Part shown: one piece after another, positions 1 to 64,000 of the stretch
Numbering within the stretch: the first letter of the stretch is position 1
Layout of the letters: every line of letters starts with the position of its first letter
Source: Fervidobacterium pennivorans
GTDB taxonomy: Bacteria; Thermotogota; Thermotogae; Thermotogales; Fervidobacteriaceae
Length of the DNA: 64,000 bases
Assembly (NCBI RefSeq): GCF_001644665.1
Contig: NZ_CP011393.1
Location: 1,634,001 to 1,698,000, forward strand
Direction of reading: 5' to 3'
Translations under genes and position numbers: made by a program
The notes under the pieces: generated by a model
What the model saw: only the letters and a program-made list of their open reading frames with translations
What the model was told of the DNA's origin: nothing
Databases searched by the model: none

Positions 1-321
1 AATATTTTTTTTATCGAGTTCGCTTAGCTGTTCAGATGCTCCAAAAGCGTTTAACAACCTTAGGAAATCTGGTGATTTCTTGAACGCGTTGCCTGCGAAG
101 CTCCGCAAGTAATTCAAATCCAAATAAACACCATAAACAATCTCACTTGTAGCGAGCAGACGCCCGCGAGAATCGTAAATATTACCACGCAGTGCAGGAA
201 CGTAACTTTTAACCGCGTACCGGTTAGTATATATATTTGTATAAACCTTTACAAGTAAGATAATTATCAAGACCGAAACAGTTAATAATACTAGTCTATA
301 GCGGTATTTACTTCTTCTCAA
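1..321 (-). CDS. Penicillin-binding protein (FtsI/PBP2-type transpeptidase), N-terminal part
   Basis: This is the N-terminal 107 residues of a class B penicillin-binding protein; the rest runs off the window. A TTG start at 321 overlaps the stop of the FtsL-like gene (TTGA), a usual arrangement for coupled division genes. After a short basic stretch there is one membrane helix (residues about 11-27), then the hallmark RGNIYDSRGRLLATS at about residues 45-59, which begins the PBP dimerisation region outside the membrane. The frame stays open to base 1. The position after rsmH and an FtsL-like gene favours the septal enzyme FtsI (PBP3) over the elongation PBP2, but the catalytic SxxK/KTG motifs are not in the window, so the subtype is inferred. 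Confidence 0.85.
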   Translation of the reverse strand, partial: MRRSKYRYRLVLLTVSVLIIILLVKVYTNIYTNRYAVKSYVPALRGNIYDSRGRLLATSEIVYGVYLDLNYLRSFAGNAFKKSPDFLRLLNAFGASEQLSELDKKNI

Positions 322-587
322 TTGATTACATCACGTCCTAATACCAGTTTCGCTATTTGAACATCTAAAACTTCGTTGTGTTGTCTCAAATTCGATAAAC
401 TTTCTCTATACATCTCAACTTGCCTTAACATCTCCGCTGTTCTCAAGTTAAGGTGATACGCACCGAGAATCAGACCCGTGAACAAAGAAAATGCAAAGAT
501 GTACTTCAATACACGAGAAAAGGTTTTATGCTGCTCTTGTAACCCTTCAAGCGCGACTTCTCTCCGCTTACTTCTTACGAGTGTCAT
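318..587 (-). CDS. FtsL-like small bitopic division protein
   Basis: An 89-residue protein with a basic cytoplasmic N-terminus, one hydrophobic helix (about residues 27-46, YIFAFSLFTGLILGAYHL) and a C-terminal stretch with heptad-like leucines and charged residues, fitting a coiled coil outside the membrane. This is the shape of FtsL/DivIC proteins, which bridge FtsQ/FtsB and the septal transpeptidase. FtsL sequences are too divergent to confirm by eye; the call rests on topology, length and its place between rsmH and an ftsI-type gene. The start is ATG with a GGGGGAT ribosome site 7 bases upstream. It overlaps the next gene by four bases. Confidence 0.6.
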   Translation of the reverse strand: MTLVRSKRREVALEGLQEQHKTFSRVLKYIFAFSLFTGLILGAYHLNLRTAEMLRQVEMYRESLSNLRQHNEVLDVQIAKLVLGRDVIN

Positions 588-818
588 ACTCTATCCCCCT
601 TCGCTCCGCTAAGTTATGAAAAAACTAAGATTGAGAACTTACTAACGGAAACGAAAACGTAAGCCTATGAACTACGGCTCTCCCCTGCTCCGCTAAGTAA
701 AATATTGAACATTCGGAAAATGTAAAAAGCAAAAGCAGAAAGTGTAACCTAACTTTCCAGAAAAATGCTAACTTTCTCCGCTTTGACTTGAATTAAGTTA
801 TTATTTGTTCTCTAACAA
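588..818. other. Gap between rsmH and ftsL-like gene with repeated TAGCGGAGC motif
   Basis: The 231 bases carry no convincing gene and no clear terminator. On the minus strand the 12-mer ACTTAGCGGAGC occurs twice, once directly before the ribosome site of the FtsL-like gene (604-615) and once about 85 bases upstream (688-699); a shorter version lies near 774. The same core recurs inside and upstream of rsmH. Its function is unknown. Confidence 0.4.
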
Positions 819-1715
<897 letters not shown>

Positions 1716-1752
1716 TCACTCCGCTCCGCTAGTTTAGAAAAAGACTACTTAC

Positions 1753-1782
1753 ATTGTAGAACAAAATGTGTAAATTTTGCAA
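1753..1782 (-). promoter_or_regulatory. Promoter of rsmH/division cluster
   Basis: On the minus strand TTGCAA (1782-1777) and TACAAT (1758-1753) are separated by 18 bases, a good sigma-A-type match. Initiation near 1746 would give a leader of about 33 bases before the rsmH ATG. Confidence 0.6.
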
Positions 1783-1884
1783 TTTTTTCCGAAAAAAATG
1801 ACGGTTGCAAAAACATCTATTTAAGCCAATTTTGGAATGATCGTGATTATATACTTAAGTATAGTAAAATTTAACATTTCTCAA

Positions 1885-1916
1885 AAAACAAACAGGGGGG
1901 ACTCCCCTGTTTGTTA
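1885..1916 (-). terminator. Rho-independent terminator after carbamate kinase gene
   Basis: On the minus strand the stem ACAAACAGGGG / CCCCTGTTTGT with a very small loop is followed by a run of T. It lies about 40 bases past the arcC stop and separates that operon from rsmH. Confidence 0.85.
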
Positions 1917-1952
1917 TTGACATACATGGTAAGAGTGAGATACTACTATTTT

Positions 1953-2888
1953 TTAAAGCGTTATTCTTGTTCCCGTAAGTCCTTTTAGTGCCTTATCGAG
2001 TACTGCCATATCGGTGATTAGACATTCTCTCCCAGTTGAGGTTACGAAATCAATAGCTGCTTCGATTTTTGGTCCCATGCTACCTGATGGGAATTGACCT
2101 TCGGCAAGGTACTTTTTCGCTTCTTCAACTGTAAGGTGGTCTATCGCTTTTTGATCCGGTTTGTTATAGTTGATGTAGACTTTTTCAACTCCGGTAAGAA
2201 TTATCAGTATATCTGCATCAATTTCCTTAGCAAGCAAAGCGCTTGCTCTATCTTTATCGATGACAGCTTCAACACCTTTCAATGTTCCGTTTTCTTGTAT
2301 CACAGGTATTCCGCCCCCACCAGCAGCTATGACTATCATGTCTTTTTCAACCAATGTCTTTATGACGTTCTTTTCAACTATGTCGAGTGGGATTGGAGAA
2401 GGAACAACACGTCTCCAACCTCGTCCGGCATCTTCTTTCATTATCCAACCTTTTTCTTGCTGTAGCTTCTCTGCCTCTTCTTTTGAATAAAATGGACCGA
2501 CTGGTTTAGAAGGTTTTTGAAAGCCAGGGTCGTTCTTATCGACGATAATTTGTGTGACAACGGCGGCGATATCTCTTTGTATATTCCTTTTTCTTAGCTC
2601 ATTACCAAGAGTTAATGCTATCATGTAACCAAGACTACCTTGCGTTTGGGCATCGTTAACGTCGAGAGGAAACGGTGGTATAACGTGCTTTGCTAATTCT
2701 TGTTGGACTAATAGATTACCTACTTGTGGTCCGTTTCCATGAGTTATAACTATGTCGTAATCATCGAGCATAGAAACCAAAAATCGGGCAGTTTCGGCAA
2801 GGTTTTTCATCATGTTCTCTGCTGTTGCTTCCTCACCAGGTCTGTTGACCGCGTTGCCACCAATAGCTACAACTGCTAGTTTCTTCAT
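1953..2888 (-). CDS. arcC: Carbamate kinase
   Basis: Carbamate kinase interconverts carbamoyl phosphate + ADP and carbamate + ATP, usually as the ATP-yielding last step of arginine/citrulline or related nitrogen-compound fermentation. Family signs: VVAIGGNA near the N-terminus, HGNGPQVGNLL, GSLGYMI, the glycine-rich AAGGGGIPVI, KDRASALLA and GSMGPKIEAA. I chose the ATG at 2888 because GGAGG lies 7 bases upstream; an in-frame GTG at 2894 sits too close to that site. It follows the phosphotransacylase-family gene by 36 bases and ends the operon. No ornithine carbamoyltransferase or arginine deiminase gene is nearby, so the source of carbamoyl phosphate is unclear. Confidence 0.95.
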   Translation of the reverse strand: MKKLAVVAIGGNAVNRPGEEATAENMMKNLAETARFLVSMLDDYDIVITHGNGPQVGNLLVQQELAKHVIPPFPLDVNDAQTQGSLGYMIALTLGNELRKRNIQRDIAAVVTQIIVDKNDPGFQKPSKPVGPFYSKEEAEKLQQEKGWIMKEDAGRGWRRVVPSPIPLDIVEKNVIKTLVEKDMIVIAAGGGGIPVIQENGTLKGVEAVIDKDRASALLAKEIDADILIILTGVEKVYINYNKPDQKAIDHLTVEEAKKYLAEGQFPSGSMGPKIEAAIDFVTSTGRECLITDMAVLDKALKGLTGTRITL

Positions 2889-2924
2889 GTGCACACCTCC
2901 AACTACGGATATGGAATTTTAGAT

Positions 2925-3806
2925 TTATGAAAGTGCAATTGCCAAAGCGATAGATGCAAATTTTGACTCACTTGTATCAGCACGTGATATGACAATAACT
3001 GGTGCCTTTGCTCCAGCTATGATACCAGCAATTCTTCCATTTGCAAAGTATACGGCAGACTTGCCAAGGAAATTTCCACTGTGAATGTCTGGAACAACTA
3101 GTATGTCGGCATGACCTGCAACATCTCCCTTAACACCTTTGACTTCTGCTGCGTAAACGCTCAGAGCGTTATCTATTCCAAGAGGTCCATCTATCTTGCA
3201 ATTCTTTATCTGACCACGCTCGTTCATCTTGGCGATAATAGCAGCTTCCATTGTCTCTGGCATGTCGGGATTTACTGTTTCAACAGCAGCTATAAGTGCG
3301 ACTCTAGGCATCTCGTAGCCAAGTTTTCTGGCAACAGCAACTGCGTTTTCTATAATCTGCACTTTTTGTTCCAAAGTGGGTCTAATTACCATACCACCAT
3401 CTGTGATAAAAATCAAACGGTTCACACCAGGAACTTCAACAACTGCAACATGTGAAAGTAATCTTTCGGTTCTGAGCCCTTGCTCTTTGTCTAAGACAGC
3501 TTTCAGCAACATGGAGGTTTTTACAAGCCCTTTCATAACTATGTGTGCTTTCCCTTCGACAACTGCTTTTACGGCAGCTTTGGATGCTTCTTCTTCAGAA
3601 CGACAATCAACAATGGGAAAATCGGTGTTGAGTTCTTTCAAATTCTCTTCAATTAATTCTCTCTTTCCGAAAAGAATAGCGGAAACTCCTAATTCCTTTG
3701 CTTCGACAACTGCTTTTATGGCTTCTTTATCCTCTGCTCCAGCAATGGCGATGACTTTCCCCTTTCCTTTCGCCATTTCGATGATTTCAGAGAGCGTTCT
3801 TACCAT
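2925..3806 (-). CDS. Phosphate butyryltransferase/acetyltransferase family enzyme
   Basis: A 293-residue member of the phosphate acetyl/butyryltransferase family, which swaps CoA for phosphate on acyl-CoA to give acyl phosphates. The short, single-domain length (about 300) and motifs such as MKGLVKTSMLLKAVL, FITDGGMVIRPTLEQK and GPLGIDNALS resemble Ptb-type rather than long Pta-type enzymes. The ATG at 3806 is preceded by GGAGGTG; a longer upstream reading lacks a ribosome site. It lies between a D-aminopeptidase gene and a carbamate kinase gene. No butyrate kinase gene is adjacent, so the substrate cannot be fixed; branched-chain acyl-CoA from amino-acid fermentation would fit the neighbours. 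Confidence 0.8.
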   Translation of the reverse strand: MVRTLSEIIEMAKGKGKVIAIAGAEDKEAIKAVVEAKELGVSAILFGKRELIEENLKELNTDFPIVDCRSEEEASKAAVKAVVEGKAHIVMKGLVKTSMLLKAVLDKEQGLRTERLLSHVAVVEVPGVNRLIFITDGGMVIRPTLEQKVQIIENAVAVARKLGYEMPRVALIAAVETVNPDMPETMEAAIIAKMNERGQIKNCKIDGPLGIDNALSVYAAEVKGVKGDVAGHADILVVPDIHSGNFLGKSAVYFANGRIAGIIAGAKAPVIVISRADTSESKFASIALAIALS

Positions 3807-3844
3807 TGTTAAACACCTCCAAAAGTGTCTGCTATTGAAGTTAT

Positions 3845-4678
3845 TTAAACTAATATCCTTGCGGCTGCACAAATATATGTCATAGCCAACAATGCTTCAA
3901 AGATGACTTTGTAGTCGTCATGCTTAATTCTAACTTTCCTACCATCAACTCTTTCGACGAGAGGCATAGAAGAGACTAGGTCTGCCCTAAGGGTATCACT
4001 GAATTCTACAACCATTTCAATGGGTGATGAAAATCTGAAAATCTCGAAATCTTCTCTGGATTTTGTTGAAAGCTCCTTAGCACATTGCTCCAGTTCGTTG
4101 AGCAGGGTCCCCATAGGTTTCATAATAGCGCTGTGTCTTCCAATAGACTTTTTGGTTTCCACAGAAAGAACCTTTGGTAGAATTTTGGAGGTTTGGGTGA
4201 TAACCTTGTCATCACCGATTAGACACCCAAGCGGAACGTTGAATAAACCAGCAAATGCCGCGTTGATGAGTGCTTCGTTCATTTCCACTCCATTTATCCA
4301 AATATTGTGTATGGAAGAACTTGAGTACGTGTGGTCCATATTTGCATGAAGGGTACCAATACCAGCATGGTAACCGAAGAAAACAGCAAAATCAAAGGAT
4401 TCATCAATGCCGTACATCATATAATATTGCCTAACGCCACCACTTACCAATGTTACGTATGGAAATTCCTCGGTAATCTCCCAAGGAATGTTATCACCTG
4501 CGGCATGTGAATCGACTAGCGTTACTTCGCACCCTTCTAAGCCTTTTAAAAACGCTTTCAGCTGTCTCAACATTTCATACCTTTTGAAGTCGGAACTTTT
4601 CTTTTCAACATCATTCCAACTAGTTACACCAGCAAGTCCTTCATAATCAAACGATATAAAGATTTTCTTCTTAGTCAT
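3845..4678 (-). CDS. M55-family D-aminopeptidase (DppA-like)
   Basis: A 277-residue zinc peptidase of family M55, whose type member DppA of Bacillus removes D-amino acids from short peptides in the cytoplasm as a decamer. The signature SFDYEG is at residues 9-14 (Asp11 and Glu13 are the expected metal ligands); DSHAAG, FFGYHAG and MDHTYSS supply the conserved histidines and NGVEMNE the later glutamate. An upstream in-frame extension would add a hydrophobic segment, but the ATG at 4678 with GGGGTGG before it gives a standard cytoplasmic M55 protein. It is first in an operon with a phosphotransacylase-family gene (38-base gap) and carbamate kinase, suggesting peptide or D-amino-acid use. Confidence 0.88.
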   Translation of the reverse strand: MTKKKIFISFDYEGLAGVTSWNDVEKKSSDFKRYEMLRQLKAFLKGLEGCEVTLVDSHAAGDNIPWEITEEFPYVTLVSGGVRQYYMMYGIDESFDFAVFFGYHAGIGTLHANMDHTYSSSSIHNIWINGVEMNEALINAAFAGLFNVPLGCLIGDDKVITQTSKILPKVLSVETKKSIGRHSAIMKPMGTLLNELEQCAKELSTKSREDFEIFRFSSPIEMVVEFSDTLRADLVSSMPLVERVDGRKVRIKHDDYKVIFEALLAMTYICAAARILV

Positions 4679-4697
4679 ACCATCCACCCCTGTTGGT

Positions 4698-4726
4698 ATT
4701 ATAAAACAAATCAAGCTTAGTATGAA
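4698..4726 (-). promoter_or_regulatory. Promoter of the D-aminopeptidase operon
   Basis: On the minus strand TTCATA (4726-4721) and a perfect TATAAT (4703-4698) are 17 bases apart. Transcription would start about 15 bases before the ATG. The decamer repeat array begins 15 bases upstream of the -35 box. Confidence 0.65.
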
Positions 4727-4740
4727 GTTGGAGAAAAAAG

Positions 4741-4800
4741 AGCATACTAAAGCATAAAAAAGCATACAAGAGGATTAATTAGGATTCATTAGGATTAAGA
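4741..4800. repeat. Six phased 10-bp direct repeats
   Basis: Six consecutive decamers: three of the form AGCATAMWAR (4741-4770) followed by three of the form AGGATTMATT/AAGA (4771-4800). On the minus strand each unit ends in the shared core WATSCT, spaced exactly 10 bp, about one helical turn. The array lies directly upstream of the D-aminopeptidase promoter and about 165 bp before the dnaA promoter. It could be a cooperative operator or part of a replication origin; neither is proven. Confidence 0.8.
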
Positions 4801-4965
4801 AATGAACATTGGTTTGAACTGAATAGTAGCAATTTTCAAAGTGCGCAGTAAGTGATTACTTAATGGTCTTTAGTCGATTCTTTACAGTAAACAATTTCGA
4901 AACAAAACTTCATATACCATTTATTGTGAGTAAAATATCATTCATGAGTTAACATAAAGTTTGTC
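4801..4965. other. AT-rich divergent intergenic region
   Basis: No gene seen. This AT-rich stretch lies between the decamer array and the dnaA promoter. Together with the array it is the natural place to look for an origin, but I found no clear set of DnaA boxes. Confidence 0.3.
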
Positions 4966-4995
4966 TTGATTTTTAACATAGACTTATGAGATAAT
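4966..4995 (+). promoter_or_regulatory. Promoter of dnaA
   Basis: TTGATT (4966-4971), an 18-base spacer and GATAAT (4990-4995) form a reasonable sigma-A-type promoter. The leader to the dnaA ATG would be about 90 bases. Confidence 0.55.
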
Positions 4996-5092
4996 ACTGA
5001 ATGCACAGTAACCTTACCCCACCCCCGCCTTGTTCTTGTTATTGCTTTATTTGATTTATTTTCCTTACAATTGCACGTCTCGAGGTGTACTT

Positions 5093-6442
5093 ATGGATAA
5101 CGTAGAAATCAAGGAAAAGATTTTGTCCACACTTAAGGAGAAGGTCAGCCGACAACAATGGGAACACTGGTTTATAGACTTCTATGTTAAACGTGTAGAA
5201 GGAACCCACGTTGTCTTTGAAGTGGGTAACCTCTTTCTTAAAGGTTACATCGAAAAGAAGTTTGATAAGGTTATTAGAAAAACCATTAGTGAAGTTGTTG
5301 GTCAGGGAGCAACTTATGAAATTGTTTACGCCCAGGTTGTCAATCCTGAGAATTTCGAAGATGAGGTTCCAGACAACGTTGCGTTGGTTAGGAAAAAGCC
5401 TATTTTAATAACCCCACTCAATCCCAAGTACAGGTTCGACAATTTTGTGGTTGACGAGTTCAACCAATTTGTTTACAACTTACTTCTTGAAGCAGCAAAA
5501 AAACCAGGCACTTACAATCCGATATTTATCTACAGCGAAGCTGGTATGGGAAAAACTCATTTAGTTCAAGCTTATGGCAATTATCTACTATCTCAAAACC
5601 CCGACCTGAGGTTTGCTTACTTGACTAGTGAGAGTTTCATGAACGAGCTCATTACAAAACTAAAATCTGGTAATATGGAGGAATTTCGCGAAAGGTACAG
5701 AAAGAAAATCGATGTCCTTGTAATTGACGATATCCAGTTTTTAGCAGGAAAAAAGGGAGTCCAGATAGAACTTTTCCATACCTTCAATGCACTTTACGAA
5801 GCTGGAAAACAAATTATCGTATGTTCCGACAGGTCGCCAAAAGAACTTAAAGATTTCCAAGATAGGGTCATTTCAAGGTTCCAAATGGGCGTCGTTGCTC
5901 AAATTAAGACACCTTCCCAAGAAGCGATGTACAAAATAGCAAAAAAAGTTGTTGATGATGAGAGGGCGGATATCGACGATGACGTGTTGCGATACGTTGC
6001 TACACATATTAAGGGAAGTATAAGAATTTTGAAAGGTGCCGTTATAAAATTAATCGCTTACAAAAGTATGTATGGAGAGTTAGACATTTCAGTTGTAAAA
6101 TCCATACTGCGGGACGTACTTACTGAAGATGTTAACACAGGCTCAAATGGAGATATCATAGAAATTATTGCTAAGATGTTTAAAACAACGAAAGATGATA
6201 TTCTTTCAGGTTCAAGGGACAGAAACACCTCCCTGGCACGACAGGTATGTATGTACTTTATGGTTAAAAAATACGGCTTATCAACAAGGAAAGTCGGCGA
6301 GATATTTAACAAGACACATCCGTCGGTGATAAATTCCGTTAAAGTTGTTGAAGAAAAAATGAAGAATGAAAAGGATTTTGAATTACTCTTGAAAACTGTG
6401 GAAAAGGAACTTCAAAAAAGTGTTGGAAAAGCTTATTCATAA
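5093..6442 (+). CDS. dnaA: Chromosomal replication initiator DnaA
   Basis: DnaA binds and melts the replication origin as an ATP-dependent oligomer. The 449-residue protein has an N-terminal interaction domain (about 1-80), a short linker, the AAA+ core with Walker A AGMGKTHL (about residue 153) and Walker B VLVIDDIQF, and a C-terminal helix-turn-helix with SRDRNTSLARQVCMYF. The usual box-reading segment DHTTVLHA is replaced by THPSVINSVK, so its box recognition may differ from the E. coli type. I chose the ATG at 5093 (GAGGTG six bases upstream) over an upstream start that would add a hydrophobic stretch unlike DnaA. The next gene is a ferredoxin, not dnaN. Confidence 0.95.
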   Translation: MDNVEIKEKILSTLKEKVSRQQWEHWFIDFYVKRVEGTHVVFEVGNLFLKGYIEKKFDKVIRKTISEVVGQGATYEIVYAQVVNPENFEDEVPDNVALVRKKPILITPLNPKYRFDNFVVDEFNQFVYNLLLEAAKKPGTYNPIFIYSEAGMGKTHLVQAYGNYLLSQNPDLRFAYLTSESFMNELITKLKSGNMEEFRERYRKKIDVLVIDDIQFLAGKKGVQIELFHTFNALYEAGKQIIVCSDRSPKELKDFQDRVISRFQMGVVAQIKTPSQEAMYKIAKKVVDDERADIDDDVLRYVATHIKGSIRILKGAVIKLIAYKSMYGELDISVVKSILRDVLTEDVNTGSNGDIIEIIAKMFKTTKDDILSGSRDRNTSLARQVCMYFMVKKYGLSTRKVGEIFNKTHPSVINSVKVVEEKMKNEKDFELLLKTVEKELQKSVGKAYS

Positions 6443-6479
6443 TAGGACATGGCACTTGAGAGTGAAGGTTTAGAGTCTG

Positions 6480-6508
6480 TTGAAAAATTAAACCAGTTGT
6501 GTTATAAT
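6480..6508 (+). promoter_or_regulatory. Promoter of ferredoxin gene
   Basis: TTGAAA (6480-6485), a 17-base spacer and a perfect TATAAT (6503-6508), the best promoter match in the window. It gives a leader of about 26 bases containing GGAGGTGAT. Confidence 0.85.
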
Positions 6509-6537
6509 CAACAATGACATCGAAGAGGAGGTGATAA

Positions 6538-6723
<186 letters not shown>

Positions 6724-6754
6724 CTTGGGGTTAAATCACGTTCAGAGTTCTTTA

Positions 6755-6780
6755 GAGGGGGCGGAAGCCCCCTTTATTTC
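6755..6780 (+). terminator. Terminator of ferredoxin gene
   Basis: GGGGGC (6757-6762), loop GGAA, GCCCCC (6767-6772), then TTTATTTC. Located about 30 bases past the stop. Confidence 0.85.
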
Positions 6781-6883
6781 TAATACGCTTATTTACCCAA
6801 CTGTGTTTAAAACATGGTTAGAGTTGAGAAAAAGAAATGAATAAGAAGAGAAATACAGAATTTTCCTTATTTTTCGCATATTA

Positions 6884-6919
6884 TTGCATTTGCTAAGCAT
6901 TGTTGTGATATAATATAAT
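6884..6919 (+). promoter_or_regulatory. Probable promoter of the BMP transporter operon
   Basis: Two overlapping -10 boxes (TATAATATAAT, 6909-6919) follow TTGCAT at 6884, with a spacing of 19 to the first. The -10 is strong and the -35 is weak. A 20-bp palindrome lies just downstream. Confidence 0.5.
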
Positions 6920-6931
6920 CAACAAGCGGTG

Positions 6932-6951
6932 TTTGAATTTCGAAATTCAAA
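6932..6951. promoter_or_regulatory. Perfect 20-bp palindrome, candidate operator
   Basis: TTTGAATTTCGAAATTCAAA reads the same on both strands. It starts 12-17 bases after the -10 boxes, that is about +7 to +30 of the predicted transcript, and 61 bases before the first gene. This is a typical place for a repressor dimer. Confidence 0.55.
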
Positions 6952-7012
6952 TAAATAAATACATCAACAATGATAAATATGAGAAAGCTTGTGAAAAGGA
7001 AGGTGTAAAGGA

Positions 7013-8887
7013 GTGCACGTAGCAAAGTATTTGGAGCGGTTACAGAAGTTTTCTTATTTACTTATAACTATCACCTTGATTTTGGTTTTTGCCTCGTTGG
7101 TTTTCGGCTTGGACATGACAAAAGCTCAGGAGATTTACAAAAGCTATTTTTCGCCTTCTTCTGATTTTCACCAGTTTGTTATTTCACACATCAAGGGTGA
7201 CCTTCCATTGTACAGATTTTTGAAGATTTACATGGTAGGTTCAACGGAGAAAACAGAAACCACGAAAAAGACGGGGGATTATTTGGAGGCGCTCAAACCA
7301 ATGGAAGGTGCTAATTCTGATGAAGAAAAGTTAGCCCGTGCCGTATATCTTTCATACTGGGAATCTAAACTGAACAACCGGTCTTTCGATAAAGAACTTA
7401 TAAAGAGCTCTCCTATTTTTAACTCCTTCTTTAACGAGTATCAAATACGTCTTATAGATGCCTTTGGCAATTACGCCCAAGACCTTGCTGCCTACCTTTT
7501 CGGTGCGGATATTAACTTGGCTTATATTCCAGAAGAATTGAAAAAGTTAAGAACCAACGTTATAGGAGATTATGAATACACTCCCGTTTACAACGGGGAA
7601 GAACTGCAAGCAATAACCTTAATAATGCAAGAACCAGAAGTATTAAAAACTTTGGAAGGGATAATTTTAGAAGCTGCAAAATCTGCAAAGGATTTAGATC
7701 CAGAGATGCTAATTTTAAGAACACGTGGAACAATCTTTAGAAGTACGTATGCTCTAATCGCGGGTATAAAAGATGAGATAGCCAGAGAGTTTGCGATGAT
7801 AACTCCCAAAGAATCAAACTTAGCATGGATTAGATGGGTAGTATATACGATTGTATTCTTTATCTGGTTCTATTTCTTTAAGGACATCCGTGTTCCGCTT
7901 TTGTTAATAATAGCCTCTGAAACAGTTTATATAGGTGCATTCATGAATATTCAATCAACATCGGATGGAATGATTTATGGTATAGTTATGGCTATAGCCT
8001 TGCTTTTCTCGATGTTCTACTTTTTATTTAAGAAACAGTTCACACTTTTCTTAATAAGTCTTGCCACAGCACTTGTAGTATTTCTACCCTCGTTTGCAAC
8101 GAAAGACTTGTTAATGCCAGAAACCTTTGGTGAATCTCCTTTTTACAGCTCGTTGGTTTCTGAGGTTCTTCAAGAACCTTTGAGCATTGTGCAAAGACGA
8201 CTAAAAAACTACAACACGACGGTAAACGAATCCATTGAAAAGTTCAACATTCTTCTAAACGACGCAGCTATTGATACGTTCAACCTTTCAGAAGAGTATT
8301 TCGCTCCAGAAGGTTTTGAAAAAAGGATAGAGTATGCAAAGAGTTTGTTAGGCAACGTAACAGACAAAGCTTTGGTAAAAGAAGCAAATGATTTTGTCTA
8401 TTTCGAAACAAAAAGATACGAAAAAGTAGAAAAACTCATCTCGGAATTCGAAAAAGATTTCAGAAGATTTGCCTCTGTTAGTTCGAAGGGTTTTAGAGAT
8501 ACATTAGTTGAATTTGTTGAATCACACTTCAACGGTGCACATAAAGACAGACTATTAAAGGCTATATCCTCAACTCAAAGAAAACCTTATATCTTATTAC
8601 CCAGTTACAAAATCTACTATTCACTTTCGGCAGTTATATTGATATCCCTTGCTTTGTTCTTAATTGCGCTCAAAAGAGACGAAGCATTCATACCTCTTGT
8701 GGGTTCATTTACCGTCTCAGTTCTCACGTTATTCAAAACGCAAACTGTATTCATCCAAGTTGGTGTCCCTTCTATTAGTGTTTACATCAGTTGGCTAATT
8801 CCGTATACCTTAATCCTGGCGGTTATCCTGGGTTATTACTGGTTGAGAAAAAACCATATCATCCTTAAAAGGAGGGAGAGAGTATGA
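7013..8887 (+). CDS. Polytopic membrane protein of unknown function, BMP transporter operon
   Basis: I do not recognise this 624-residue protein. A GTG start follows GGAAGGTG. It has an N-terminal hydrophobic segment (about residues 14-36), a large polar region (about 37-275), a cluster of about four membrane helices (about 278-370), a second polar region rich in lysine and glutamate (about 375-535) and about three C-terminal helices. Its stop overlaps the start of the BMP binding-protein gene (ATGA), and it shares the operon promoter, so it is probably made with the transporter and could modulate it or sense its substrate. No enzyme motif is visible. Confidence 0.75.
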   Translation: MHVAKYLERLQKFSYLLITITLILVFASLVFGLDMTKAQEIYKSYFSPSSDFHQFVISHIKGDLPLYRFLKIYMVGSTEKTETTKKTGDYLEALKPMEGANSDEEKLARAVYLSYWESKLNNRSFDKELIKSSPIFNSFFNEYQIRLIDAFGNYAQDLAAYLFGADINLAYIPEELKKLRTNVIGDYEYTPVYNGEELQAITLIMQEPEVLKTLEGIILEAAKSAKDLDPEMLILRTRGTIFRSTYALIAGIKDEIAREFAMITPKESNLAWIRWVVYTIVFFIWFYFFKDIRVPLLLIIASETVYIGAFMNIQSTSDGMIYGIVMAIALLFSMFYFLFKKQFTLFLISLATALVVFLPSFATKDLLMPETFGESPFYSSLVSEVLQEPLSIVQRRLKNYNTTVNESIEKFNILLNDAAIDTFNLSEEYFAPEGFEKRIEYAKSLLGNVTDKALVKEANDFVYFETKRYEKVEKLISEFEKDFRRFASVSSKGFRDTLVEFVESHFNGAHKDRLLKAISSTQRKPYILLPSYKIYYSLSAVILISLALFLIALKRDEAFIPLVGSFTVSVLTLFKTQTVFIQVGVPSISVYISWLIPYTLILAVILGYYWLRKNHIILKRRERV

Positions 8888-9984
8888 GGAAGTTCTTCGT
8901 ATTTGCACTTCTTGCGGTTCTTTTAACATTGGGATTCTCATTCAAAGCCATCATGGTCACTGACACTGGTGGACTTGGCGACAAGTCGTTCAACGATGGA
9001 ACATGGGCAGGTGTACAAAGAGCGGCTCAAGAACTCAAAGTAGAAGCTAAAGTTATCATGTCACAAGAACAGTCAGACTACATTCCTAACCTTACAAAAG
9101 CAGCTGAAGAAGTTATGAAAGAAAAAGACGGCGGAATTGTTTTCGCAGTTGGTTTCATGATGACCGATGCTCTCATGAAAGTTGCTCAGCAGTATCCGAC
9201 AGTTTACTTCGCTGGTATAGATATTGCTTTTGACAAGGAACTTCCAAACGTTATTAACTTTTTGTTCAAAGAACAGGAATCTGCATTTTTGGTTGGTTAC
9301 ATAGCAGCTGCTATGACAAGAACAGGAAAAGTTGGGTTTGTCGGTGGTATTCCAATACCTCCAGTTGAAAGATTCAGATATGGTTATGAAGCAGGTATAA
9401 AGGCTTACCAAGATCTCAAAGGAAAGAAGGTTACAGTTTTAAGAGGATACACAAACGAATTCAGCGACCCAAAGAAGGGTAAAGACCTTGCAAATTCACA
9501 ATTCTCACAGGGTGCAGACATTATCTTTGCAGCAGCTGGTGCTTGCGGTAACGGAGTTATTGAGGCAGCAAAAGAAAGATCAGAAAAGCTCGCAGGTAAA
9601 GGATACGAAAACATTAAGAAATACGCACTTTCTGGAAAACCACTTTACTATGCGATCGGTGTTGACGTTGACCAAGACTACATGGCACCTGGTGTTGTCC
9701 TTACAAGTGCAATGAAAGGTGTCGATATGGCAGGGTACTACGGAGTCAAGTGGGCATTCACAGGACAATTCAAGGGCGGAATTAAAAACCTCGGTCTTAA
9801 AGAAAATGGTGTTAGAATATCTGAACTGAAATACACAAAAGAAATCATCGACAAGCTTGCTCCAGGCGTTCTTAAAGAACTTGATTATCTTAAACAACTT
9901 GTCATCGAGGGTAAAATTGTTATTCCAGATTCGGAAGATGCACTCAAGGCATTTACAGTTAAGGGTGTAAAACTTCCAAAGTAA
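8884..9984 (+). CDS. BMP-family ABC transporter substrate-binding protein
   Basis: A 366-residue periplasmic binding protein of the basic-membrane-protein (Med/PnrA) family, which binds nucleosides or related compounds and hands them to an ABC importer. It has a signal peptide (residues 1-20), then the family-typical MVTDTGGLGDKSFND near the mature N-terminus, with VGFVGGIPIP and DQDYMAPGVVLTSAMKGVD later. There is no cysteine lipobox, so it is probably not lipid-anchored. The start overlaps the upstream membrane-protein gene. Downstream, after a strong hairpin region, come the ATPase and two permeases. The purine-nucleoside specificity of PnrA homologues is a family inference. Confidence 0.9.
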   Translation: MRKFFVFALLAVLLTLGFSFKAIMVTDTGGLGDKSFNDGTWAGVQRAAQELKVEAKVIMSQEQSDYIPNLTKAAEEVMKEKDGGIVFAVGFMMTDALMKVAQQYPTVYFAGIDIAFDKELPNVINFLFKEQESAFLVGYIAAAMTRTGKVGFVGGIPIPPVERFRYGYEAGIKAYQDLKGKKVTVLRGYTNEFSDPKKGKDLANSQFSQGADIIFAAAGACGNGVIEAAKERSEKLAGKGYENIKKYALSGKPLYYAIGVDVDQDYMAPGVVLTSAMKGVDMAGYYGVKWAFTGQFKGGIKNLGLKENGVRISELKYTKEIIDKLAPGVLKELDYLKQLVIEGKIVIPDSEDALKAFTVKGVKLPK

Positions 9985-10032
9985 TCCACATAGAGAAATG
10001 CAATAATCTTTTCTCTTCTCGTTTTTTCAAGC

Positions 10033-10055
10033 CGGGGGCGATATGCCCCCGTTTT
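10033..10055 (+). terminator. Terminator/attenuator hairpin after the binding-protein gene
   Basis: CGGGGGC (10033-10039), loop GATAT, GCCCCCG (10045-10051), then TTTT. A partial terminator here would make more binding protein than ATPase and permease, a common arrangement in ABC operons. The following genes have no other clear promoter. Confidence 0.7.
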
Positions 10056-10095
10056 GATAGACTATACGGATAGCGAAATCCGTTGGTCTATCAAA
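10053..10095 (+). other. Nested stem-loop in the binding-protein/ATPase gap
   Basis: Outer stem TTTGATAGAC (10053-10062) pairs with GTCTATCAAA (10086-10095). Inside it, ACGGAT (10066-10071) pairs with ATCCGT (10078-10083) around the loop AGCGAA. The first bases of the outer stem are the T-run of the preceding terminator, so the two structures compete or stack. Confidence 0.65.
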
Positions 10096-10153
10096 GCGGG
10101 AAAGTGTTCAATTGCTTAAATATTAATCATTACTAACCGGAGGTGGACTCGTA

Positions 10154-11743
10154 GTGGACGAATTGAGAAAAGATTCAAGACATTCTAAACTTGGAGGTCA
10201 TGATGACCATTCTGAGTACGCTGTTGAGATGATAGAGATTACAAAGAGGTTTCCTGGTGTTCTTGCAAATGATAGAGTGACGTTAAGAATCAAAAAAGGC
10301 GAAATCCATGCAATAGTTGGGGAAAACGGTGCTGGGAAGAGTACGTTGATGAACCAACTTTACGGTCTCTATCATCCAGATAGCGGGGAGATACGCATCT
10401 TCGGTCAAAAAAAGGTCTTTACAGGTCCAAGGGATGCAATAAGAGCCGGTATTGGAATGGTTCACCAGCACTTCATGCTTGTGAATACATTGACTGTAGC
10501 TGAGAACGTTGTGCTTGGTAACGAACCTGTGAAAGGTGTTAATTTTGACATAAGGAAGGCAAGGCAAGAAGTAAAGGAACTGTCCGAAAAGTATGGTTTA
10601 TACGTTGATGTCGATGCAAAAATCGAGGACATACCTGTAGGAATGCAGCAACGCGTGGAGATAATAAAGACACTTTACAGGGGTGCCAATATAATTATTT
10701 TAGACGAACCAACGGCTGTTCTAACCCCTCAAGAGGTTGAAGAACTATTCGAAATTATGAGAAACCTCCAAAAGAGTGGAAAAACTATACTTTTTATTTC
10801 TCACAAACTCAACGAAGTTATGGAAATCAGTGACAGGATAACAGTTATGCGCGGTGGAAGGGTAACTGCTGAGCTTATTACGAAAGAAACGAACGAACGT
10901 GAAATAGCGCGTGCAATGGTTGGTAGGGATGTTGTATTGAAACTCGATAAAGCACCGCATACGCCAAAGGAAGTTGTATTTGAAGTCAAAGACCTTTGGG
11001 TAAAAGATAATAGGCATCTTGATGCTGTAAAAGGAGTTTCTTTCCAGGTGAGAAAGGGAGAGATAGTGGGTATTGCTGGTGTTGCAGGAAACGGGCAAAC
11101 GGAATTAGTTGAGGCAATCACCGGTTTGAGAAAAGCAGAAAAAGGGCAGGTACTATTTGAAGGAATAGATGTGACAAATAAACATCCTAGGGTATTGCGA
11201 GAGATGGGGATGACGCATATAGCGGAGGACAGATTGAAGCATGCTTTAATAAAACAATTTCCTGCCTATTACAATGTAATCCTCGGTAGACATTACAAAC
11301 GTCCGTTTGCGAATGGTGCATTCCTGAATCACCAAGAGATAAAGAGATACACAGCGGAATTGATGGAAGAGTTCGACGTAAGACCGAGGATAATAGAACA
11401 CTTAGGCGGTAATTTCTCTGGTGGTAACCAACAGAAGCTAGTTGTTGGAAGGGAAATAAAAGCTGGTCCAAAATTTATGGTTGTCGCCCAACCAACAAGG
11501 GGTTTGGACGTTGGTGCAATTGAATTTATCCATAGGCAAATTCTGAGGATGAGAGAGCAAGACGTGGGTATACTTTTGATATCGATGGAATTAGAAGAGA
11601 TATTCTCACTGAGCGATAGGATATTGGTTATGTACGAGGGTCAGATAATGGGAGAAGTGAGACCAGAAGAAACGACAGTTGAGGAAGTTGGGTTGATGAT
11701 GGCAGGTAAAAGACTAGAAGAAATTCGAGGTGGTAAGAGATGA
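10154..11743 (+). CDS. ABC transporter ATP-binding protein, nucleoside/sugar type (two NBDs)
   Basis: A 529-residue fusion of two nucleotide-binding domains, as in RbsA/MglA and the nucleoside importers of the BMP group. The first domain has Walker A GENGAGKST, a weak signature VGMQQRVE and Walker B IIILDEPTAVL. The second has a degenerate P-loop (GVAGNGQTE), an intact signature FSGGNQQKL and AQPTRGLD in place of the Walker B/Glu segment, so only one site is likely catalytic; this asymmetry is usual in the family. About 20 charged residues precede domain 1. The start is GTG after GGAGGTG. It overlaps the first permease gene by four bases (ATGA). Confidence 0.93.
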   Translation: MDELRKDSRHSKLGGHDDHSEYAVEMIEITKRFPGVLANDRVTLRIKKGEIHAIVGENGAGKSTLMNQLYGLYHPDSGEIRIFGQKKVFTGPRDAIRAGIGMVHQHFMLVNTLTVAENVVLGNEPVKGVNFDIRKARQEVKELSEKYGLYVDVDAKIEDIPVGMQQRVEIIKTLYRGANIIILDEPTAVLTPQEVEELFEIMRNLQKSGKTILFISHKLNEVMEISDRITVMRGGRVTAELITKETNEREIARAMVGRDVVLKLDKAPHTPKEVVFEVKDLWVKDNRHLDAVKGVSFQVRKGEIVGIAGVAGNGQTELVEAITGLRKAEKGQVLFEGIDVTNKHPRVLREMGMTHIAEDRLKHALIKQFPAYYNVILGRHYKRPFANGAFLNHQEIKRYTAELMEEFDVRPRIIEHLGGNFSGGNQQKLVVGREIKAGPKFMVVAQPTRGLDVGAIEFIHRQILRMREQDVGILLISMELEEIFSLSDRILVMYEGQIMGEVRPEETTVEEVGLMMAGKRLEEIRGGKR

Positions 11744-12789
11744 AGAAGCCGGAAATGAAGAAGTTGTTAGAAAGTATTGCGGTTCCTGTTCTTGCTGTAT
11801 TGATTGCCCTGTTGATTTCTGGATTTATCATTCTTGCTATTGGAAAGAACCCGATAAAGGCTTACGGTGTTCTATTACACGGTGCTTTTGGTAGTAAGCA
11901 AGCGATAATTGATACTCTTATAAAGACAACCCCTCTGATTTTAACAGGTCTGGCTGTTGGGTTTGGATTTAGAGCAGGTGTGTTCAATATAGGTGCCGAA
12001 GGTCAAATGGCAATGGGCGCTTTGATGGCTGCCACATTTGCTAGTAATTTTGGAGGATTACCACCTGCTGTAGCAATTCCACTTACAATGTTAATTGGTA
12101 TGGGTGCAGGTGCTGGATGGGCTGCTATAGCTGGATTTTTGAAAGCAAAGACCGGAGCACACGAGGTTGTTACAACAATAATGTTGAACTGGATAACAAC
12201 TTACGTAGCTTCATTCATGGTAACAGGACCTCTCGCAACGGGCTCAGGAACACCGAAGAGTCCTGAAATTGCGCAGTCAGCACAACTCCCCATTTTAATG
12301 AGAGTTGGTGCAATGGAATTGAGCGCTGGAATACTTATCTCTATAGCGGCTGCCGTATTTATGTATGTTTTTCTCAATAAGACAACAACGGGATATGAAA
12401 TAAAGGCGGTAGGTTTCAATCCGTATGCTGCGGAATACGGTGGAATAAGTGTGGCGAAAAACGTGGTGCTTGCAATGGCAATCAGCGGTGCACTTGCGGG
12501 GCTTGCAGGTGTTACCGAGCTTATGGGCGTTCATCATAGGTTCTTGGGAGAGCTGTCTGGCGGTAAAGGTTTCGATGGTATTAGTATTGCACTCATAGGA
12601 CAAAATAATCCGATAGGTATCATCTTCGCAGCACTCTTGATAGGTGCACTGAGAACTGGCAGTAATGAGATGCAGTTCATGGGTGTTTCAAAATATATTG
12701 TCATCATCGTTCAAGGTATTGTTATCTTCTTAGTAGCAGCGGACAGAATCGTTAAGGCAATATACGCGAGAAAGAAGGTGAAAGAATGA
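11740..12789 (+). CDS. ABC transporter permease 1 (nucleoside/sugar type)
   Basis: A 349-residue integral membrane protein of the BPD_transp_2 (RbsC/YufP) family with about 8-10 hydrophobic helices. The conserved FRAGVFNIGAEGQMAMGAL stretch near residues 77-95 and GFNPYAAEYGGISV, the loop that contacts the ATPase, are both present. It would pair with the following permease gene to form a heterodimeric channel. Coupled by four-base overlaps at both ends. Confidence 0.92.
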   Translation: MKKPEMKKLLESIAVPVLAVLIALLISGFIILAIGKNPIKAYGVLLHGAFGSKQAIIDTLIKTTPLILTGLAVGFGFRAGVFNIGAEGQMAMGALMAATFASNFGGLPPAVAIPLTMLIGMGAGAGWAAIAGFLKAKTGAHEVVTTIMLNWITTYVASFMVTGPLATGSGTPKSPEIAQSAQLPILMRVGAMELSAGILISIAAAVFMYVFLNKTTTGYEIKAVGFNPYAAEYGGISVAKNVVLAMAISGALAGLAGVTELMGVHHRFLGELSGGKGFDGISIALIGQNNPIGIIFAALLIGALRTGSNEMQFMGVSKYIVIIVQGIVIFLVAADRIVKAIYARKKVKE

Positions 12790-13745
12790 GAGTTTTAACA
12801 GCTATACTTTCGATATTTGTGAACCCACAATTTTACAAAATAGCTCTCACGGCGGCAACACCTTTGATTTTTGCATCCCTTGGTGGGGTGTTCAGTGAAA
12901 TTACAGGCGTAGTCAACATTGCACTCGAAGGCATTATACTTATGGGTGCGTTTACGTCTGTTGTATTCACTTATTTGACAGGAAACGTGTGGTTTGGAGT
13001 CTTGATGGCGATTGTCAGCGGTATATTGCTTGCATTATTGCATGCATGGGGCAGTATAAAATGGGCAGGAAACCAGGTAGTTTTGGGAACGGCTATAATA
13101 TTACTTTCTCAAGGCTTAACGGGTTTTCTAATGGAACCCATCTTTGGTCAGCCAGGTCAGACAGATTTTGTTGGAAAGGTGGACGAAATTACCATTCCCG
13201 GACTTGTAGATATTCCATTTTTAGGACAAGTGATTGGTGAAATCAGCCCGTTTGTCTATATAGCATTTGGTTGTGTTGCTTTCGGTTGGTGGCTGATTTA
13301 CAAAACTAAACTTGGTTTGAGGATGCGTTCGGTTGGTGAAAATCCCGAAGCTGCGGATACACTTGGAGTTAATGTTTATGCGATAAGATACTTTGGAGTT
13401 ATAATGAGCGGAGTCTTTGCTTCACTTGCGGGTGCTTACCTAAGCGTTGGCGAAATTGGTCAATTCAAGGAGCTTATGTCTGGCGGAAGAGGTTTTATAG
13501 GTTTGGCTGCTATGATTATCGGAAAATGGAATCCTGTTGGAGCGATGCTTGCCAGCTTATTCTTTGGCTTGTTTGGTGCGTTCTCAAACCAGCTCCAAAG
13601 TTTGCAAGAGATAACTGTCGCAGCTAATGTTAAGTCACTTTTCGATACTATTCCGTTTGTTTTGACAATAATTGTTGTTGCTGGATTTGTTGGTAAATCA
13701 AGACCACCTGCTGCAGATGGTGTGCCATACGAAAAAAGCGAGTAA
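12786..13745 (+). CDS. ABC transporter permease 2 (nucleoside/sugar type)
   Basis: A 319-residue BPD_transp_2 permease, the second half of the channel. It shows GVFSEITGVVNIALEG near residues 31-46 and MRSVGENPEAADTLGVNV, the coupling-helix region homologous to that of permease 1. It starts at an ATGA overlap with the previous gene. The four transporter genes therefore encode one importer, most likely for nucleosides by family comparison. Confidence 0.92.
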   Translation: MRVLTAILSIFVNPQFYKIALTAATPLIFASLGGVFSEITGVVNIALEGIILMGAFTSVVFTYLTGNVWFGVLMAIVSGILLALLHAWGSIKWAGNQVVLGTAIILLSQGLTGFLMEPIFGQPGQTDFVGKVDEITIPGLVDIPFLGQVIGEISPFVYIAFGCVAFGWWLIYKTKLGLRMRSVGENPEAADTLGVNVYAIRYFGVIMSGVFASLAGAYLSVGEIGQFKELMSGGRGFIGLAAMIIGKWNPVGAMLASLFFGLFGAFSNQLQSLQEITVAANVKSLFDTIPFVLTIIVVAGFVGKSRPPAADGVPYEKSE

Positions 13746-13772
13746 ATTTTCAAACAATTTGGTGGTGAGAAA

Positions 13773-14171
13773 GTGCTTCGCAAGTTTTCTGTGAGAACTT
13801 CAAAAAGGGTTGAATTTGTTGATATAACTGCCAAAGTTAAAACATTAGTAATGGAAAGCGGTGTAAAGGAAGGTGTTGTAGTTGTTTATGTACCTCATAC
13901 AACTTGTGGGATAACTATAAACGAGCATGCGGATCCATCTGTTGTCGAAGATATCATCAACCAGCTATCCAACTTAGTTCCCACAAACGGAGGATACCAT
14001 CATTTGGAAGGAAATTCGGATGCCCATATTAAGGCTTCAATCGTGGGTAGTAGTGTGACGGTAATTGTGAACAATGGAAACCTTTTGTTAGGGACATGGC
14101 AAGGTATTTTCCTGTGTGAATTTGATGGTCCGAGAACACGTGAGGTTGTTGTCAAAGTTGTTGAAGGATGA
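13773..14171 (+). CDS. UPF0047 (YjbQ) family protein
   Basis: A 132-residue member of the widespread YjbQ/UPF0047 family. Its motifs are intact: [27 protein letters not shown] and [16 protein letters not shown]; the histidines form the likely metal or active site. Homologues have been reported to show weak thiamine-phosphate-synthase activity, but the physiological role is not settled. GTG start after GGTGGTGA, 27 bases after the second permease gene, so probably cotranscribed with the importer. A second, more divergent copy lies at 23047. Confidence 0.9.
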
Positions 14172-14211
14172 GAAGTATGTTTGACAACTTTTTTGTGGAA
14201 TGAATAAAGTG

Positions 14212-14240
14212 TTGACAAAACCGCAAGAAGTTGTGATAAA
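14212..14240 (+). promoter_or_regulatory. Upstream promoter in the HU leader region
   Basis: A perfect TTGACA (14212-14217), a 17-base spacer and GATAAA (14235-14240). It would give a leader of about 230 bases before HU, or a short untranslated RNA. A second promoter lies 110 bases downstream. Confidence 0.5.
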
Positions 14241-14345
14241 ATAAAAGCGAGCAAAACATAGTTCTATCAGCCTCATTTTAAGTGGTCTTTAAGATTCTGA
14301 TAAAAGCCGATTTTATGCAAAAGATAAAATTCAGTGTCAAAATAC
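14241..14345. other. Non-coding stretch between two promoters
   Basis: No ORF with a ribosome site. A short inverted repeat, TATCAG / CTGATA, flanks about 30 bases near 14266-14303. No known RNA family is recognised. Confidence 0.25.
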
Positions 14346-14375
14346 TTGATTTCTTCGCATATTTTGTGGTATAAT
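14346..14375 (+). promoter_or_regulatory. Promoter of HU gene
   Basis: TTGATT (14346-14351), an 18-base spacer and TATAAT (14370-14375), about 100 bases before the HU ATG. Confidence 0.7.
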
Positions 14376-14474
14376 CTGCATAGAATTAGTATTCATCATG
14401 GTCTTGACTTTAACTCATCGAAAGTGCTATCATATATTTGATTTTCCACACCATCATGAGAAGGAGGGGGATTT

Positions 14475-14750
14475 ATGAACAAAAAAGAACTTGTCAACGC
14501 GGTAGCTGAAAAAACACAACTCAGGAAAAAAGACGTAAAACTCGTTATTGACACACTCTTTGAAACGATAGCAGCAGCTCTTGAAAAAGGCGAAAAAGTT
14601 CAGCTTGTCGACTTTGGTACATTTGAAGTTAAGAAGATGGAAGGCAGAACAGGCGTCAACCCAAGAACAAAAGCGAAGATTAAGATTCCTGCAAGAAAAG
14701 TTCCAAAATTCAGACCTGGAAAAGTTCTCAAGACAAGAGTCAACAAATAA
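14475..14750 (+). CDS. hup: DNA-binding protein HU
   Basis: A 91-residue HU/IHF-family histone-like protein that bends and compacts DNA. It begins MNKKELVNAVAEKT, has the DFGTFEVKK turn and the basic beta-arm GRTGVNPRTKAKIKIPARKVPKFRPGK, whose RNP segment enters the minor groove. The ATG follows AAGGAGGGGG. Two promoters precede it and a strong terminator follows, so it is monocistronic, as expected for an abundant nucleoid protein. Confidence 0.96.
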   Translation: MNKKELVNAVAEKTQLRKKDVKLVIDTLFETIAAALEKGEKVQLVDFGTFEVKKMEGRTGVNPRTKAKIKIPARKVPKFRPGKVLKTRVNK

Positions 14751-14766
14751 TTGTAAAAGTACAACC

Positions 14767-14796
14767 AAAAGTCGGGGCTTTGCCCCGACTTTTTTG
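14767..14796 (+). terminator. Terminator of HU, probably bidirectional
   Basis: GTCGGGGC (14771-14778), a three-base loop, GCCCCGAC (14782-14789) and TTTTTT. The flanking A and T runs let it also serve the convergent minus-strand operon, whose last stop is at 14812. Confidence 0.85.
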
Positions 14797-14811
14797 TTTT
14801 TGACCTATCTT

Positions 14812-16074
14812 TTAATTCTCGCTGAGCTCTTTAACACTCTCAAGTAATTTTTCAAAAACTTCTTTTGAAAATTTTCCTTTTTCCACGTCGGCTTCAATTA
14901 TTTTCAGAACTTCTCCGAAGTCCCAGGCTTCTTTATACGTTCTTTTGGATGAGAGTGCATCGAATACATCTGCGATACCAATAATCTTTCCGAATAAGGA
15001 TATCTCTTCGCCTTTTTTTCCATAAGGGTATCCACTTCCGTCGAGCTTTTCATGATGTTCTAAAGCGCCTTTGAGTATGTCTTCGTCAACGTATTTGACT
15101 TGAGCTAATATTTCTGCACCGTAAACCGTGTGGTTTTTTATTATTTTGTACTCCTCATCAGTAAGTTTCCCTGGTTTCAGTAATATGCTATCAGGGATGC
15201 CTATCTTTCCAACATCGTGTAGTATAGCCGAGAATTCAAGCTTTTCTAATTCTTGTTGGCTAAGTCCCATTCTTTTACCAATTTCCACAGATATCCTCGC
15301 TACGTTTTTCGAATGTTGGTGTGTGTAATTATCACGCTTATCTATCGCAGTTGCTATTGCTAAGAGGATCTTCTTAAATGATTCAGAAAACTTTTCATAT
15401 CTCCATGCGCTAAGAAGTTTTCGTCCAATCAACTTGGCGAAAAGCTCTACCGTTTCAGCGTCTTCCTCGGAAAAACCACCATCTTTGTTTAGCACCTCTA
15501 TAACACCTATCTTTTCATCCTCTACCCAGATGGGTGAACCAACTATGTTTTTTGTTTTAAATTTTGCCACTTTATCGACGCCCTTAAAATGAACGGGATT
15601 TGTTTCCAAGTCGTTAAAAACAAGAGCTTTTCCTTCTAGAAAAATCTTCCCTGCGATCGATTCCATAGGAACAGGTATACTTTCAATCTTACCGCTCGCT
15701 TTCCCAACGGTCACAAGAAACCGCAGATGGTCAGCCTCGTACATAAGAATAGAAGCGGCTTCAGCGTTGATTATAGTGCATATTTCCTGCTGGATATCTT
15801 TTAAAAGCTCGTTCAACCTCAGGTTGCTGTTTAGTTTAGCTGCGATGTACACAACTTGGTCACGCAAGCTCGCAGGGTTAATCTTTACACCATGTTCAAT
15901 CATCTCTGCAAGCCTTTTTAAAAAGTTTTGAGAGTAATTGCCAAGCACATAGAATTCTATATCTTCGACAACCACTTTGTTTTTAGATACCCTTCCTACT
16001 AAATGTCCGTTGTACTTATACCCACAAAGCCAAGTTGGAGCTTCTACAAGTTTTTCTTTATTAAGATTAGACAA
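14812..16074 (-). CDS. GAF and HD-GYP domain phosphodiesterase
   Basis: A 420-residue protein. Residues about 75-215 form a GAF sensor domain (LKDIQQEICTIINAEAASILM...). Residues about 225-415 form an HD-GYP domain with HQHSKNVARIS, LHDVGKIGIPD (the HD pair), HHEKLDGSGYP (the GYP motif) and IADVFDALSS; all expected metal ligands are present, so cyclic-di-GMP hydrolysis is likely. The first ~70 residues are unassigned. A TTG start has GGAGG nine bases upstream. It is the last gene of the cyclase/FecR operon, 38 bases after the barrel-protein gene. Confidence 0.9.
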   Translation of the reverse strand: MSNLNKEKLVEAPTWLCGYKYNGHLVGRVSKNKVVVEDIEFYVLGNYSQNFLKRLAEMIEHGVKINPASLRDQVVYIAAKLNSNLRLNELLKDIQQEICTIINAEAASILMYEADHLRFLVTVGKASGKIESIPVPMESIAGKIFLEGKALVFNDLETNPVHFKGVDKVAKFKTKNIVGSPIWVEDEKIGVIEVLNKDGGFSEEDAETVELFAKLIGRKLLSAWRYEKFSESFKKILLAIATAIDKRDNYTHQHSKNVARISVEIGKRMGLSQQELEKLEFSAILHDVGKIGIPDSILLKPGKLTDEEYKIIKNHTVYGAEILAQVKYVDEDILKGALEHHEKLDGSGYPYGKKGEEISLFGKIIGIADVFDALSSKRTYKEAWDFGEVLKIIEADVEKGKFSKEVFEKLLESVKELSEN

Positions 16075-16112
16075 CGTTTGGCGCCTCCTTTTTGACGCTT
16101 AAAAACGATACC

Positions 16113-18287
16113 TTACCAGCTAATCTCACTACCGATATAGACACTCTGCACCCATTTTGTACCATCCCAATTGTACACAATACCTGCAACAAGGTTACGC
16201 TCCATAATTGGGTATGTAATTCTCAAGAACGATATAGTATCGCTATCAAAGAACTCGCCGTTTGAAAATGGTGTTTGGTCGAAATAATATCCGTAGATAA
16301 ATAGACCTGCCACGGCCCCTATCTGTGGTATTGTTATTCTAAACTCACCAAGTGCGTCCATGTCTCCACTGAAGTCACCATAAATATAGAATCTACCAGT
16401 AGCGATATCGTGGTAGAAACTCAAACCTGCCAAGAAACCAAACGAGGTTTCAACATTATCCAGTGTTGGTAGTTCATTTTTGAGTTTTTGAACAGTGTAA
16501 ATCCTGCCAAAGTGGAAGGGTCTAAAACCATTCCAGGTACCATAGCCGCCGATAATGATATCTGCTATTCCTATCTTTCCACTCAAACCAGCGAACGCAC
16601 CAATACCGAACTTAGACATATCAGCTAACCATTGCGAACCAACTTCAAGACCAAGGTAGAAGTTGTTGAGTAATGGGTATCTCAGAAATGTTGACAATGA
16701 AAGATTTATTGGCGTATCGTCAACCGTAGGTTTCGTATTTTCGTTGGTAACTTTAGTATCATACAGTGCGGCAATTCCCAAATCCATACCAAAAACTGCT
16801 GATTTCACTTCCACTTCTCCTGCAATCACAGAGTCTGACTGAACAATTTCCGGTATCCACAATTTTGTAAGCTCGTATGGAATATGCAAAAAGAGGGCAA
16901 AACTACCAAAGGATATTTTGGTATCAAAAGACTTAGCGTATGGTTTGAAATAGTCCCTAACGGAAAAGCCCATACCTAATGAAATCGGAGGCATATTTCC
17001 GTATCTCAAATATAAATTTCCAAGATTCAAGGCAACGTGGTTGATTGTTATCATGTTTATTATATCTGTGCTTGGATTCTCAGAGGGTATACCATAGTAC
17101 AAGGTTCCACCAACTTCAGTAGCGTAAGCGGTTAGTCCTATGCCCAATGTGACGGGACCTATCGTAAATTCTGGAGAAATGCTGTAGACGATATATTTTT
17201 GGTTATCTTTGATTGCTGTTTCAACGCCCAGAGGTGGTATGTATGCCTTTGGTTGCAGTTCGGGTTGTGGCTGAGGTTGCTGCCCTTCTCTAGTTGTCGA
17301 AGGTTTTTCTTCTTGCTTTTCTGGTTTTTCGGGGGTTTCTTCGAACATTTTTTCTACTTCAGGCATTAACTCTTTAAGAGGTTCTAAGGTAGTCGAATCA
17401 AAAAGCTGAGAAATATCTTGAACAAGTTCAGTTCCAAGCTGGTAGATGAGTGTTTGACCTGCCGTTACCGGAAGCACAAAGTCATTTCCAAAGAAGGCAA
17501 ATACCTCTCCACTCCAAACCTTTATAACGGGTTTATCATCGATATTTTCAACGCCAAATTCTGTTCCTCTCACGCCAGCTGTGACACTACCTGCCTTAAC
17601 TTCGAAAGAGGAACCAGCCATCATCTTTTGAACGATGTTGTACGTTCCACCCTTTTGGATAACTATAGATACTAGAATCTTTCCTTCTTTTGATACTCTG
17701 AGTTTTTCAAAAAGAACTTGTGTGTTCTCGGTTATCTTTGTCATGGAACCATCTGGGAATTTTATAACTACGTAAGATTTTTCAAGAGTAAGAACCTCGT
17801 CACCTTCTTGAATTACTGTGTTTTTCGTTATCGATTCCCAAGTTTTCTTGTTAAATTTCTTTATTGCGACACTCCCTCTGAACGAATCAATCTGAGCATT
17901 CAACTGTTCTGAGAATTCACTCTCATCTTTTTCCGTTACTTTTATAGAAACTTCTTGAGTAAATATGCTCTTGTCCGTTGTCTCGGCTGTAAACGTTATT
18001 TTTACTTCACCCGCTTTCTTTGGAGCCAAATAGTTTAAGACTAACTTCCCGTTTCCGGTTAGCCCTTTTGTCAATACTTCCGGTTTGTCGAATCCACCGA
18101 AGTTGAGTTTGGCTTTCAAAGTGAATTGAGCATCTTTTCCATCTTTTCCGGTTACTTCTACGGTAATCGGTAACTTTCCTCCGATAACAACAGTATCACT
18201 TTGCAAAGTGACTTTTAGTTCCGCGAAGACTGAAATAGCAAAAACTGTAAGAATTGTTAAAATTAGCAACTTGAAACTTCTCTTCAT
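16113..18287 (-). CDS. FecR-domain protein with C-terminal outer-envelope beta-barrel
   Basis: A 724-residue exported protein. Order: signal peptide (1-22); an Ig-like beta domain (about 23-120); a FecR domain (about 138-285) with the typical AGSVTAGVRGTEFGV at 232-246; a proline/glutamine-rich linker (about 315-348); and about 370 residues of alternating amphipathic strands ending in ...SVYIGSEISW, the terminal aromatic expected of an outer-membrane or toga barrel. FecR domains elsewhere act as periplasmic signal relays or wall-binding modules. The start overlaps the DUF3307 gene (ATGA). Linking a FecR module to a barrel, beside a CHASE2 cyclase, suggests envelope sensing; this is inference. 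Confidence 0.8.
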   Translation of the reverse strand: MKRSFKLLILTILTVFAISVFAELKVTLQSDTVVIGGKLPITVEVTGKDGKDAQFTLKAKLNFGGFDKPEVLTKGLTGNGKLVLNYLAPKKAGEVKITFTAETTDKSIFTQEVSIKVTEKDESEFSEQLNAQIDSFRGSVAIKKFNKKTWESITKNTVIQEGDEVLTLEKSYVVIKFPDGSMTKITENTQVLFEKLRVSKEGKILVSIVIQKGGTYNIVQKMMAGSSFEVKAGSVTAGVRGTEFGVENIDDKPVIKVWSGEVFAFFGNDFVLPVTAGQTLIYQLGTELVQDISQLFDSTTLEPLKELMPEVEKMFEETPEKPEKQEEKPSTTREGQQPQPQPELQPKAYIPPLGVETAIKDNQKYIVYSISPEFTIGPVTLGIGLTAYATEVGGTLYYGIPSENPSTDIINMITINHVALNLGNLYLRYGNMPPISLGMGFSVRDYFKPYAKSFDTKISFGSFALFLHIPYELTKLWIPEIVQSDSVIAGEVEVKSAVFGMDLGIAALYDTKVTNENTKPTVDDTPINLSLSTFLRYPLLNNFYLGLEVGSQWLADMSKFGIGAFAGLSGKIGIADIIIGGYGTWNGFRPFHFGRIYTVQKLKNELPTLDNVETSFGFLAGLSFYHDIATGRFYIYGDFSGDMDALGEFRITIPQIGAVAGLFIYGYYFDQTPFSNGEFFDSDTISFLRITYPIMERNLVAGIVYNWDGTKWVQSVYIGSEISW

Positions 18288-18922
18288 AACATCACCCCCA
18301 TAAGTATTATCGTAGAAACTATTGTTGTGATGTAGTTCAATATGTTGAACTTAAAACCCCGTTTATTGAACTTGAAAACGGGAATCAAACAAAATAGTGC
18401 ATAGATTATTAAAAAGAGTGGGTTCAGCAGATAAACAATTGGTGCTATCATTCGTAGTGCATATCCGATGTAGTCTCGTTGGTACTTACCACGGGATGTT
18501 ATAAGGTGTACAAGTATACTTACAAAATACCCATTGAATATCATCACTGATAGGAGAACCGCTAAAGTTCTTGGAAGAAAAGGTTCCAAATAGGTTAACT
18601 GCGAGCTTATTAAAAGTAAAGATGCCACATGTAAAGATTGGTCAAAGAGATAATAATACCAAGTATTGCAAAATTTCTTTTTGCATAAAAACTTGAGTAA
18701 ATCAATCAAAAAATGAATACCGGAAAGAATTCCAATCATGGTTAAACTTTGAGCATCGAAATTTTTACCCACAATGAATAGAACTTGAGAAAGAAATACT
18801 AAAATTATGTGAAGTCCAAGAACTTTTAAGTTTTTCGACTTGTTAGCTGCTATATAACTTATTTGAAGAAAGTAATCTCCAAAAAGGTGTCCTAGGAAAA
18901 GGTATGGGAAAATAAGACTCAT
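18284..18922 (-). CDS. DUF3307 membrane protein
   Basis: A 212-residue integral membrane protein with about six hydrophobic helices. The segments FLGHLFGDYFLQ near the N-terminus, SGIHFLIDLLKF and DQSLHVASLLL match the conserved His/Asp pattern of DUF3307, a family without known function. It overlaps both neighbours by four bases (ATGA), so it is translated together with the degenerate HD-GYP protein and the FecR-barrel protein. Confidence 0.75.
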   Translation of the reverse strand: MSLIFPYLFLGHLFGDYFLQISYIAANKSKNLKVLGLHIILVFLSQVLFIVGKNFDAQSLTMIGILSGIHFLIDLLKFLCKKKFCNTWYYYLFDQSLHVASLLLISSQLTYLEPFLPRTLAVLLSVMIFNGYFVSILVHLITSRGKYQRDYIGYALRMIAPIVYLLNPLFLIIYALFCLIPVFKFNKRGFKFNILNYITTIVSTIILMGVML

Positions 18923-19875
18923 TGTAATTCACCTCTGGAATCTATTACAGCTAAGTAAGTATCTGGATATTTGCCTTGTAGCCTTGAAACATCCCACTTT
19001 AAAATTACAACATGTTCAGCGAAACCGACTGCTAAGGCTATTTTTGGAATTTCATACCCTTTCAACCCCGTTATACCAGAACCGTCTACAAACTCGTGAT
19101 GATACACACAAGCGTCCAAAATAAAGTGGGGAACATCCATTTCTTTGAGAATCTCATAGCCGAAATCAACGTGCTTCAGAAACTCTCTGTAATCCTCATT
19201 TGTAAAATCTCCGGTGAAGATTCTTTCAAATAGTTCGTCCCTTAAACCCACAAAGCCGACATTGGCTATTCTTAGAGCAAGACGTACCTCTTCTTGACTT
19301 AATTGTTCTAGTTGCGCAATTTTCGATGCTATAGCTTCCATTCTATCTAAGTCACCTTTATTTAATCGAACGCGTTTGTTCAGAGCGACGAACAACGTAT
19401 CAAGTGAACTTTTTAATAGTTGTTCTAAACGGTAGTTTATTATTATGCCTTCTACAATCGAAACGAAAGAATCGTAAAATGCGAGTAAACCTAAGACCTC
19501 ATCGAGCATTAGAGAACCTTGTAAAGTTATCATCCCTAAATCGCCGGAATTTTTGCTCACTATTGGTAAAGAGGCATAGTTATTTTGAATATCCATCTGC
19601 GAACCTTCTTCTGAATAGATTACCTTAACGTCTTTGTGCAATTTTGATTTGAAAAAGTTCTCAACTTTCTTTTTTACACTAGTTAAATCTTCCGCCTTTA
19701 ATAATTCGTACACCATATCGAACAGTTTCTCATTTATTGGCAAACTATAGTTCATCGCTAACTCATAAATCTCGTCTTGAGTTGGTAAGCTACCTGATAT
19801 TCGGAATGTACCGTCGTTTTTAAGAAAGAACTTAGTGTTACTGAGCTCAATAATCAACTCACTGGAGCTTTTCAA
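18919..19875 (-). CDS. Degenerate HD-GYP-like protein
   Basis: A 318-residue soluble protein. The N-terminal ~160 residues are unassigned. The C-terminal part follows the HD-GYP fold but with lost residues: the HD-K motif reads RIANVGFVG, the GYP motif reads HHEFVDGSGIT, and the late D of VADxFDA is missing, while KHVDFGYEIL and HHE remain. It may therefore bind rather than cleave a cyclic dinucleotide, or act only as an adaptor. I chose the TTG at 19875, one base after the cyclase stop, because AGGGGGAG lies five bases upstream; a longer reading would overlap the cyclase gene. It overlaps the DUF3307 gene by four bases. Confidence 0.7.
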   Translation of the reverse strand: MKSSSELIIELSNTKFFLKNDGTFRISGSLPTQDEIYELAMNYSLPINEKLFDMVYELLKAEDLTSVKKKVENFFKSKLHKDVKVIYSEEGSQMDIQNNYASLPIVSKNSGDLGMITLQGSLMLDEVLGLLAFYDSFVSIVEGIIINYRLEQLLKSSLDTLFVALNKRVRLNKGDLDRMEAIASKIAQLEQLSQEEVRLALRIANVGFVGLRDELFERIFTGDFTNEDYREFLKHVDFGYEILKEMDVPHFILDACVYHHEFVDGSGITGLKGYEIPKIALAVGFAEHVVILKWDVSRLQGKYPDTYLAVIDSRGELQ

Positions 19876-19876
19876 T

Positions 19877-21826
19877 TTAACTCCCCCTATCTTCTTTGTT
19901 TTCTGCATGTTTTTTACCCACAAGTTTGTAAAGTTTCAGCTTCTCGCTTTTTCCCTTCACGGCAAATTCACCGAGGTATTCAAATGAAAACTTGTCAGTG
20001 CGAGTTACAACTTCTTCCGAGACTATAATTTCCGCATTAAGTTCTCGTGTGAGATGCTCAATCCTCGAAGCGGTATTTACCGTGTCTCCGATGCATGTAT
20101 AATCCATTCTAAAAGGTGCGCCGATATTTCCCACAATTGCCGGTCCATAGTGTATACCAATCCCACTGTCAAGATTGAATCCGTACTCTTTGTTAAGTTC
20201 CTTCAAAGCAATTCTCATATCCAAGGCACAAGAAAGAGCACGTTCGATATCATCTTCGTAAGAAACTGGTGCCCCGAATATTGCCATTATCGCATCGCCT
20301 ATGAACTTATCAATTGTTCCATCGTACTTGTAACGTATAATCTCGCTCATTCTTGTTAAGTAAACATTCAAGAATGCAACTACTTCTTCTGGTTTCATCT
20401 TTTCAGAAATACTTGTAAATCCCTTTATATCCGAAAACAAAACCACAACGTTTCTCGTTTCCCCACCGAGTTTCAGTTCACCTTTACTCACCAGTTCTTG
20501 CGCAACTCTATCTGGAACGTACCTGTAAAGAAATTCCTTCATCTTTCTTTTTTCAGCACTTTCTGAGAGAAAGTCACTTACCAGCTTAACGGAACCAACG
20601 ACGATGTATCCAAATACTGGGTAGAAGGTTGATACGTAAACATGTTTTAAAAAAAGGATGTACGATATTGATGCAAACAAAACCGGTATAGTTGGAATTA
20701 CTACGTTAACAAACCTGTTCTTAAAATTCGCCAAGATTCCAAGTAACGTCATTAAACAAACTAACAGTACACCATTACAGAAAGGTGACAAAAGTTTTAA
20801 AAAATCACCTCTCAGTATGTTTTGTATCGCTGTTGCATGGATGAAAACCCCTGCTTCTTCATTTGAAAAAGGGGTTATCCTTAAATCATAAAGTCCCTTT
20901 GCAGTTGCCGTGTATCCAACAAGCACAACTTTGTCTTTAAACATTCCTTTTTCAAAATTTCCTGTTATCACGTCGTAAAACGGAACTTCTTTGAATACGC
21001 TGGATGATTTACCATAATACCACAGATGCATGTATCCTGAATTATCAAAGGGGACTTTTTTACCATTCAACTCCACAAAACGTTTTGAAAAATCAAGTAA
21101 CATTTCTTCAGGGTTTGCCCCAAGATAAAGAGCGCAAGCTATAACGTTCATGTGTGGTAAAATACCGGAAGAGATTCCATTTTCACTTGACCATTCCTCA
21201 ACGATGAGTAGTGGTATTCTCCGCACAGTCCCATCCGAATCTAAGGCGCCTATTTCGTAGGTTGCACTGTAAGCAGCTACCGCAAAAGGTTCGTAAACAG
21301 GGCGTATTTTGTAAACCTTAAATGGTTTCATCAACGAAAATTCTCGAAAGTTTTTCATTTTGTATGCGTAGTCAAGATACGTACGATTTTGTTCTATCTT
21401 TTCCCTAAGCTTTCGATTGAATAGTTCGTATGTTTTTTTATCATTTATAAGATAAGTTCCAAGAACAACGTTTCCGTACATAAGGAGCGTGCTGGCAAAG
21501 TAAGCGTCTGTTTCTTCGTCCATTGGTTCGGTAAACGAGATATCAAAAGCTACGACTTTTGCTCCATCTTCGAAGACTTTTTGGAGTAACTTTCCGTAAA
21601 CATCACGATTCCATGGCCAAGTATCACCCTCGATTTCCAGAGTACTTAGTGAATACTCGTCAATTCCAACGACAATAACTTGAGGGGAGATAACAACCTC
21701 ACCACGCATTTTGTAAAATAAATCGGAGATTTTGAGGTCTAAAACTTCTGTCATTTCAAACTTAAACATGATTGCCCACAACATAAAGAGTGTCAGCAGT
21801 ATGTTCAGAATGTGTAGCTTTTTCAT
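19877..21826 (-). CDS. CHASE2-domain class III adenylate cyclase
   Basis: A 649-residue membrane sensor enzyme. After an N-terminal membrane helix (about 5-22), a CHASE2 domain (about 35-335, with VIVVGIDEYSLSTL and KVVLVGYTATAKGLYD) lies outside the cytoplasm; about three helices follow (345-420), then a class III cyclase domain (about 455-640). Metal-binding aspartates are in FSDIKGFTS and GDAIMA; the lysine in TIDKFIGD and the threonine in YTCIGDTVN favour ATP over GTP. So it likely makes cAMP in response to an envelope signal. The ATG follows AGGGGG. It is first in the five-gene operon. Confidence 0.92.
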   Translation of the reverse strand: MKKLHILNILLTLFMLWAIMFKFEMTEVLDLKISDLFYKMRGEVVISPQVIVVGIDEYSLSTLEIEGDTWPWNRDVYGKLLQKVFEDGAKVVAFDISFTEPMDEETDAYFASTLLMYGNVVLGTYLINDKKTYELFNRKLREKIEQNRTYLDYAYKMKNFREFSLMKPFKVYKIRPVYEPFAVAAYSATYEIGALDSDGTVRRIPLLIVEEWSSENGISSGILPHMNVIACALYLGANPEEMLLDFSKRFVELNGKKVPFDNSGYMHLWYYGKSSSVFKEVPFYDVITGNFEKGMFKDKVVLVGYTATAKGLYDLRITPFSNEEAGVFIHATAIQNILRGDFLKLLSPFCNGVLLVCLMTLLGILANFKNRFVNVVIPTIPVLFASISYILFLKHVYVSTFYPVFGYIVVGSVKLVSDFLSESAEKRKMKEFLYRYVPDRVAQELVSKGELKLGGETRNVVVLFSDIKGFTSISEKMKPEEVVAFLNVYLTRMSEIIRYKYDGTIDKFIGDAIMAIFGAPVSYEDDIERALSCALDMRIALKELNKEYGFNLDSGIGIHYGPAIVGNIGAPFRMDYTCIGDTVNTASRIEHLTRELNAEIIVSEEVVTRTDKFSFEYLGEFAVKGKSEKLKLYKLVGKKHAENKEDRGS

Positions 21827-21866
21827 GCGTCCCCCTGTGGTTTTGTCTCAAATTGTCAGTTGATGG

Positions 21867-21895
21867 TTTCAAAAAGTAAGTTTATCTAGTATAAT
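21867..21895 (+). promoter_or_regulatory. Promoter now cut off from the downstream UPF0047 gene
   Basis: TTTCAA (21867-21872), a 17-base spacer and a perfect TATAAT (21890-21895) point rightward. It was probably the promoter of the UPF0047/activator/MFS operon before an IS landed between them at 21964. Confidence 0.5.
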
Positions 21896-21955
21896 TTTAT
21901 GAGAAGTCTCTACTAATTAGACCACGGGACAGTCAAAAACGTTGAGTAATTTAAA

Positions 21956-21963
21956 AAAATCAT
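21956..21963. repeat. 8-bp target duplication, left of IS copy A
   Basis: AAATCAT preceded by A (AAAATCAT), repeated exactly at 23023-23030 on the other side of the element. Confidence 0.9.
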
Positions 21964-23022
21964 GATAGTGTTAACTTGTAGTGGTGAAAGAGTGTAAGTG
22001 TGAAAGAATGAGATTGATATTACCATTGTGCGTTTTCCAAAGATTCTTCACTACACAAAATACTTGAATATATTTCGCTAAATTCTTCGTATTCTTCAGC
22101 CCTCGCTTGAGTCGGAAAAAGTCTTTCAACAATGAAAACTTAGATTCACATTGATTGTTTTTACCGAGCGGTACCACTACGTGATTGATATTTCTGAACA
22201 ACAGCTTTACTGCACTTTCATATGCACCAAGTCCATCAGTAATAAGTTCAATGTTTCTAGGTTTTGAATTACCAAAGAACTTCTCGAGCAATACTTTGAC
22301 TTGTCCCATATCACGATACTTTGAGACATGCCAACAAAGAATTAAGTTAGTTTCGTGATCAACTAATAGCCAAACATAGTACTTTTGTTCTTTGAACACA
22401 AGAACAGTTTCATCAGCATGAACTGAGAAAACATTTTCGATGGTAAATGTTGGAAAAAGTACAGAGAATAAAGTACACAATTTAATAACCCATTTATATA
22501 TGGTGACATGAGATACTTTGATATTAAGAGAATGAGCAAGAGAGCGATAAGACATATTGTGTTTCATATACAAAACGAAAGCTTTTAAGATGAAAAATAG
22601 AGGAAAACGGAAATATTTAAATTTCTCAGGAATAAGGGTGACTGGTTCGGGGAGGTTAAAAGGTACTCTATCTTTGGTACGACAAGCTCTACAACGGAAG
22701 ACAACGAAAGAGCGATGGACTTTGTAAATTTGCATAGATTTACCACAAGAAGTGCATTTGGGATAAGGGAAAGAGAAGTTTTTGCGTTTGTGAGAATGGG
22801 AGAGTTTGAAAGAATGATGGCAGAGTTTGCAAAGGAATTGTTGGTTACCGTATTTGTCATGACCGTTTTTGTATAAGCTGGTGGAACCGCATTTTGGACA
22901 AGAGAGCGTTGAGTTGTTCATATCGGGATACCTCCTTTGTCGAGAGTTGGTTGGGGGGTGTCCCCTCTTTATAAGGATAATGCGGTTTTTGGAAAGTTTC
23001 AATACTTTTAGTTAACATTATC
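21964..23022 (-). mobile_element. Insertion sequence copy A, complete, 1059 bp
   Basis: A complete element with imperfect terminal inverted repeats: GATAATGTTAACT at the transposase-promoter end (23022 inward) and GATAGTGTTAACT at the other end (21964 inward). It is flanked by the 8-bp direct repeat AAAATCAT. One transposase gene fills it. A second copy of exactly the same length is at 50025. Eight-bp duplications and the catalytic domain suggest an IS6/IS240-like group, but the D-to-E spacing (29 residues) is shorter than usual there, so the family is tentative. Confidence 0.93.
21971..22921 (-). CDS. DDE transposase of IS copy A
   Basis: A 316-residue transposase. Two zinc-ribbon pairs lie at the N-terminus (C8/C11 with C31/C34; C56/C59 with C77/C80), followed by a helix-turn-helix (about 124-145) and a DDE catalytic domain with D170 (HADETVL), D229 (ITDGLGAY) and E259 (CESKFSLL). 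The ATG at 22921 has AAGGAGGT before it; an upstream in-frame reading would cross the element's own promoter (TTGAAA-17-TATCCT). It looks intact. It differs from copy B at a dozen or so positions, mainly in the second zinc ribbon. Confidence 0.9.
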   Translation of the reverse strand: MNNSTLSCPKCGSTSLYKNGHDKYGNQQFLCKLCHHSFKLSHSHKRKNFSFPYPKCTSCGKSMQIYKVHRSFVVFRCRACRTKDRVPFNLPEPVTLIPEKFKYFRFPLFFILKAFVLYMKHNMSYRSLAHSLNIKVSHVTIYKWVIKLCTLFSVLFPTFTIENVFSVHADETVLVFKEQKYYVWLLVDHETNLILCWHVSKYRDMGQVKVLLEKFFGNSKPRNIELITDGLGAYESAVKLLFRNINHVVVPLGKNNQCESKFSLLKDFFRLKRGLKNTKNLAKYIQVFCVVKNLWKTHNGNINLILSHLHSFTTTS

Positions 23023-23046
23023 AAAATCATAAAGGGAGGTCTTTAT

Positions 23047-23457
23047 ATGAAGAGATACACTGAATACCTTTGGTTTAACACCAGTAAGAAGAGAGCACTC
23101 GTCCACATAACTGATAAAATTCAGGAAATTGTTGAAAAAAGTGGCATCAAAGAAGGTTTCTGCTTGGTTTCTGCAATGCATATCACCGCTGGGATAATTG
23201 TGAACGACAACGAGTCAGGCTTACACCAAGACATCTGGGAATGGCTCGAAAAACTTGCACCAGCGGGCAATTACAAACATCACTGGACTGGTGAAACGAA
23301 CGGAGATGCTCATCTGAAGAGAATACTAACCCACCATCAAGTCATCCTGCCTGTAACAAATGGAAAGTTAGACTTAGGTCCTTGGGAAGAGATATTCTAT
23401 GCAGAATACGATGGTCAACGAAGAAAAAGGGTCGTCGTCAAGGTGATTGGTGAATAA
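23047..23457 (+). CDS. UPF0047 (YjbQ) family protein, second type
   Basis: A 136-residue YjbQ/UPF0047 protein, clearly divergent from the one at 13773: [30 protein letters not shown] and [16 protein letters not shown] replace the corresponding motifs, but the histidines are kept. It belongs to another branch of the family. GGGAGGT lies seven bases before the ATG. IS copy A ends only 24 bases upstream, between this gene and its likely native promoter. The gene leads an operon with a sigma-54-type activator and an MFS transporter. Confidence 0.88.
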
Positions 23458-23479
23458 TAAATGCGATGGAGATGAGCGA

Positions 23480-25183
23480 ATGGAAAGGATTTACAAGATA
23501 GTCCTTGATTCAATAATTGAAGGTGTAATCATCGTTGATAGAGATGCAAGAGTGCTTTACATCAACAAAAACGCGCAAAAACTTTTGAACTTACCTTCAG
23601 ACATAATCGGCAAAAAAGTTGACGAGGTCGTTAAGAACACACGTCTACATATCGTTGTCCAAACTGGTATCCCTGAGATTGACCAAGTCCAACATACGGA
23701 GAACGCGGTGATTATCACTTCGAGAATACCCATCAAAGATGAAAATGGAAAAATCGTAGGCGCGGTTGCAGTCTTTAGGGATATAACAAGTATCAGGAAA
23801 CTTGCTGAAGAGATAACAAATTTGAAAGAAATAGAAGCCCAGCTCAAGGCGATAATTGATTCTACCAACGATGCAATAAGTGTCGCCGACGAAAATGGAA
23901 TAGTAAGGTTGGTCAACAAAGCGTACACAAAAATTACAGGATATTCACCAGAGGATGTTATCGGTAAGCCTGCCACAGTCGATATAGCGGAAGGCGAGAG
24001 CATACATATGCTCATCGCCAAACTCAGACAACCAATATACAACGCAAGGTTAAAGGTTGGTCCTGCAAAGAAAGAAGTAATCGTGAACGCTACTCCATTA
24101 TTTGTAAAAGGGAAGTTCAAAGGTAGTGTTGCGGTTGTCCATGACGTTTCAGAGATATTGAAACTAACAAACGAACTTGAAGAAGTGAAAAGGTTAATCC
24201 GTCATATGCGTGCACAATATACATTTGATGATATCATAGGAGATAGTAAATTAATTCAAATCGCGAAAGAGCAAGCAAAGAAAGTTGCCCAAACACCGGC
24301 AACAGTGCTTCTAAGGGGAGAGAGTGGAACAGGTAAAGAGCTTTTTGCACATGCGATTCACAACGCAAGTCCGAGAAGAAACAAGCCATTTGTTAGTGTG
24401 AACTGTGCAGCTATACCAGAAAGCATTTTGGAATCAGAGCTCTTCGGGTACGAAGAAGGTTCGTTTACAGGGGCACTACATGGTGGTAAAAAGGGACTTG
24501 TAGAAGAAGCCGATGGTGGTACGTTGTTCCTCGATGAAGTTGGAAAATTGCCTTTGTCTTTGCAACCCAAATTGCTGAGATTTATCGAAACGAAAGAATA
24601 TGTCCCTGTTGGTGGAAGAAACGTGAAAAAGGTTGATGTGAGAATCATTGCTGCAACGAATATGGAACTCGAGAAAATGGTAAGAAACGGGGACTTCTTA
24701 CCCGATTTGTATTTCAGACTCAATGTGTTCCCAATATATCTACCTTCCCTAAAAGATAGAAAAGAAGATATTCCCAAGCTTGCTGTCCATATTGTGAAAA
24801 AGCTCAATCAACAATACGGAAGAATGGTAGAAGGCATAAGCCCAGCGGTGATAAAGTACATCGTTTCAAAAGATTGGCCCGGGAATGTGAGAGAACTTGA
24901 AAACTTCCTTGGCAGGGTTATGATAAACATGGGACCTGAGGAAAGATATATCGAACTCAAACATCTTCCAGAAGATAGCGGCTTAAAGGTTGAAAAGAAA
25001 GAGGAAGAGTTTTCGGACATAGGTGAAAAGTCTCTCAAAGACTTAGTTGAGGAATACGAAAAAAAGATTATCCTTTCGGCATTAAAACAAACAGGTGGAG
25101 ATAAAGTAAAAGCCGCAAAGATGCTTGATATAAGTATTAGGACGTTGTATTACAAAATGGAGCGGTATGGAATAGATGGTTAG
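23480..25183 (+). CDS. Sigma-54-type transcriptional activator with two PAS domains
   Basis: A 567-residue enhancer-binding-protein-like regulator: PAS 1 (about 5-110), PAS 2 (about 120-230), an AAA+ domain (about 250-485) with Walker A GESGTGKE, NCAAIPESILESELFG, Walker B GGTLFLDEVG, and a C-terminal Fis-type helix-turn-helix (VKAAKMLDISIRTLYYKMERYG). The sigma-54 contact loop reads GSFTGA instead of GAFTGA. The ATG at 23480 is preceded by GGAGATGAG. PAS domains suggest it senses a small ligand or redox state. The targets are unknown; the neighbouring UPF0047 and MFS genes are candidates. Activity would need RpoN, which is not in the window. Confidence 0.9.
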   Translation: MERIYKIVLDSIIEGVIIVDRDARVLYINKNAQKLLNLPSDIIGKKVDEVVKNTRLHIVVQTGIPEIDQVQHTENAVIITSRIPIKDENGKIVGAVAVFRDITSIRKLAEEITNLKEIEAQLKAIIDSTNDAISVADENGIVRLVNKAYTKITGYSPEDVIGKPATVDIAEGESIHMLIAKLRQPIYNARLKVGPAKKEVIVNATPLFVKGKFKGSVAVVHDVSEILKLTNELEEVKRLIRHMRAQYTFDDIIGDSKLIQIAKEQAKKVAQTPATVLLRGESGTGKELFAHAIHNASPRRNKPFVSVNCAAIPESILESELFGYEEGSFTGALHGGKKGLVEEADGGTLFLDEVGKLPLSLQPKLLRFIETKEYVPVGGRNVKKVDVRIIAATNMELEKMVRNGDFLPDLYFRLNVFPIYLPSLKDRKEDIPKLAVHIVKKLNQQYGRMVEGISPAVIKYIVSKDWPGNVRELENFLGRVMINMGPEERYIELKHLPEDSGLKVEKKEEEFSDIGEKSLKDLVEEYEKKIILSALKQTGGDKVKAAKMLDISIRTLYYKMERYGIDG

Positions 25184-25198
25184 AAAGGAGTGAGGAAT

Positions 25199-26290
25199 TT
25201 GGAGAATCTTTATCCCATGCTCGTCATATTCTCTTATTCACTTGTCTTAAACTCAATGCCGCCGTTGTTAAGTTCGTTTAGGGAACTGTTTAACATTTCG
25301 ATAGCGTTATCTTCTTTCTTGCCATTCTTTTCTTTGGCAGGTACTGTAATTTCCAACATCTTCACAGGTATTTTTCTCAACAAACTGGGCATCAAACGAG
25401 CGTTGCTTACAGGTTACTTTTTAACAATTGTAGGAGCTCTTATAGTTGCTTTCTCCGGTAACTATTTACTTTCAATCCTTGGACTCTTTATATTCGGACT
25501 TTCAACTGGATTTGGATTCACAGGTTCGACAACACTTCTTTCGCAAGCTAAAAATCCTAATTTTGGATTTTACCATGGAGCTTATGGAATTGGAGGTATA
25601 CTTGCGCCGTTTTGTATATCCTGGGCGACGAAAAATTTTGGTGATTTCAGAAACGTTTATCTAATGTATGCGATAATGTTTCTGCTGTTGACTTTATACA
25701 CAGTTATAAAAACTTTCCCTATACTTCAAAATTCGCTAGGTGGGTTCTCGTTAAAAGGCATATCAAATGCGTTCAGGGATACACATTTTTCAACATTCTT
25801 GTTACTTCTCATACTGTACTCCTCTGTTGAAATAGGTGTGATAACGTGGGCTGGGATAGTTATGAAAAATGTCATCATTTCTTCTTATGTTGCTTACGCG
25901 CTCTTTTGGCTCGCATTTACACTCAGTAGGTTCTTTACAGATTTCTTAGAAAAGGTTATGTCATCACTTTTAAGAACCAATGCGATAATTTTGGGGTTTA
26001 CCGTGTTTCTCTTCTTTTGGTTAAGAAATCCTCTCTTCTTTGCTCTTTCTGGTTTTTTCTTCGGTCCACTTTTTCCTTACATGCAAAAGAACGCACTTGG
26101 CAAGATAAAGAAAGAACATCTCACATTATTCAATGGTGCAACGTATGCCTTCACCTCGCTTGGAGGTAGTGTTGTTAGCATGCTCATGGGAATGGTAATA
26201 GAACGAAACATCTTTTTGGCTTTGATTGTGCCGTTAGTCATCCTTACTTCGATGGAATTGATAAGTTTAAAAACAGGAAAAATAAAGTGA
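25199..26290 (+). CDS. MFS transporter
   Basis: A 363-residue major-facilitator permease with about 11-12 hydrophobic helices. LNKLGIKRALLTGY between helices 2 and 3 is the position of the MFS loop motif, and FGFTGSTTLLSQ / GFYHGAYGIGG resemble the sugar-transporter-like FucP/YfkF branch. The substrate is unknown. I prefer the TTG at 25199, eight bases after AAGGAG; a GTG at 25190 touches that site. It is last in the operon before a bidirectional terminator and may be controlled by the preceding activator. Confidence 0.85.
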   Translation: MENLYPMLVIFSYSLVLNSMPPLLSSFRELFNISIALSSFLPFFSLAGTVISNIFTGIFLNKLGIKRALLTGYFLTIVGALIVAFSGNYLLSILGLFIFGLSTGFGFTGSTTLLSQAKNPNFGFYHGAYGIGGILAPFCISWATKNFGDFRNVYLMYAIMFLLLTLYTVIKTFPILQNSLGGFSLKGISNAFRDTHFSTFLLLLILYSSVEIGVITWAGIVMKNVIISSYVAYALFWLAFTLSRFFTDFLEKVMSSLLRTNAIILGFTVFLFFWLRNPLFFALSGFFFGPLFPYMQKNALGKIKKEHLTLFNGATYAFTSLGGSVVSMLMGMVIERNIFLALIVPLVILTSMELISLKTGKIK

Positions 26291-26296
26291 AAAGTA

Positions 26297-26331
26297 AAAA
26301 ACCCCCAGGCAAGAACCTGGGGGCTTTTGTT
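26297..26331. terminator. Bidirectional terminator
   Basis: CCCCCAGG (26302-26309) and CCTGGGGG (26316-26323), with A-run before and T-run after. It ends the MFS operon and, on the other strand, lies past the convergent lipoprotein gene. Confidence 0.85.
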
Positions 26332-26364
26332 AACTTAACGATTTCCTCGCACGTTTATGTGAAC

Positions 26365-26982
26365 TTATTTCACATCAATTTTTTCAAATCTTTCAATCCT
26401 TGGTGCGGAAGTTGCAGCGATAGGTAGCTTAACATAGATTTCATCTGGTGACCTGTTCAGCCCTTTTTCACCTACGCCTTTTCCAATACCAATGAGCCAG
26501 CCACCTGCCAGAAGCGTTTGATTTTCGTTGAGATAAACGTACGTATAACTCGAGAGCCTATCTTTGAGCCAAATTTGAAAGTAAGGTGTATCTGCATAGC
26601 CGTATGCGTAGAACATGAGTTCACCATCCGCTGTTCTGAAGATTCCATAACCTTTTGAAGCCTTCTTTTCGAGAACGATGTTAACTTCTTTACCGTCGAA
26701 CTCCACTGATTTCACAACGAACAATTGGTCAATTGGCTCTTTGAACGAATACTTTTCCACAGCGCTTATCTTTGCTTCGATGTAAACGCCATCTTTATCG
26801 GCTTTCAACGGGAAATTATTAATTGTTCCGTCAACAAATAGCTTATTTCCGTAAGGGTCAAATATATTAACAGGAGTTTTTACCTTTGGCGATGAAGAGT
26901 TTGACCCTGGATTGAATATATTACAACTTGAAATTACAACCAACAAGGAAAGCACACCTATCAAAATTATGGTTTTCTTCAT
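26365..26982 (-). CDS. Lipoprotein of unknown function
   Basis: A 205-residue protein with a type II signal peptide: basic start, hydrophobic core and lipobox ISSC at about residue 20, followed by a Ser/Pro/Asn-rich tether. The mature part is mostly beta-type and matches no family I recognise. The ATG has GAGGTG six bases upstream; an in-frame GTG at 26991 is within that site. It follows the beta-propeller gene by 29 bases and is probably cotranscribed, so it may anchor or assist that protein. Confidence 0.7.
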   Translation of the reverse strand: MKKTIILIGVLSLLVVISSCNIFNPGSNSSSPKVKTPVNIFDPYGNKLFVDGTINNFPLKADKDGVYIEAKISAVEKYSFKEPIDQLFVVKSVEFDGKEVNIVLEKKASKGYGIFRTADGELMFYAYGYADTPYFQIWLKDRLSSYTYVYLNENQTLLAGGWLIGIGKGVGEKGLNRSPDEIYVKLPIAATSAPRIERFEKIDVK

Positions 26983-27011
26983 ACTTATCACCTCTCTTTA
27001 CTGATGTGTGG

Positions 27012-29696
27012 TTACCGTACCCGTTCAGAATCAGGAACAGCAAAGCCGAACATACTTGCGAATATGTAGAGATCTTCTACATTTACAGCGTTTGTATTAT
27101 CTGTTAGATAACCTGCTCTATAACTGTTGTAATTTGGATATGGTTGGCGAAAATCTTCACGAGGACCTATATTATAAATGATATCTGTTCCACTTACAGT
27201 AGTTCCAAGCTTGAGAACAAACTTATTCCAGTCGTTTATATCTACATCAAAATCTTCGTCGAAGTCACCAACAACATACAAGAATTTGTTTGTTCTAAAG
27301 ACTTTTTTAGCTCCCAATTGGTCAGGATCAACTTCTTGACCAAGCATTTGCGCGTAACCATACAGGTCAAAGAAATTCATGTAATAACTATTATCTACAC
27401 CTGTAAACCGGACCCTTTCTGGGAACATTAAGTTAAGGGCTATTGTTGCAACCCTTGTAGTACTTGTTAACGGTCTTTCGAAACTTCTTAACACTATTTG
27501 TAAAAGGTTTGACGTCACAGAACTCAAATTTCCCAATTTAGAAACGTCTGGTGCGTATTCTTCCGAAACGATACCATCTATAGTTATACCTTGCAACGTT
27601 TTCAGTTTTATCGTTTCCGCTACAGAATTCGTTGCTGCATCGAGGAACAAGTAAGCGCGAGTTTTTCCATAGGCGAATTCTGGCAGCAATAGTGTTACAG
27701 TTGCGTTAAGCTCGGCATAGAAGATTTCAAGATATGCAGGACCAGAAAGAGGTAGTGTTACACTGTCTTGATCATAATACACTTTTTTCGTGTATCCGGT
27801 TGATTCACTCGGATTCCAGGTGTAGACGTTCCACTTATATGCGAAGAAAGTCTTACCAGCGTGTGTAGGACTTGCGTTTATTGTTTTAATAGCTGTATTA
27901 GGATTATTTCTAAAAGAGTTGTAATCGAAGAAACCATAATCGATTTGCGTTGCTTCGGCGTTAGATTGTAGGGGGTATTTGTGATACAAATAGAACGTAT
28001 AAGTAGCGTCGGTAAAAATTTCCAGTCTTCTGTCGTTGTAGCGGAACGTTATTGTAGCTGGATTATCGCCCTCACTTCCTTCGTAATCATTTGGACCTGT
28101 TTTCCAGAATCTGAATCTAAATCTTGAATCTGTTGAAGGCGGAGTACCACCGCTAGGAGTGATATATCTTCCTATCAGAAGTTTTGCATCAGTTGGTGTT
28201 GCGAAGTTGACTATAAGTTTGTATGAACCAGGTATTCCCTCTATTACCTTAGCAAGGTTTCTTTCGTTTGTTCTGTAATTTCTGTAAGTACTTACAAGAT
28301 TATTATTGGCATCAACGACTGTTGCATCGTAAAGCAAACCATAATCAGTTGTAGAACCAAACAACGCATCAGAAAGTTCTCTTCCGTAGTAACCTTCTTT
28401 TGCTATCAAGTAAATCCTGGTTCTGAACGCGTTTGCAGTCGAATCGATAAAACCTGTGTTATTTATGTTCTGACCATACTTTGCCCAAATTCCGTATGGA
28501 CCTCTTGCATTGAACTGCCATGCGTAAACGGTGCCGTTATTTGTAGCTGTCACGAAATAGTAGTTATCACCGTATAGTGCACCAAGTGGTGCAACGTTTA
28601 CTGCAGCACTTAGCGGGAAGGTGCTTGGAACAGTGTATTCCCATACCTTTGTAAACACACCAGTAAGGGCATCAAACGACAGAATCGTTATCTTTCCAGC
28701 CGCAGTTGTAGATGATGTAACAATAAGGTAAGTAACACCATCAACACCTTTAACAATAGCAGGTGTTGTTGTTATCTGCTGACCTATTGTGTATTCTCCA
28801 AGTTTTACTAAATTGCTGTTCAAAGCAACAACCTTGCCGTTATCTCCGAATATGTATATAATCCCGTCGCCATCAATGAGTGGTCCGGATGAGTTTGCAG
28901 AAGACAAAAATCTTGCGTGGTTTTCACTACCAGATGGGTCGATTTTGTATATAATTCCTTCCATGTTGAGAGCATACAAGAACCCTGATTCATCCATTGC
29001 CATAGGCGTTGTGAAATCGCCTCCGAGTTCTATCTTCAAGGAAGCAAACATCGAGGTCGTATCTACCGTGTAAAACTTACCATTTTGTGTAAGAACGTAC
29101 AATTCGGTTTTTGATGGGCTCAGAACAGGAGGAACTTTGATAGGTCCAGCAAGGTTTGCAGTGTCTGTAGTAGTAAAATCATTACTCGAAGTACTATACG
29201 TTGTTTTGTACAATTTCCCGCTCATTGTTCCGAAGAAAATAATTATGTTACTACCATCTAAATACGCATTCACACCGTAAGCTGCGTTATCAATACCTGT
29301 TGATTTTACTACTACTCCGCCTGAACCAGAATTAAATTTATGTACAACTAGTTTATTTTGTACTGTTCCTTGCGCTGTGGTATATATAATGTAATAGTTA
29401 TTACTACCGGCACTGATATATGCCGGTGGTGCGACGATGTTTACGACTCCGCTTGGCTGACCTTTTGTGATAACTGCTCCTGCCATCGTAATTTCATAGA
29501 GTGCACCGTCTTTTGCAAGGAAAAGTAAGTTACCGCCGTTTTTCGCTATGATTGCTGGACCAGATTTGTCGGGGATATTTTTGGTGAATATAGTGTCTGC
29601 CCATAGTCCAGAAATGTTAAGCGCCGAAAAACCAACTTCAACTATTGCGGAAACTAAAAACAACAAAGTTAACCAAAATATTATTCGAGTTTTCAT
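27012..29696 (-). CDS. Large exported beta-propeller protein with dockerin-like C-terminus
   Basis: An 894-residue secreted protein. After a signal peptide (about 1-25), residues about 30-400 show repeated blades of the PQQ/quinoprotein type (GNLLFLAKDGALYEI, GFLYALNMEGIIYKI, GIIYIFGDNGKVVAL, TNNGTVYAWQ). A beta-rich middle follows. Near the end is DFDEDFDVDINDWNKF, an EF-hand-like calcium loop in dockerin style, and about 50 residues later VNVEDLYIFASMFG, like the second dockerin repeat. The substrate or partner is unknown. AAGGAGGTG precedes the ATG; an IS derivative ends 24 bases upstream and has probably separated the gene from the upstream lipoprotein gene. Confidence 0.75.
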   Translation of the reverse strand: MKTRIIFWLTLLFLVSAIVEVGFSALNISGLWADTIFTKNIPDKSGPAIIAKNGGNLLFLAKDGALYEITMAGAVITKGQPSGVVNIVAPPAYISAGSNNYYIIYTTAQGTVQNKLVVHKFNSGSGGVVVKSTGIDNAAYGVNAYLDGSNIIIFFGTMSGKLYKTTYSTSSNDFTTTDTANLAGPIKVPPVLSPSKTELYVLTQNGKFYTVDTTSMFASLKIELGGDFTTPMAMDESGFLYALNMEGIIYKIDPSGSENHARFLSSANSSGPLIDGDGIIYIFGDNGKVVALNSNLVKLGEYTIGQQITTTPAIVKGVDGVTYLIVTSSTTAAGKITILSFDALTGVFTKVWEYTVPSTFPLSAAVNVAPLGALYGDNYYFVTATNNGTVYAWQFNARGPYGIWAKYGQNINNTGFIDSTANAFRTRIYLIAKEGYYGRELSDALFGSTTDYGLLYDATVVDANNNLVSTYRNYRTNERNLAKVIEGIPGSYKLIVNFATPTDAKLLIGRYITPSGGTPPSTDSRFRFRFWKTGPNDYEGSEGDNPATITFRYNDRRLEIFTDATYTFYLYHKYPLQSNAEATQIDYGFFDYNSFRNNPNTAIKTINASPTHAGKTFFAYKWNVYTWNPSESTGYTKKVYYDQDSVTLPLSGPAYLEIFYAELNATVTLLLPEFAYGKTRAYLFLDAATNSVAETIKLKTLQGITIDGIVSEEYAPDVSKLGNLSSVTSNLLQIVLRSFERPLTSTTRVATIALNLMFPERVRFTGVDNSYYMNFFDLYGYAQMLGQEVDPDQLGAKKVFRTNKFLYVVGDFDEDFDVDINDWNKFVLKLGTTVSGTDIIYNIGPREDFRQPYPNYNSYRAGYLTDNTNAVNVEDLYIFASMFGFAVPDSERVR

Positions 29697-29712
29697 AACA
29701 ACACCTCCTTGT

Positions 29713-29720
29713 GTACTTTA
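29713..29720. repeat. 8-bp target duplication, left of the deleted IS composite
   Basis: GTACTTTA, repeated exactly at 30140-30147. The two copies bracket the whole of 29721-30139, so both deleted pieces share one insertion site. Confidence 0.9.
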
Positions 29721-29984
29721 GATAATGTTAACTAAAAGTATTGAAACTTTCCAAAAACCGCATTATCCTTTAAATAGGGACCACCCCCCAACCAACTCTT
29801 AACAAAAGCAGGTTTCCCAAAATGCATAACCCAATGCTTTCTTGCCTAAGAAGAATACGAAGAATTTAGTGATATATATTCAAAGGTTTTTGTGTAGTGA
29901 AGAATCCTTGGAAAATGCATAATGGCAATATCAATCGCATTCTTTTACGATTATACTCTTTCATCACTACAAGTTAACAGTATC
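29721..29984 (+). mobile_element. Internally deleted IS derivative D1, 264 bp
   Basis: It keeps the left end (GATAATGTTAACTAAAAG), about 110 bases of 5' sequence with a degraded transposase start, then jumps to the last part of the transposase gene and the right end (...GTTAACAGTATC). It encodes no transposase. It could only move with help from a full copy. It is more diverged from copies A and B than they are from each other. Confidence 0.88.
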
Positions 29985-30139
29985 AACGCAAAAACTTCCC
30001 TTTCCCTTATCCCAAATGCACTTCTTGTGGTAAGTCTAAGGGCTTTGTGTAGTGAAGAATCTTTGGAAAACGCACAATGGTAATATCAATCTCATTCTTT
30101 CACACTTACACTCTTTCATCACTACAATTTAACACTATC
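29985..30139 (+). mobile_element. Truncated IS derivative D2, sharing a deletion junction with 51092-51480
   Basis: It starts inside the transposase gene (zinc-ribbon region), runs to about 30035 and then joins the end of the transposase gene through the same junction (TTCTTGTGRTARGTCTAAGG) as the derivative at 51092. It ends with the normal right end TTAACACTATC. The left 240 or so bases are missing and D1 is attached instead. Confidence 0.85.
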
Positions 30140-30319
30140 GTACTTTAAAGAAGCGTTCAAACTTTTCGGTCGTAATAGAGTACCTACAAAAAATCCGACA
30201 ACAATACCACGGACACACCTAGTTCCCCGGTTCTCCCATAGCAAGTAAAGCACTTTCTTACTGCTAACCACCTCCTTGTGTCTTTTTTCCTCATGTTGAG
30301 TAGACACAGCAACAATCAT
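30122..30319 (-). CDS. Small ORF of doubtful status, its end supplied by the IS
   Basis: A 65-codon ORF whose ATG overlaps the lipoprotein stop (ATGA), typical of coupling. It contains a hydrophobic stretch (RGIVVGFFVGTLL) and an internal AAGGAGGTG that resembles the ribosome site of the next gene. Its stop codon lies in the IS right end; before insertion the frame would have run into the next gene's start. It may be a small gene, a broken signal-peptide gene, or chance. No family is recognised. Confidence 0.25.
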   Translation of the reverse strand: MIVAVSTQHEEKRHKEVVSSKKVLYLLWENRGTRCVRGIVVGFFVGTLLRPKSLNASLKYDSVKL

Positions 30320-31953
30320 TGCACATACAACAGGAAAGTACCAATGTCACGCATCACGTTTCCGGATAGATCTTGGACATTCAAAACGGTTATGTAATAA
30401 TACCCAAGTCCCATTGTTGTTGTTACCGAAAAGACCACTGTTTTCCCGTCTGAAGAAATCTCTTCTGCCTCCATTAGCAGGTCTTTGTAGTAGTAATCAA
30501 AATTATTTTCCCTTATCAATAACCTCGGTTTCACACCCGTGTTAACCCCACCTGGGTCGTATACCTTTATCTTAAAAGTAACAAGCCCTGGGAAGACATA
30601 TCCGGGCTTATCCTTTTTTAGTTCAACATCGTTTGCTGTTAAAGATATGAACTTCGGACCGTTGTAATCAGGTACGCTTGCGATTGTTTCTGCTATCCCA
30701 CCTCTATTATCGTCCGATTCCGCGTAAATTGTAATGATATGTGACCCTTCTTCTACATCCCAAAGTGTAAATCGCTTTGCTTCTTTCCCTTCAGACGCAA
30801 TGCTTGTATCAATTGCTTTACCGTCCACAAAAAAGACAATCTTTGTATACTTCACGTTTGTTTCTTGAGACACAAGTGCTATAACAGCCGTTCCACCTGC
30901 GGTAAGGTTTGCCGGACTAACCTCAACATCAAAGCTAAGTGCAGCAGAACCGACGTAGATTCTTTTTGAATAGTAAGCTGGATTACCTTCTTTGTCTCTC
31001 ACATTAATATTTAAAGTGTGAGTTCCAAGCTCCCTTTTTCCTATCCGCACAGCTTTTTCGAAAGTCTTACCTCTTATAGACCCTTCTTCAATTACTTCGC
31101 CGTCAAATTCGATTTGGTAACTGCTTAACTCTTGGTCATCGAAGAATTTAACTTCGAAACTGATGTCAGAGTTTTCTGGATAGAAGGTCTTTGTAAAGAC
31201 ATTGATAACAGGTTTCACTCTATCAACTTGGTTAACTTCGAAAGTTACTTTGGTGGCATCTTCCATGTTGTATGCAGCGGTCTTTAAGAAAAGCTCCACT
31301 TTTCCAGCGGAATTGATAGGAGAGAGTTTTTTGTACACATATCCTGCTTTTTCAACAAGTGTTTGATTTATCCAGAGACTGTCACTGGTTTTGCCATCTA
31401 TGTAATAATTCACAATCGGATTTTGACTCTTGACTTTCATTTGTAACATTACTTCATCACCAACATAAGGACGTTCTGGCAAAATCCGCACTTCCTCGAT
31501 TATAGGTGGAATCACATCGTAGACAGTTATCGTTCCGTTTGCTGTATACCATCTATTCTCACTAATTGAATATCCTTCGACAACCAACGAATAAATGCCA
31601 GGTTTTTTGAAAACCCAAGGAATTTCATAAGGGTATTTGTAAACACGAATCTCTTCTTCATAGACTTGGCTATCGGCATTTTTTAATTTGATACGGATAT
31701 TTGTCAGCCCAGGTTCAAGTGGTTGGACCGAGATCGTAACGTTCGTATTTGCGAAGGTTTTTTCAGGGTATACAATACTGAACTTTGGAACATTTGATGT
31801 TGATTGGTTTGAGGTGCAGGAAGATAGGAGTATAATAATAAACACAACAAGTAGAAACAATAAATAAAAGCTATGAGTTGCTAATTGCTGAAAATGATTG
31901 GACGTCTTTTTCACAAACAACCCAAACCATCTCTTAAAATCAAGAACTTTCAT
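30316..31953 (-). CDS. Lipoprotein with repeated Ig-like domains
   Basis: A 545-residue exported protein. A long basic start leads to a hydrophobic core (about 30-43) and lipobox LSSC with Cys46. The rest is built from about five beta-sandwich segments of Ig/FN3-like length, each with patterns such as VYDVIPPIIEEVRILPERPYVGDEV, DRVKPVINVFTK and DYNGPKFISL. Such proteins act as surface adhesins or scaffolds; no enzyme motif is seen. The ATG at 31953 has GGAGG seven bases upstream. It heads the minus-strand group of surface proteins ending at 26365. Confidence 0.7.
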   Translation of the reverse strand: MKVLDFKRWFGLFVKKTSNHFQQLATHSFYLLFLLVVFIIILLSSCTSNQSTSNVPKFSIVYPEKTFANTNVTISVQPLEPGLTNIRIKLKNADSQVYEEEIRVYKYPYEIPWVFKKPGIYSLVVEGYSISENRWYTANGTITVYDVIPPIIEEVRILPERPYVGDEVMLQMKVKSQNPIVNYYIDGKTSDSLWINQTLVEKAGYVYKKLSPINSAGKVELFLKTAAYNMEDATKVTFEVNQVDRVKPVINVFTKTFYPENSDISFEVKFFDDQELSSYQIEFDGEVIEEGSIRGKTFEKAVRIGKRELGTHTLNINVRDKEGNPAYYSKRIYVGSAALSFDVEVSPANLTAGGTAVIALVSQETNVKYTKIVFFVDGKAIDTSIASEGKEAKRFTLWDVEEGSHIITIYAESDDNRGGIAETIASVPDYNGPKFISLTANDVELKKDKPGYVFPGLVTFKIKVYDPGGVNTGVKPRLLIRENNFDYYYKDLLMEAEEISSDGKTVVFSVTTTMGLGYYYITVLNVQDLSGNVMRDIGTFLLYVQ

Positions 31954-32145
31954 ATGCACACCTCCACTCTATGTTTTTTTATTTTTCTTCTGGAAAGTAG
32001 ATTTCTCCATCTTTTTATTCTGTCTGAGGCGTGCTTCTTCCTAAATCACGTTTGCAGTTTTGCTCGCACTGTTATATATATTCAGACCTCCGATTACAGA
32101 ATTTCGTTTAACATTTTATGAAGAAATCCTTTGGAAAAAACCTTC
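31954..32145. other. Intergenic region between divergent units
   Basis: No gene seen. A TATATATA stretch near 32080 on the minus strand could be a -10 region for the lipoprotein gene, but no good -35 accompanies it. Confidence 0.25.
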
Positions 32146-32174
32146 TTGATTTTTTGCCACTTGAATGGTATAAT
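32146..32174 (+). promoter_or_regulatory. Promoter of tRNA-Ala
   Basis: TTGATT (32146-32151), a 17-base spacer and TATAAT (32169-32174), with a TGG extension before the -10 box. Confidence 0.8.
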
Positions 32175-32213
32175 TCTGATGCGTAATGCAGTTGTGAAGG
32201 CAAATGTACGCGT

Positions 32214-32290
32214 GGGGCCGTAGCTCAGCTTGGGAGAGCGCTACCATGGCACGGTAGAGGTCGTGGGTTCAAGTCCCATCGGCTCCACCA
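32214..32290 (+). tRNA. tRNA-Ala (anticodon GGC)
   Basis: A 77-base tRNA with encoded CCA. The acceptor stem GGGGCCG pairs with CGGCTCC (one G-U). The D-arm contains AGCTCAG...GGGAGAGC, the anticodon stem CTACC/GGTAG encloses ATGGCAC with anticodon GGC, and the T-arm has GGTTCAAGTCC. It reads alanine GCC/GCU codons. It stands alone, with its own promoter and terminator. Confidence 0.97.
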
Positions 32291-32304
32291 AAACTAATCC
32301 TCTT

Positions 32305-32338
32305 GAGCCCTGGAAATAAACCAGGGCTTTTCTTTTTT
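32305..32338 (+). terminator. Terminator of tRNA-Ala
   Basis: GCCCTGG (32307-32313), loop AAATAAA, CCAGGGC (32321-32327), then TTTTCTTTTTT. Confidence 0.85.
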
Positions 32339-32479
32339 CTGGAATGACTTTTTTCGCTCTCCAACTCTAGGTAATGTTTTATTTAATGCAAGTTTGGTAA
32401 AATGATGAGAAAGAATAAGAAAACTACATTTTTTCGCCATTAAATCCGGTTAAAAGCTACTAAATGCCAATTATGGCTA

Positions 32480-32507
32480 TTCACATATTCCATTTTTCTG
32501 TTATACT
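32480..32507 (+). promoter_or_regulatory. Promoter of groESL
   Basis: TTCACA (32480-32485), a 16-base spacer and TATACT (32502-32507). The CIRCE-like element starts five bases after the -10 box, so a bound repressor would cover the start site. Confidence 0.65.
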
Positions 32508-32511
32508 AAAA

Positions 32512-32538
32512 TTAGCACACAGGATATAAGAGTGATAA
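32512..32538 (+). promoter_or_regulatory. CIRCE-like HrcA operator
   Basis: TTAGCACAC (32512-32520), exactly nine bases, then GAGTGATAA (32530-32538). The CIRCE consensus is TTAGCACTC-N9-GAGTGCTAA; each arm here differs at one position. Its place at the groESL start site fits heat-shock control by HrcA. The hrcA gene is not in the window. Confidence 0.85.
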
Positions 32539-32573
32539 TCAAACACAAAAACGCGACAGGAGGGGGTTAGATT

Positions 32574-32843
32574 ATGAAGGTAAAACCACTCGGTGAAAGG
32601 CTTTTGATAAAGCCCATCATTGAAGAAAAGAAAACAGCAGGTGGAATTGTTCTTCCAGATGCTGCTAAGGAAAAACCTATGAAGGCAGAGATAGTTGAAG
32701 TTGGCAAACTTCCAGAAGATTGCACACTTAAAGTTGGTGACAAGGTAATTTACAACAAATACTCAGGAACAGAGATAAAAATTGACGATGAGGATTACAT
32801 CATCATCGATTTGAACGATATTCTAGCAAAAATAGAAGAGTAA
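32574..32843 (+). CDS. groES: Co-chaperonin GroES
   Basis: An 89-residue subunit of the heptameric lid of the chaperonin. It begins [14 protein letters not shown], has the mobile loop [19 protein letters not shown] that docks on GroEL, and ends in [21 protein letters not shown] precedes the ATG. GroEL follows after 28 bases; both are transcribed from the promoter with the CIRCE-like operator. Confidence 0.97.
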
Positions 32844-32871
32844 AATAAAAAAATTAGAGGAGGTGTGAGAT

Positions 32872-34488
32872 ATGGCAAAGTTGTTGAAATACAGTGAGGA
32901 AGCAAGAAGAGCACTCGAAGCTGGTGTTGATGCGGTTGCAAATGCGGTGAAAATTACACTTGGTCCAAAAGGTAGAAACGTTGTTATTGAAAAATCTTGG
33001 GGAAGCCCAACAATTACGAATGACGGAGTTTCTATTGCAAAAGAAATAGAACTTGAAGACAAATTCGCAAATCTGGGAGCTCAACTTGTTAAAGAAGTTG
33101 CAAGTAAGACAAACGATGTTGCTGGTGACGGTACAACCACAGCTACAGTCCTTGCTCAAGCAATGATTAAAGAAGGTCTCAAAATGGTTGCAGCGGGTGC
33201 AAACCCGATCCTTGTAAAGCGCGGAATCGATAAGGCTGTAGCAAAGGTCGTTGAGGAAATAAAAAAGATATCTAAGAAACTCTCTAGTACAGAGGACATT
33301 GCACATGTTGCTGCTATCAGTGCAAATAGTGAAGAAATAGGTAAGCTCATCGCAGAAGCGATGGAAAAAGTCGGAGAAGATGGTGTCATCACAGTTGAAG
33401 ACAGCAAGACAATAGATACATACGTTGAATTCACAGAAGGTATGCAATTTGATAGGGGTTACATCTCACCATACTTTGTAACAGACCCAGAAAAGATGGA
33501 AGTTGTATACAATGAACCATTCATACTCATCACAGACAGAAAACTTTCAAACGTAAAACCACTTATCCCAATCCTTGAAAAGGTTGCTCAAACAGGTAGG
33601 CCACTCGTAATCATCGCTGAAGATGTAGAAGGAGAAGTTCTTACAACACTTGTTCTCAACAAACTTAAGGGAACGCTCAATACGGTTGCAGTTAAAGCTC
33701 CTGGTTTTGGTGATAGAAGAAAAGCAATGCTCCAAGATATTGCTATCTTGACAGGTGGTATCGTTGCAAGCGAAGAAGTAGGAATTAATCTCGAAGACCT
33801 CACACTCCAGGATCTTGGAAGAGCAGACGTTGTCAGAGTGAAGAAAGATGAAACGATAATTGTTGGTGGTAAAGGTAAACCTGAAGAAATCAAAAAGAGA
33901 ATCGCTCAGATTAAAGCCCAAATCGAGCAGACAACTAGTGAATACGAAAAAGAAACACTCCAAGAAAGAATGGCAAAACTTGCTGGTGGCGTAGCAGTTA
34001 TCAAAGTTGGTGCTGCAACAGAAACAGAACTCAAAGAAAAGAAACACAGAATTGAGGACGCACTTAGCGCAACAAGGGCAGCTGTTGAAGAAGGTATCGT
34101 CCCTGGTGGTGGAATTACACTCTTGAGAGCAAGAAAAGCAATAGAACCACTCCTCAACGAACTAACTGGCGATGAAAAACTTGGTGCACAAATTGTCTAC
34201 AATGCACTCGAGGCACCAATTAAGCAGATAGCTCTCAACGCTGGTTACGATGGTGCAATCATTATCCACAACGTCCTTAGCAAAGATGATGTAGCATACG
34301 GTTTCGATGCTCTCAAAGGTGAATACTGCAACATGTATGAACGCGGTATAATTGACCCAGCAAAGGTTACAAGAAGCGCACTCCAAAACGCAGCTTCAAT
34401 TGCTGGAATGCTCTTGACAACGGAAGTGCTCGTAGTTGAAAAACCGGAAGAAAAGAAATCTTCAGTCCCAGAAATGCCAGAATATTAA
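32872..34488 (+). CDS. groEL: Chaperonin GroEL
   Basis: A 538-residue chaperonin subunit that encloses and refolds proteins in an ATP-driven cycle. It shows [37 protein letters not shown] (ATP site with the catalytic aspartate region), the apical domain, and [13 protein letters not shown] / [10 protein letters not shown]. The C-terminus ends in charged residues ([13 protein letters not shown]) and lacks the GGM repeats of E. coli GroEL. AGGAGGTGTG precedes the ATG. A strong terminator follows. Confidence 0.98.
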
Positions 34489-34514
34489 TCTGTTCGCTAA
34501 ATAAAGCAAATAAG

Positions 34515-34546
34515 AGCGGTACCCGAAAAGGGTACCGCTTTTTTTG
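34515..34546 (+). terminator. Terminator of groESL
   Basis: AGCGGTACCC (34515-34524), loop GAAAA, GGGTACCGCT (34530-34539), then seven T. Confidence 0.92.
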
Positions 34547-34598
34547 TTCGCATTCCTGTGTTAAAATTTAGCTTAGGAATAACTATAAGGGATTGGTG

Positions 34599-35126
34599 AT
34601 GGATACGAAGATAAGGTTACTTGCGGTAACAGATATACGCGGCACAATCGCTATTGCTGAGGATGACAGAATTGAATGGGGTAGTCCGGAAGATAAAAGA
34701 CTTTTCAAAGAAATAACAACCGAGTCTGGTGTTGTCGTGATGGGGAGAAAAACATACGAGACAATAGGCAGAAAGTTGCCAGGGAGATACAATGTTGTTT
34801 TGAGTTCGAAAGGTCATTTTAGCTGCGAAGCACCGGATTTGGTACTAAGTGGGAGCATAAACGATGTGGTGAAAATACTCTTCGAAAGAGGTTTCACGGA
34901 CATATGCGTTATCGGTGGGCAATCGATTTTCTCGCAATTTTTGAAATCTGGAATGGTGACAGATTTGCATCTGACAGTAGAACCTATGGTTCTACCCGAC
35001 GGATTGAACCTTTTTTCGAATATAGATAAGCAATTCTCGTTACACCTTGAAAAAGCGCATATTTTGAATTCTAAGGGAAGTATCTACATCCATTATCGGA
35101 TTGAGAAAGTTGAAAGCAAAATATAG
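34599..35126 (+). CDS. folA: Dihydrofolate reductase, Thermotoga type
   Basis: A 175-residue DHFR-family enzyme that reduces dihydrofolate with NADPH. Family features: GTIA near the N-terminus, WGSPEDKRLFKEITTE (the acid lies in this segment), VVMGRKTYETIGRKLPGRYNVVLS (NADPH binding) and CVIGGQSIFSQFL. The arrangement closely resembles the dimeric thermostable Thermotoga maritima enzyme. The ATG at 34599 follows AAGGG; in-frame TTG and GTG codons just upstream sit too near that site. It lies 72 bases before the EF-G-like gene. A RibD-like reductase is a less likely alternative. Confidence 0.85.
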   Translation: MDTKIRLLAVTDIRGTIAIAEDDRIEWGSPEDKRLFKEITTESGVVVMGRKTYETIGRKLPGRYNVVLSSKGHFSCEAPDLVLSGSINDVVKILFERGFTDICVIGGQSIFSQFLKSGMVTDLHLTVEPMVLPDGLNLFSNIDKQFSLHLEKAHILNSKGSIYIHYRIEKVESKI

Positions 35127-35198
35127 GGTTTGAAAATCCGAAATATTCTGGTAAAATATACCACAGTGACATTTTTTATCATATACGGAGGTGGGGAC

Positions 35199-37256
35199 AT
35201 GGTTGCGAAGGACAAACGCACGGTGGCTTTGGTAGGCCACAACGGTTCAGGAAAATCTGCTTTGATAGTAACAGCTCTTAACCTTGGTGGTATGAACGTA
35301 ACAAAGAAAGAGGTTGATTTTGATCCAATAGAAGCACAGAGAGGTGCAAGTATAAATTCGCACGTTGGAACGTTCAAGTTCGAAGGCAAACAGATTACAT
35401 TGATTGACACTCCAGGTTTCAGCGACTTTATTGGTGAAGTGATTAGTGCTGTTTTTGTTTCCGAAAACGTTGTAAGTGTTGTTAATGCAACTGCTGGTGT
35501 GGAAATCCAAACGGAGAGAACCTGGGCAATTGCAACAGAAATGGAAAAACCGATTATGGTTTTCATCAACCAGATGGACAAAGAAAGGGCGAGCTTTGAT
35601 AATTCACTTGCCTCTCTTAAAGAACGCTTTGAGGCGAAGATTGTACCAATAGTTTACCCGATTGGTGCGGAAGCAAGCTTCAGAGGTGTGGTTGACCTCG
35701 TCTCCGGAAAAGCATACGTTTACGAAAATGGCAAAGCGAAGGAAACAGAAATTCCAGCGGAAGTTAAGGATAAAGTTGAAGAAATAAAGATGTCCATAAT
35801 GGAGGACATCGTTTCACTTGACGATACCCTTATGGAAAAATACTTCGCGGAAGAACCTATCACACCTGAAGAACTCTGGGCAGCTCTCAGAAAGGGATTT
35901 ATCGAAAGACAAATAGTCCCTGTCTTGGCAGGTTCCGCCGAAAAGAATATAGGTGTCGATATATTGCTTAGAACAATAAACAACATAGGAGCATCGCCGC
36001 TCGATGCAAGACCTTACAAAGCAAGACTTGAAAGCGGAGATGAAGTGGAAGTTGTGGCTTCTGAAACAGACCCATTTGTTGGATATACGTTCAAGGCAGT
36101 TGTCGACCCATTCGTTGGAAAATTAAGCTACATCAAAGTAATCTCTGGTGTTCTAAAACCGGGAGACACATTTGTTAATGTGACCAGAGGTTCTCAGGAA
36201 AAGGTTGGTCACCTTTACTTTGCGAAAGGTAAGGAAACGTACGAAGTTGAAGAAGTATCCTGTGGTGATGTTGTAGTTCTACCAAAACTCAAGGAAAGTT
36301 CCGTCAGAGATACATTGACACACAAAGACAGAAAACTCACGATAGTTCCACCGGTCTATTCAGAACCGATGATTTCAAAGAGCGTCAATCCGAAATCGAA
36401 ATCAGATATCGACAAAATTAGCAACGGCTTGAGCAGATTGGCGGATTCGGATCCAACGTTTGCGTGGGAGTTTGACCCAGAAACTTCCGAAACTGTTATC
36501 TCTGGTATCGGTGGCATGCACCTCGATGTTATGGTTGAAAGGCTGAAGAACATATTTGGTGTTGATGTTGAAGTTGGAAAACCGAAGATTGCTTACAGAG
36601 AAACAGTAACGACAAAAGCAATTTCTGAGCACAAACACAAAAAGCAGACAGGTGGACACGGTCAATATGGTCACGTCAAAATTGAAATAGAACCGCTCGA
36701 AAGGGGTGCTGGTTTCGAATTTGTCGACAAAATCGTTGGTGGTGTCATTCCAAGAAACTTCATACCATCTGTTGAAAAGGGTATTCGCGAAGCTATGAAG
36801 AAAGGAGTTCTTGCAGCTTATCCTGTTGTTGATGTCAGGGTAACGCTCTTTGATGGTTCATACCACGAAGTTGACTCTTCAGATATATCGTTCCAGATTG
36901 CTGCAATTCAGGCGTTCAAGAAAGGTATGCAACAAGCAAGACCTGTTCTTCTGGAACCCGTTATGTATGTTGAAGTCTTCACACCGGATGAAAACGCAGG
37001 GGATGTCATGGGTGATATTAGCTCCAGAAGAGGTAGACCCATGGGTATGGAACCTGCCGGAAAAGGTATGACCGTTGTTAAAGCAGAAGTTCCTTTGGCA
37101 GAAATGCTCGACTTCCAGAGTAGATTGTCATCCATCACAAGTGGTAGAGGTTACTTTACTATGAGGTTTGCAAAATACGATATCGTTCCACCAAACATCC
37201 AGGAAAAGATAATAGCAGAACGCAAGAAATATCTCGAACAGCAAGCTGAAGAGTAA
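35199..37256 (+). CDS. Elongation factor G-like GTPase (EF-G2 type)
   Basis: A 685-residue translational GTPase of EF-G architecture, domains G, II, III, IV and V. The P-loop is GHNGSGKS (about 13-20) and G3 is DTPGFSD. Two motifs differ from normal EF-G: switch I reads QRGASINSH, and the guanine-specificity motif is NQMDK instead of NKxD. Domain IV keeps HKKQTGGHGQYGHV and SSDISFQIAAIQAF. This set marks the EF-G2/EF-G-like branch found beside a standard EF-G in many thermophiles; whether it translocates, recycles ribosomes or rescues stalls is unknown. GGAGGTGGGG precedes the ATG. Confidence 0.9.
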   Translation: MVAKDKRTVALVGHNGSGKSALIVTALNLGGMNVTKKEVDFDPIEAQRGASINSHVGTFKFEGKQITLIDTPGFSDFIGEVISAVFVSENVVSVVNATAGVEIQTERTWAIATEMEKPIMVFINQMDKERASFDNSLASLKERFEAKIVPIVYPIGAEASFRGVVDLVSGKAYVYENGKAKETEIPAEVKDKVEEIKMSIMEDIVSLDDTLMEKYFAEEPITPEELWAALRKGFIERQIVPVLAGSAEKNIGVDILLRTINNIGASPLDARPYKARLESGDEVEVVASETDPFVGYTFKAVVDPFVGKLSYIKVISGVLKPGDTFVNVTRGSQEKVGHLYFAKGKETYEVEEVSCGDVVVLPKLKESSVRDTLTHKDRKLTIVPPVYSEPMISKSVNPKSKSDIDKISNGLSRLADSDPTFAWEFDPETSETVISGIGGMHLDVMVERLKNIFGVDVEVGKPKIAYRETVTTKAISEHKHKKQTGGHGQYGHVKIEIEPLERGAGFEFVDKIVGGVIPRNFIPSVEKGIREAMKKGVLAAYPVVDVRVTLFDGSYHEVDSSDISFQIAAIQAFKKGMQQARPVLLEPVMYVEVFTPDENAGDVMGDISSRRGRPMGMEPAGKGMTVVKAEVPLAEMLDFQSRLSSITSGRGYFTMRFAKYDIVPPNIQEKIIAERKKYLEQQAEE

Positions 37257-37280
37257 TAGATTATCCTCGCAAAGAGAAAC

Positions 37281-37316
37281 AAAAGGGTCGGCTAATACGC
37301 CGACCCTTTTGCTTTT
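37281..37316 (+). terminator. Terminator after the EF-G-like gene
   Basis: AAAAGGGTCGGC (37281-37292), loop TAATAC, GCCGACCCTTTT (37299-37310), then further T. It separates the translation unit from the flagellar operon. Confidence 0.9.
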
Positions 37317-37383
37317 AATAAAAACTTTTTACACTTAGGAAAAATGTACAAAACGAGAGAAATATTGAATTGGAGGTGGAGTA

Positions 37384-38325
37384 ATGAAATCAAAAAAGGC
37401 TTTGTTTATTATATTAGGCATAATCTTTGGAGTACTCTTAGTGGGTCTGTTATTTTTTTACGGTTATTCTTCCTTTCTCGTAAGTCAGATATACGGTCAG
37501 CAAGCCTCTACTTTTCAGGCATGGAGGAATTATTTTGGCTACCTATTTTCTAAAGTCCCTTTTTTAAAGAACTTTATTCAATATGAACCAATTAGTGTTT
37601 TCACTGCAAAGGAGTATTTTGAAAAAGCATACGAAGAATACGCTTCACAATTAGATGCCAAATTGAAAGAACTTGAAGAAAAAGATAGGCTCTTAGCCCA
37701 AAAAGAAGCTCAAATCGATAAGCTCTTGGAAGCTTTAAGAACCGTTGAGAACAATTGGAAAGAACAAAGGTTAAAAGAAGAACTTAACAAAGTCGAAGAT
37801 ACTACGACGTTGAAGCGTTTACAGGATATTGTGGATACATTCCTCAACTCTGAACCAGCGCAACTTAGAAGATTGATGAATGCAGATAACATGTCTGTCG
37901 AGACGCTTGCACTGGTATTTTCCAAACTACCAGCGGACACAAGAGCAGAGTTAGTCCAAGAACTTACATCAGTTAACCCTGTGAAAGCAGCTCAAGTTAT
38001 TGAAAAAATGGGTGGTGTGGACCAAATAATCAGTGACATAGAGAACAAGATACAAGATTTAGAGCAAAAAATAAACGAATTGGTTTCATATGAAGCTCAG
38101 ATAATAACCGTTGATGGTTTTAGGAAAGGACTCTCAGCGTATCTGTCTGACATGCCATACGAAGAGATATGGAGTATGGTTGAAAAGATAAGCAAGAAAC
38201 CAGATTTGGTGCTTTACATCTTGTCAAATGTTGATGATCAGACACGAATCAGGTTGTTGAAAGATATAAAAGACAAAAATGAAGAGCTCTTTATCGAAGT
38301 ATTGAACTTGGGGGCGAGATTTTGA
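37384..38325 (+). CDS. MotE-like flagellar protein (YlxF type)
   Basis: A 313-residue protein at the head of the flagellar operon. It has a short basic N-terminus, one membrane helix (about 6-28), a coiled coil (about 85-140) and a C-terminal domain built like the MgtE intracellular domain (about 145-240: LAALVFSKLPADTRAELVQELTSVNPVKAAQVIEKM-like helices). This is the organisation of MotE/YlxF proteins next to fliK in other bacteria, where MotE assists motor assembly or stability. GGAGGTGGAG precedes the ATG. Its stop overlaps the fliK TTG start. Confidence 0.75.
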   Translation: MKSKKALFIILGIIFGVLLVGLLFFYGYSSFLVSQIYGQQASTFQAWRNYFGYLFSKVPFLKNFIQYEPISVFTAKEYFEKAYEEYASQLDAKLKELEEKDRLLAQKEAQIDKLLEALRTVENNWKEQRLKEELNKVEDTTTLKRLQDIVDTFLNSEPAQLRRLMNADNMSVETLALVFSKLPADTRAELVQELTSVNPVKAAQVIEKMGGVDQIISDIENKIQDLEQKINELVSYEAQIITVDGFRKGLSAYLSDMPYEEIWSMVEKISKKPDLVLYILSNVDDQTRIRLLKDIKDKNEELFIEVLNLGARF

Positions 38326-41078
38326 TAGATCTGATTAACCTTACGAAGATTCTCGGCAATTCTGAAAAGATACAAGATGTGCTCTCTCAAATAAACAAAA
38401 ATTCCCAAAATGGAGAATCTTTTGAAAAGATTCTCCAAAGAGTTATTGAAGAGCTTTCAAAAAGCAAAGTAGAGAGTAATCCGATCAACGAAAGTTCAAC
38501 ACAAAAATCTACAAACGGACTACCAAAACAGGATGTAAAAAGGTCGGAAGAAGCGCTTAAAAATGTGGACGGTCTAAGCGAAAGAAAGGTTAAAGAAATA
38601 ACTGCCGGTGATGGAATTGAAAGAGGGCTTGATAATGTAAAAGGAGAATTGAAAGAAGCAGAAATAGAAAAGGACAATTTTAAATTGCTAAACAAAACAC
38701 AGTTAATGACTAAACATGAAGAGGATAAGCCACTGGACAGTTTGAAGCCAGCAGAAGCAATTGTGGAAGCAAGTTATGATGATTCAAAGAAAAGCACACA
38801 GGATTATGGAGATACTACACTGACTGTGACGGAGAATGCGGAAGTTATAAGAGGTACGCAAGAAAACAATGAGTCTCTTGTTCTCAACAAAGAGAACAAA
38901 GAAACGGCTTCAGAACTAAAACAAAAGTTTATAGAAAAATTCTCTCCGAATGTTCCAAAAGAAAATGAAAAGAAAATTACCGTTGTGGATGCCAGTGCGA
39001 AAATTCAAAACAACAATGGAAAGGAAAATGCTATTGTTCACGACGGTACTGAATATCTCTCTAACTTACAAAAGACGTTCAGCACTGAAAATGCCCTTGT
39101 AGAACCAACTATAGCATCAAACAAACAAGAACAAACAACTAAACCAAACAGTTCTCTACAACCAAACCAACCAGACCTGTCAATTCGAGCAAGTAAATCG
39201 ACAGGGGAACTAACTGGGAAAAGGCAAGTTAGTCAATTGAGTGAACAATCGCCTAATAGCAAAACGTATAACGAATGGCGTATATCATCTCAGTCTCAAG
39301 CATCAAGAGCCTTCCAAGATGTGAAATCATACCAAGCTCTGCAATCAAAACAACCGCAGCAGGTAATCGAAAACACAGCTGAAGCAAAGGGTAACAATGC
39401 CAACAATGTTCCAAACACTTCAAAGGATGGCAACAAAACATTAAATATTCACCAAAATTTCGGTGTTGAGAACGAATCGATGGAAACAAAAAATGTTTTG
39501 AAAGGCTTAGCTTTTCAAAGTTCAAGTTCTGGGATGGTGGTTAATAATCCTCAAAACATACCTGGAGCGAATATTCAAAAAGATTCATTGAGGTCTGGAG
39601 CTAAGTTCGTTGATGCAGGGACCGAGGAAAGAGAAAAAAGAGAGGTTGGAATCCCGAACAGAGTTACAACTATAGTAACAACTAATAAAGATAACTTTAG
39701 AACTGATTTGAGTAACAAATCACAGATACTTAACGCTCTTACTGTTGAGATTTCACGTATTATCCAAAAACAACAAGCAGTCAGCGCGAGTTTATCAAAC
39801 GTAAACCATGCTGGACAAAACGCTCTAAGTTTTCATCAAATAGTCCAGGTTCAGACAGAGCAAAAGAAGAATTTCACATTTCAGATTCAAGCCGATATAC
39901 CACTGACCGTTGTTGAAAAAGGATATTCTGAAAGAACGCAAAAAGTCAGTTCACAAGAGGTATTATCTTTCCCAATAGTTCAAACAAATTCACAGAAAGT
40001 TTTGAATGATAATAGTAGCAAGAAGAGCTCTAATAAAGGTGTAGATGATAACATCCTGCAAATGATTAATTCCATAAAGGTAATCACTTCTGAGCACTTA
40101 CGAACGATTGGTGATTTGGAAAACAAAAATGAAAAAGCCCCAGTTGTAGAAACGGTAAACTCAGCTGACCCAAAGCTCACCAATGGTCAGATGATTTTCG
40201 CAGCTGAACTTGTTAAAAATATTGTAGCAGAAAAACCTAAAATATACGACAACCAAACCATGGAGAACATTGAAAGCATCGACAGCGAAAATTCTTTAAA
40301 AGTTGGGGATAAAACGCTCCTTACAAACGTGTTTCAATCGAAGATTGAAAAAGATGTGGTAGAGCAAGTTCATAGTGACTGGCAAAGTGATTCCCGAAAT
40401 ACAGAAAGCTTAGCTAAGGAAGAATACGATGCTCGAGAGTTTAGGAATGGAATAGCCCAGGCGTCGAAGAATAAATTAGAAATAAAGTCATTCGAAATTG
40501 AGTACAAGATGAAAGAAGAAAGTAAGAAAGAAGAATTTCAAGAACGCCCAAATATCTCAAACAAGTTCTTAGAAAGACTTGCAGAGTTGACTTACAAATC
40601 ATCTGAGGCTAAAACCGATCAGACCTACCAAACTAATAACAGGTTCGAACTTGTAGAACGTTTACAGCATTCCCAGAACCTCGAAGAAATTTATAAAAAA
40701 ATTAGAGATTTCGGATTCTCGAATAGATTGGAAGAAAACGTAAGGATGAAACTATATCCTGAGCAACTGGGAAACATCGATGTTGAACTCAGAAAAGAAG
40801 GAAAAGCGATAACCATCGTCTTTGTTGCGGAAAACGAGAAAAGCAAAGAGTTACTCGAGAAAAACATCGGCATACTGAGAGATAGATTAACAGCTTTAGA
40901 TTTCGATGTGAGGAACATGGAAGTGAAGATGAAAGAAGAAAGTAGCTATCACGAAGACGCAAGACACTACCAGAACCAGCAAAACCAAAAACATGGAGAA
41001 CAAAATCATGAAAATAAAAGAAAGGCATTCAGTGAAGAGGTGATGGAAGATGATAATGAACGTAAACGCAACGGCTAA
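38322..41078 (+). CDS. fliK: Flagellar hook-length control protein FliK
   Basis: A 918-residue protein, long for FliK (about 400-700 in most species). Residues about 1-750 are low-complexity, rich in Ser, Asn, Gln, Lys and Glu, the expected 'ruler' region. The C-terminal domain (about 795-870) contains VRMKLYPEQLGNIDVELRKEG...ENEKSKELLEKNIGILRDRL, the Flg_hook substrate-switch domain that turns the export gate from hook to filament proteins. The tail is again charged (His/Gln/Asn-rich). TTG start in a TTGA overlap with the MotE-like gene, with GGGGGCGAG upstream; it overlaps flgD by 29 bases. Confidence 0.88.
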   Translation: MIDLINLTKILGNSEKIQDVLSQINKNSQNGESFEKILQRVIEELSKSKVESNPINESSTQKSTNGLPKQDVKRSEEALKNVDGLSERKVKEITAGDGIERGLDNVKGELKEAEIEKDNFKLLNKTQLMTKHEEDKPLDSLKPAEAIVEASYDDSKKSTQDYGDTTLTVTENAEVIRGTQENNESLVLNKENKETASELKQKFIEKFSPNVPKENEKKITVVDASAKIQNNNGKENAIVHDGTEYLSNLQKTFSTENALVEPTIASNKQEQTTKPNSSLQPNQPDLSIRASKSTGELTGKRQVSQLSEQSPNSKTYNEWRISSQSQASRAFQDVKSYQALQSKQPQQVIENTAEAKGNNANNVPNTSKDGNKTLNIHQNFGVENESMETKNVLKGLAFQSSSSGMVVNNPQNIPGANIQKDSLRSGAKFVDAGTEEREKREVGIPNRVTTIVTTNKDNFRTDLSNKSQILNALTVEISRIIQKQQAVSASLSNVNHAGQNALSFHQIVQVQTEQKKNFTFQIQADIPLTVVEKGYSERTQKVSSQEVLSFPIVQTNSQKVLNDNSSKKSSNKGVDDNILQMINSIKVITSEHLRTIGDLENKNEKAPVVETVNSADPKLTNGQMIFAAELVKNIVAEKPKIYDNQTMENIESIDSENSLKVGDKTLLTNVFQSKIEKDVVEQVHSDWQSDSRNTESLAKEEYDAREFRNGIAQASKNKLEIKSFEIEYKMKEESKKEEFQERPNISNKFLERLAELTYKSSEAKTDQTYQTNNRFELVERLQHSQNLEEIYKKIRDFGFSNRLEENVRMKLYPEQLGNIDVELRKEGKAITIVFVAENEKSKELLEKNIGILRDRLTALDFDVRNMEVKMKEESSYHEDARHYQNQQNQKHGEQNHENKRKAFSEEVMEDDNERKRNG

Positions 41079-41706
41079 TTTATTCTCTAAAGTGACTGAA
41101 AGAACAACAAAAAAAGACATGGACAAAGAAGCCTTTTTGAGATTGCTTATTACACAGCTTAAAAACCAAGACCCCCTTGAACCAATGAAAGATAGGGATT
41201 TCATAGCCCAAATGTCTCAACTTTCATCCCTCGAACAGATAATGAACATGAGTAAATCGGTCCAACAATTCGTAGATACTGCTGCTCAGCTTTATAGAAC
41301 ACAAGCAGTTTCCATGATAGGAAAGACTGCTGTTGTCAAGACAAACACAATCACAGTGTCAAACGGGGTTCCGGAAACAAAGGTCTTCAAATTGGACGCT
41401 CCAGCAACGATAGTTGTTAGAATTTTCGACCAAAACGGTAAGCTTATAAAAGAACAAAAGCTAGGAAACGTTGATGCTGGAATGCAACTGATTGCATGGG
41501 ATGGGAAAGGTGAGAACGGAATAAAGGTAAAGGATGGAAAATACACTTTTAAAATACTTAAGCTGACAGGTAACGGAGATTACGAAGAAATTCCAAGTGT
41601 TGAAAGTGGCGTGGTTTCAGGTGTCCAGTTTGATGGAAGTAGAATCAACGTTGTTGTAAATAGCAAGATATACGAAATTTCAGAAATATCAGAAATCTAT
41701 GCGTAG
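41050..41706 (+). CDS. flgD: Flagellar hook-cap protein FlgD
   Basis: A 218-residue scaffolding protein needed to polymerise the hook. The N-terminal signature is clear: DKEAFLRLLITQLKNQDPLEPMKDRDFIAQMSQLSSLEQIMNM (about 18-60, many of these invariant in FlgD). A FLN/tudor-like C-terminal region follows with IRIFDQNGKLIKE-type beta strands and WDGKGENGIKVKDGKYTF. The ATG has GAGGTG seven bases upstream inside the end of fliK, hence the 29-base overlap. Confidence 0.95.
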   Translation: MIMNVNATANLFSKVTERTTKKDMDKEAFLRLLITQLKNQDPLEPMKDRDFIAQMSQLSSLEQIMNMSKSVQQFVDTAAQLYRTQAVSMIGKTAVVKTNTITVSNGVPETKVFKLDAPATIVVRIFDQNGKLIKEQKLGNVDAGMQLIAWDGKGENGIKVKDGKYTFKILKLTGNGDYEEIPSVESGVVSGVQFDGSRINVVVNSKIYEISEISEIYA

Positions 41707-41718
41707 GGGTGAGGATAT

Positions 41719-44034
41719 ATGATGAGGTCTCTTTACAGTGGTGTTTCTGGACTTCAGGGCTTCCAGCAAGAGATTGACGTTGTAAGCAACAACATTGCGA
41801 ACGTTAATACGATAGGTTTCAAAGGTGCAAGAGTCACCTATGCGACTAACTTTTCTCAGATTCTTGATATGTCCAGAAGGGCAACCGATAGAACAGGTGG
41901 AACGAACCCAAAACAAATTGGGTACGGTATACGTGTTGCATCCATTGACAAGATAATGAACCAAGGTAGTTTCCAAAACACTGGAAAGAAGACAGATTTG
42001 GCAATCCAAGGTGAAGGATTTTTTATCCTCTCCAATGGTCAGAGATATTTTTACACAAGGGCAGGTAACTTTGACTTGGACCTCAATGGAACCATTGTCC
42101 AGCCAACAACAGGTTTGAAACTCCAAGGATGGGTTGCAGAAGTAGACCCCACAAGCGGAAGAAGGTATGTCGACACCAACAAACCAATAGGCAGTATCCA
42201 AATATCAGCAGGTCTCAGCATGGCAGCGAAACAAACATCGAGAATGACATTGGCAGGGAACCTTGATGCAAGGGTGGGACCTGAAAAGTTTGTTATTGCG
42301 ATAAATGGATACGGTGGCAGGACAATCAACACAAAGGTTACATTCGAAAGAGACTTCGGAGGACTCCAGGATACGTTCAGTGATTATCAAATATATCTTG
42401 GTAAGATAGATGCGAACTTGGACGATAAGATTGATGGAAAGATATACATAAAATTCGACAAATTTGGGAATGTTGTAAGTGCTGGTGCCATTAAACAAAA
42501 ACTTTCCGGAACAGCTTCAAGTGGTGCTATTACACTTACAGAACCTATTCAACAACAAGATGGAAATTACTTGTTCATTATAAGAGATAGCCAAGGAAGG
42601 ATAGTTGATACGCTTTCTCGAAACGTGCTCAATGGAAGCGTCACAGAGGCTATCTCAAGTGAAAAACTTGTTGATGGGCAAACTTACTTTGTGGAAATAG
42701 CAGCTTCTACCCAAGAAGTTGCTCCACTTGATTTAGAACTTGATAGTGCAAACGTTGCATCAACCACTGCAGGCCAACTTACAAGGAACTATACAGTTCA
42801 ATATGTTATTGAAAACCTTGATGGAACATTAGTTACTGGAATTAGTCCGCAAGACATAAACAGTGCAGGAACACAGAGTTTAACAAGTGCAAATCTTGTC
42901 GCGGGTAGACAATACAGAGTGCGAGTAGTTGTCAATGGAAAGACACTTGGTTCAGAAGTTGTGACAGCAGTTGACGATGGTGGGAATGGTAAAATAAGCT
43001 TTGAATATACACAGGGAAAATATGGGGTCGTAAGAGTGATTAGAGATTCAGTAACCGGTAATGCGATTGGCACTTATAATGTTCTATTGATTAATGGTGA
43101 CAACACGGTATACGATGCAAATCTTTTAAGTGGGAATTCATATCAAGACGTTGTTTATCAGCCATCGAAAGTTGACCAGCTAACTATCCCTGGTGCCGGT
43201 GAACCAAGGTTCTACGAAGCGGATAATCCAACCAACTTCTCTGTTGTTTCGTTCAAGTCACCATTCTACACAACATCAACCCAGGTTTACGATTCTCTTG
43301 GAAATCCATACACGTTGTACATCGATTTTGTCAAGCTAGCATCAGTTTACGGTGATAAAGAGAATGTTTGGGCGTTCAGAATTAGAAGTGCAACCGGGGA
43401 GAATATAAAATACCTTTCAAACTACGATACAGGAACAGAGATTACCGGTGGTAGCTTTGGAGTATTGAGGTTCGATAAAACAGGAAGACTACTCGGTGTT
43501 AATTCCTTTGATCCAAACACTGGGCGAATCTCAGAGGGAGAAAACATTGATGCAATCATGTTCAACGCAGGCGAAAATGGTGATGGGATTGTAAAAATCA
43601 AGCTCGATATGAACAGTATGACGCAATTTGCTGCTTTGGCAGACGCATTTGTTAAATCACAAGATGGGAATGCTCAAGGTGTTCTAGAATCGTTCTCCAT
43701 TTCTGAAAACGGAGATATAATCGGTTCCTTCACCAACGGTTTGGTTGACGTGCTTGGGAAGGTTGCCCTTGCAACGTTCAATAACCCAGCAGGTCTCCTT
43801 GAACTTGGCAATTCGTTGTATGGAGAAAGCGCGAACAGTGGGACAGCACGCATTGGTCAGCCGGGCAAGGGTGGATTTGGTTCTCTTGTTGCAGGTGCAC
43901 TGGAAATGTCCAACGTAGACCTTTCCGAAGAGTTCACAAAACTCATAATAGCCCAGAGAGGTTTCCAGGCAAACGCAAGAACGATAACAACAGCTGACCA
44001 AATACTCCAAGAAGTGGTGAACCTCAGAAGATAA
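41719..44034 (+). CDS. flgE: Flagellar hook protein FlgE, unusually long
   Basis: The building block of the hook, the joint between motor and filament. The N-terminal rod/hook motif (MRSLYSGVSGLQGFQQEIDVVSNNIANVNTIGFKGAR-type, residues about 2-38) and the C-terminal ALEMSNVDLSEEFTKLIIAQRGFQANARTITTADQILQEVVNLRR-type helix are both typical. At 771 residues it is far longer than common FlgE (about 400-450). The excess lies in the middle (about residues 250-490), where at least two or three beta-rich units with 'V-x-G-x-x-Y' ends (LVDGQTYFVEI, LVAGRQYRVRV, LLSGNSYQDVV) look like repeated surface domains. GGGGTGAGG precedes the ATG. Confidence 0.93.
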   Translation: MMRSLYSGVSGLQGFQQEIDVVSNNIANVNTIGFKGARVTYATNFSQILDMSRRATDRTGGTNPKQIGYGIRVASIDKIMNQGSFQNTGKKTDLAIQGEGFFILSNGQRYFYTRAGNFDLDLNGTIVQPTTGLKLQGWVAEVDPTSGRRYVDTNKPIGSIQISAGLSMAAKQTSRMTLAGNLDARVGPEKFVIAINGYGGRTINTKVTFERDFGGLQDTFSDYQIYLGKIDANLDDKIDGKIYIKFDKFGNVVSAGAIKQKLSGTASSGAITLTEPIQQQDGNYLFIIRDSQGRIVDTLSRNVLNGSVTEAISSEKLVDGQTYFVEIAASTQEVAPLDLELDSANVASTTAGQLTRNYTVQYVIENLDGTLVTGISPQDINSAGTQSLTSANLVAGRQYRVRVVVNGKTLGSEVVTAVDDGGNGKISFEYTQGKYGVVRVIRDSVTGNAIGTYNVLLINGDNTVYDANLLSGNSYQDVVYQPSKVDQLTIPGAGEPRFYEADNPTNFSVVSFKSPFYTTSTQVYDSLGNPYTLYIDFVKLASVYGDKENVWAFRIRSATGENIKYLSNYDTGTEITGGSFGVLRFDKTGRLLGVNSFDPNTGRISEGENIDAIMFNAGENGDGIVKIKLDMNSMTQFAALADAFVKSQDGNAQGVLESFSISENGDIIGSFTNGLVDVLGKVALATFNNPAGLLELGNSLYGESANSGTARIGQPGKGGFGSLVAGALEMSNVDLSEEFTKLIIAQRGFQANARTITTADQILQEVVNLRR

Positions 44035-44072
44035 TCGGATAAAATAATCTAGAACCCATAGGGGTGAAAAAA

Positions 44073-44276
44073 GTGATAAAACTGACAGGACTGAACGGGA
44101 AAGAGTTCTACCTGAACGCTGAATACATAGAAAAAATTGAAGCCAATCCGGACACCACTATAACCTTATACAATGGGAAAAAGTACATAGTGCTTGAACC
44201 TGTCCAAGAAGTCGTTAATCGTGTTATGGAATACAAGAAGAAGATATTCTTACCCCCGATGGTAGGTGAGGAATAA
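44073..44276 (+). CDS. flbD: FlbD-family protein
   Basis: A 67-residue protein of the FlbD family, small proteins encoded between flgE and motA in many flagellated bacteria; their role is poorly defined. It shows IKLTGLNGKEFYLN at the start and VLEPVQEVVNRVMEYKKKIF at the end. I chose the GTG at 44073, six bases after GGGGTG, because it gives the usual family start; an in-frame GTG at 44064 would lie inside that ribosome site. Its stop overlaps the motA ATG (TAATG). Confidence 0.85.
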   Translation: MIKLTGLNGKEFYLNAEYIEKIEANPDTTITLYNGKKYIVLEPVQEVVNRVMEYKKKIFLPPMVGEE

Positions 44277-45064
44277 TGGATATTACCGTTTTACTCGGCG
44301 TTATTTTAGGTTTTGGTATGATGATATATGGTATCATAAGTGGTTCTGGTGATTTTGCTACATTCATCAACATACCATCTGTTATCATTACTGTTGGTGG
44401 TGCTATTTCCTCTGCTATAACTGCAAACAAAAAGAACGTGGTTTTTGGTATTGTTAAGGTTATAATGAACGCTATCAAAGAACCAAAGATTGATTATGTT
44501 GGAACTCTGAGAACGCTTGTGTCGTTTTCAGAAAAGGCAAGAAGAGAAGGGCTACTATCGCTTGAAGCGAATTTGGAAGAAATTCAAGATCCGTTCTTAA
44601 AAAAAGCTGTGCAATTGGTTGTTGATGGAACAGAGCCGGAAGTTTTGAGGTCCATGATGGAGATAGAAATTGAGATGGCAACAGCGGAAATGATGGACCA
44701 GAAGGGATTCTTTGACTCACTTGGAACCTTTGGTCCAGCGTTCGGAATGATAGGAACTCTTGTCGGGCTTATTCAGATGCTTAAAAGTTTGAACAACCCA
44801 GAGACATTAGGTCCCTCTATGGCAGTTGCACTTATAACCACATTGTACGGGTCTATTCTTGCTAACATCGTAGGTCTTCCAGTAGCCGAAAAAATAGCAA
44901 AACGTGCGGCAGATTTAGAGCTTGCGAGAAGAATGATTCTGGAAGGTGTGTTGTCTATTCAGGCTGGAGAAAATCCAAGGGTACTTGAGGAAAAACTGAA
45001 ATCCTATCTACCAAGCGCTGAGAAAGCTAAGTACGAAGCACAGGTTCAGGGAGCTGGTGCCTAA
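44276..45064 (+). CDS. motA: Flagellar motor stator protein MotA
   Basis: A 262-residue membrane protein forming the ring of the stator ion channel. Four hydrophobic helices (about 2-20, 30-50, 148-168, 180-200) and the large cytoplasmic loop are in place. GTFGPAFGMIGTLVGLIQML and LGPSMAVALITTLYGSILANIVGLPVAEKI correspond to the conserved channel helices. The start overlaps flbD and the stop overlaps motB (TAATG), so stator subunits are made together. Confidence 0.95.
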   Translation: MDITVLLGVILGFGMMIYGIISGSGDFATFINIPSVIITVGGAISSAITANKKNVVFGIVKVIMNAIKEPKIDYVGTLRTLVSFSEKARREGLLSLEANLEEIQDPFLKKAVQLVVDGTEPEVLRSMMEIEIEMATAEMMDQKGFFDSLGTFGPAFGMIGTLVGLIQMLKSLNNPETLGPSMAVALITTLYGSILANIVGLPVAEKIAKRAADLELARRMILEGVLSIQAGENPRVLEEKLKSYLPSAEKAKYEAQVQGAGA

Positions 45065-45936
45065 TGGCAAAGAAGGAAAAGTGTGTCTGTCCATCGGTAC
45101 CGGAATGGTTAAATACTTACGGAGATATGGTTACCTTGCTCCTTACATTCTTCGTTTTATTGTTCTCAATGTCGAGCTTGAGTCCTGGAAAATTCCAACA
45201 GATAGTAGTTGGGATGAGCTTGGCTTTGAGTGGAAATCCACCAAGTGTCTTAACCGGTGGGCAGACTATGAGCGAAGAAGCGCTTATATCTTCAAAGCCT
45301 GGTGTTTATCAGGAACTGTTACGAATATCCGAGGAATACCAGGGTAAGGTAACAATAGAAGAACGAGACGAAGGAACACTTATCACACTGACTAATTTTA
45401 AGATTTTCGAAACAGGAAGCGCAAGACTAACAGCTGAAGCCAAAGAAATAATTGAGAAACTGGGGGCTATAATTTTAGAGCATACATCGAACATAATTGA
45501 GGTTAGAGGATATGCTGATGACAGACCAACAACTCCAGACTCTATATATCCATCGAACTGGCACCTTAGTAGTGCTCGGGCATCTTCGGTAGTGAATTTC
45601 ATGCTAACGGAGTTGAAGCAAAAAAGGTATGCGTTGAGGTATGCAGAGATAAGGTCTGGATTATTCGATATCGATTATTTCTATTCGCCTGATAGGTTCG
45701 TACCGATAGGAAAAGGAGATGTTGATGTAAACAAAGAACTGAAATCCATAAAGGCGAATTACGATTACGACATGTCGAAACTACAAAGTGACTACGAAAG
45801 TGGTAAAATATCTATAGAAGAGTACCAAAGACAGGGTGCAGAATTTACCCAGAAATACTATAGAGACGTTGAACAAACACGTGCAAAATATAGGAAAATA
45901 GAAATCGTAATAAAGAGAGAAACTAAGGGATACTGA
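45064..45936 (+). CDS. motB: Flagellar motor stator protein MotB
   Basis: A 290-residue stator subunit that anchors MotA to peptidoglycan. One N-terminal helix contains EWLNTYGDMVTLLLTFFVLLFSMSS; Asp21 is the ion-binding residue. Residues about 110-270 form an OmpA-like domain (FETGSARLTAEAKEIIEKLG, IEVRGYADDRPT, NWHLSSARASSVVNFML). Between the last strands it carries an inserted helical, charged segment (about residues 225-270, KSIKANYDYDMSKLQSDYESG). Overlaps motA by one base. Confidence 0.93.
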   Translation: MAKKEKCVCPSVPEWLNTYGDMVTLLLTFFVLLFSMSSLSPGKFQQIVVGMSLALSGNPPSVLTGGQTMSEEALISSKPGVYQELLRISEEYQGKVTIEERDEGTLITLTNFKIFETGSARLTAEAKEIIEKLGAIILEHTSNIIEVRGYADDRPTTPDSIYPSNWHLSSARASSVVNFMLTELKQKRYALRYAEIRSGLFDIDYFYSPDRFVPIGKGDVDVNKELKSIKANYDYDMSKLQSDYESGKISIEEYQRQGAEFTQKYYRDVEQTRAKYRKIEIVIKRETKGY

Positions 45937-45965
45937 TAAATCGAGAAAGTTAAGGAGGGCGAAGT

Positions 45966-46490
45966 ATGCCTGAAGAAGTTGAACAACAGCAAGAGCAACC
46001 TAAGAAGAAAGGTAACTTGATGGACTTAATAAAGATGTTAGTAATTCCGTTAGTTATTTCACTTGTTGTAAGTTTGGTTGTTTTCTTCATGCTTGGTTCG
46101 AATAAGCAACCAAGCCAGCCTAAGGAAGAAGAAGCAACTGCTGCGGCGCCGGTCCAGATAAAGGCAGTTGTTATTGCTCAAGGTAAGTATCAAACCTTCA
46201 TGCTTAAAGGTGGAAGAGATGTTGCGGTTGTCGATTCTTTAACCTTGCTTGTCGGTAGTGAACCTTGCAGAGCAGCTGTAGCTGAAAAAAACGATGAAAT
46301 AATGGACGCACTTGCTACGATATTCTTGAGCAAAGAGCGGTTTGCCCTCGTAACTCCAGCGGGTTTAGACTTATTAAAAAAGCAAATCAGGGAAGCTGTG
46401 AATGAGATTACCGGATTTACTGGCGAGAAAGAAAAACTTGGGGTTTTAAATGTTTATATATACATAAAAGCGATAAGTACTGTCCAGTAA
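45966..46490 (+). CDS. fliL: Flagellar basal body-associated protein FliL
   Basis: A 174-residue FliL protein, which surrounds and stabilises the stator at the basal body. It has an acidic/Gln-rich start, one membrane helix (about 24-44), a short Pro/Glu-rich linker, and a periplasmic domain ending in the FliL-typical TPAGLDLLKKQIREAVNEI...VYIYIKAISTVQ. AGGAGGGCG precedes the ATG. Gene order motAB-fliL-fliM-fliY is standard. Confidence 0.88.
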   Translation: MPEEVEQQQEQPKKKGNLMDLIKMLVIPLVISLVVSLVVFFMLGSNKQPSQPKEEEATAAAPVQIKAVVIAQGKYQTFMLKGGRDVAVVDSLTLLVGSEPCRAAVAEKNDEIMDALATIFLSKERFALVTPAGLDLLKKQIREAVNEITGFTGEKEKLGVLNVYIYIKAISTVQ

Positions 46491-46526
46491 CAATATCACA
46501 ATCCCTTTCATGGGAGGTTGTTAGTT

Positions 46527-47522
46527 TTGCCGGATGTACTGAGCCAAGAAGAAATAGACCGATTGTTGGCGGCACTTTCGCAGGGAGAAGTTAATATAGA
46601 GGAAGTGAAAAAAGAGGGCGAAGAGAAAAAGGTTCGCACATATGATTTTTTGCGCCCTCAAAAATTTTCGAAAGAACAAATTCGAACTGTTCAGATGATA
46701 CATGAAAACTTTGCACGAAGTGTATCTACGTATTTATCAGGTAAATTGAGATCCTTCACCTCAGTAAACGTTGTTGGTATAGACCAACTTACCTATGATG
46801 AATACATGAAATCCATAGGTAACCCGTCGTTCATAACCATATTCACGGCAAGAGAATTGGTAGGTAGCGCAATATTCAACATGAGCTTAGAAATATTTTA
46901 TGGGGTTTTGGATGTTCTACTTGGTGGACCTGGTGAACCTGGTGATGTCAAAAGAATTCCAACAGAAATCGAAATGGGGATAATTAAGAAAGAGGTTGTA
47001 AATTTACTTACCGCACTTTCTCAAGCTTGGATGTCTGTTCACCCGTTTATCCCTGTTGTTGAATCCACAGAAACAAACCCACAATTCGTCCAAATAGTCC
47101 CAAGTAGCGAGATGGTTTTAGCAATCACATTTTTTGTGAGTTTCGGAAAAGTGGAGGGTTACATGAGCCTTTGCTGGCCATCTTCTGTTATAGAGCCGAT
47201 AGGAGAAAAGCTCACAACACAGAGTTGGTTCAAAGTCAAGCAAAAAGAAATAACGGAAGAGCATATCGAGAAGCTCAAAGAAAACTTGCAAAGAACAAAG
47301 ATAGATGTTATCGCAATTATTGGAGAAACTGAGCTAACCTTAGGTGAAATTTTAACACTTGAGGTAGGCGACGTGATAAGATTGAAAGAACACTACGACG
47401 AACCGATAAGAGTAGAAGTAAACGGTCGTACAAAATTCCTAGGTAAACCTGGTCAGTACAAAGGGAACTATGCTGTAAAGATTACCGAAGTGATAGAAGA
47501 ACCTAAAGAGGAAGGTGAATAG
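46527..47522 (+). CDS. fliM: Flagellar motor switch protein FliM
   Basis: A 331-residue rotor switch subunit. The N-terminal CheY-binding motif LSQEEIDRLLAAL is at residues about 4-16; YDFLRPQKFSKEQIRTVQMIHENFARSVSTYLS marks the start of the middle domain, and the C-terminal SpoA domain (about 250-325) has TELTLGEILTLEVGDVIRL. I prefer the TTG at 46527, nine bases after GGGAGG, since it gives the usual short lead before LSQEEID; a TTG at 46518 is adjacent to the site. Confidence 0.95.
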   Translation: MPDVLSQEEIDRLLAALSQGEVNIEEVKKEGEEKKVRTYDFLRPQKFSKEQIRTVQMIHENFARSVSTYLSGKLRSFTSVNVVGIDQLTYDEYMKSIGNPSFITIFTARELVGSAIFNMSLEIFYGVLDVLLGGPGEPGDVKRIPTEIEMGIIKKEVVNLLTALSQAWMSVHPFIPVVESTETNPQFVQIVPSSEMVLAITFFVSFGKVEGYMSLCWPSSVIEPIGEKLTTQSWFKVKQKEITEEHIEKLKENLQRTKIDVIAIIGETELTLGEILTLEVGDVIRLKEHYDEPIRVEVNGRTKFLGKPGQYKGNYAVKITEVIEEPKEEGE

Positions 47523-47524
47523 GC

Positions 47525-48625
47525 ATGATAGCTGATGACTTCCTAAGCCAAGAAGAATTGGATGCTTTACTTAAACAAGTTGTGCAAGATGAGGAACTTT
47601 CAGATATTGAAATATCAATGGTCGGCGAAGTTGGAAATATAATTCTTGGTGCAGGTGCAACTGCACTGTCTAACATTCTGGGTAGAAAAGTAGACATTTC
47701 AACACCAGAAGTTGAAGTTATGACACTTCGCGAACTAAGAAAAGGTATAAGCGGCGAGAAGGTTTGTGTAACGATACACTTTGAAGGCGAAGTTGAGGGC
47801 TTAAATGCGCTGGTTATTGAAAAACAGTTAGCAGCTGAACTCGCTGATATAATGATGGGCGGTCTTGGTAAGCCAGAGAGTGATGAACTTGACGAGTTCA
47901 AACTCAGTGCCGTTGGTGAAGCCATGAACCAGATGATGGGTTCGGCTGCTACTTCACTTTCCGATATGATAAAAAAACCCGTTAGTATTACTCCACCAAC
48001 GACGGAGATTCTGAACTTCGATGACGAGAGCGTGAAATTCCCACCTATAGGTGATGAAAACGACAAAGTTGCAAAAGCAACTTTTACAATGACTATCGAA
48101 GGCTTACAACCTGCGAAGTTCTTTTTGGCAATGCCTATTTCATTTGTCAAAAAACTATATGAATTAATATTCGGCACACCGACTGTAGAGCAAAAGCAAG
48201 CAAGTGCACGAGCTCCAGAGTCAGCTCAAACTTCCGCTTCAAAACCTACGAGTTTTGTTCCACCTACTCCAAAGAGAGAAGAAAAGCAAACGGTTGCAGC
48301 AAGACCTGTCCAATTTGAAGATTTCGGCAGAACCCAACAACCATCCGAAAAACCACAAATTTTGGATGAAAGACTCCAGTTGCTATTTGATGTGCCGTTA
48401 AATGTTACCGTAGAACTCGGACGTACGAAGCTCACTTTGAAAGAAATTATGGAACTTGGCGTGGGGTCTCTAATAGAACTGGATAAACTTACGGGAGAAC
48501 CTGTTGATATTTACGTAAACAACAAATTGATTGCACGTGGAGAAGTTGTTGTCATCGATGAAAATTTTGGTGTGCGTATTACAGAGATAGTGAATCCTAA
48601 GGAAAGGCTTTACAGCTTAAAATAA
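47525..48625 (+). CDS. fliY: Flagellar motor switch phosphatase FliY (FliN-type)
   Basis: A 366-residue switch protein combining CheC-like and FliN modules. The first residues DFLSQEELDALLKQV form a CheY-P-docking motif like that of FliM. The middle has two CheC-type helices with the E-x-x-N phosphatase pattern (GEVGNIILGAGATALS and VGEAMNQMMGSAATSLS), indicating dephosphorylation of CheY-P. After a Pro/Gln/Ala-rich linker (about 225-275) comes the SpoA/FliN domain (LNVTVELGRTKLTLKEIMELGVGSLIELD). GAAGGTG precedes the ATG, two bases after the fliM stop. It ends the flagellar operon. Confidence 0.93.
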   Translation: MIADDFLSQEELDALLKQVVQDEELSDIEISMVGEVGNIILGAGATALSNILGRKVDISTPEVEVMTLRELRKGISGEKVCVTIHFEGEVEGLNALVIEKQLAAELADIMMGGLGKPESDELDEFKLSAVGEAMNQMMGSAATSLSDMIKKPVSITPPTTEILNFDDESVKFPPIGDENDKVAKATFTMTIEGLQPAKFFLAMPISFVKKLYELIFGTPTVEQKQASARAPESAQTSASKPTSFVPPTPKREEKQTVAARPVQFEDFGRTQQPSEKPQILDERLQLLFDVPLNVTVELGRTKLTLKEIMELGVGSLIELDKLTGEPVDIYVNNKLIARGEVVVIDENFGVRITEIVNPKERLYSLK

Positions 48626-48645
48626 GAACATTAAGCCCATCTAAC

Positions 48646-48676
48646 AAAAGAAGCCCCTTCCGGGGCTTCTTTTCTT
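48646..48676. terminator. Bidirectional terminator of flagellar operon and bglA
   Basis: AAAAGAAGCCCC (48646-48657), loop TTCC, GGGGCTTCTTTT (48662-48673). A/T flanks serve both the flagellar operon and the convergent bglA gene, whose stop is at 48685. Confidence 0.9.
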
Positions 48677-48684
48677 TCGAACTT

Positions 48685-50001
48685 TTAAGATTTTAGAAAT
48701 TCCTTCAACCACAACGCTGAATCTTTCAATATCCTTTTTTGCGTATTGTAATCTACGTAGATTATACCGAAACGTTTTGAGTATCCGTACGCCCATTCGA
48801 AGTTGTCCATCAAAGACCAAATGAAGTAACCTTTCAAATCAACACCTGCATTGATTGCTTCAAGTGCTTTTTCAAAGTGCTTTTCCAAATATTCAATTCG
48901 GTAATTATCATGAACTCTTCCGTTTTCCAATTTATCAGGTCCAGCCATCCCGTTCTCTGTGATATAAAGTGGTAGTTTATATCTTTCCTTCAGATAGACC
49001 AGCATATCAAATAATCCCTGCGGGTAGATTTCCCATCCCATCTCCGTTTTGGGAAGGTCTCCCTGAACATACGAAAATCCAAGAGGATTGTTCATATCAA
49101 AAACAACAAGTGTTCTTGTGTAATAATTCACACCAAAGAAGTCTATAGGAGTCGAAATAATATTCATATCGCTATCGGGAACTTGCAACCCTTTTTCCGT
49201 ATAAAGTGCAACTGCTTCTTCGGGATATTTTCCGAAAACAACAGGGTCATGGAACCATGCATTAACAAACTTATCAACAAGACTTGCGACCAAGAAACTT
49301 TCGGGTTTTGCATCGCCCGGTTCTATTTTCATCACAACGTTGGTTAAGCCAACTTTTCCATCTTTTACTTCTTCCCTGAACGCCTGAACGGCATGTCCAT
49401 GTGCCCTTAACAGGTTGTGTGCCGCGATTATCGCTTCTTGTAAATTTTGATGACCCGGGGCATGCTCTCCCGTGTAATAACCCAAGAAAGAAGAACACCA
49501 TGGTTCGTTCAGTGTAATCCAATGTTTCACACGATCACCGAGTTCGTTGAACATAAACGTTGCGTATGCTCTGAAATAAAGCGCTATATCTGGGTTAAGC
49601 CATCCACCTTTTTCATAAAGTGCGTAGGGTAAGTCCCAGTGATAGAGTGTTACGAATGGTATGATATCATTCTTCAAAAGCTCATCAACGAGTCTGTTGT
49701 AGAAATCCACACCCTTTTGGTTGATGTTCTTCCCATCTGGCATAATTCTGGGCCAGGAGATAGAGAATCTGTAAGCGTCCAACCCTATTCCTTTCATCAG
49801 CTGGATATCTTCCTTGTATCGGTGGTAATGGTCACACGCAACGTCTCCTGTGTCACCGTTCAAGGTTTTGCCAGGCGTGTGTGAAAAGACATCCCAAATT
49901 GATGGTCCTCTGCCATCTTCGTTTGCTGCACCTTCAATCTGGTATGCTGCTGTAGCCGTTCCGAAGATAAAATCTTTTGGAAAATCGGACCTTCTTATCA
50001 T
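48685..50001 (-). CDS. bglA: GH1 family beta-glucosidase
   Basis: A 438-residue cytoplasmic glycoside hydrolase of family 1, which cleaves beta-linked glucosides such as cellobiose. The acid/base glutamate is in TLNEPW and the nucleophile glutamate in YITENG; DFIFGTATAAYQIEG at the N-terminus and GYFIWSLMDNFEWAYGY near the C-terminus bind sugar. It lacks a signal peptide. GGGGGTG precedes the ATG. IS copy B ends 23 bases upstream. Before that insertion the gene probably overlapped the Gx-transporter gene (ATGA) and belonged to the mgtE-to-Gx operon; it now depends on the IS region for transcription. Confidence 0.95.
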   Translation of the reverse strand: MIRRSDFPKDFIFGTATAAYQIEGAANEDGRGPSIWDVFSHTPGKTLNGDTGDVACDHYHRYKEDIQLMKGIGLDAYRFSISWPRIMPDGKNINQKGVDFYNRLVDELLKNDIIPFVTLYHWDLPYALYEKGGWLNPDIALYFRAYATFMFNELGDRVKHWITLNEPWCSSFLGYYTGEHAPGHQNLQEAIIAAHNLLRAHGHAVQAFREEVKDGKVGLTNVVMKIEPGDAKPESFLVASLVDKFVNAWFHDPVVFGKYPEEAVALYTEKGLQVPDSDMNIISTPIDFFGVNYYTRTLVVFDMNNPLGFSYVQGDLPKTEMGWEIYPQGLFDMLVYLKERYKLPLYITENGMAGPDKLENGRVHDNYRIEYLEKHFEKALEAINAGVDLKGYFIWSLMDNFEWAYGYSKRFGIIYVDYNTQKRILKDSALWLKEFLKS

Positions 50002-50016
50002 TTTTTCACCCCCTGG

Positions 50017-50024
50017 TTTAGTTC
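50017..50024. repeat. 8-bp target duplication, left of IS copy B
   Basis: TTTAGTTC, repeated exactly at 51084-51091 between copy B and the next derivative. A 7-base remnant TTAGTTC is at 51502-51508. Confidence 0.92.
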
Positions 50025-51083
50025 GATAATGTTAACTAAAAGTATTGAAACTTTCCAAAAACCGCATTATCCTTATAAAGAGGGGACACCCCCCAACCAA
50101 CTCTCGACAAAGGAGGTATCCCGATATGAACAACTCAACACTCTCTTGTCCAAAATGCGGTTCCACCAGCCTATACAAAAACGGTCACGACAAATACGGT
50201 AACCAACAATTCCTTTGCAAACTCTGCCATCATTCCTTCAAACTTTCCCATTCTCAAAAACGCAAAAACTTTCCTTTCCCATATCCCAAATGCTCTTCTT
50301 GTGGTAAAGCTATGGAAATTCACAAAGTCCGTCGCTCTTTCGTTGTCTTCCGTTGTAGAGCTTGTCGTACCAAAGATAGAGTACCTTTTAACCTCCCCGA
50401 ACCAGTCACCCTTATTCCTGAGAAATTTAAATATTTCCGCTTCCCTATCTACTTCATCTTAAAAGCTTTCGTTTTGTATATGAAACACAATATGTCTTAT
50501 CGCTCTCTTGCTCATTCTCTTAATATCAAAGTATCTCATGTCACCATATACAAATGGGTTATTAGATTGTGTACTTTATTCTCTGTACTTTTCCCAACAT
50601 TTACCATCGAAAATGTTTTCTCAGTTCATGCTGATGAAACTGTTCTTGTGTTCAAAGAACAAAAGTACTATGTTTGGCTATTAGTCGATCATGAAACTAA
50701 CTTTATCCTTTGTTGGCATGTCTCAAAGTACCGTGATATGGGACAAGTCAAAGTATTGCTCGAGAAGTTCTTTGGTAATTTAGAACCTAAAAGCATTGAA
50801 CTTATTACTGATGGACTTGGTGCATATGAAAGTGCAGTAAAGCTGTTGTTCAGAAATATCAATCACGTAGTGGTACCGCTCGGTAAAAACAATCAATGTG
50901 AATCTAAGTTTTCATTGTTGAAAGACTTTTTCCGACTCAAGCGAGGGCTGAAGAATACGAAGAATTTAGCAAAATACATTCAAGGCTTTTGTGTAGTGAA
51001 GAATCTTTGGAAAACACACAATGGCAATATCAATTGCATTCTTTCACACTTACACTCTTTCATCACTACAAGTTAACACTATC
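50025..51083 (+). mobile_element. Insertion sequence copy B, complete, 1059 bp
   Basis: Same length and ends as copy A (GATAATGTTAACT ... AGTTAACACTATC), flanked by TTTAGTTC on both sides. Its left end faces bglA. It is followed directly, after the shared target repeat, by the deleted derivative at 51092, so two related elements sit head to tail in one target site. Confidence 0.94.
50126..51076 (+). CDS. DDE transposase of IS copy B
   Basis: A 316-residue transposase equivalent to that of copy A, with the same N-terminal zinc-ribbon cysteines and catalytic residues D170, D229 and E259. AAGGAGGTATCCCGAT precedes the ATG. The frame is intact. Differences from copy A cluster at residues about 44-71. 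It could supply transposase in trans to the deleted derivatives, since all keep both ends or the right end. Confidence 0.92.
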   Translation: MNNSTLSCPKCGSTSLYKNGHDKYGNQQFLCKLCHHSFKLSHSQKRKNFPFPYPKCSSCGKAMEIHKVRRSFVVFRCRACRTKDRVPFNLPEPVTLIPEKFKYFRFPIYFILKAFVLYMKHNMSYRSLAHSLNIKVSHVTIYKWVIRLCTLFSVLFPTFTIENVFSVHADETVLVFKEQKYYVWLLVDHETNFILCWHVSKYRDMGQVKVLLEKFFGNLEPKSIELITDGLGAYESAVKLLFRNINHVVVPLGKNNQCESKFSLLKDFFRLKRGLKNTKNLAKYIQGFCVVKNLWKTHNGNINCILSHLHSFITTS

Positions 51084-51091
51084 TTTAGTTC

Positions 51092-51480
51092 GATAATGTT
51101 AACTAAAAGTATTGAAACTTTCCAAAAACCGCATTATCCTTTAAAGAGAGGGCACCCACCCAACCAACTCTCGACAAAGGAGGTATCCCGATATGAACAA
51201 CTCAACGCTCTCTTGTGCAAAATGCGGTTCCACCAGCTTGTACAAAAACGGTCATGACAAATACGGTAACCAACAATTCCTTTGCAAACTCTGCCATCAT
51301 TCTTTCAAACTTTCCCATTCTCACAAACGCAAAAACTTCCCTTTCCCTTATCCCAAATGCACTTCTTGTGATAGGTCTAAGGTCTTTGTGTAGTGAAGAA
51401 TCTTTGAAAAACTCACAATGGTAATATCAATCTCATTCTTCCACGCTTACACTCTTTCATCACTACAAGTTAACACTATC
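51092..51480 (+). mobile_element. Internally deleted IS derivative C, 389 bp
   Basis: It has a normal left end (GATAATGTTAACTAAAAG) and right end (AGTTAACACTATC), about 280 bases of 5' sequence including the transposase start and first zinc ribbon, then a junction at about 51370-51383 to the last ~100 bases. The junction is the same as in derivative D2 at 30031-30042. It fits a non-autonomous (MITE-like) family member. Confidence 0.9.
51193..51393 (+). pseudogene. Transposase remnant in derivative C
   Basis: The frame keeps the ribosome site and the first ~60 residues (both early zinc-ribbon cysteine pairs), then crosses the deletion junction and stops. All catalytic residues are lost. If translated it might bind DNA, but this is speculation. 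Confidence 0.85.
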
Positions 51481-51501
51481 TCGCTACGAGTTAACACTAT
51501 C
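51481..51501 (+). mobile_element. Fragment of a third IS right end
   Basis: CTACGAGTTAACACTATC (51484-51501) is another copy of the IS right end, directly after derivative C. It supplies the stop codon of the Gx-transporter gene. It shows that more than one event has hit this site. Confidence 0.8.
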
Positions 51502-51979
51502 TTAGTTCGAAATCTTCCGCAATATCATGTGTTTTCACAGCCAAAAAAGCATTTGCAAATGCACTGAACGTACCTAACGTCATCACCAATGGTAGGAAGA
51601 TGAAAATAGCATTTGAACCAATTAAGAAACTACCTATAACAAACTGCACCAAATTGTTTGTTACCATTCCCAGAAGGCTTATTCCGAATACACTTAAGAA
51701 GTTAAACCTTGAGAGAAAGCTTTGAACTATCGCAGCTGCCACACTGCCGAAAAAACCCATGAAAAAACCTGGAGTAAATATGGTGCCAGAAAGAATAGAA
51801 CCAAGTAAAGACTTAGAGACGGCAAGAAGTACAGCGTCTGAAAGACCAGAAAAAACAGACATGTACAACACTAAGAAATTTGAAAAACCCCACTTGCCTC
51901 CTGGAACAGGAAATGGTATTAACCCTTCAACAACGTACGCCACACTACTCAACGCTATCATTATCCCGAAAATTACCAC
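51497..51979 (-). CDS. Gx transporter family (Hpre_diP_synt_I-like) membrane protein, C-terminus altered by IS
   Basis: A membrane protein of about 160 residues with five or six helices, of the family called Gx transporter or heptaprenyl diphosphate synthase component I. FGIMIALSSVAYVVEGLIPFPVPGGKWGFSNFLVLY and LLGSILSGTIFTPGFFMGFFGS are typical. The gene is next to a NusG-II protein, a recurrent pair. I place the start at GTG 51979, overlapping the previous stop; an open frame reaches 52096 but would add an arginine-rich shadow of the neighbour. The last codon and TAG come from the IS right end. Removing the IS restores LNQGVKK and a TGA overlapping the bglA ATG. Confidence 0.75.
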   Translation of the reverse strand: MVIFGIMIALSSVAYVVEGLIPFPVPGGKWGFSNFLVLYMSVFSGLSDAVLLAVSKSLLGSILSGTIFTPGFFMGFFGSVAAAIVQSFLSRFNFLSVFGISLLGMVTNNLVQFVIGSFLIGSNAIFIFLPLVMTLGTFSAFANAFLAVKTHDIAEDFELR

Positions 51980-52371
51980 GTTTCCACGTCTATTTTTTTC
52001 TCTCCTTTTTTCTCGTCTGTCTTGAACTCTATTATCATTCTGTTTGGTACGCAAATTATACTCCCTCCTGGTCCTATCTTCCCTGTCTTTTCGCAAATTT
52101 TATCGGGACAATTCGAATCGGTAACCCAAACTTTGTTTCCGTCGAAATGTAGTGTTGTTATGTACTTTCCCTCTTGGTTTCTTATTATAAATTCGCCAGG
52201 TTCTTTGACCTTCAATATCTCCTCACCCTGGATTCTCACAAAAATTGTTTTCTGACTTGAAACATTACCATTTTCATACGTAAATTGAAAAAAATACCAA
52301 CCTATTCCAAAAACAATTGCAACTGTGACAAAAATAATATCACTTGGCTTTAAGAATTTTCTTTCCTTCAT
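51973..52371 (-). CDS. NusG domain II-containing protein
   Basis: A 132-residue protein with one N-terminal membrane helix (about 11-30) and a small beta domain of the NusG-II type outside (KTIFVRIQGEEILKV ... WVTDSNCPDKICEKTGKIGPGGSIICVPNRMIIE). The two cysteines in the NCPDKIC motif and the C of IICVPN are conserved in this family. Its function is unknown, though it is often encoded beside Gx-transporter genes and may work with them. GGAAGGT precedes the ATG, three bases after the hutI stop. Confidence 0.82.
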   Translation of the reverse strand: MKERKFLKPSDIIFVTVAIVFGIGWYFFQFTYENGNVSSQKTIFVRIQGEEILKVKEPGEFIIRNQEGKYITTLHFDGNKVWVTDSNCPDKICEKTGKIGPGGSIICVPNRMIIEFKTDEKKGEKKIDVETW

Positions 52372-52374
52372 GCT

Positions 52375-53571
52375 TTAGATGACCTTCCTTCCATCTATAA
52401 AAACATGCTCAACAAAATTCTCTTGCCACATGTATGGAATGTCCAGAAATTCTGAAGTTTTCCAGAGCACCAAATCTGCGGGATATCCTGGTCTCACAAT
52501 TCCAGAAGTGAAACCAAGTAAATATGCCGAATTAACCGTATAGGCGGTTAGTATTTCTTCTGGTTCCATTTTCAAAAATCTTATTGCAAGGTGCATAACA
52601 AAACTTGGCATAAAAATGGGAGAAGAGCCCGGGTTGAAATCAGAGCCAAGAGCCACTGGTATACCTGCATCGATGAGTTCTCTTGCCGGTGCAAACGGTT
52701 CTCCGAGATAAAAGCTCGTATTTGGTATTAGTGTAACGATAGTCTGGCTTTTTGCTATTTCTTGGATATCCTCTTTTGCAACTTTCAAAACATGGTCAAC
52801 ACTCACAGCATTGAGTCGAGCACCAAACTTAGCAGCCCCAACATTTTCTATTTCGTCAGCATGCAACCGAACTTTAAACCCAAGTGATTTAGCAAAATTA
52901 AAGAACTCTTCAAGCTCCTCTGGAAGGTATGCACCTTTATCGCAGAATGCATCAACAAAATCAGCAAGGTTGTTTTTCGAAATATTTTTGAGTAATTCTT
53001 TCATTTCGGCAATGTAATCTGCAACGGATTTATCTTTTGGTCTTGCGTGTAACCCGAGGAACGTAGCTATAATCTTGTTTGGAAGCGTATCTCTGAGTCG
53101 TCTTATTACTCTCAGCTGCTTCATTTCGTTTTCCTTATCTAGTCCGTAGCCGCTTTTGCATTCAATTCCGACTACACCGTGCTTTGTGAATTCTTTAATA
53201 TATCGAGCAGAAACATTGTAAAGTTCATCTTCGCTGGTTTGTTTTACTAAAGTCGAAGTATAATGTATGCCTCCGCCAGCCTGCAAAATCTCAAGGTAGG
53301 TTTTCCCACGAGCCCGCATGTAAAACTCTTTTGCGCGGGAACCAACGAAAGGGATGTGGGTATGAGCGTCAAAAAGACCGGGAGTGACGAGTCTGGCTTT
53401 TATATCAGCACTTTTATGTGGACGTATGTCTTTGATTTTACCATCTTCAATAACGATATCTTTATCAAGGTATTCTTCGACCCTTTTCATGTCTAATCCT
53501 CTTACGGGAGGTTCGAAGGTGGGGGTCAAAATTCTTTCAGCATGGATGATAAATTTTTCTGCATTGCTCAT
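52375..53571 (-). CDS. hutI: Imidazolonepropionase
   Basis: A 398-residue amidohydrolase for the third step of histidine breakdown, hydrolysing 4-imidazolone-5-propanoate to N-formimidoyl-glutamate. Metal and substrate motifs: DAHTHIPFVGSRAKEF, AGGGIHYT, SGYGLD, FLGLHA, HADE, VDHVL and LGSDFNPGSSP. GGGGAG precedes the ATG, and its start overlaps the rdgB stop. No other hut genes (hutH, hutU) are in the window, so the pathway must be completed elsewhere or the enzyme has another use. Confidence 0.93.
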   Translation of the reverse strand: MSNAEKFIIHAERILTPTFEPPVRGLDMKRVEEYLDKDIVIEDGKIKDIRPHKSADIKARLVTPGLFDAHTHIPFVGSRAKEFYMRARGKTYLEILQAGGGIHYTSTLVKQTSEDELYNVSARYIKEFTKHGVVGIECKSGYGLDKENEMKQLRVIRRLRDTLPNKIIATFLGLHARPKDKSVADYIAEMKELLKNISKNNLADFVDAFCDKGAYLPEELEEFFNFAKSLGFKVRLHADEIENVGAAKFGARLNAVSVDHVLKVAKEDIQEIAKSQTIVTLIPNTSFYLGEPFAPARELIDAGIPVALGSDFNPGSSPIFMPSFVMHLAIRFLKMEPEEILTAYTVNSAYLLGFTSGIVRPGYPADLVLWKTSEFLDIPYMWQENFVEHVFIDGRKVI

Positions 53572-54194
53572 ATTACAATCTCCCCAACTTTCATCAGAAA
53601 TTCGAACAACTTTTTAAACGCCACGCTCCTGTGGCTTATGTGCTTTTTCACTTCTTCACCAAGCTCACCAAATGTCTTATCGTAGCCTTTTGGAATAAAT
53701 ATGGGATCATAGCCAAAACCTTTATCCCCGCGTATCTCTCGACTGATTGTTCCTTCAACATAACCTTCTACAGAAATCAAGAAATTCTTAATAGGATTGA
53801 AATACGTAGCGGCACACACAAACTTTGCGCTTCGTTCTTCGTAATTTCTCATCAACTGAAGGATGCTCTCCATCTTTTCAACATAACTTGCCCCTTCCAA
53901 ATACCTGGCACTCATAACACCGGGAAAGCCACCCAGCACGTCTATAGAAAGACCTGAATCATCGGCTATTACTGGCTGTCCTATTTCCTTTCCATATTCG
54001 AGAGCCTTGATGATGGAATTCTCAATGAATGTCTCACCGGTTTCTTCAACATCAATCTCCCAGTTCACTGTTTCAAGTTCTACAAATTCCGGGACAACGA
54101 GTTTTATCTCTTCGATTTTGTGATTGTTCTTTGATGCAATGTAGATTTTTACCTTTTCTTGATTTGCAGGTTCTGTATTGTTTAACACGTTCAC
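53568..54194 (-). CDS. rdgB: XTP/dITP diphosphatase (RdgB/HAM1)
   Basis: A 208-residue house-cleaning enzyme that hydrolyses non-canonical purine nucleoside triphosphates (XTP, dITP) to monophosphates. Motifs: [12 protein letters not shown] near the N-terminus, [50 protein letters not shown] and HRSVAFKKL. An N-terminal extension of about 13 residues precedes the core. GTG start in a GTGA overlap with uvrA, with GAGGGGG upstream. Confidence 0.95.
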
Positions 54195-57004
54195 GATGCT
54201 TCCCCCTCATCACAGCATAACAAATTTTGGATTGTATCTGTATTGTCATTTGAATTTGAAAGTACCATCCTTAAGTACTTTCCAGTCCATGAACTTTCAA
54301 CTTTTGCGACTTCTTCCGGCGTGCCTGTTGCAACGACGTATCCGCCTTTATCTCCACCCTCGGGTCCTAGGTCTATTATATAGTCAGCAGACTTTATAAC
54401 ATCCAAATTATGTTCGATAACAATCACGGTATTTCCTTTATCGACAAGTCTATTAAGAACTTCTATTAACTTCTTTACATCATCAAAGTGTAGTCCGACG
54501 GTTGGTTCGTCCAATATGTACAATGTTCTTCCCGTAGCTTTTTTTCTTAATTCAGAAGCAAGCTTAACTCTTTGAGCCTCTCCGCCAGAAAGCGTTGTTG
54601 CTGGCTGACCTAATTTGATGTAACCGAGTCCGACGTCTGATAGAACTTGCAACGTTTCTTTAATTGCTGGAATATTTTGGAAAAATTCAAGCGCCTCATC
54701 GACAGTCATATCTAAAACATCTGCGATATTTTTCCCTTTGTACGTGACTTCCAAAGTTTCCGAGTTGTACCTTTTACCTTTACATACCTCACATTCCACG
54801 TAGACTTCCGGCAAGAACATCATCTCAATCTTTACAACACCTTGTCCTCCACAAGCTTCACACCTTCCACCTTTAACATTAAAACTGAACCTTCCTTTAT
54901 CATAACCACGTGCTTTCGCTTCCGGAGTCATAGCGAACAACTCCCTAATTGCATCAAAAACTTTGGTGTATGTGGCAGGATTACTACGCGGTGTTCTACC
55001 AATTGGTGATTGGTCGATGGCAATGATTTTGTCGATATTTTCAAGTCCTTCTATCCTATCGTGTTCCCCAACTTCGTATCGAGTTTTGTGAAGTTTATTC
55101 GCTATAGCAGGATAAAGTGTGTCAATAATCAACGAACTTTTACCTGAACCGCTCACACCGGTAACGCATATGAAAGTTCCAAGTGGAAACTCAACAGTAA
55201 TATTCTTCAAATTGTTATGCTTTGCACCAACAATCCGTATAAACTTCCCGTTTCCTTTTCTTCGATACTTAGGTACCTCTATCTTCATTTTTCCAGAAAG
55301 ATACTTTCCCGTAAGCGATTTTTCGCATTTCAAAAGACCATCCAACGTTCCAGCATAAACAATCTGCCCGCCATTTACACCTGCTCGAGGTCCCACATCT
55401 ACCACGTAATCCGCGCTCCGTATAACCTCTTCATCGTGTTCAACGACAAGTACGGTGTTTCCCAAATCTCTCAGTTCTTTGAGCATAGATATCAACCTGT
55501 CGTTATCTCTTTGATGCAATCCGATGGTCGGTTCATCGAGCACATAGATTACGCCAGTCAGTCTTGAGCCTATTTGTGTCGCGAGCCTGATTCTTTGGGC
55601 TTCTCCTCCCGAGAGTGTGCGCACATTTCTTGAAAGGCTAAGATAACCCAATCCAACTTGTTCCAAGAAATCTAAGCGTTTCTCTATCTCGTTTAACAAC
55701 TCCTTTACAGCTTCTCTTTGCTTTTCTGAAAGTTCTGATGGCAACGCCCTAATGATTTCCAATTCTTTTGATATAGGAAGCTCTGTAAAATCGATGATGC
55801 TTAGGTCCTTTATCGTGACGCTCAAAGCTTCCTGACGTAATCTTTTGCCTTTACATGTTTGACAGGTGCGTTCCACGAAAAAGTTCGCAACTATCCATTC
55901 ACGCATTTCTTCTGAAGTGTATTCCTCGTATCGTTCCTTTACAAGGGCAACTAATCCTTCAAAATACTCAGTTCCGTATAAAAGCGCCTCTTTAACCTCT
56001 TCGGGTTGTTGCTCAAAAGGTTTGGAAGGGTCTCCACCGTATTCTCGAACAATTCTTTCGATTCTTCTAGGAAGCCATCCGTCAGCTTTATGTCCTATTC
56101 TTAAGCCTTGGGTAACGGGAATATCCTCTTCGAAAAGCGTGCGTTCATCAACTTCGAGTTTGAAACCCAATCCGTGGCAGTCAGGGCAAGCACCGTACGG
56201 TGCGTTGAACGAAAAGAACTTAGGATTTATCTCAGGCATTGAAAAACCACAGGAAAGACAGGAAAGCTTTTCCGAATAAAGGTGTTCATCGTCGTCGGTT
56301 CTTACCAAAACAAAACCATTACCCTCTTTGAGGGCAAGTTCAATGGATTGGAACAACCTATGCGTGTCGGTGTCGGACAGGTCCAACCTATCGATGACTA
56401 AATTTATCGTGTGTCTGACATTCTTATTTAATTCTGGGACCTCGTCGAGTCTATATATCTTTCCATCGACCTCAACCCTTGTGTAGCCTTTGTTGAGAAA
56501 GTTATCGAATTCGTCTTTAAATGTACCTTTCTTTTCCCGTGCGATAGGTGCGAATATGATAACACGCTTGTTTTGAAAATGCTTTTGGACGTGTATTATA
56601 ATTTCATCCACTGACATTCTTTGAAGTTCTCTGCCACAATAAGGACAGTGTGGAACACCTATCTGCGCGTACAACACGCGCAGATAGTCATAAATCTCGG
56701 TAACTGTTCCTACTGTTGACCTGGGGTTGTGAGATACGCTCTTTTGGTCAATTGCTATAGTCGGAGAAAGTCCTTCGATACTATCCACATCTGGCTTTTT
56801 TAGTTCACCTATGAACTGCCTTGCGTAAGTGGAAAGACTTTCCAAATAACGCCTTTGCCCTTCGATAAAGATTGTATCCATCGCAAGCGAGCTTTTTCCA
56901 GAACCGGACAGACCGGTGATAACAACAAGCTTGTTCTTTGGGATTTCAACGTCAATATTCTTTAAATTATGCACACGTGCACCTTTGACAATTATCCTGT
57001 CCAT
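54191..57004 (-). CDS. uvrA: Excinuclease ABC subunit UvrA
   Basis: A 937-residue ATPase that finds bulky DNA lesions and loads UvrB. It has two ABC modules: Walker [10 protein letters not shown] (about 31-39) and GVSGSGKSS (about 638-646), signatures [12 protein letters not shown] and [12 protein letters not shown], and Walker [10 protein letters not shown] and ILDEPTVGL. Zinc-binding cysteines occur in CPYCGRE, CLSCGF...CPDCHG and CEACGG...CEVCKG. GIDQ-type and [21 protein letters not shown] segments are normal. Length is typical. It starts four bases after the stop of the coiled-coil membrane-protein gene. Confidence 0.97.
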
Positions 57005-57008
57005 TCGA

Positions 57009-57359
57009 TTAACCTCTAAACCTCCTTGAAAGCATAGACCACAACATTAATATGAATAACAACCCAAAAAAGAGTGCTTCAACACTTAGAGCAACGATTT
57101 TCCTTTGGATATCATCGATGCTTAAATAGCGATACGCTGCTACTTGGAATGGAAAGAACCAGGTAACCGCCATTACGACAAATACAACCGTGAGTACTAT
57201 AACTATAGTTCTTAGGTTGTTCCATGCGTTGTCTAACTCTTCTTGTAGATGTTGAATCCTATTGTTAATATTCCTTACATCTTCCTCGTACTTTTTCAGA
57301 TGTTCCTCCAGTTTTTCAATGGATTCAATCAACTTCTTTTCAATTTCTTCTCTCTCCAT
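57009..57359 (-). CDS. Small coiled-coil membrane protein
   Basis: A 116-residue protein of unknown function. Residues about 1-50 are a charged coiled coil ([22 protein letters not shown]...), followed by two membrane helices (about 52-70 and 92-110) with a short loop. I chose the ATG at 57359, preceded by GGGAGTGAGG, over a GTG three codons upstream that lies inside the ribosome site. It sits between mgtE and uvrA in the same operon; no functional link is evident. Confidence 0.7.
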
Positions 57360-57402
57360 GTGCCTCACTCCCTATTCAAACAGGAAAAGAAAGAGAACAA
57401 AG

Positions 57403-58749
57403 TTATCTTATCCGCAGCATATAAGTTACAACTGCGAAATATATCCAGATACCAGCAAGGTCTGCTATCGTTGTTATCAGTGGACCCGCCATAACAGCGG
57501 GGTCAATTCTCATCAATTTACCGATGAATGGTAGCATAGAACCTACAACGTTTGCAAAGACGATGATGATGAGCAAGGAAAGTGCCGCAGAGAAGTTAAC
57601 CACGATGTTGTGTGAAATCATGAAACCGCGCACAAAAAGGACAGCTCCCAATATCGAGCCAAGTACCAGTCCAACGTAAGACTCTCTAAGTAGCACTTTC
57701 CACCAGTCTTTTAGTTCAATATCGCCCAGTGCCATACTACGGATTATAAGCGTACTGCTTTGTCCACCCGTGTTTCCTCCCGCATCGGCCATTGTAGTCA
57801 TGAACGCAGCGATTATAGGAATTGTTGCGAGCACTTCTTCATATCTGTGAACTATAAATGCGTTAACGCTCTCAAGCAACAGCAGACCAACAAGCCAGGG
57901 TAATCTGTTTTTGATAAAAATCAGTGGTGACGTGTGAAAATAAGAAGTTGTCGTAACACTCATTCCTGCCATTTTGTGAATATCTTCTGTTGCTTCTTCA
58001 TCAATAACATCAACGATATCGTCTATAGTTATAATCCCAACAAGCCTCATATCGTTGTCAACCACAGGAATAGCATTTAAATCGTATTTCTTCATCAGTT
58101 CGGCGACTTCTTCTTGGTCGGTATTGGTTTTAACATAAATCGGGTCGGGCGTGTATATTTCCTCAATCAATGTGTCAGGTTCAGCGAACAGTAAATCCTC
58201 GAGTTTTACATTTCCGATAAGTGTTCTGTCTTCTTCCACTACGAAAATCGTGTAGATTGTCTCTGCGTCTTTTCCAAACTTGCGCACCTTATCAAGGGCT
58301 TGTTGAACTGTCATGGATTTTGTCACGTATATAAAATACGGCGACATCAAACGACCCGCTGAGTTTTCGGGGTAATTCAGCACTTCAAGGGTTTGTTCTC
58401 TTTCACTTTTAGGTAGGAACGAAAGCAACTTGGTAACAACATCGGCGGGTAATTCATCGAGAAGTTCAGCCCTATCGGAAGGGTCCATGTTTTTGAAAAT
58501 AGACTTGATTTCGTCATCGGTAAGCAGCTTTACTAGTTCGTATTGCTCATCAGGCTCAAGTTTGGAAAAGACCTCCGCGGCAAGCTCTTTATTCAAAAGG
58601 CGGAATACTACAGCTTTTTCTGATGTTTCGAGTTCTTCAATCATTTCGTAAATTACGTTTGGGTCTTGGTCTTCGAGTAGCATTTTCAGTGTTCGGAAAT
58701 CACCGCGCTCGATGAGTTTGCGGATGTCGATCTGGATTTTTACCTTCAT
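57403..58749 (-). CDS. mgtE: Magnesium transporter MgtE
   Basis: A 448-residue Mg2+ channel. Order: N domain of alpha-helical repeats (about 1-130: ELAAEVFSKLEPDEQYELVKLLTDDE), a CBS pair (about 131-255; MTVQQALDKVRKFG, VDNDMRLVGIITIDDIVDVI) that senses cytoplasmic Mg2+, and five membrane helices (about 275-448) with FMTTMADAGGNTGGQSSTLIIR, the pore signature. I chose the ATG at 58749, nine bases after GGAGG. A leader region of about 210 bases holds a palindrome and a short ORF. It heads the operon to uvrA, hutI and beyond. Confidence 0.95.
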   Translation of the reverse strand: MKVKIQIDIRKLIERGDFRTLKMLLEDQDPNVIYEMIEELETSEKAVVFRLLNKELAAEVFSKLEPDEQYELVKLLTDDEIKSIFKNMDPSDRAELLDELPADVVTKLLSFLPKSEREQTLEVLNYPENSAGRLMSPYFIYVTKSMTVQQALDKVRKFGKDAETIYTIFVVEEDRTLIGNVKLEDLLFAEPDTLIEEIYTPDPIYVKTNTDQEEVAELMKKYDLNAIPVVDNDMRLVGIITIDDIVDVIDEEATEDIHKMAGMSVTTTSYFHTSPLIFIKNRLPWLVGLLLLESVNAFIVHRYEEVLATIPIIAAFMTTMADAGGNTGGQSSTLIIRSMALGDIELKDWWKVLLRESYVGLVLGSILGAVLFVRGFMISHNIVVNFSAALSLLIIIVFANVVGSMLPFIGKLMRIDPAVMAGPLITTIADLAGIWIYFAVVTYMLRIR

Positions 58750-58775
58750 CCTCTTTACCCTCCTTTGCAAGTAGT

Positions 58776-58814
58776 TTATGGTGGTTTGTCAATGGAATAA
58801 CTCGGGTATTCCAC
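58776..58814 (-). CDS. Possible leader peptide upstream of mgtE
   Basis: A 12-codon ORF, GTG start, encoding MEYPSYSIDKPP, with GGAAGGTG seven bases upstream and its stop 26 bases before the mgtE ATG. Three of its codons are proline and it ends in Lys-Pro-Pro-stop. It contains a small hairpin (GGAATA / TATTCC). In enteric bacteria, Mg2+ transporter genes are controlled by proline-containing leader peptides; a similar role here is only inferred. Confidence 0.4.
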   Translation of the reverse strand: MEYPSYSIDKPP

Positions 58815-58855
58815 AAATAATCACCTTCCTTTCACCTGAAGAATCGTTGTACGGA

Positions 58856-58881
58856 AAAACCTCGAAAATTTTCGAAGTTTT
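58856..58881 (-). other. Inverted repeat in the mgtE leader
   Basis: The perfect 14-base palindrome TCGAAAATTTTCGA (58862-58875) is extended by AAAAC and GTTTT with one mismatch. On the minus strand it lies between the -10 box and the leader ORF, and may be a hairpin or an operator. Confidence 0.45.
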
Positions 58882-58965
58882 CCCAAAACAGAAGAGCGAA
58901 CACTTTAAAAAAACTATGCGGGCTTTTATCGTGCATTTATTTTCTTTTGCTTTCTTGATGATTTA

Positions 58966-58974
58966 ATTATACCA
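58966..58974 (-). promoter_or_regulatory. Promoter of mgtE operon (extended -10)
   Basis: On the minus strand TGGTATAAT is an extended -10 box; no good -35 is seen. The start near 58959 would give a leader of about 210 bases. No M-box riboswitch pattern was recognised in it. Confidence 0.6.
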
Positions 58975-59063
58975 GAAAAAGTGACCTTCCGTGCAGGCTT
59001 GTATATGAATTTTCTGTGAAGAAAATTAGAATTCTTGGATATTTGCTCGACGAAATAAAGTGA

Positions 59064-59091
59064 GTGAAAAAATCGCATTTTATGGTATAAT
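59064..59091 (+). promoter_or_regulatory. Promoter of leuS
   Basis: A weak GTGAAA (59064-59069), a 16-base spacer and TATAAT (59086-59091), with an upstream TGG extension. About 70 bases before the leuS ATG. Confidence 0.65.
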
Positions 59092-59168
59092 GTATAAGAA
59101 ATCAAAAAAAGCGATTAGGAATACCAAAACTTAAAACACAAAAAAACTGAGCCTTGGAGGGAAAAGGT

Positions 59169-61625
59169 ATGAAGGAGTATCGTCCACAAGAGATAGAGCC
59201 AAAGTGGCAAAAGGTCTGGGAAGAGAAAAAGGTTTTTGAAACTCCTCAATATTCTGAAAAACCCAAGTATTACGCACTTGTTATGTTCCCTTATCCATCC
59301 GGAACATTGCATGTTGGTCACGTTAAGAACTACACAATAGGCGACATCGTTGCAAGGTACAAAAGAATGCAGGGATACAACGTATTACATCCATTTGGTT
59401 ACGACGCTTTCGGATTGCCTGCAGAAAACGCAGCAATCGCCCATAAGATACATCCAAAGAAATGGACTATGGATAACATAAACACTATTCGTGGACAAAT
59501 AAAGAAGATGGGGATTAGCTACGATTGGAACAGGGAAGTTATTACGTGCAATGAAGATTATTATAAATGGACACAGTGGATATTCTTAAAACTCTACGAA
59601 GCAGGTTTGGCATACAAAAAGCCTGGAGCTGTAAATTGGTGCCCGAGTTGTCAGACAGTTTTGGCTAACGAACAGGTGAAAGATGGAAAATGTGAAAGGT
59701 GTGGTACAACTGTCACTATGAAACATCTTGAACAATGGTATTTCAAAATCACAGATTACGCAGAGAAATTGCTCGAAGGGCTCGACAGACTTCCTGGTTG
59801 GCCAGAACATGTCAAAACAATGCAAAGAAACTGGATTGGAAAGAGCACAGGTGCCGAAGTTGATTTTCCAGTCGAAGGTCTTGACAAGAAAATCAGAATC
59901 TTCACAACAAGGCCAGACACTATCTACGGTGTGACATTCATGGCAATTGCACCTGAATCTCCACTGGTGCTCGAACTTGTAACTGATGAGAAGAGGAAAG
60001 AAGTTGAAGAATTCTTAGCGAGAGTTGCTCTTGAAGATAGGTTCAAGAGAACGAGTTTGGAAGCGAAGAAAGAAGGTGTCTTCCTTGGCAGATATGCAAT
60101 CAACCCGTTGACTGGTGAAAGAATACCGATTTATGTTGCCAACTACATACTCTATGAATACGGAACTGGCGCAATAATGGCTGTTCCAGCTCACGACAAA
60201 CGAGATTTTGACTTTGCGAAAGCATATGGATTACCGATAAAACAGGTCATCAAACCCAAAGAAGGTGACTGGAATATAGAAGAAGCACCTTACGAAGACG
60301 AAGGTGTAATGATTAACAGCGGTCCGTTTGACGGTTTGGACAGTAAGAAAGGCATTGAAGAAGTCATAAAATATATAGAGGAGAAAGGCTATGGAAAACG
60401 AAGTGTCCAATACAAACTCAGAGATTGGCTTATCTCAAGACAGCGCTATTGGGGAGCTCCAATTCCAATAATCTATTGTGACAAATGTGGTATCGTGCCT
60501 GTTCCGGAAAAAAATTTGCCGGTCAAACTGCCGGAAAACGTTGAATTCTTACCAACAGGTCAATCACCATTGACCTTAAGCGAAGAATTTAAACACACAA
60601 CATGTCCAAAATGTGGTGGTCCGGCCCACAGAGAAGTAGAGACAATGGATACATTTGTCGATAGTTCTTGGTACTTCTTAAGATACGTGAACCCAAAATT
60701 GGAAGATAAACCCTTTGATACTAGCGATGTAAATTACTGGTTACCGGTAGATCAATACATAGGTGGAGTTGAGCACGCTGTTTTACACTTGCTCTATTCG
60801 AGATTCATCACAAAAGTCTTACACGACCTTGGTTATGTTGGTTTCGACGAGCCATTCCAGAATCTCTTCACCCAAGGTATGATTTACAAAGATGGTTGGA
60901 AGATGAGCAAATCCAAAGGTAACGTTGTCTCCCCAGATGATATGATAGAAAAATACGGTGCCGATACATTGAGAATGTACATACTTTTCATGGCACCCCC
61001 AGAAAAAGATGCTGAATGGAGCGATGCAGGAATAGAGGGTGTGAATCGATTTGTTAAAAGGCTTTGGAACAACTACTACAAAATGCTTGATATCATAAAC
61101 TCACAAGATGGTGAAGAAAGTGAATTTGGAAAAGAAGAAAAAGCGCTCAGAAGAAAATTGCATGCGATGATTAAGAAAATAAAAGAAGACATTGAAGGTG
61201 GCTTTAAGTTCAACACTGCAATCGCTGGACTGATGGAATTTAACAACCAACTTTCCGATTACCTTGAAACAGTCCAGAAACCAAACAAAAAATTGTTGAG
61301 AGAGATAGCAGAAAAAATAGCGCTTATAATTTCACCATTTGCACCACACATGGCAGAAGAAATGTGGCATGACTTAGGAAAAGAAACATTAATTGTTGAA
61401 GAACGCTGGCCAGATTACGATGAAGAAGCACTTAAGGAAGAAGAGATAACAATAGTCGTCCAGGTTAACGGTAAAGTGAGAGGTAGAATCACTGTTCCGG
61501 CAGACTCTTCGGAAGACCAAATAAAAGAAAAGGCTGTTGAAAATGTTAAGAAGTTGGTAGAGGGAAAACAGATAGTCAACATCTTCTATGTGCCTGGAAA
61601 ACTGGTGAATATCGTTGTTAAATAA
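59169..61625 (+). CDS. leuS: Leucyl-tRNA synthetase
   Basis: An 818-residue class I synthetase charging tRNA-Leu. The HIGH motif appears as PYPSGTLHVGHVKNY (residues about 42-56) and the KMSKS loop as KMSKSKGNVVSP (about 580-591). The zinc module has CPSCQ and CERCG, and the CP1 editing domain holds FTTRPDTIYGVTF (threonine-rich editing pocket) and ...AHDKRDFDFA. I chose the ATG at 59169, eight bases after GGAGG; an upstream in-frame start adds five residues and overlaps that site. Confidence 0.97.
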   Translation: MKEYRPQEIEPKWQKVWEEKKVFETPQYSEKPKYYALVMFPYPSGTLHVGHVKNYTIGDIVARYKRMQGYNVLHPFGYDAFGLPAENAAIAHKIHPKKWTMDNINTIRGQIKKMGISYDWNREVITCNEDYYKWTQWIFLKLYEAGLAYKKPGAVNWCPSCQTVLANEQVKDGKCERCGTTVTMKHLEQWYFKITDYAEKLLEGLDRLPGWPEHVKTMQRNWIGKSTGAEVDFPVEGLDKKIRIFTTRPDTIYGVTFMAIAPESPLVLELVTDEKRKEVEEFLARVALEDRFKRTSLEAKKEGVFLGRYAINPLTGERIPIYVANYILYEYGTGAIMAVPAHDKRDFDFAKAYGLPIKQVIKPKEGDWNIEEAPYEDEGVMINSGPFDGLDSKKGIEEVIKYIEEKGYGKRSVQYKLRDWLISRQRYWGAPIPIIYCDKCGIVPVPEKNLPVKLPENVEFLPTGQSPLTLSEEFKHTTCPKCGGPAHREVETMDTFVDSSWYFLRYVNPKLEDKPFDTSDVNYWLPVDQYIGGVEHAVLHLLYSRFITKVLHDLGYVGFDEPFQNLFTQGMIYKDGWKMSKSKGNVVSPDDMIEKYGADTLRMYILFMAPPEKDAEWSDAGIEGVNRFVKRLWNNYYKMLDIINSQDGEESEFGKEEKALRRKLHAMIKKIKEDIEGGFKFNTAIAGLMEFNNQLSDYLETVQKPNKKLLREIAEKIALIISPFAPHMAEEMWHDLGKETLIVEERWPDYDEEALKEEEITIVVQVNGKVRGRITVPADSSEDQIKEKAVENVKKLVEGKQIVNIFYVPGKLVNIVVK

Positions 61626-61659
61626 TTCTAATACCATAAAAATATCGGGGGGAGTTAGG

Positions 61660-62646
61660 ATGAAGAAACTAACAGTGTTTTTGGTATTGTTCATCAGTTT
61701 ACTTACGTTCGCTCAGCAAGACATTGTTGCTGTTGTTAATGGAAGAAACGTCACCATGGACGAATGGAACAGGGAGGCGAATGTTCAGAAATTGCTCTTA
61801 GATATTCAAAACTCAAACCAAACGTTTTACAAGGTTTTAACAACTTCTACAGAGGGAGCTATTTTGATAGAAAAATACAAATTGGAAGTCCTGGACCAAC
61901 TTGTCCGCAAGGTCTTATTTATCCAGTTTGCTGAGAAACTTGGGGTTGCACCTGATGATAAGACTGTTAAAGAAGATGTTGATAACGAAATAAAGAAAAT
62001 GCTTACTGAACTCAAGATGACCGAACAACAATTAGACGAATACTTGGTACAGCTCGGAATGGGCAAGCTCGAAGATTACAGGCAAAAACTCTATTTCCAA
62101 CGAAAATATTCACTATCACTTGCTAACGCTTACACTTACTATCTTAAAAACCTCGCGGTTACAGATGAAGAGATAAAGTCTTACTACGAAAAAAACAAGG
62201 ACAAATACACAGTTCCGGCTCAATATGATTTACTTGTTTTCAAAACGAACGACAAATCGACAGCGGATACGTTAAGATTAGATGTTGTGAAAGGTCTTTC
62301 GAACGACGAAATATTGAAAAAATACAACCTGTCCCCTGTTGTCAACGGATATGTTAACATTAACGACACATCGAAAATTCCACAATCACTCTGGATATTT
62401 ATCACCAGTGCTGTTAAAGGTACTACGTTACCAGTCCAGCAAGTGGGGAACGAATACTACGTTGTGAAGGTAAGAGACATAAAAGTTGGTAGCACGAAAA
62501 CTCTTAGTGAAGTTAGTGAGGAAATAAAAAACACCTTGATTGCATCAAAGCAAGAGGAAGCATCGAAAAAACTTTTGGAGGATTTCGAAAAATTTAGAAA
62601 AGATTCGAAGATAGAAATAAGGTACAAAAGTCCTATTGTGAAATGA
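61660..62646 (+). CDS. SurA-like exported chaperone / peptidyl-prolyl isomerase
   Basis: A 328-residue exported protein. Signal peptide (about 1-18), then a SurA/PrsA-type N-terminal helical domain (VAVVNGRNVTMDEWN at the start of it) and a parvulin-like region (about 185-275: YTVPAQYDLLVFKT ... GTTLPVQQVGNEYYVVKVRDIK). The rotamase signature is incomplete, so chaperone action is more certain than isomerase action. GGGGGGAG precedes the ATG, 34 bases after leuS, with which it is probably cotranscribed. Confidence 0.75.
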   Translation: MKKLTVFLVLFISLLTFAQQDIVAVVNGRNVTMDEWNREANVQKLLLDIQNSNQTFYKVLTTSTEGAILIEKYKLEVLDQLVRKVLFIQFAEKLGVAPDDKTVKEDVDNEIKKMLTELKMTEQQLDEYLVQLGMGKLEDYRQKLYFQRKYSLSLANAYTYYLKNLAVTDEEIKSYYEKNKDKYTVPAQYDLLVFKTNDKSTADTLRLDVVKGLSNDEILKKYNLSPVVNGYVNINDTSKIPQSLWIFITSAVKGTTLPVQQVGNEYYVVKVRDIKVGSTKTLSEVSEEIKNTLIASKQEEASKKLLEDFEKFRKDSKIEIRYKSPIVK

Positions 62647-62682
62647 AAAAAGCTTTTGTTGTAACGAAGTTAGGTGTAAAGC

Positions 62683-63738
62683 ATGGCAAAAACGGAATCA
62701 AAAACCTTGGGAGTTATAGAAAGAAACTTACTAAATAGAGTAAAAAATGCTTTAGTTAGTGTTTTGCTTATATTTTTAATTGGAACCTTGTACTACTGGC
62801 TGTTTGAAGGTTACTCACTTACAGATGCTATTTTCTTTGTTGGAATAACCATATCGACAGTTGGTTATGGAATGCATGAGCAACTTTCAGCGTTTGGTAA
62901 GTTTTTTACTGTGATGCTTATATTTGCTGGTTTATCAGTTGTTTTGTATAACGTGTCGTATGTAACAGCTCTGCTAGTTGAGGGTGAATTAATCAAACTG
63001 ATGAAACAAAAAAGAGTGGAAAGAAAGGTGTCAAAGATGAAGGACCATGTAATTGTTGTTGGAGCTGGAAACATAGGAACAAAGGTTATAAATCAGTTGT
63101 TAAGGTTGAACGAACCGGTTGTTGCAATAGACAGCCTTGTGACTGAAGAAGAGCTTAGGGAAAAAATAACCGACAGTTCAAAAACAAATAACGTAGTTTT
63201 TGTAAAGGGCGATGCAACGAGCGAAGAAGTATTATTAAGGGCTGGTATCAAGCAAGCGAGGGCTCTTGTTACCACTTTACCAAACGATGCACTCAACATC
63301 TTTGTTACCCTGACTGCTAAGAACTTGAATCCAAACATATACGTCGTTTCGAATATATCGAATATATCGAATCTAACAAAATTCATTTACGCAGGGGTAG
63401 ACCATCCTATTGCAACAGCAGAAATAGCGGGGTTAAAGATTGTCGAAGCGCTGACTTTCCTCAAAAAGCGTGAAAATATTATAGATGTGCTAAACATATC
63501 AGACAAAGCCTTTCAGGTTGAAATAATTGATATAAAAAACACAAAACTTGCTGGTAAAAAGATAGAAGAATTGAAACTTAAGGAAAAGTACAGTGTTTAC
63601 ATCATTGGCTTGTTAAAAGACAAAGCTCTGGTCTTAGGTCCCTCAAAGAATGAGGTTTTGACAGATGATAGCAAAGCGGTCCTATTTGGTGAAGTAAACG
63701 GTCTTTCAAAGTTCAGAGAAGATTTTTTAAACACGTAA
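62683..63738 (+). CDS. Potassium channel with RCK (TrkA) domains
   Basis: A 351-residue K+ channel. Two membrane helices (about 26-44 and 72-98) flank the pore with selectivity filter TVGYG in ISTVGYG (about residue 66). The cytoplasmic part has a Rossmann TrkA_N/RCK domain with VVGAGNIGTKVINQL (about 125-139), then a TrkA_C domain (about 265-351). This is the MthK/GsuK plan; ligand gating by Ca2+, NAD or nucleotides is possible. An atypical GAPxDAxF-less linker makes subtype assignment uncertain. AGGTG precedes the ATG. Confidence 0.9.
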   Translation: MAKTESKTLGVIERNLLNRVKNALVSVLLIFLIGTLYYWLFEGYSLTDAIFFVGITISTVGYGMHEQLSAFGKFFTVMLIFAGLSVVLYNVSYVTALLVEGELIKLMKQKRVERKVSKMKDHVIVVGAGNIGTKVINQLLRLNEPVVAIDSLVTEEELREKITDSSKTNNVVFVKGDATSEEVLLRAGIKQARALVTTLPNDALNIFVTLTAKNLNPNIYVVSNISNISNLTKFIYAGVDHPIATAEIAGLKIVEALTFLKKRENIIDVLNISDKAFQVEIIDIKNTKLAGKKIEELKLKEKYSVYIIGLLKDKALVLGPSKNEVLTDDSKAVLFGEVNGLSKFREDFLNT

Positions 63739-63791
63739 CAAAGTAAAAGTTATGAAAAATCACAAAAAGTACGGTTGGGAGGGAGCAAACG

Positions 63792-64000
63792 ATGAAGGCG
63801 AAAGCTCAGGCAAAGGGTTTGAAAACCATGACCATGGAATGGAATGGTGATGCTTTGATACTTATTGACCAACGAAGGCTTCCTTTTGAAGAAGTTTACG
63901 TAACTTGCGCAGACTATCGTGCAGTTGCGCTTGCTATAAAAGAAATGGTTGTACGAGGAGCTCCAGCTATAGGAGCAGCGGCGGCATTTGGATATGTGCT
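63792..64000 (+). CDS. mtnA: Methylthioribose-1-phosphate isomerase (MtnA), N-terminal part
   Basis: The first 69 residues of an eIF2B-alpha-like isomerase that converts 5-methylthioribose-1-phosphate to methylthioribulose-1-phosphate in the methionine salvage pathway. The family start is clear: [24 protein letters not shown], and then [20 protein letters not shown], the substrate-binding segment. GGGAGGGAG precedes the ATG. It is cut by the window edge. Confidence 0.92.

Follow-up and report, generated by a model that had tools for sequence, protein, structure and literature searches.

In the window (the whole 64,000-nucleotide stretch of Fervidobacterium pennivorans DNA that was analyzed), five minus-strand genes occupy positions 14812-21826 of a region belonging to a 2.06-Mb single-contig genome and form the operon described here (Table 1). 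An earlier note on this DNA had described the five genes as tightly joined, and both the reading frames and the junctions agree with that description: the TAA of gene 1 (19877-19879) is separated by one base from the TTG of gene 2 (19873-19875), ATGA overlaps join genes 2 and 3 (18919-18922) and genes 3 and 4 (18284-18287), and a 38-base gap lies between genes 4 and 5. The domain families that it had named were recovered as Pfam matches to CHASE2, Guanylate_cyc, HD_5, DUF3307, FecR and GAF_2. A strong terminator-like hairpin marks the end of the operon towards a convergent HU-like gene. At the opposite end, an insertion sequence that has no counterpart in most relatives abuts the 5' region of the cyclase gene, and its transposase separates this region from a divergent YjbQ-like gene. 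A scan for promoter consensus sequences gave no excess over shuffled expectation. Two YjbQ-like paralogues (13773-14171 and 23047-23457, ~42% identical) flank the HU-like gene and the operon on either side.

Table 1. Features of the operon, its flanks and the candidate cAMP readers. Plain numbers are positions in the window.
Feature	Coordinates	Strand	Basis
Gene 1: CHASE2 class III adenylate cyclase (predicted), 649 aa	19877..21826	minus	Pfam CHASE2 + Guanylate_cyc
Gene 2: pseudo-HD-GYP protein, TTG start	18919..19875	minus	HD_5 9e-9, motif table
Gene 3: DUF3307 polytopic membrane protein, 212 aa	18284..18922	minus	DUF3307 4e-20
Gene 4: exported Ig-like + FecR + Pro-rich linker + C-terminal outer-membrane-type beta-barrel, 724 aa, last residue Trp	16113..18287	minus	FecR 8e-14, structure model
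Gene 5: GAF-HD-GYP, catalytic motifs intact, 420 aa	14812..16074	minus	GAF_2, HD_5; PmGH (4mcw) match
Terminator-like hairpin between operon and HU-like gene	14767..14793	both directions	12-pair stem on both strands
Operon 5' region, in part conserved with species G008	21827..21970	minus	sequence comparison
IS240-type insertion sequence just upstream of operon 5' region	transposase 21971-23002		DDE_Tnp_IS240 match
X1, two cNMP domains	G000:C1:1168051-1169259; L056 12048-13259		
X2 pair, just downstream of secA-like gene	G000:C1:1160323-1161373; L056 4323-5373		
CRP/FNR-like regulator	L056 15838-16533		

Gene 1 matches CHASE2 (1e-48; 166.5 bits against a Pfam cut-off of 26.3) and Guanylate_cyc (2e-30) and no other class III cyclase was found in the genome (one PF00211 match). 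In an alignment of 23 orthologs, the metal aspartates, the adenine-specifying lysine and threonine, and the transition-state asparagine and arginine are kept, with few substitutions nearby; the cyclase motifs read SDI.GF, DKFIGDA and YTCIGDTVNTASR, and the residues that define class III adenylate cyclases are present. Because these catalytic residues are kept, gene 1 is predicted to be an adenylate cyclase, with its substrate specificity read from residues only, and this supports the earlier proposal that it makes cAMP. The gene is conserved (dN/dS of 0.07 between this genome, G000, and the relative G004), and its product is probably the only cAMP-making enzyme of the cell. We found no paper on both Fervidobacterium and adenylate cyclase in the literature searched, so cAMP signalling in Fervidobacterium appears undescribed there.

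For each class III cyclase detected in Thermotogota genomes, the surrounding locus was fetched, with cyclases counted by PF00211 matches. Exactly one cyclase is present in 35 of 103 genomes and none in the other 68. Among 61 relatives, each operon genome has one PF00211 match and the others have none (the catalytic domain of G043 lies off its contig). These genomes give 36 loci, that is, 35 plus one split over contigs. The earlier note had read the five genes as one pathway, which relatives should keep together, and they do so: the genes are intact, in order and on one strand in 25 of the 36 loci, from 11 genera and four families (f1, f3, f8 and f9). By group, the intact loci come from g1 (six), g4 (one), g5 (four), f3 (three), f8 (two) and f9 (nine). 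The five-family set holds in these four families but not in family f7, where two loci have a three-gene form consisting of the cyclase, a two-GAF HD-GYP protein and DUF3307. Since f7 has the cyclase core without the FecR-barrel, the barrel is not essential to that core. The remaining nine loci are cut by contig ends or visibly disrupted: G005, G041, G042, G043 and G059 are incomplete, while G004 is inverted, the cyclase is split in G006, gene 4 is split in G102 and G089 has decayed. DUF3307 tracks the cyclase almost one to one, with an extra sub-threshold match in G024; it was not found in the fragmented cyclase genome G041.

Natural breakage of the operon is illustrated by two relatives. In G013 (L052 4282-9770), the operon is lost save for scraps of the cyclase and an HD-GYP gene at two edges, and genes read as proline-biosynthesis genes lie between these remnants. 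In G004 (L031), the cyclase has been flipped away from genes 2-5 and lies between two inverted copies of the insertion sequence that is also present upstream of the operon in the window. The candidate cAMP reader X1 (see below) is also broken by stops in this genome.

Chance adjacency of the five genes is ruled out by the same order in the 25 intact loci of four families. Between the five proteins, pairwise distances over 18 genomes are correlated (0.90-0.94, without an unrelated-gene control), which is consistent with joint inheritance. The order kept over four families, the shared distribution of DUF3307 and the cyclase, and the edge scraps in G013 together give good support to one pathway, and the Thermotogota operon is very likely a single pathway that informs the cell about its surface. 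Alternatively, genes 1 and 4 could be a cAMP sensor and genes 2, 3 and 5 a separate c-di-GMP module, each acting on its own and the two co-transcribed for shared conditions, with no direct information flow between them. No fusion between the two halves was seen, FecR alone and the barrel alone occur elsewhere, and co-conservation by itself cannot prove contact. However, the two sets are intermixed along the operon (in the order cyclase, HD-GYP, DUF3307, FecR, HD-GYP), and f7 retains the cyclase beside HD-GYP and DUF3307 without FecR, which makes the HD-GYP side the more constant partner of the cyclase. We consider two independent modules rather unlikely.

The best match of gene 5 (GAF_2 2e-14, HD_5 5e-36) among solved structures is the HD-GYP protein PmGH (4mcw; 2.5e-57; PMC4159591), with which it shares domain order and seven of eight metal ligands. 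The HD pair, H250, HHExxDGxGYP and D305 (PmGH numbering) are intact in aligned orthologs. Gene 5 differs from PmGH in having Tyr at the E185 position, with D-N-Y-T-H-Q-H in place of the E/D-T-G motif, and this places it in the Y/F subfamily of the PmGH paper, predicted to be two-metal. Gene 5 (dN/dS of 0.04, G000 vs G004) has the residues of an active HD-GYP phosphodiesterase and is predicted to be active. It could instead serve the cAMP arm, cleaving cAMP or another nucleotide to end the signal, with c-di-GMP uninvolved; a CHASE2 cluster of Campylobacterota does include a phosphodiesterase said to hydrolyze cAMP (PMC9239204). That role seems quite improbable to us: PmGH, the nearest solved relative, is a c-di-GMP phosphodiesterase, the HHExxDGxGYP motif is intact in all gene 5 sequences examined, and the GGDEF set of the genome is large (17 matches, which together with 2 PilZ matches show a c-di-GMP network).

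Gene 2 was said to have lost its HD residues, and this is the case: the sequence reads ANVGFVGLR where HDVGKIGIP is expected, so that the HD pair is AN. In PmGH numbering, the losses are H189, D305 and the two ligands of the HD pair, while H250 and the HH pair are kept. The first His of the HD pair is replaced (by F, Y, A or I) in every gene 2 from f1, f3, f8 and f9, and in Fervidobacterium D222 and D305 are lost as well. In PmGH, H221A and D222A abolish activity (PMC4159591). Judged by its metal ligands, gene 2 would not be an active HD-GYP phosphodiesterase. The proposal that both HD-GYP proteins adjust c-di-GMP therefore has to be amended: phosphodiesterase residues are present in gene 5 only, and gene 2 lacks ligands essential in PmGH.

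Loss of these residues does not mark gene 2 as a recently decaying pseudogene, which is ruled out by a His loss common to all members from the four families and by a dN/dS of 0.12 (G000 vs G004). In the HD-GYP tree (tips L087 and L091 are wrong ORFs, to be disregarded), gene 2 is a monophyletic clade of its own with support of 0.994. Gene 2 is under purifying selection and occurs wherever the five-gene locus is intact, so it is most simply read as a conserved non-enzyme and, from sequence, as an old, selected pseudo-HD-GYP outside f7. The single HD-GYP of f7 retains HDVGKIGIM and groups next to gene 5 in the tree. Gene 2 resembles the known non-catalytic HD-GYP proteins (PMC4159591) in keeping part of the site and losing key ligands. 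It differs from them in being lineage-wide and operon-locked and, in Fervidobacterium, in having no GAF domain recognized by Pfam.

Gene 3 scores 72.4 bits against DUF3307 (PF11750; gathering score 23), and its invariant residues are H12, D16, H38, H70, D74, D94 and H98. An AlphaFold2 model (pLDDT 92.5) has ten helices, for which Foldseek and VIA-align 2 gave weak helical matches only (best Z 7.1) and no clear solved relative. A contig scan for DUF3307, which reaches near relatives only, found 12 loci, all in Thermotogota. No functional study of DUF3307 was found in the literature searched, and the operon, if rightly read, would give the family a functional context.

Gene 4 scores 52.3 bits against FecR (Pfam cut-off 24). 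Its model contains a signal helix, an Ig-like domain, the FecR module, a disordered linker and a C-terminal part of ~18 strands; the pTM is 0.48, so the placement of the domains relative to one another is unreliable. In Foldseek searches, the C-terminal part matched OmpF, AlgE and FimD, and the FecR part matched the PupR cell-surface signalling domain (6ovk, TM(target) 0.48). The signal helix, the strands of this low-pTM model, the C-terminal Trp and the porin matches would fit a closed outer-membrane barrel. Gene 4 is unlike the FecR anti-sigma factors of ECF systems, inner-membrane proteins encoded next to an ECF sigma gene: it combines a signal peptide with a C-terminal barrel, and the operon holds no sigma gene.

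The full FecR-barrel is confined to cyclase genomes, while a stand-alone barrel paralogue (G000:C1:1030174-1031253; 390 aa at L111 5157-6329) also occurs in relatives without the operon. Gene 4 thus looks as if a FecR module had been joined to a common barrel. The existence of this paralogue would also fit a mainly structural or transport role for gene 4 in the outer membrane, in which FecR binds peptidoglycan or polysaccharide and CHASE2 senses something else. CHASE2 has no known ligand, and in G015 (L115 4616-7398) a stand-alone FecR gene lies directly before a penicillin-binding-protein-like gene. Against such a role, the FecR-fused form is restricted to genomes with the cyclase, and FecR-CHASE2 neighbourhoods recur in Campylobacterota and Burkholderiales. 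We judge the structural role unlikely.

Candidate readers of cAMP are encoded elsewhere in the genome. Genomes with the operon have a mean of 4.7 cNMP-binding matches vs 1.0 in those without (genus-level permutation p ~5e-5; the genomes share ancestry, and permutation was by genus only), and the difference is concordant inside f1, f3 and f9. All five matches of this genome lie within ~12 kb (G000:C1 about 1.160-1.172 Mb). X1 was found in no genome that lacks the cyclase, and it is absent from genus g5 despite an intact operon. Read from the sequence, the second of its two cNMP domains carries GE...R.A, the kind of cassette that cAMP binders typically have. The X2 pair is found in operon genomes of f1 and f3, and among operon-negative genomes clearly in two from g2 only. 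Protein searches for the X2 pair gave no match in f7 and f8, where its presence is suggested by paired cNMP ORFs with a similar layout. The cassette of the CRP/FNR-like protein, by reading, is without the GE...R.A residues. The cNMP-domain proteins that track the cyclase across genera are candidate cAMP receptors, new here.

The analysis shows the gene content and order, the conservation, the catalytic residues, the single cyclase and the co-distribution of the parts. We infer the product cAMP, the signal, every molecular contact and what genes 2 and 3 do. The explanation that we favor, with modest confidence, is that the five genes make up a single signal-transduction module that has been inherited together; within it, the FecR-barrel acts on the CHASE2 cyclase and c-di-GMP control is attached. 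Gene 4 would place its barrel in the outer membrane and present the FecR module to the periplasm. On sensing the state of the envelope or surface, or a ligand, FecR would contact the CHASE2 domain that gene 1 has in the periplasm, and cAMP synthesis would change. The cAMP would be read by X1, through its canonical phosphate-binding cassette, and by the X2 pair. Gene 5 would remove c-di-GMP under GAF control, gene 2 may be a non-catalytic regulator acting through c-di-GMP or protein binding, and gene 3 may be a partner in the membrane, where it might hold a metal site. Weighing against this model are f7 without the FecR-barrel, g5 without X1, and X2 in two operon-negative g2 genomes.

A bolder version, which we offer as speculation and consider doubtful, is that the operon is a switch, retained in several Thermotogota families, by which an outer-membrane receptor sets cAMP and c-di-GMP jointly. 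The pseudo-HD-GYP would then act as a receptor for c-di-GMP and gate the cyclase, or relay the cAMP state to the live HD-GYP, DUF3307 would be a membrane enzyme or coupling protein of the complex, and X1 and X2 would make up a family of cAMP readers distinct from the classical CRP type. If the favored module is right, cAMP in these thermophiles has a single input, which is linked to the outer membrane, and the natural gain and loss of the operon makes its function testable. Gene 2 would then be a strongly conserved pseudoenzyme in which to study how c-di-GMP is sensed, and X1 and X2 are named candidate cAMP readers.

The step from a receptor barrel to CHASE2 would have precedent, by analogy, in two known systems. 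In Campylobacterota, a cluster contains a CHASE2 cyclase, a FecR-domain outer-membrane protein, the phosphodiesterase mentioned above and a TPR protein; every cyclase of that phylum has CHASE2, CRP-like proteins also occur in cyclase-free genomes, and there are signs of horizontal transfer (PMC9239204). The operon is like this cluster in placing a CHASE2 cyclase beside a FecR outer-membrane protein (PMC9239204). It is unlike it in having DUF3307, an intact GAF-HD-GYP and a pseudo-HD-GYP, with gene distances that correlate at 0.90-0.94. Since the Campylobacterota type has a cAMP phosphodiesterase and a TPR protein, and the five genes include no TPR gene and no cAMP-phosphodiesterase family besides HD-GYP, the operon is not a member of that type. 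In Sinorhizobium meliloti, the outer-membrane barrel NsrA is required for signalling through CHASE2 cyclases (CyaD1/CyaD2/CyaK), with Clr as reader (PMC13001267, PMC7529298). The likeness, drawn from description, lies in an outer-membrane beta-barrel, a CHASE2 adenylate cyclase and a cAMP receptor; the NsrA system differs in its plant protein signal, its several cyclases and its CRP-type reader. The Burkholderia BiofilmReg operon, linked to biofilm, has an exported FecR protein adjoining a CHASE2 sensor (PMC5192318), but with a histidine kinase output and LysM where the operon has a cyclase and a barrel. Because the HD-GYP pair and DUF3307 are absent from both the Campylobacterota cluster and the NsrA pathway, we file the operon as a variant of a known core.

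Follow-up and report, generated by a model that had tools for sequence, protein, structure and literature searches.

What could bring three insertions of one insertion sequence (IS), at three separate genes, to the same orientation and to within one base of the same distance from a start codon? The question is raised by the window, i.e. the whole stretch of 64,000 nucleotides of the Fervidobacterium pennivorans genome that was analyzed, for which a preliminary description had proposed either targeting of a promoter/ribosome-site complex or selection for a promoter that fires outward from the element's left end. Our analysis, which is based on sequence comparison, points to a more specific answer, namely that, very probably, a zinc-ribbon transposase complex of the IS6 type (ISCpe7-like) reads the G-run of the Shine-Dalgarno sequence as DNA and joins the element at a fixed distance from it, while selection purges most other insertions.

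The three insertions and their element

Copy A (21964..23022, minus strand) is a full-length IS of 1059 bp, and its transposase ORF, counted from the ATG, occupies 21971..22921 on the minus strand. Its left end, at 23022, is directed toward a UPF0047-like gene, a 136-aa ORF starting with the ATG at 23047, and 24 bases lie between them. The 8-bp target duplication AAAATCAT is found at 21956..21963 on the right-end side and at 23023..23030 on the left-end side (no strand is assigned to any of the duplications), and the target G-run, which is the Shine-Dalgarno sequence GGGAGG, at 23034..23039 (plus strand). Copy B, also full-length (50025..51083, plus strand), encodes a transposase of 316 aa from the ATG (50126..51076, plus strand). 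Its left end at 50025 is turned toward bglA (ATG at 50001) with 23 bases between, including the left-end duplication TTTAGTTC (50017..50024) and the target GGGGG (50009..50013, minus strand). The third insertion (29721..30139, plus strand; flanking duplication GTACTTTA) has its left end at 29721, 24 bases from the ATG of a beta-propeller gene at 29696, with the target GGAGG at 29704..29708 (minus strand). The positions of the three left ends and start codons, as well as the direction of the three genes away from their elements, had been correctly described, and in each case the interval is made up of the 8-bp duplication, approximately 3–5 nt, the Shine-Dalgarno sequence and a spacer. The label "deleted composite" for the third insertion has to be replaced: it is a miniature inverted-repeat element (MITE) in which a 264-bp MITE is joined to the right 155 bp of a 389-bp MITE, and a second genome copy of the fusion (1903949–1904366) carries its own, different duplication, making it a mobile unit in itself.

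The IS ends with GATAATGTTAACT... and, on the opposite strand, GATAGTGTTAACT..., and perfect 8-bp duplications were found at 28 of the 45 left ends in the genome. The transposase, as seen in copy B, comprises two CxxC...CxxC zinc ribbons, a helix-turn-helix region and a DDE domain of the IS6/IS240 type (PF13610, DDE_Tnp_IS240; 155 bits, cut-off 27), for which five relatives also score above the cut-off. The eight cysteines of the two ribbons are invariant, and Zn_ribbon_InsA is matched with 29.6 bits (cut-off 26.1). The NCBIfam equivalog of IS6 transposases, NF033587, gives 96.3 bits, below its cut-off of 125, and a single-sequence structure model of the protein has a pLDDT of 43.6, too low to be informative. 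According to the accessible text of two reviews, ISCpe7-like elements are the zinc-finger IS6 elements of Clostridia, termed clade h (Varani et al., PMC7986276) or clade VII (Harmer and Hall, PMC6807381), with an N-terminal zinc finger containing several CxxC motifs, 340–350 aa and 1226–1349 bp. The element shares with this clade the DDE_Tnp_IS240 domain, the N-terminal zinc-finger extension, the transposase length (an open frame of 343 aa) and the 8-bp duplication, but it is shorter, at 1059 bp; the relative from Cetobacterium measures 1271 bp. Fervidobacterium copies have already been termed ISCpe7-like and counted in a transposase survey (PMC5398504). One of the two reviews (PMC7986276/PMC6807381) questions the placing of the zinc-finger clade within IS6. 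IS26 and other IS6 elements without a zinc ribbon have a related catalytic domain and an 8-bp duplication as well.

Orientation and distance in the genome and beyond

The complete 2.06-Mb genome that contains the window holds 45 exact, intact left ends of the IS and its MITEs. The inventory comprises about 22 full copies, 13 MITEs of approximately 389 bp, MITEs of approximately 264 and 340 bp, the two 419-bp composite copies and fragments. Three left ends lying beside the right end of another copy were left out, giving a set of 42 non-nested sites. Counting outward from the left end, bases 0–7 are the duplication and a GGRGG motif follows at +12 to +16, outside the duplication. At least four G in +11 to +16 were found on the left side of 41 of the 42 sites (background 1.5%) and on the right side of none, so the orientation is fixed. 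The junction of the left end thus precedes GGRGG, on the coding strand of the gene, by the 8 bp of the duplication and a further 3–5 nt or so; the Shine-Dalgarno sequence and the start codon are left intact, and the transposase gene is directed away from the target gene. A start triplet lies 22–26 nt from the left end at 39 of the 42 sites, the distance being 24 nt in 22, 23 nt in 11 and 25 nt in 5 of them. An independently called gene start was present at that place in 34/42, whereas insertion at random into non-coding DNA would give 1.5% (binomial probability approximately 1e-52 for at least 33/42). The pattern is thus far stronger genome-wide than had been claimed from the three loci, and the orientation is not random. 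At approximately 19 of the 42 sites a co-directional upstream gene overlaps the target gene or ends within about 60 nt, and few copies sit inside genes.

The same geometry was observed in four Thermotogae transposase groups, with 96%, 63%, 58% and 32–35% identity. It is found for the 96%-identical copies in other Fervidobacterium genomes, for the 63% group, for the 58% group (a start-like triplet at 23–26 in 19/19 sites), for one copy from another genus, and for the 32–35%-identical element of another genus, the ends of which (TAGACTGTTC...) are unrelated. After removal of shared sites, and with viral contig L269 not included, 143 distinct sites were available; sites within one genus are not fully independent, and gene starts outside annotated records are ORF-based. 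A start triplet at 22–26 was present at 126 of them (background for any triplet 24%), and at least four G in +11 to +16 at 129. A few sites have no good G-run, namely position 1552117 of the source genome, L099, L138 and L182. Orthologous genes in different species have been struck independently at the same spot by different elements. Outside Thermotogota the evidence consists of five sites. In Cetobacterium somerae (Fusobacteriota), an element with 30% identity shows the geometry in 3/3 cases, one of them relative to an annotated CDS start, a relative on a gut viral contig (L222) has the same geometry with the target GGGGG, and a relative on L269 has an ATG at offset 23 and is flanked by a duplication of its own. 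A search of phage records for relatives found none, and a plasmid search found one zinc-ribbon relative, in Cetobacterium. As regards the start codons, TTG or GTG is used at 15 of the 19 sites of the 58% group in genome G003 (L159–L177), while ATG dominates in the other groups.

Two controls were negative. Eight ISL3 copies in one genome of the same genus showed the geometry in 0/8 cases, with no common orientation or distance, and a classical IS6 element of a Rhizobium plasmid (234 aa, without a zinc ribbon) had a G-run at the corresponding place at 0/16 sites, in which it differs from the element studied here. Thus, neither general host selection nor the general IS6 catalytic domain yields the pattern.

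In addition, single nucleotides have been used repeatedly. The bglA site has undergone three rounds of insertion with one shared 8-bp duplication: behind copy B, the duplication TTTAGTTC at 51084..51091 is common to copy B and to a 389-bp MITE in the same orientation (51092..51480, plus strand), an earlier insertion, followed by the right-end remnant of a third and older element (51489..51501, plus strand). Other tandems sharing an 8-bp duplication are 545139/546206, L103 and L145. Such head-to-tail arrays with a single shared duplication arise because the duplication and the Shine-Dalgarno sequence are restored beside each new copy. In L103 the copy beside the Shine-Dalgarno sequence is intact and the outer one is decayed, with ten stops, as would be expected if the newest copy always adjoins the Shine-Dalgarno sequence. 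Upstream of bglA, a gene for a membrane protein (51497–52096) has had its last residues cut off by the insertion.

The recognized feature and competing explanations

The empty bglA site of the closest relative (...GAACTAAATCAGGGGGTGGAAAAATGA) contains a single copy of the sequence that is duplicated in the window. It is located at the very end of the coding sequence of the upstream gene, within its last codons, and the stop of this gene overlaps the bglA start (ATGA); in genome G004 the overlap of the membrane protein gene with bglA is ATGA. Since this empty site lies inside coding sequence, promoters are not the target, and the intra-operon sites also rule them out. Therefore, of the promoter/ribosome-site complex proposed earlier, the ribosome-site part is upheld genome-wide and across species, and the promoter part is withdrawn.

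At approximately 14 sites the G-run is present but no start codon follows. They include a terminator-like hairpin (L086), the element's own leader, read on its reverse strand (L187 and L197), and the interiors of ORFs (among the in-ORF insertions are those in ORFs of 457, 147 and 120 aa, L088, L123 and L116, respectively). The G-run is also in place where an insertion lies 9 nt ahead of a tRNA-Gly gene, the acceptor stem of which starts with GCGGGTG (L173). The sites without a start codon bear on the proposal that the transposase, or a host factor bound at initiation regions, recognizes the translation start as a unit, i.e. the Shine-Dalgarno sequence plus start codon or a transcription-translation complex, which we consider unlikely. 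It would account for the very tight start offset (24 in 74/128 sites, sd 0.95), for the over-representation of ribosome-binding-site G-runs relative to other non-coding G-runs, and for a spacing in targets that varies less than that of a limited, unbiased comparison set (sd 1.20 vs 2.25, n = 26, with partly noisy start calls), but insertion at G-runs with no start codon is not what it predicts. Its widest form, in which the machinery reads the whole translation start or a nucleic-acid/protein complex at nascent initiation regions across several phyla, which would couple the transposon to the initiation signals themselves, seems quite unlikely. Nevertheless, start-codon placement is at least as tight as that of the G-run over all sites (sd 0.95 vs 1.18), so that the start codon may contribute as well. 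Given also that ribosome-binding sites are a minority of the good motif matches (see below), genuine ribosome-binding sites may be favored to some degree over and above the effects of the G-run and of purging.

According to another explanation, insertion near gene starts is more or less random, and the host keeps those copies that provide an outward promoter at the right distance or spare the gene. The left ends of the 96%, 63% and 58% groups do contain a weak promoter-like sequence, and the scarcity of copies inside genes is in line with such selection. However, where insertions lie at a terminator, by a tRNA gene, inside an ORF or in the leader of the element itself, selection of this kind requires neither a position exact to 1–3 nt nor one fixed orientation; an element with unrelated ends shows equal geometry, the ISL3 copies of the same genus lack a similar pattern, and tandem re-insertions strike the identical nucleotide. 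This makes the explanation very improbable, and selection for an outward promoter, as originally suggested, is not needed for the geometry, given the element with unrelated ends and the non-gene insertions that keep the orientation toward the G-run. Hardly credible, finally, is an RNA guide, such as the C-run of the transposase mRNA leader, pairing with the target G-run. The leader C-run is present in the Thermotogae groups and in Cetobacterium, but the gut relative has no C6 run and yet its target is GGGGG. Moreover, the run is better explained by a hairpin in the leader of the transposase gene (50083..50122, plus strand, in copy B; also L141, L161 and L179), in which the element's own Shine-Dalgarno sequence pairs with the conserved C-run upstream. 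Its outer stem covaries between IS groups (GGGGA/TCCC to GTGGA/TCCAC), and with this hairpin the guide-RNA reading is no longer needed. The pairing suggests translational self-restraint of the transposase.

Regarding the preferred reading, i.e. recognition of the G-run by the transposase complex, the following sequence of events may be envisaged. The complex would read the G-run as double-stranded DNA, and the run would lie about one helical turn from the center of the 8-bp staggered cut, by which both position and orientation could be fixed. The candidate reader is the pair of N-terminal zinc ribbons, probably located at the left end and absent from the control IS6; the left end would be told from the right end by subterminal sequence. 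Ribosome-binding sites account for 22–38% of the good G-run matches in the genome. Insertions there would spare the reading frame and survive, while those at G-runs inside genes would mostly be purged, and in this way a preference for G-runs could turn into a nearly exclusive Shine-Dalgarno pattern. We thus attribute the near-monopoly of ribosome-binding sites among the survivors to the purging of in-gene insertions. Because every new copy has a restored target beside it, one and the same nucleotide could be struck repeatedly and tandem arrays would form.

Related systems and rearranged copies

The target preferences of most IS elements are regarded as weak or short, and the Shine-Dalgarno sequence is a signal ahead of many genes in most bacteria. 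Tn7, too, keeps to one orientation and a fixed spacing relative to a sequence that is recognized, and lands in a safe place, but it relies on a dedicated target protein and on the conserved end of one gene, whereas here there is one transposase gene and a signal ahead of most genes. The yeast retrotransposons Ty1 and Ty3 likewise avoid damage by using a landing pad directly upstream of genes; they bind transcription factors and land upstream of tRNA genes, while direct reading of a DNA motif is most likely in the present case. A whole group of elements in at least two named phyla would use the Shine-Dalgarno sequence as a safe, ever-available landing pad. Such targeting would explain a high copy number with little gene damage, would make insertion points predictable and would cut genes off from their promoters uniformly. 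It may also offer a tool for DNA insertion just upstream of ribosome-binding sites.

In the published literature, one of the two reviews (PMC7986276/PMC6807381) states, in its available portion, that there are no experimental data for the longer zinc-finger elements, and the accessible text of both gives no target preference for the clade. Similarly, no target-site analysis was found in the available text of the Fervidobacterium transposase survey (PMC5398504). A search by title or abstract, with subscription journals largely outside its coverage, gave no precedent for insertion at Shine-Dalgarno or ribosome-binding sites.

Two further observations concern individual copies. The target duplications of two oppositely oriented copies, at 411004 and 1709078 of the source genome, have been swapped (GTTTATTA/GCAGTATT), which is the signature of a large inversion between these copies; a similar swap of duplications is shown by the Cetobacterium copies L219 and L220. 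Finally, a single-copy transposase-like frame, 34% identical and with one stop, lies at 685850–686806 of the source genome, and frames at similar places in G003 and G004 possibly reflect a conserved location.
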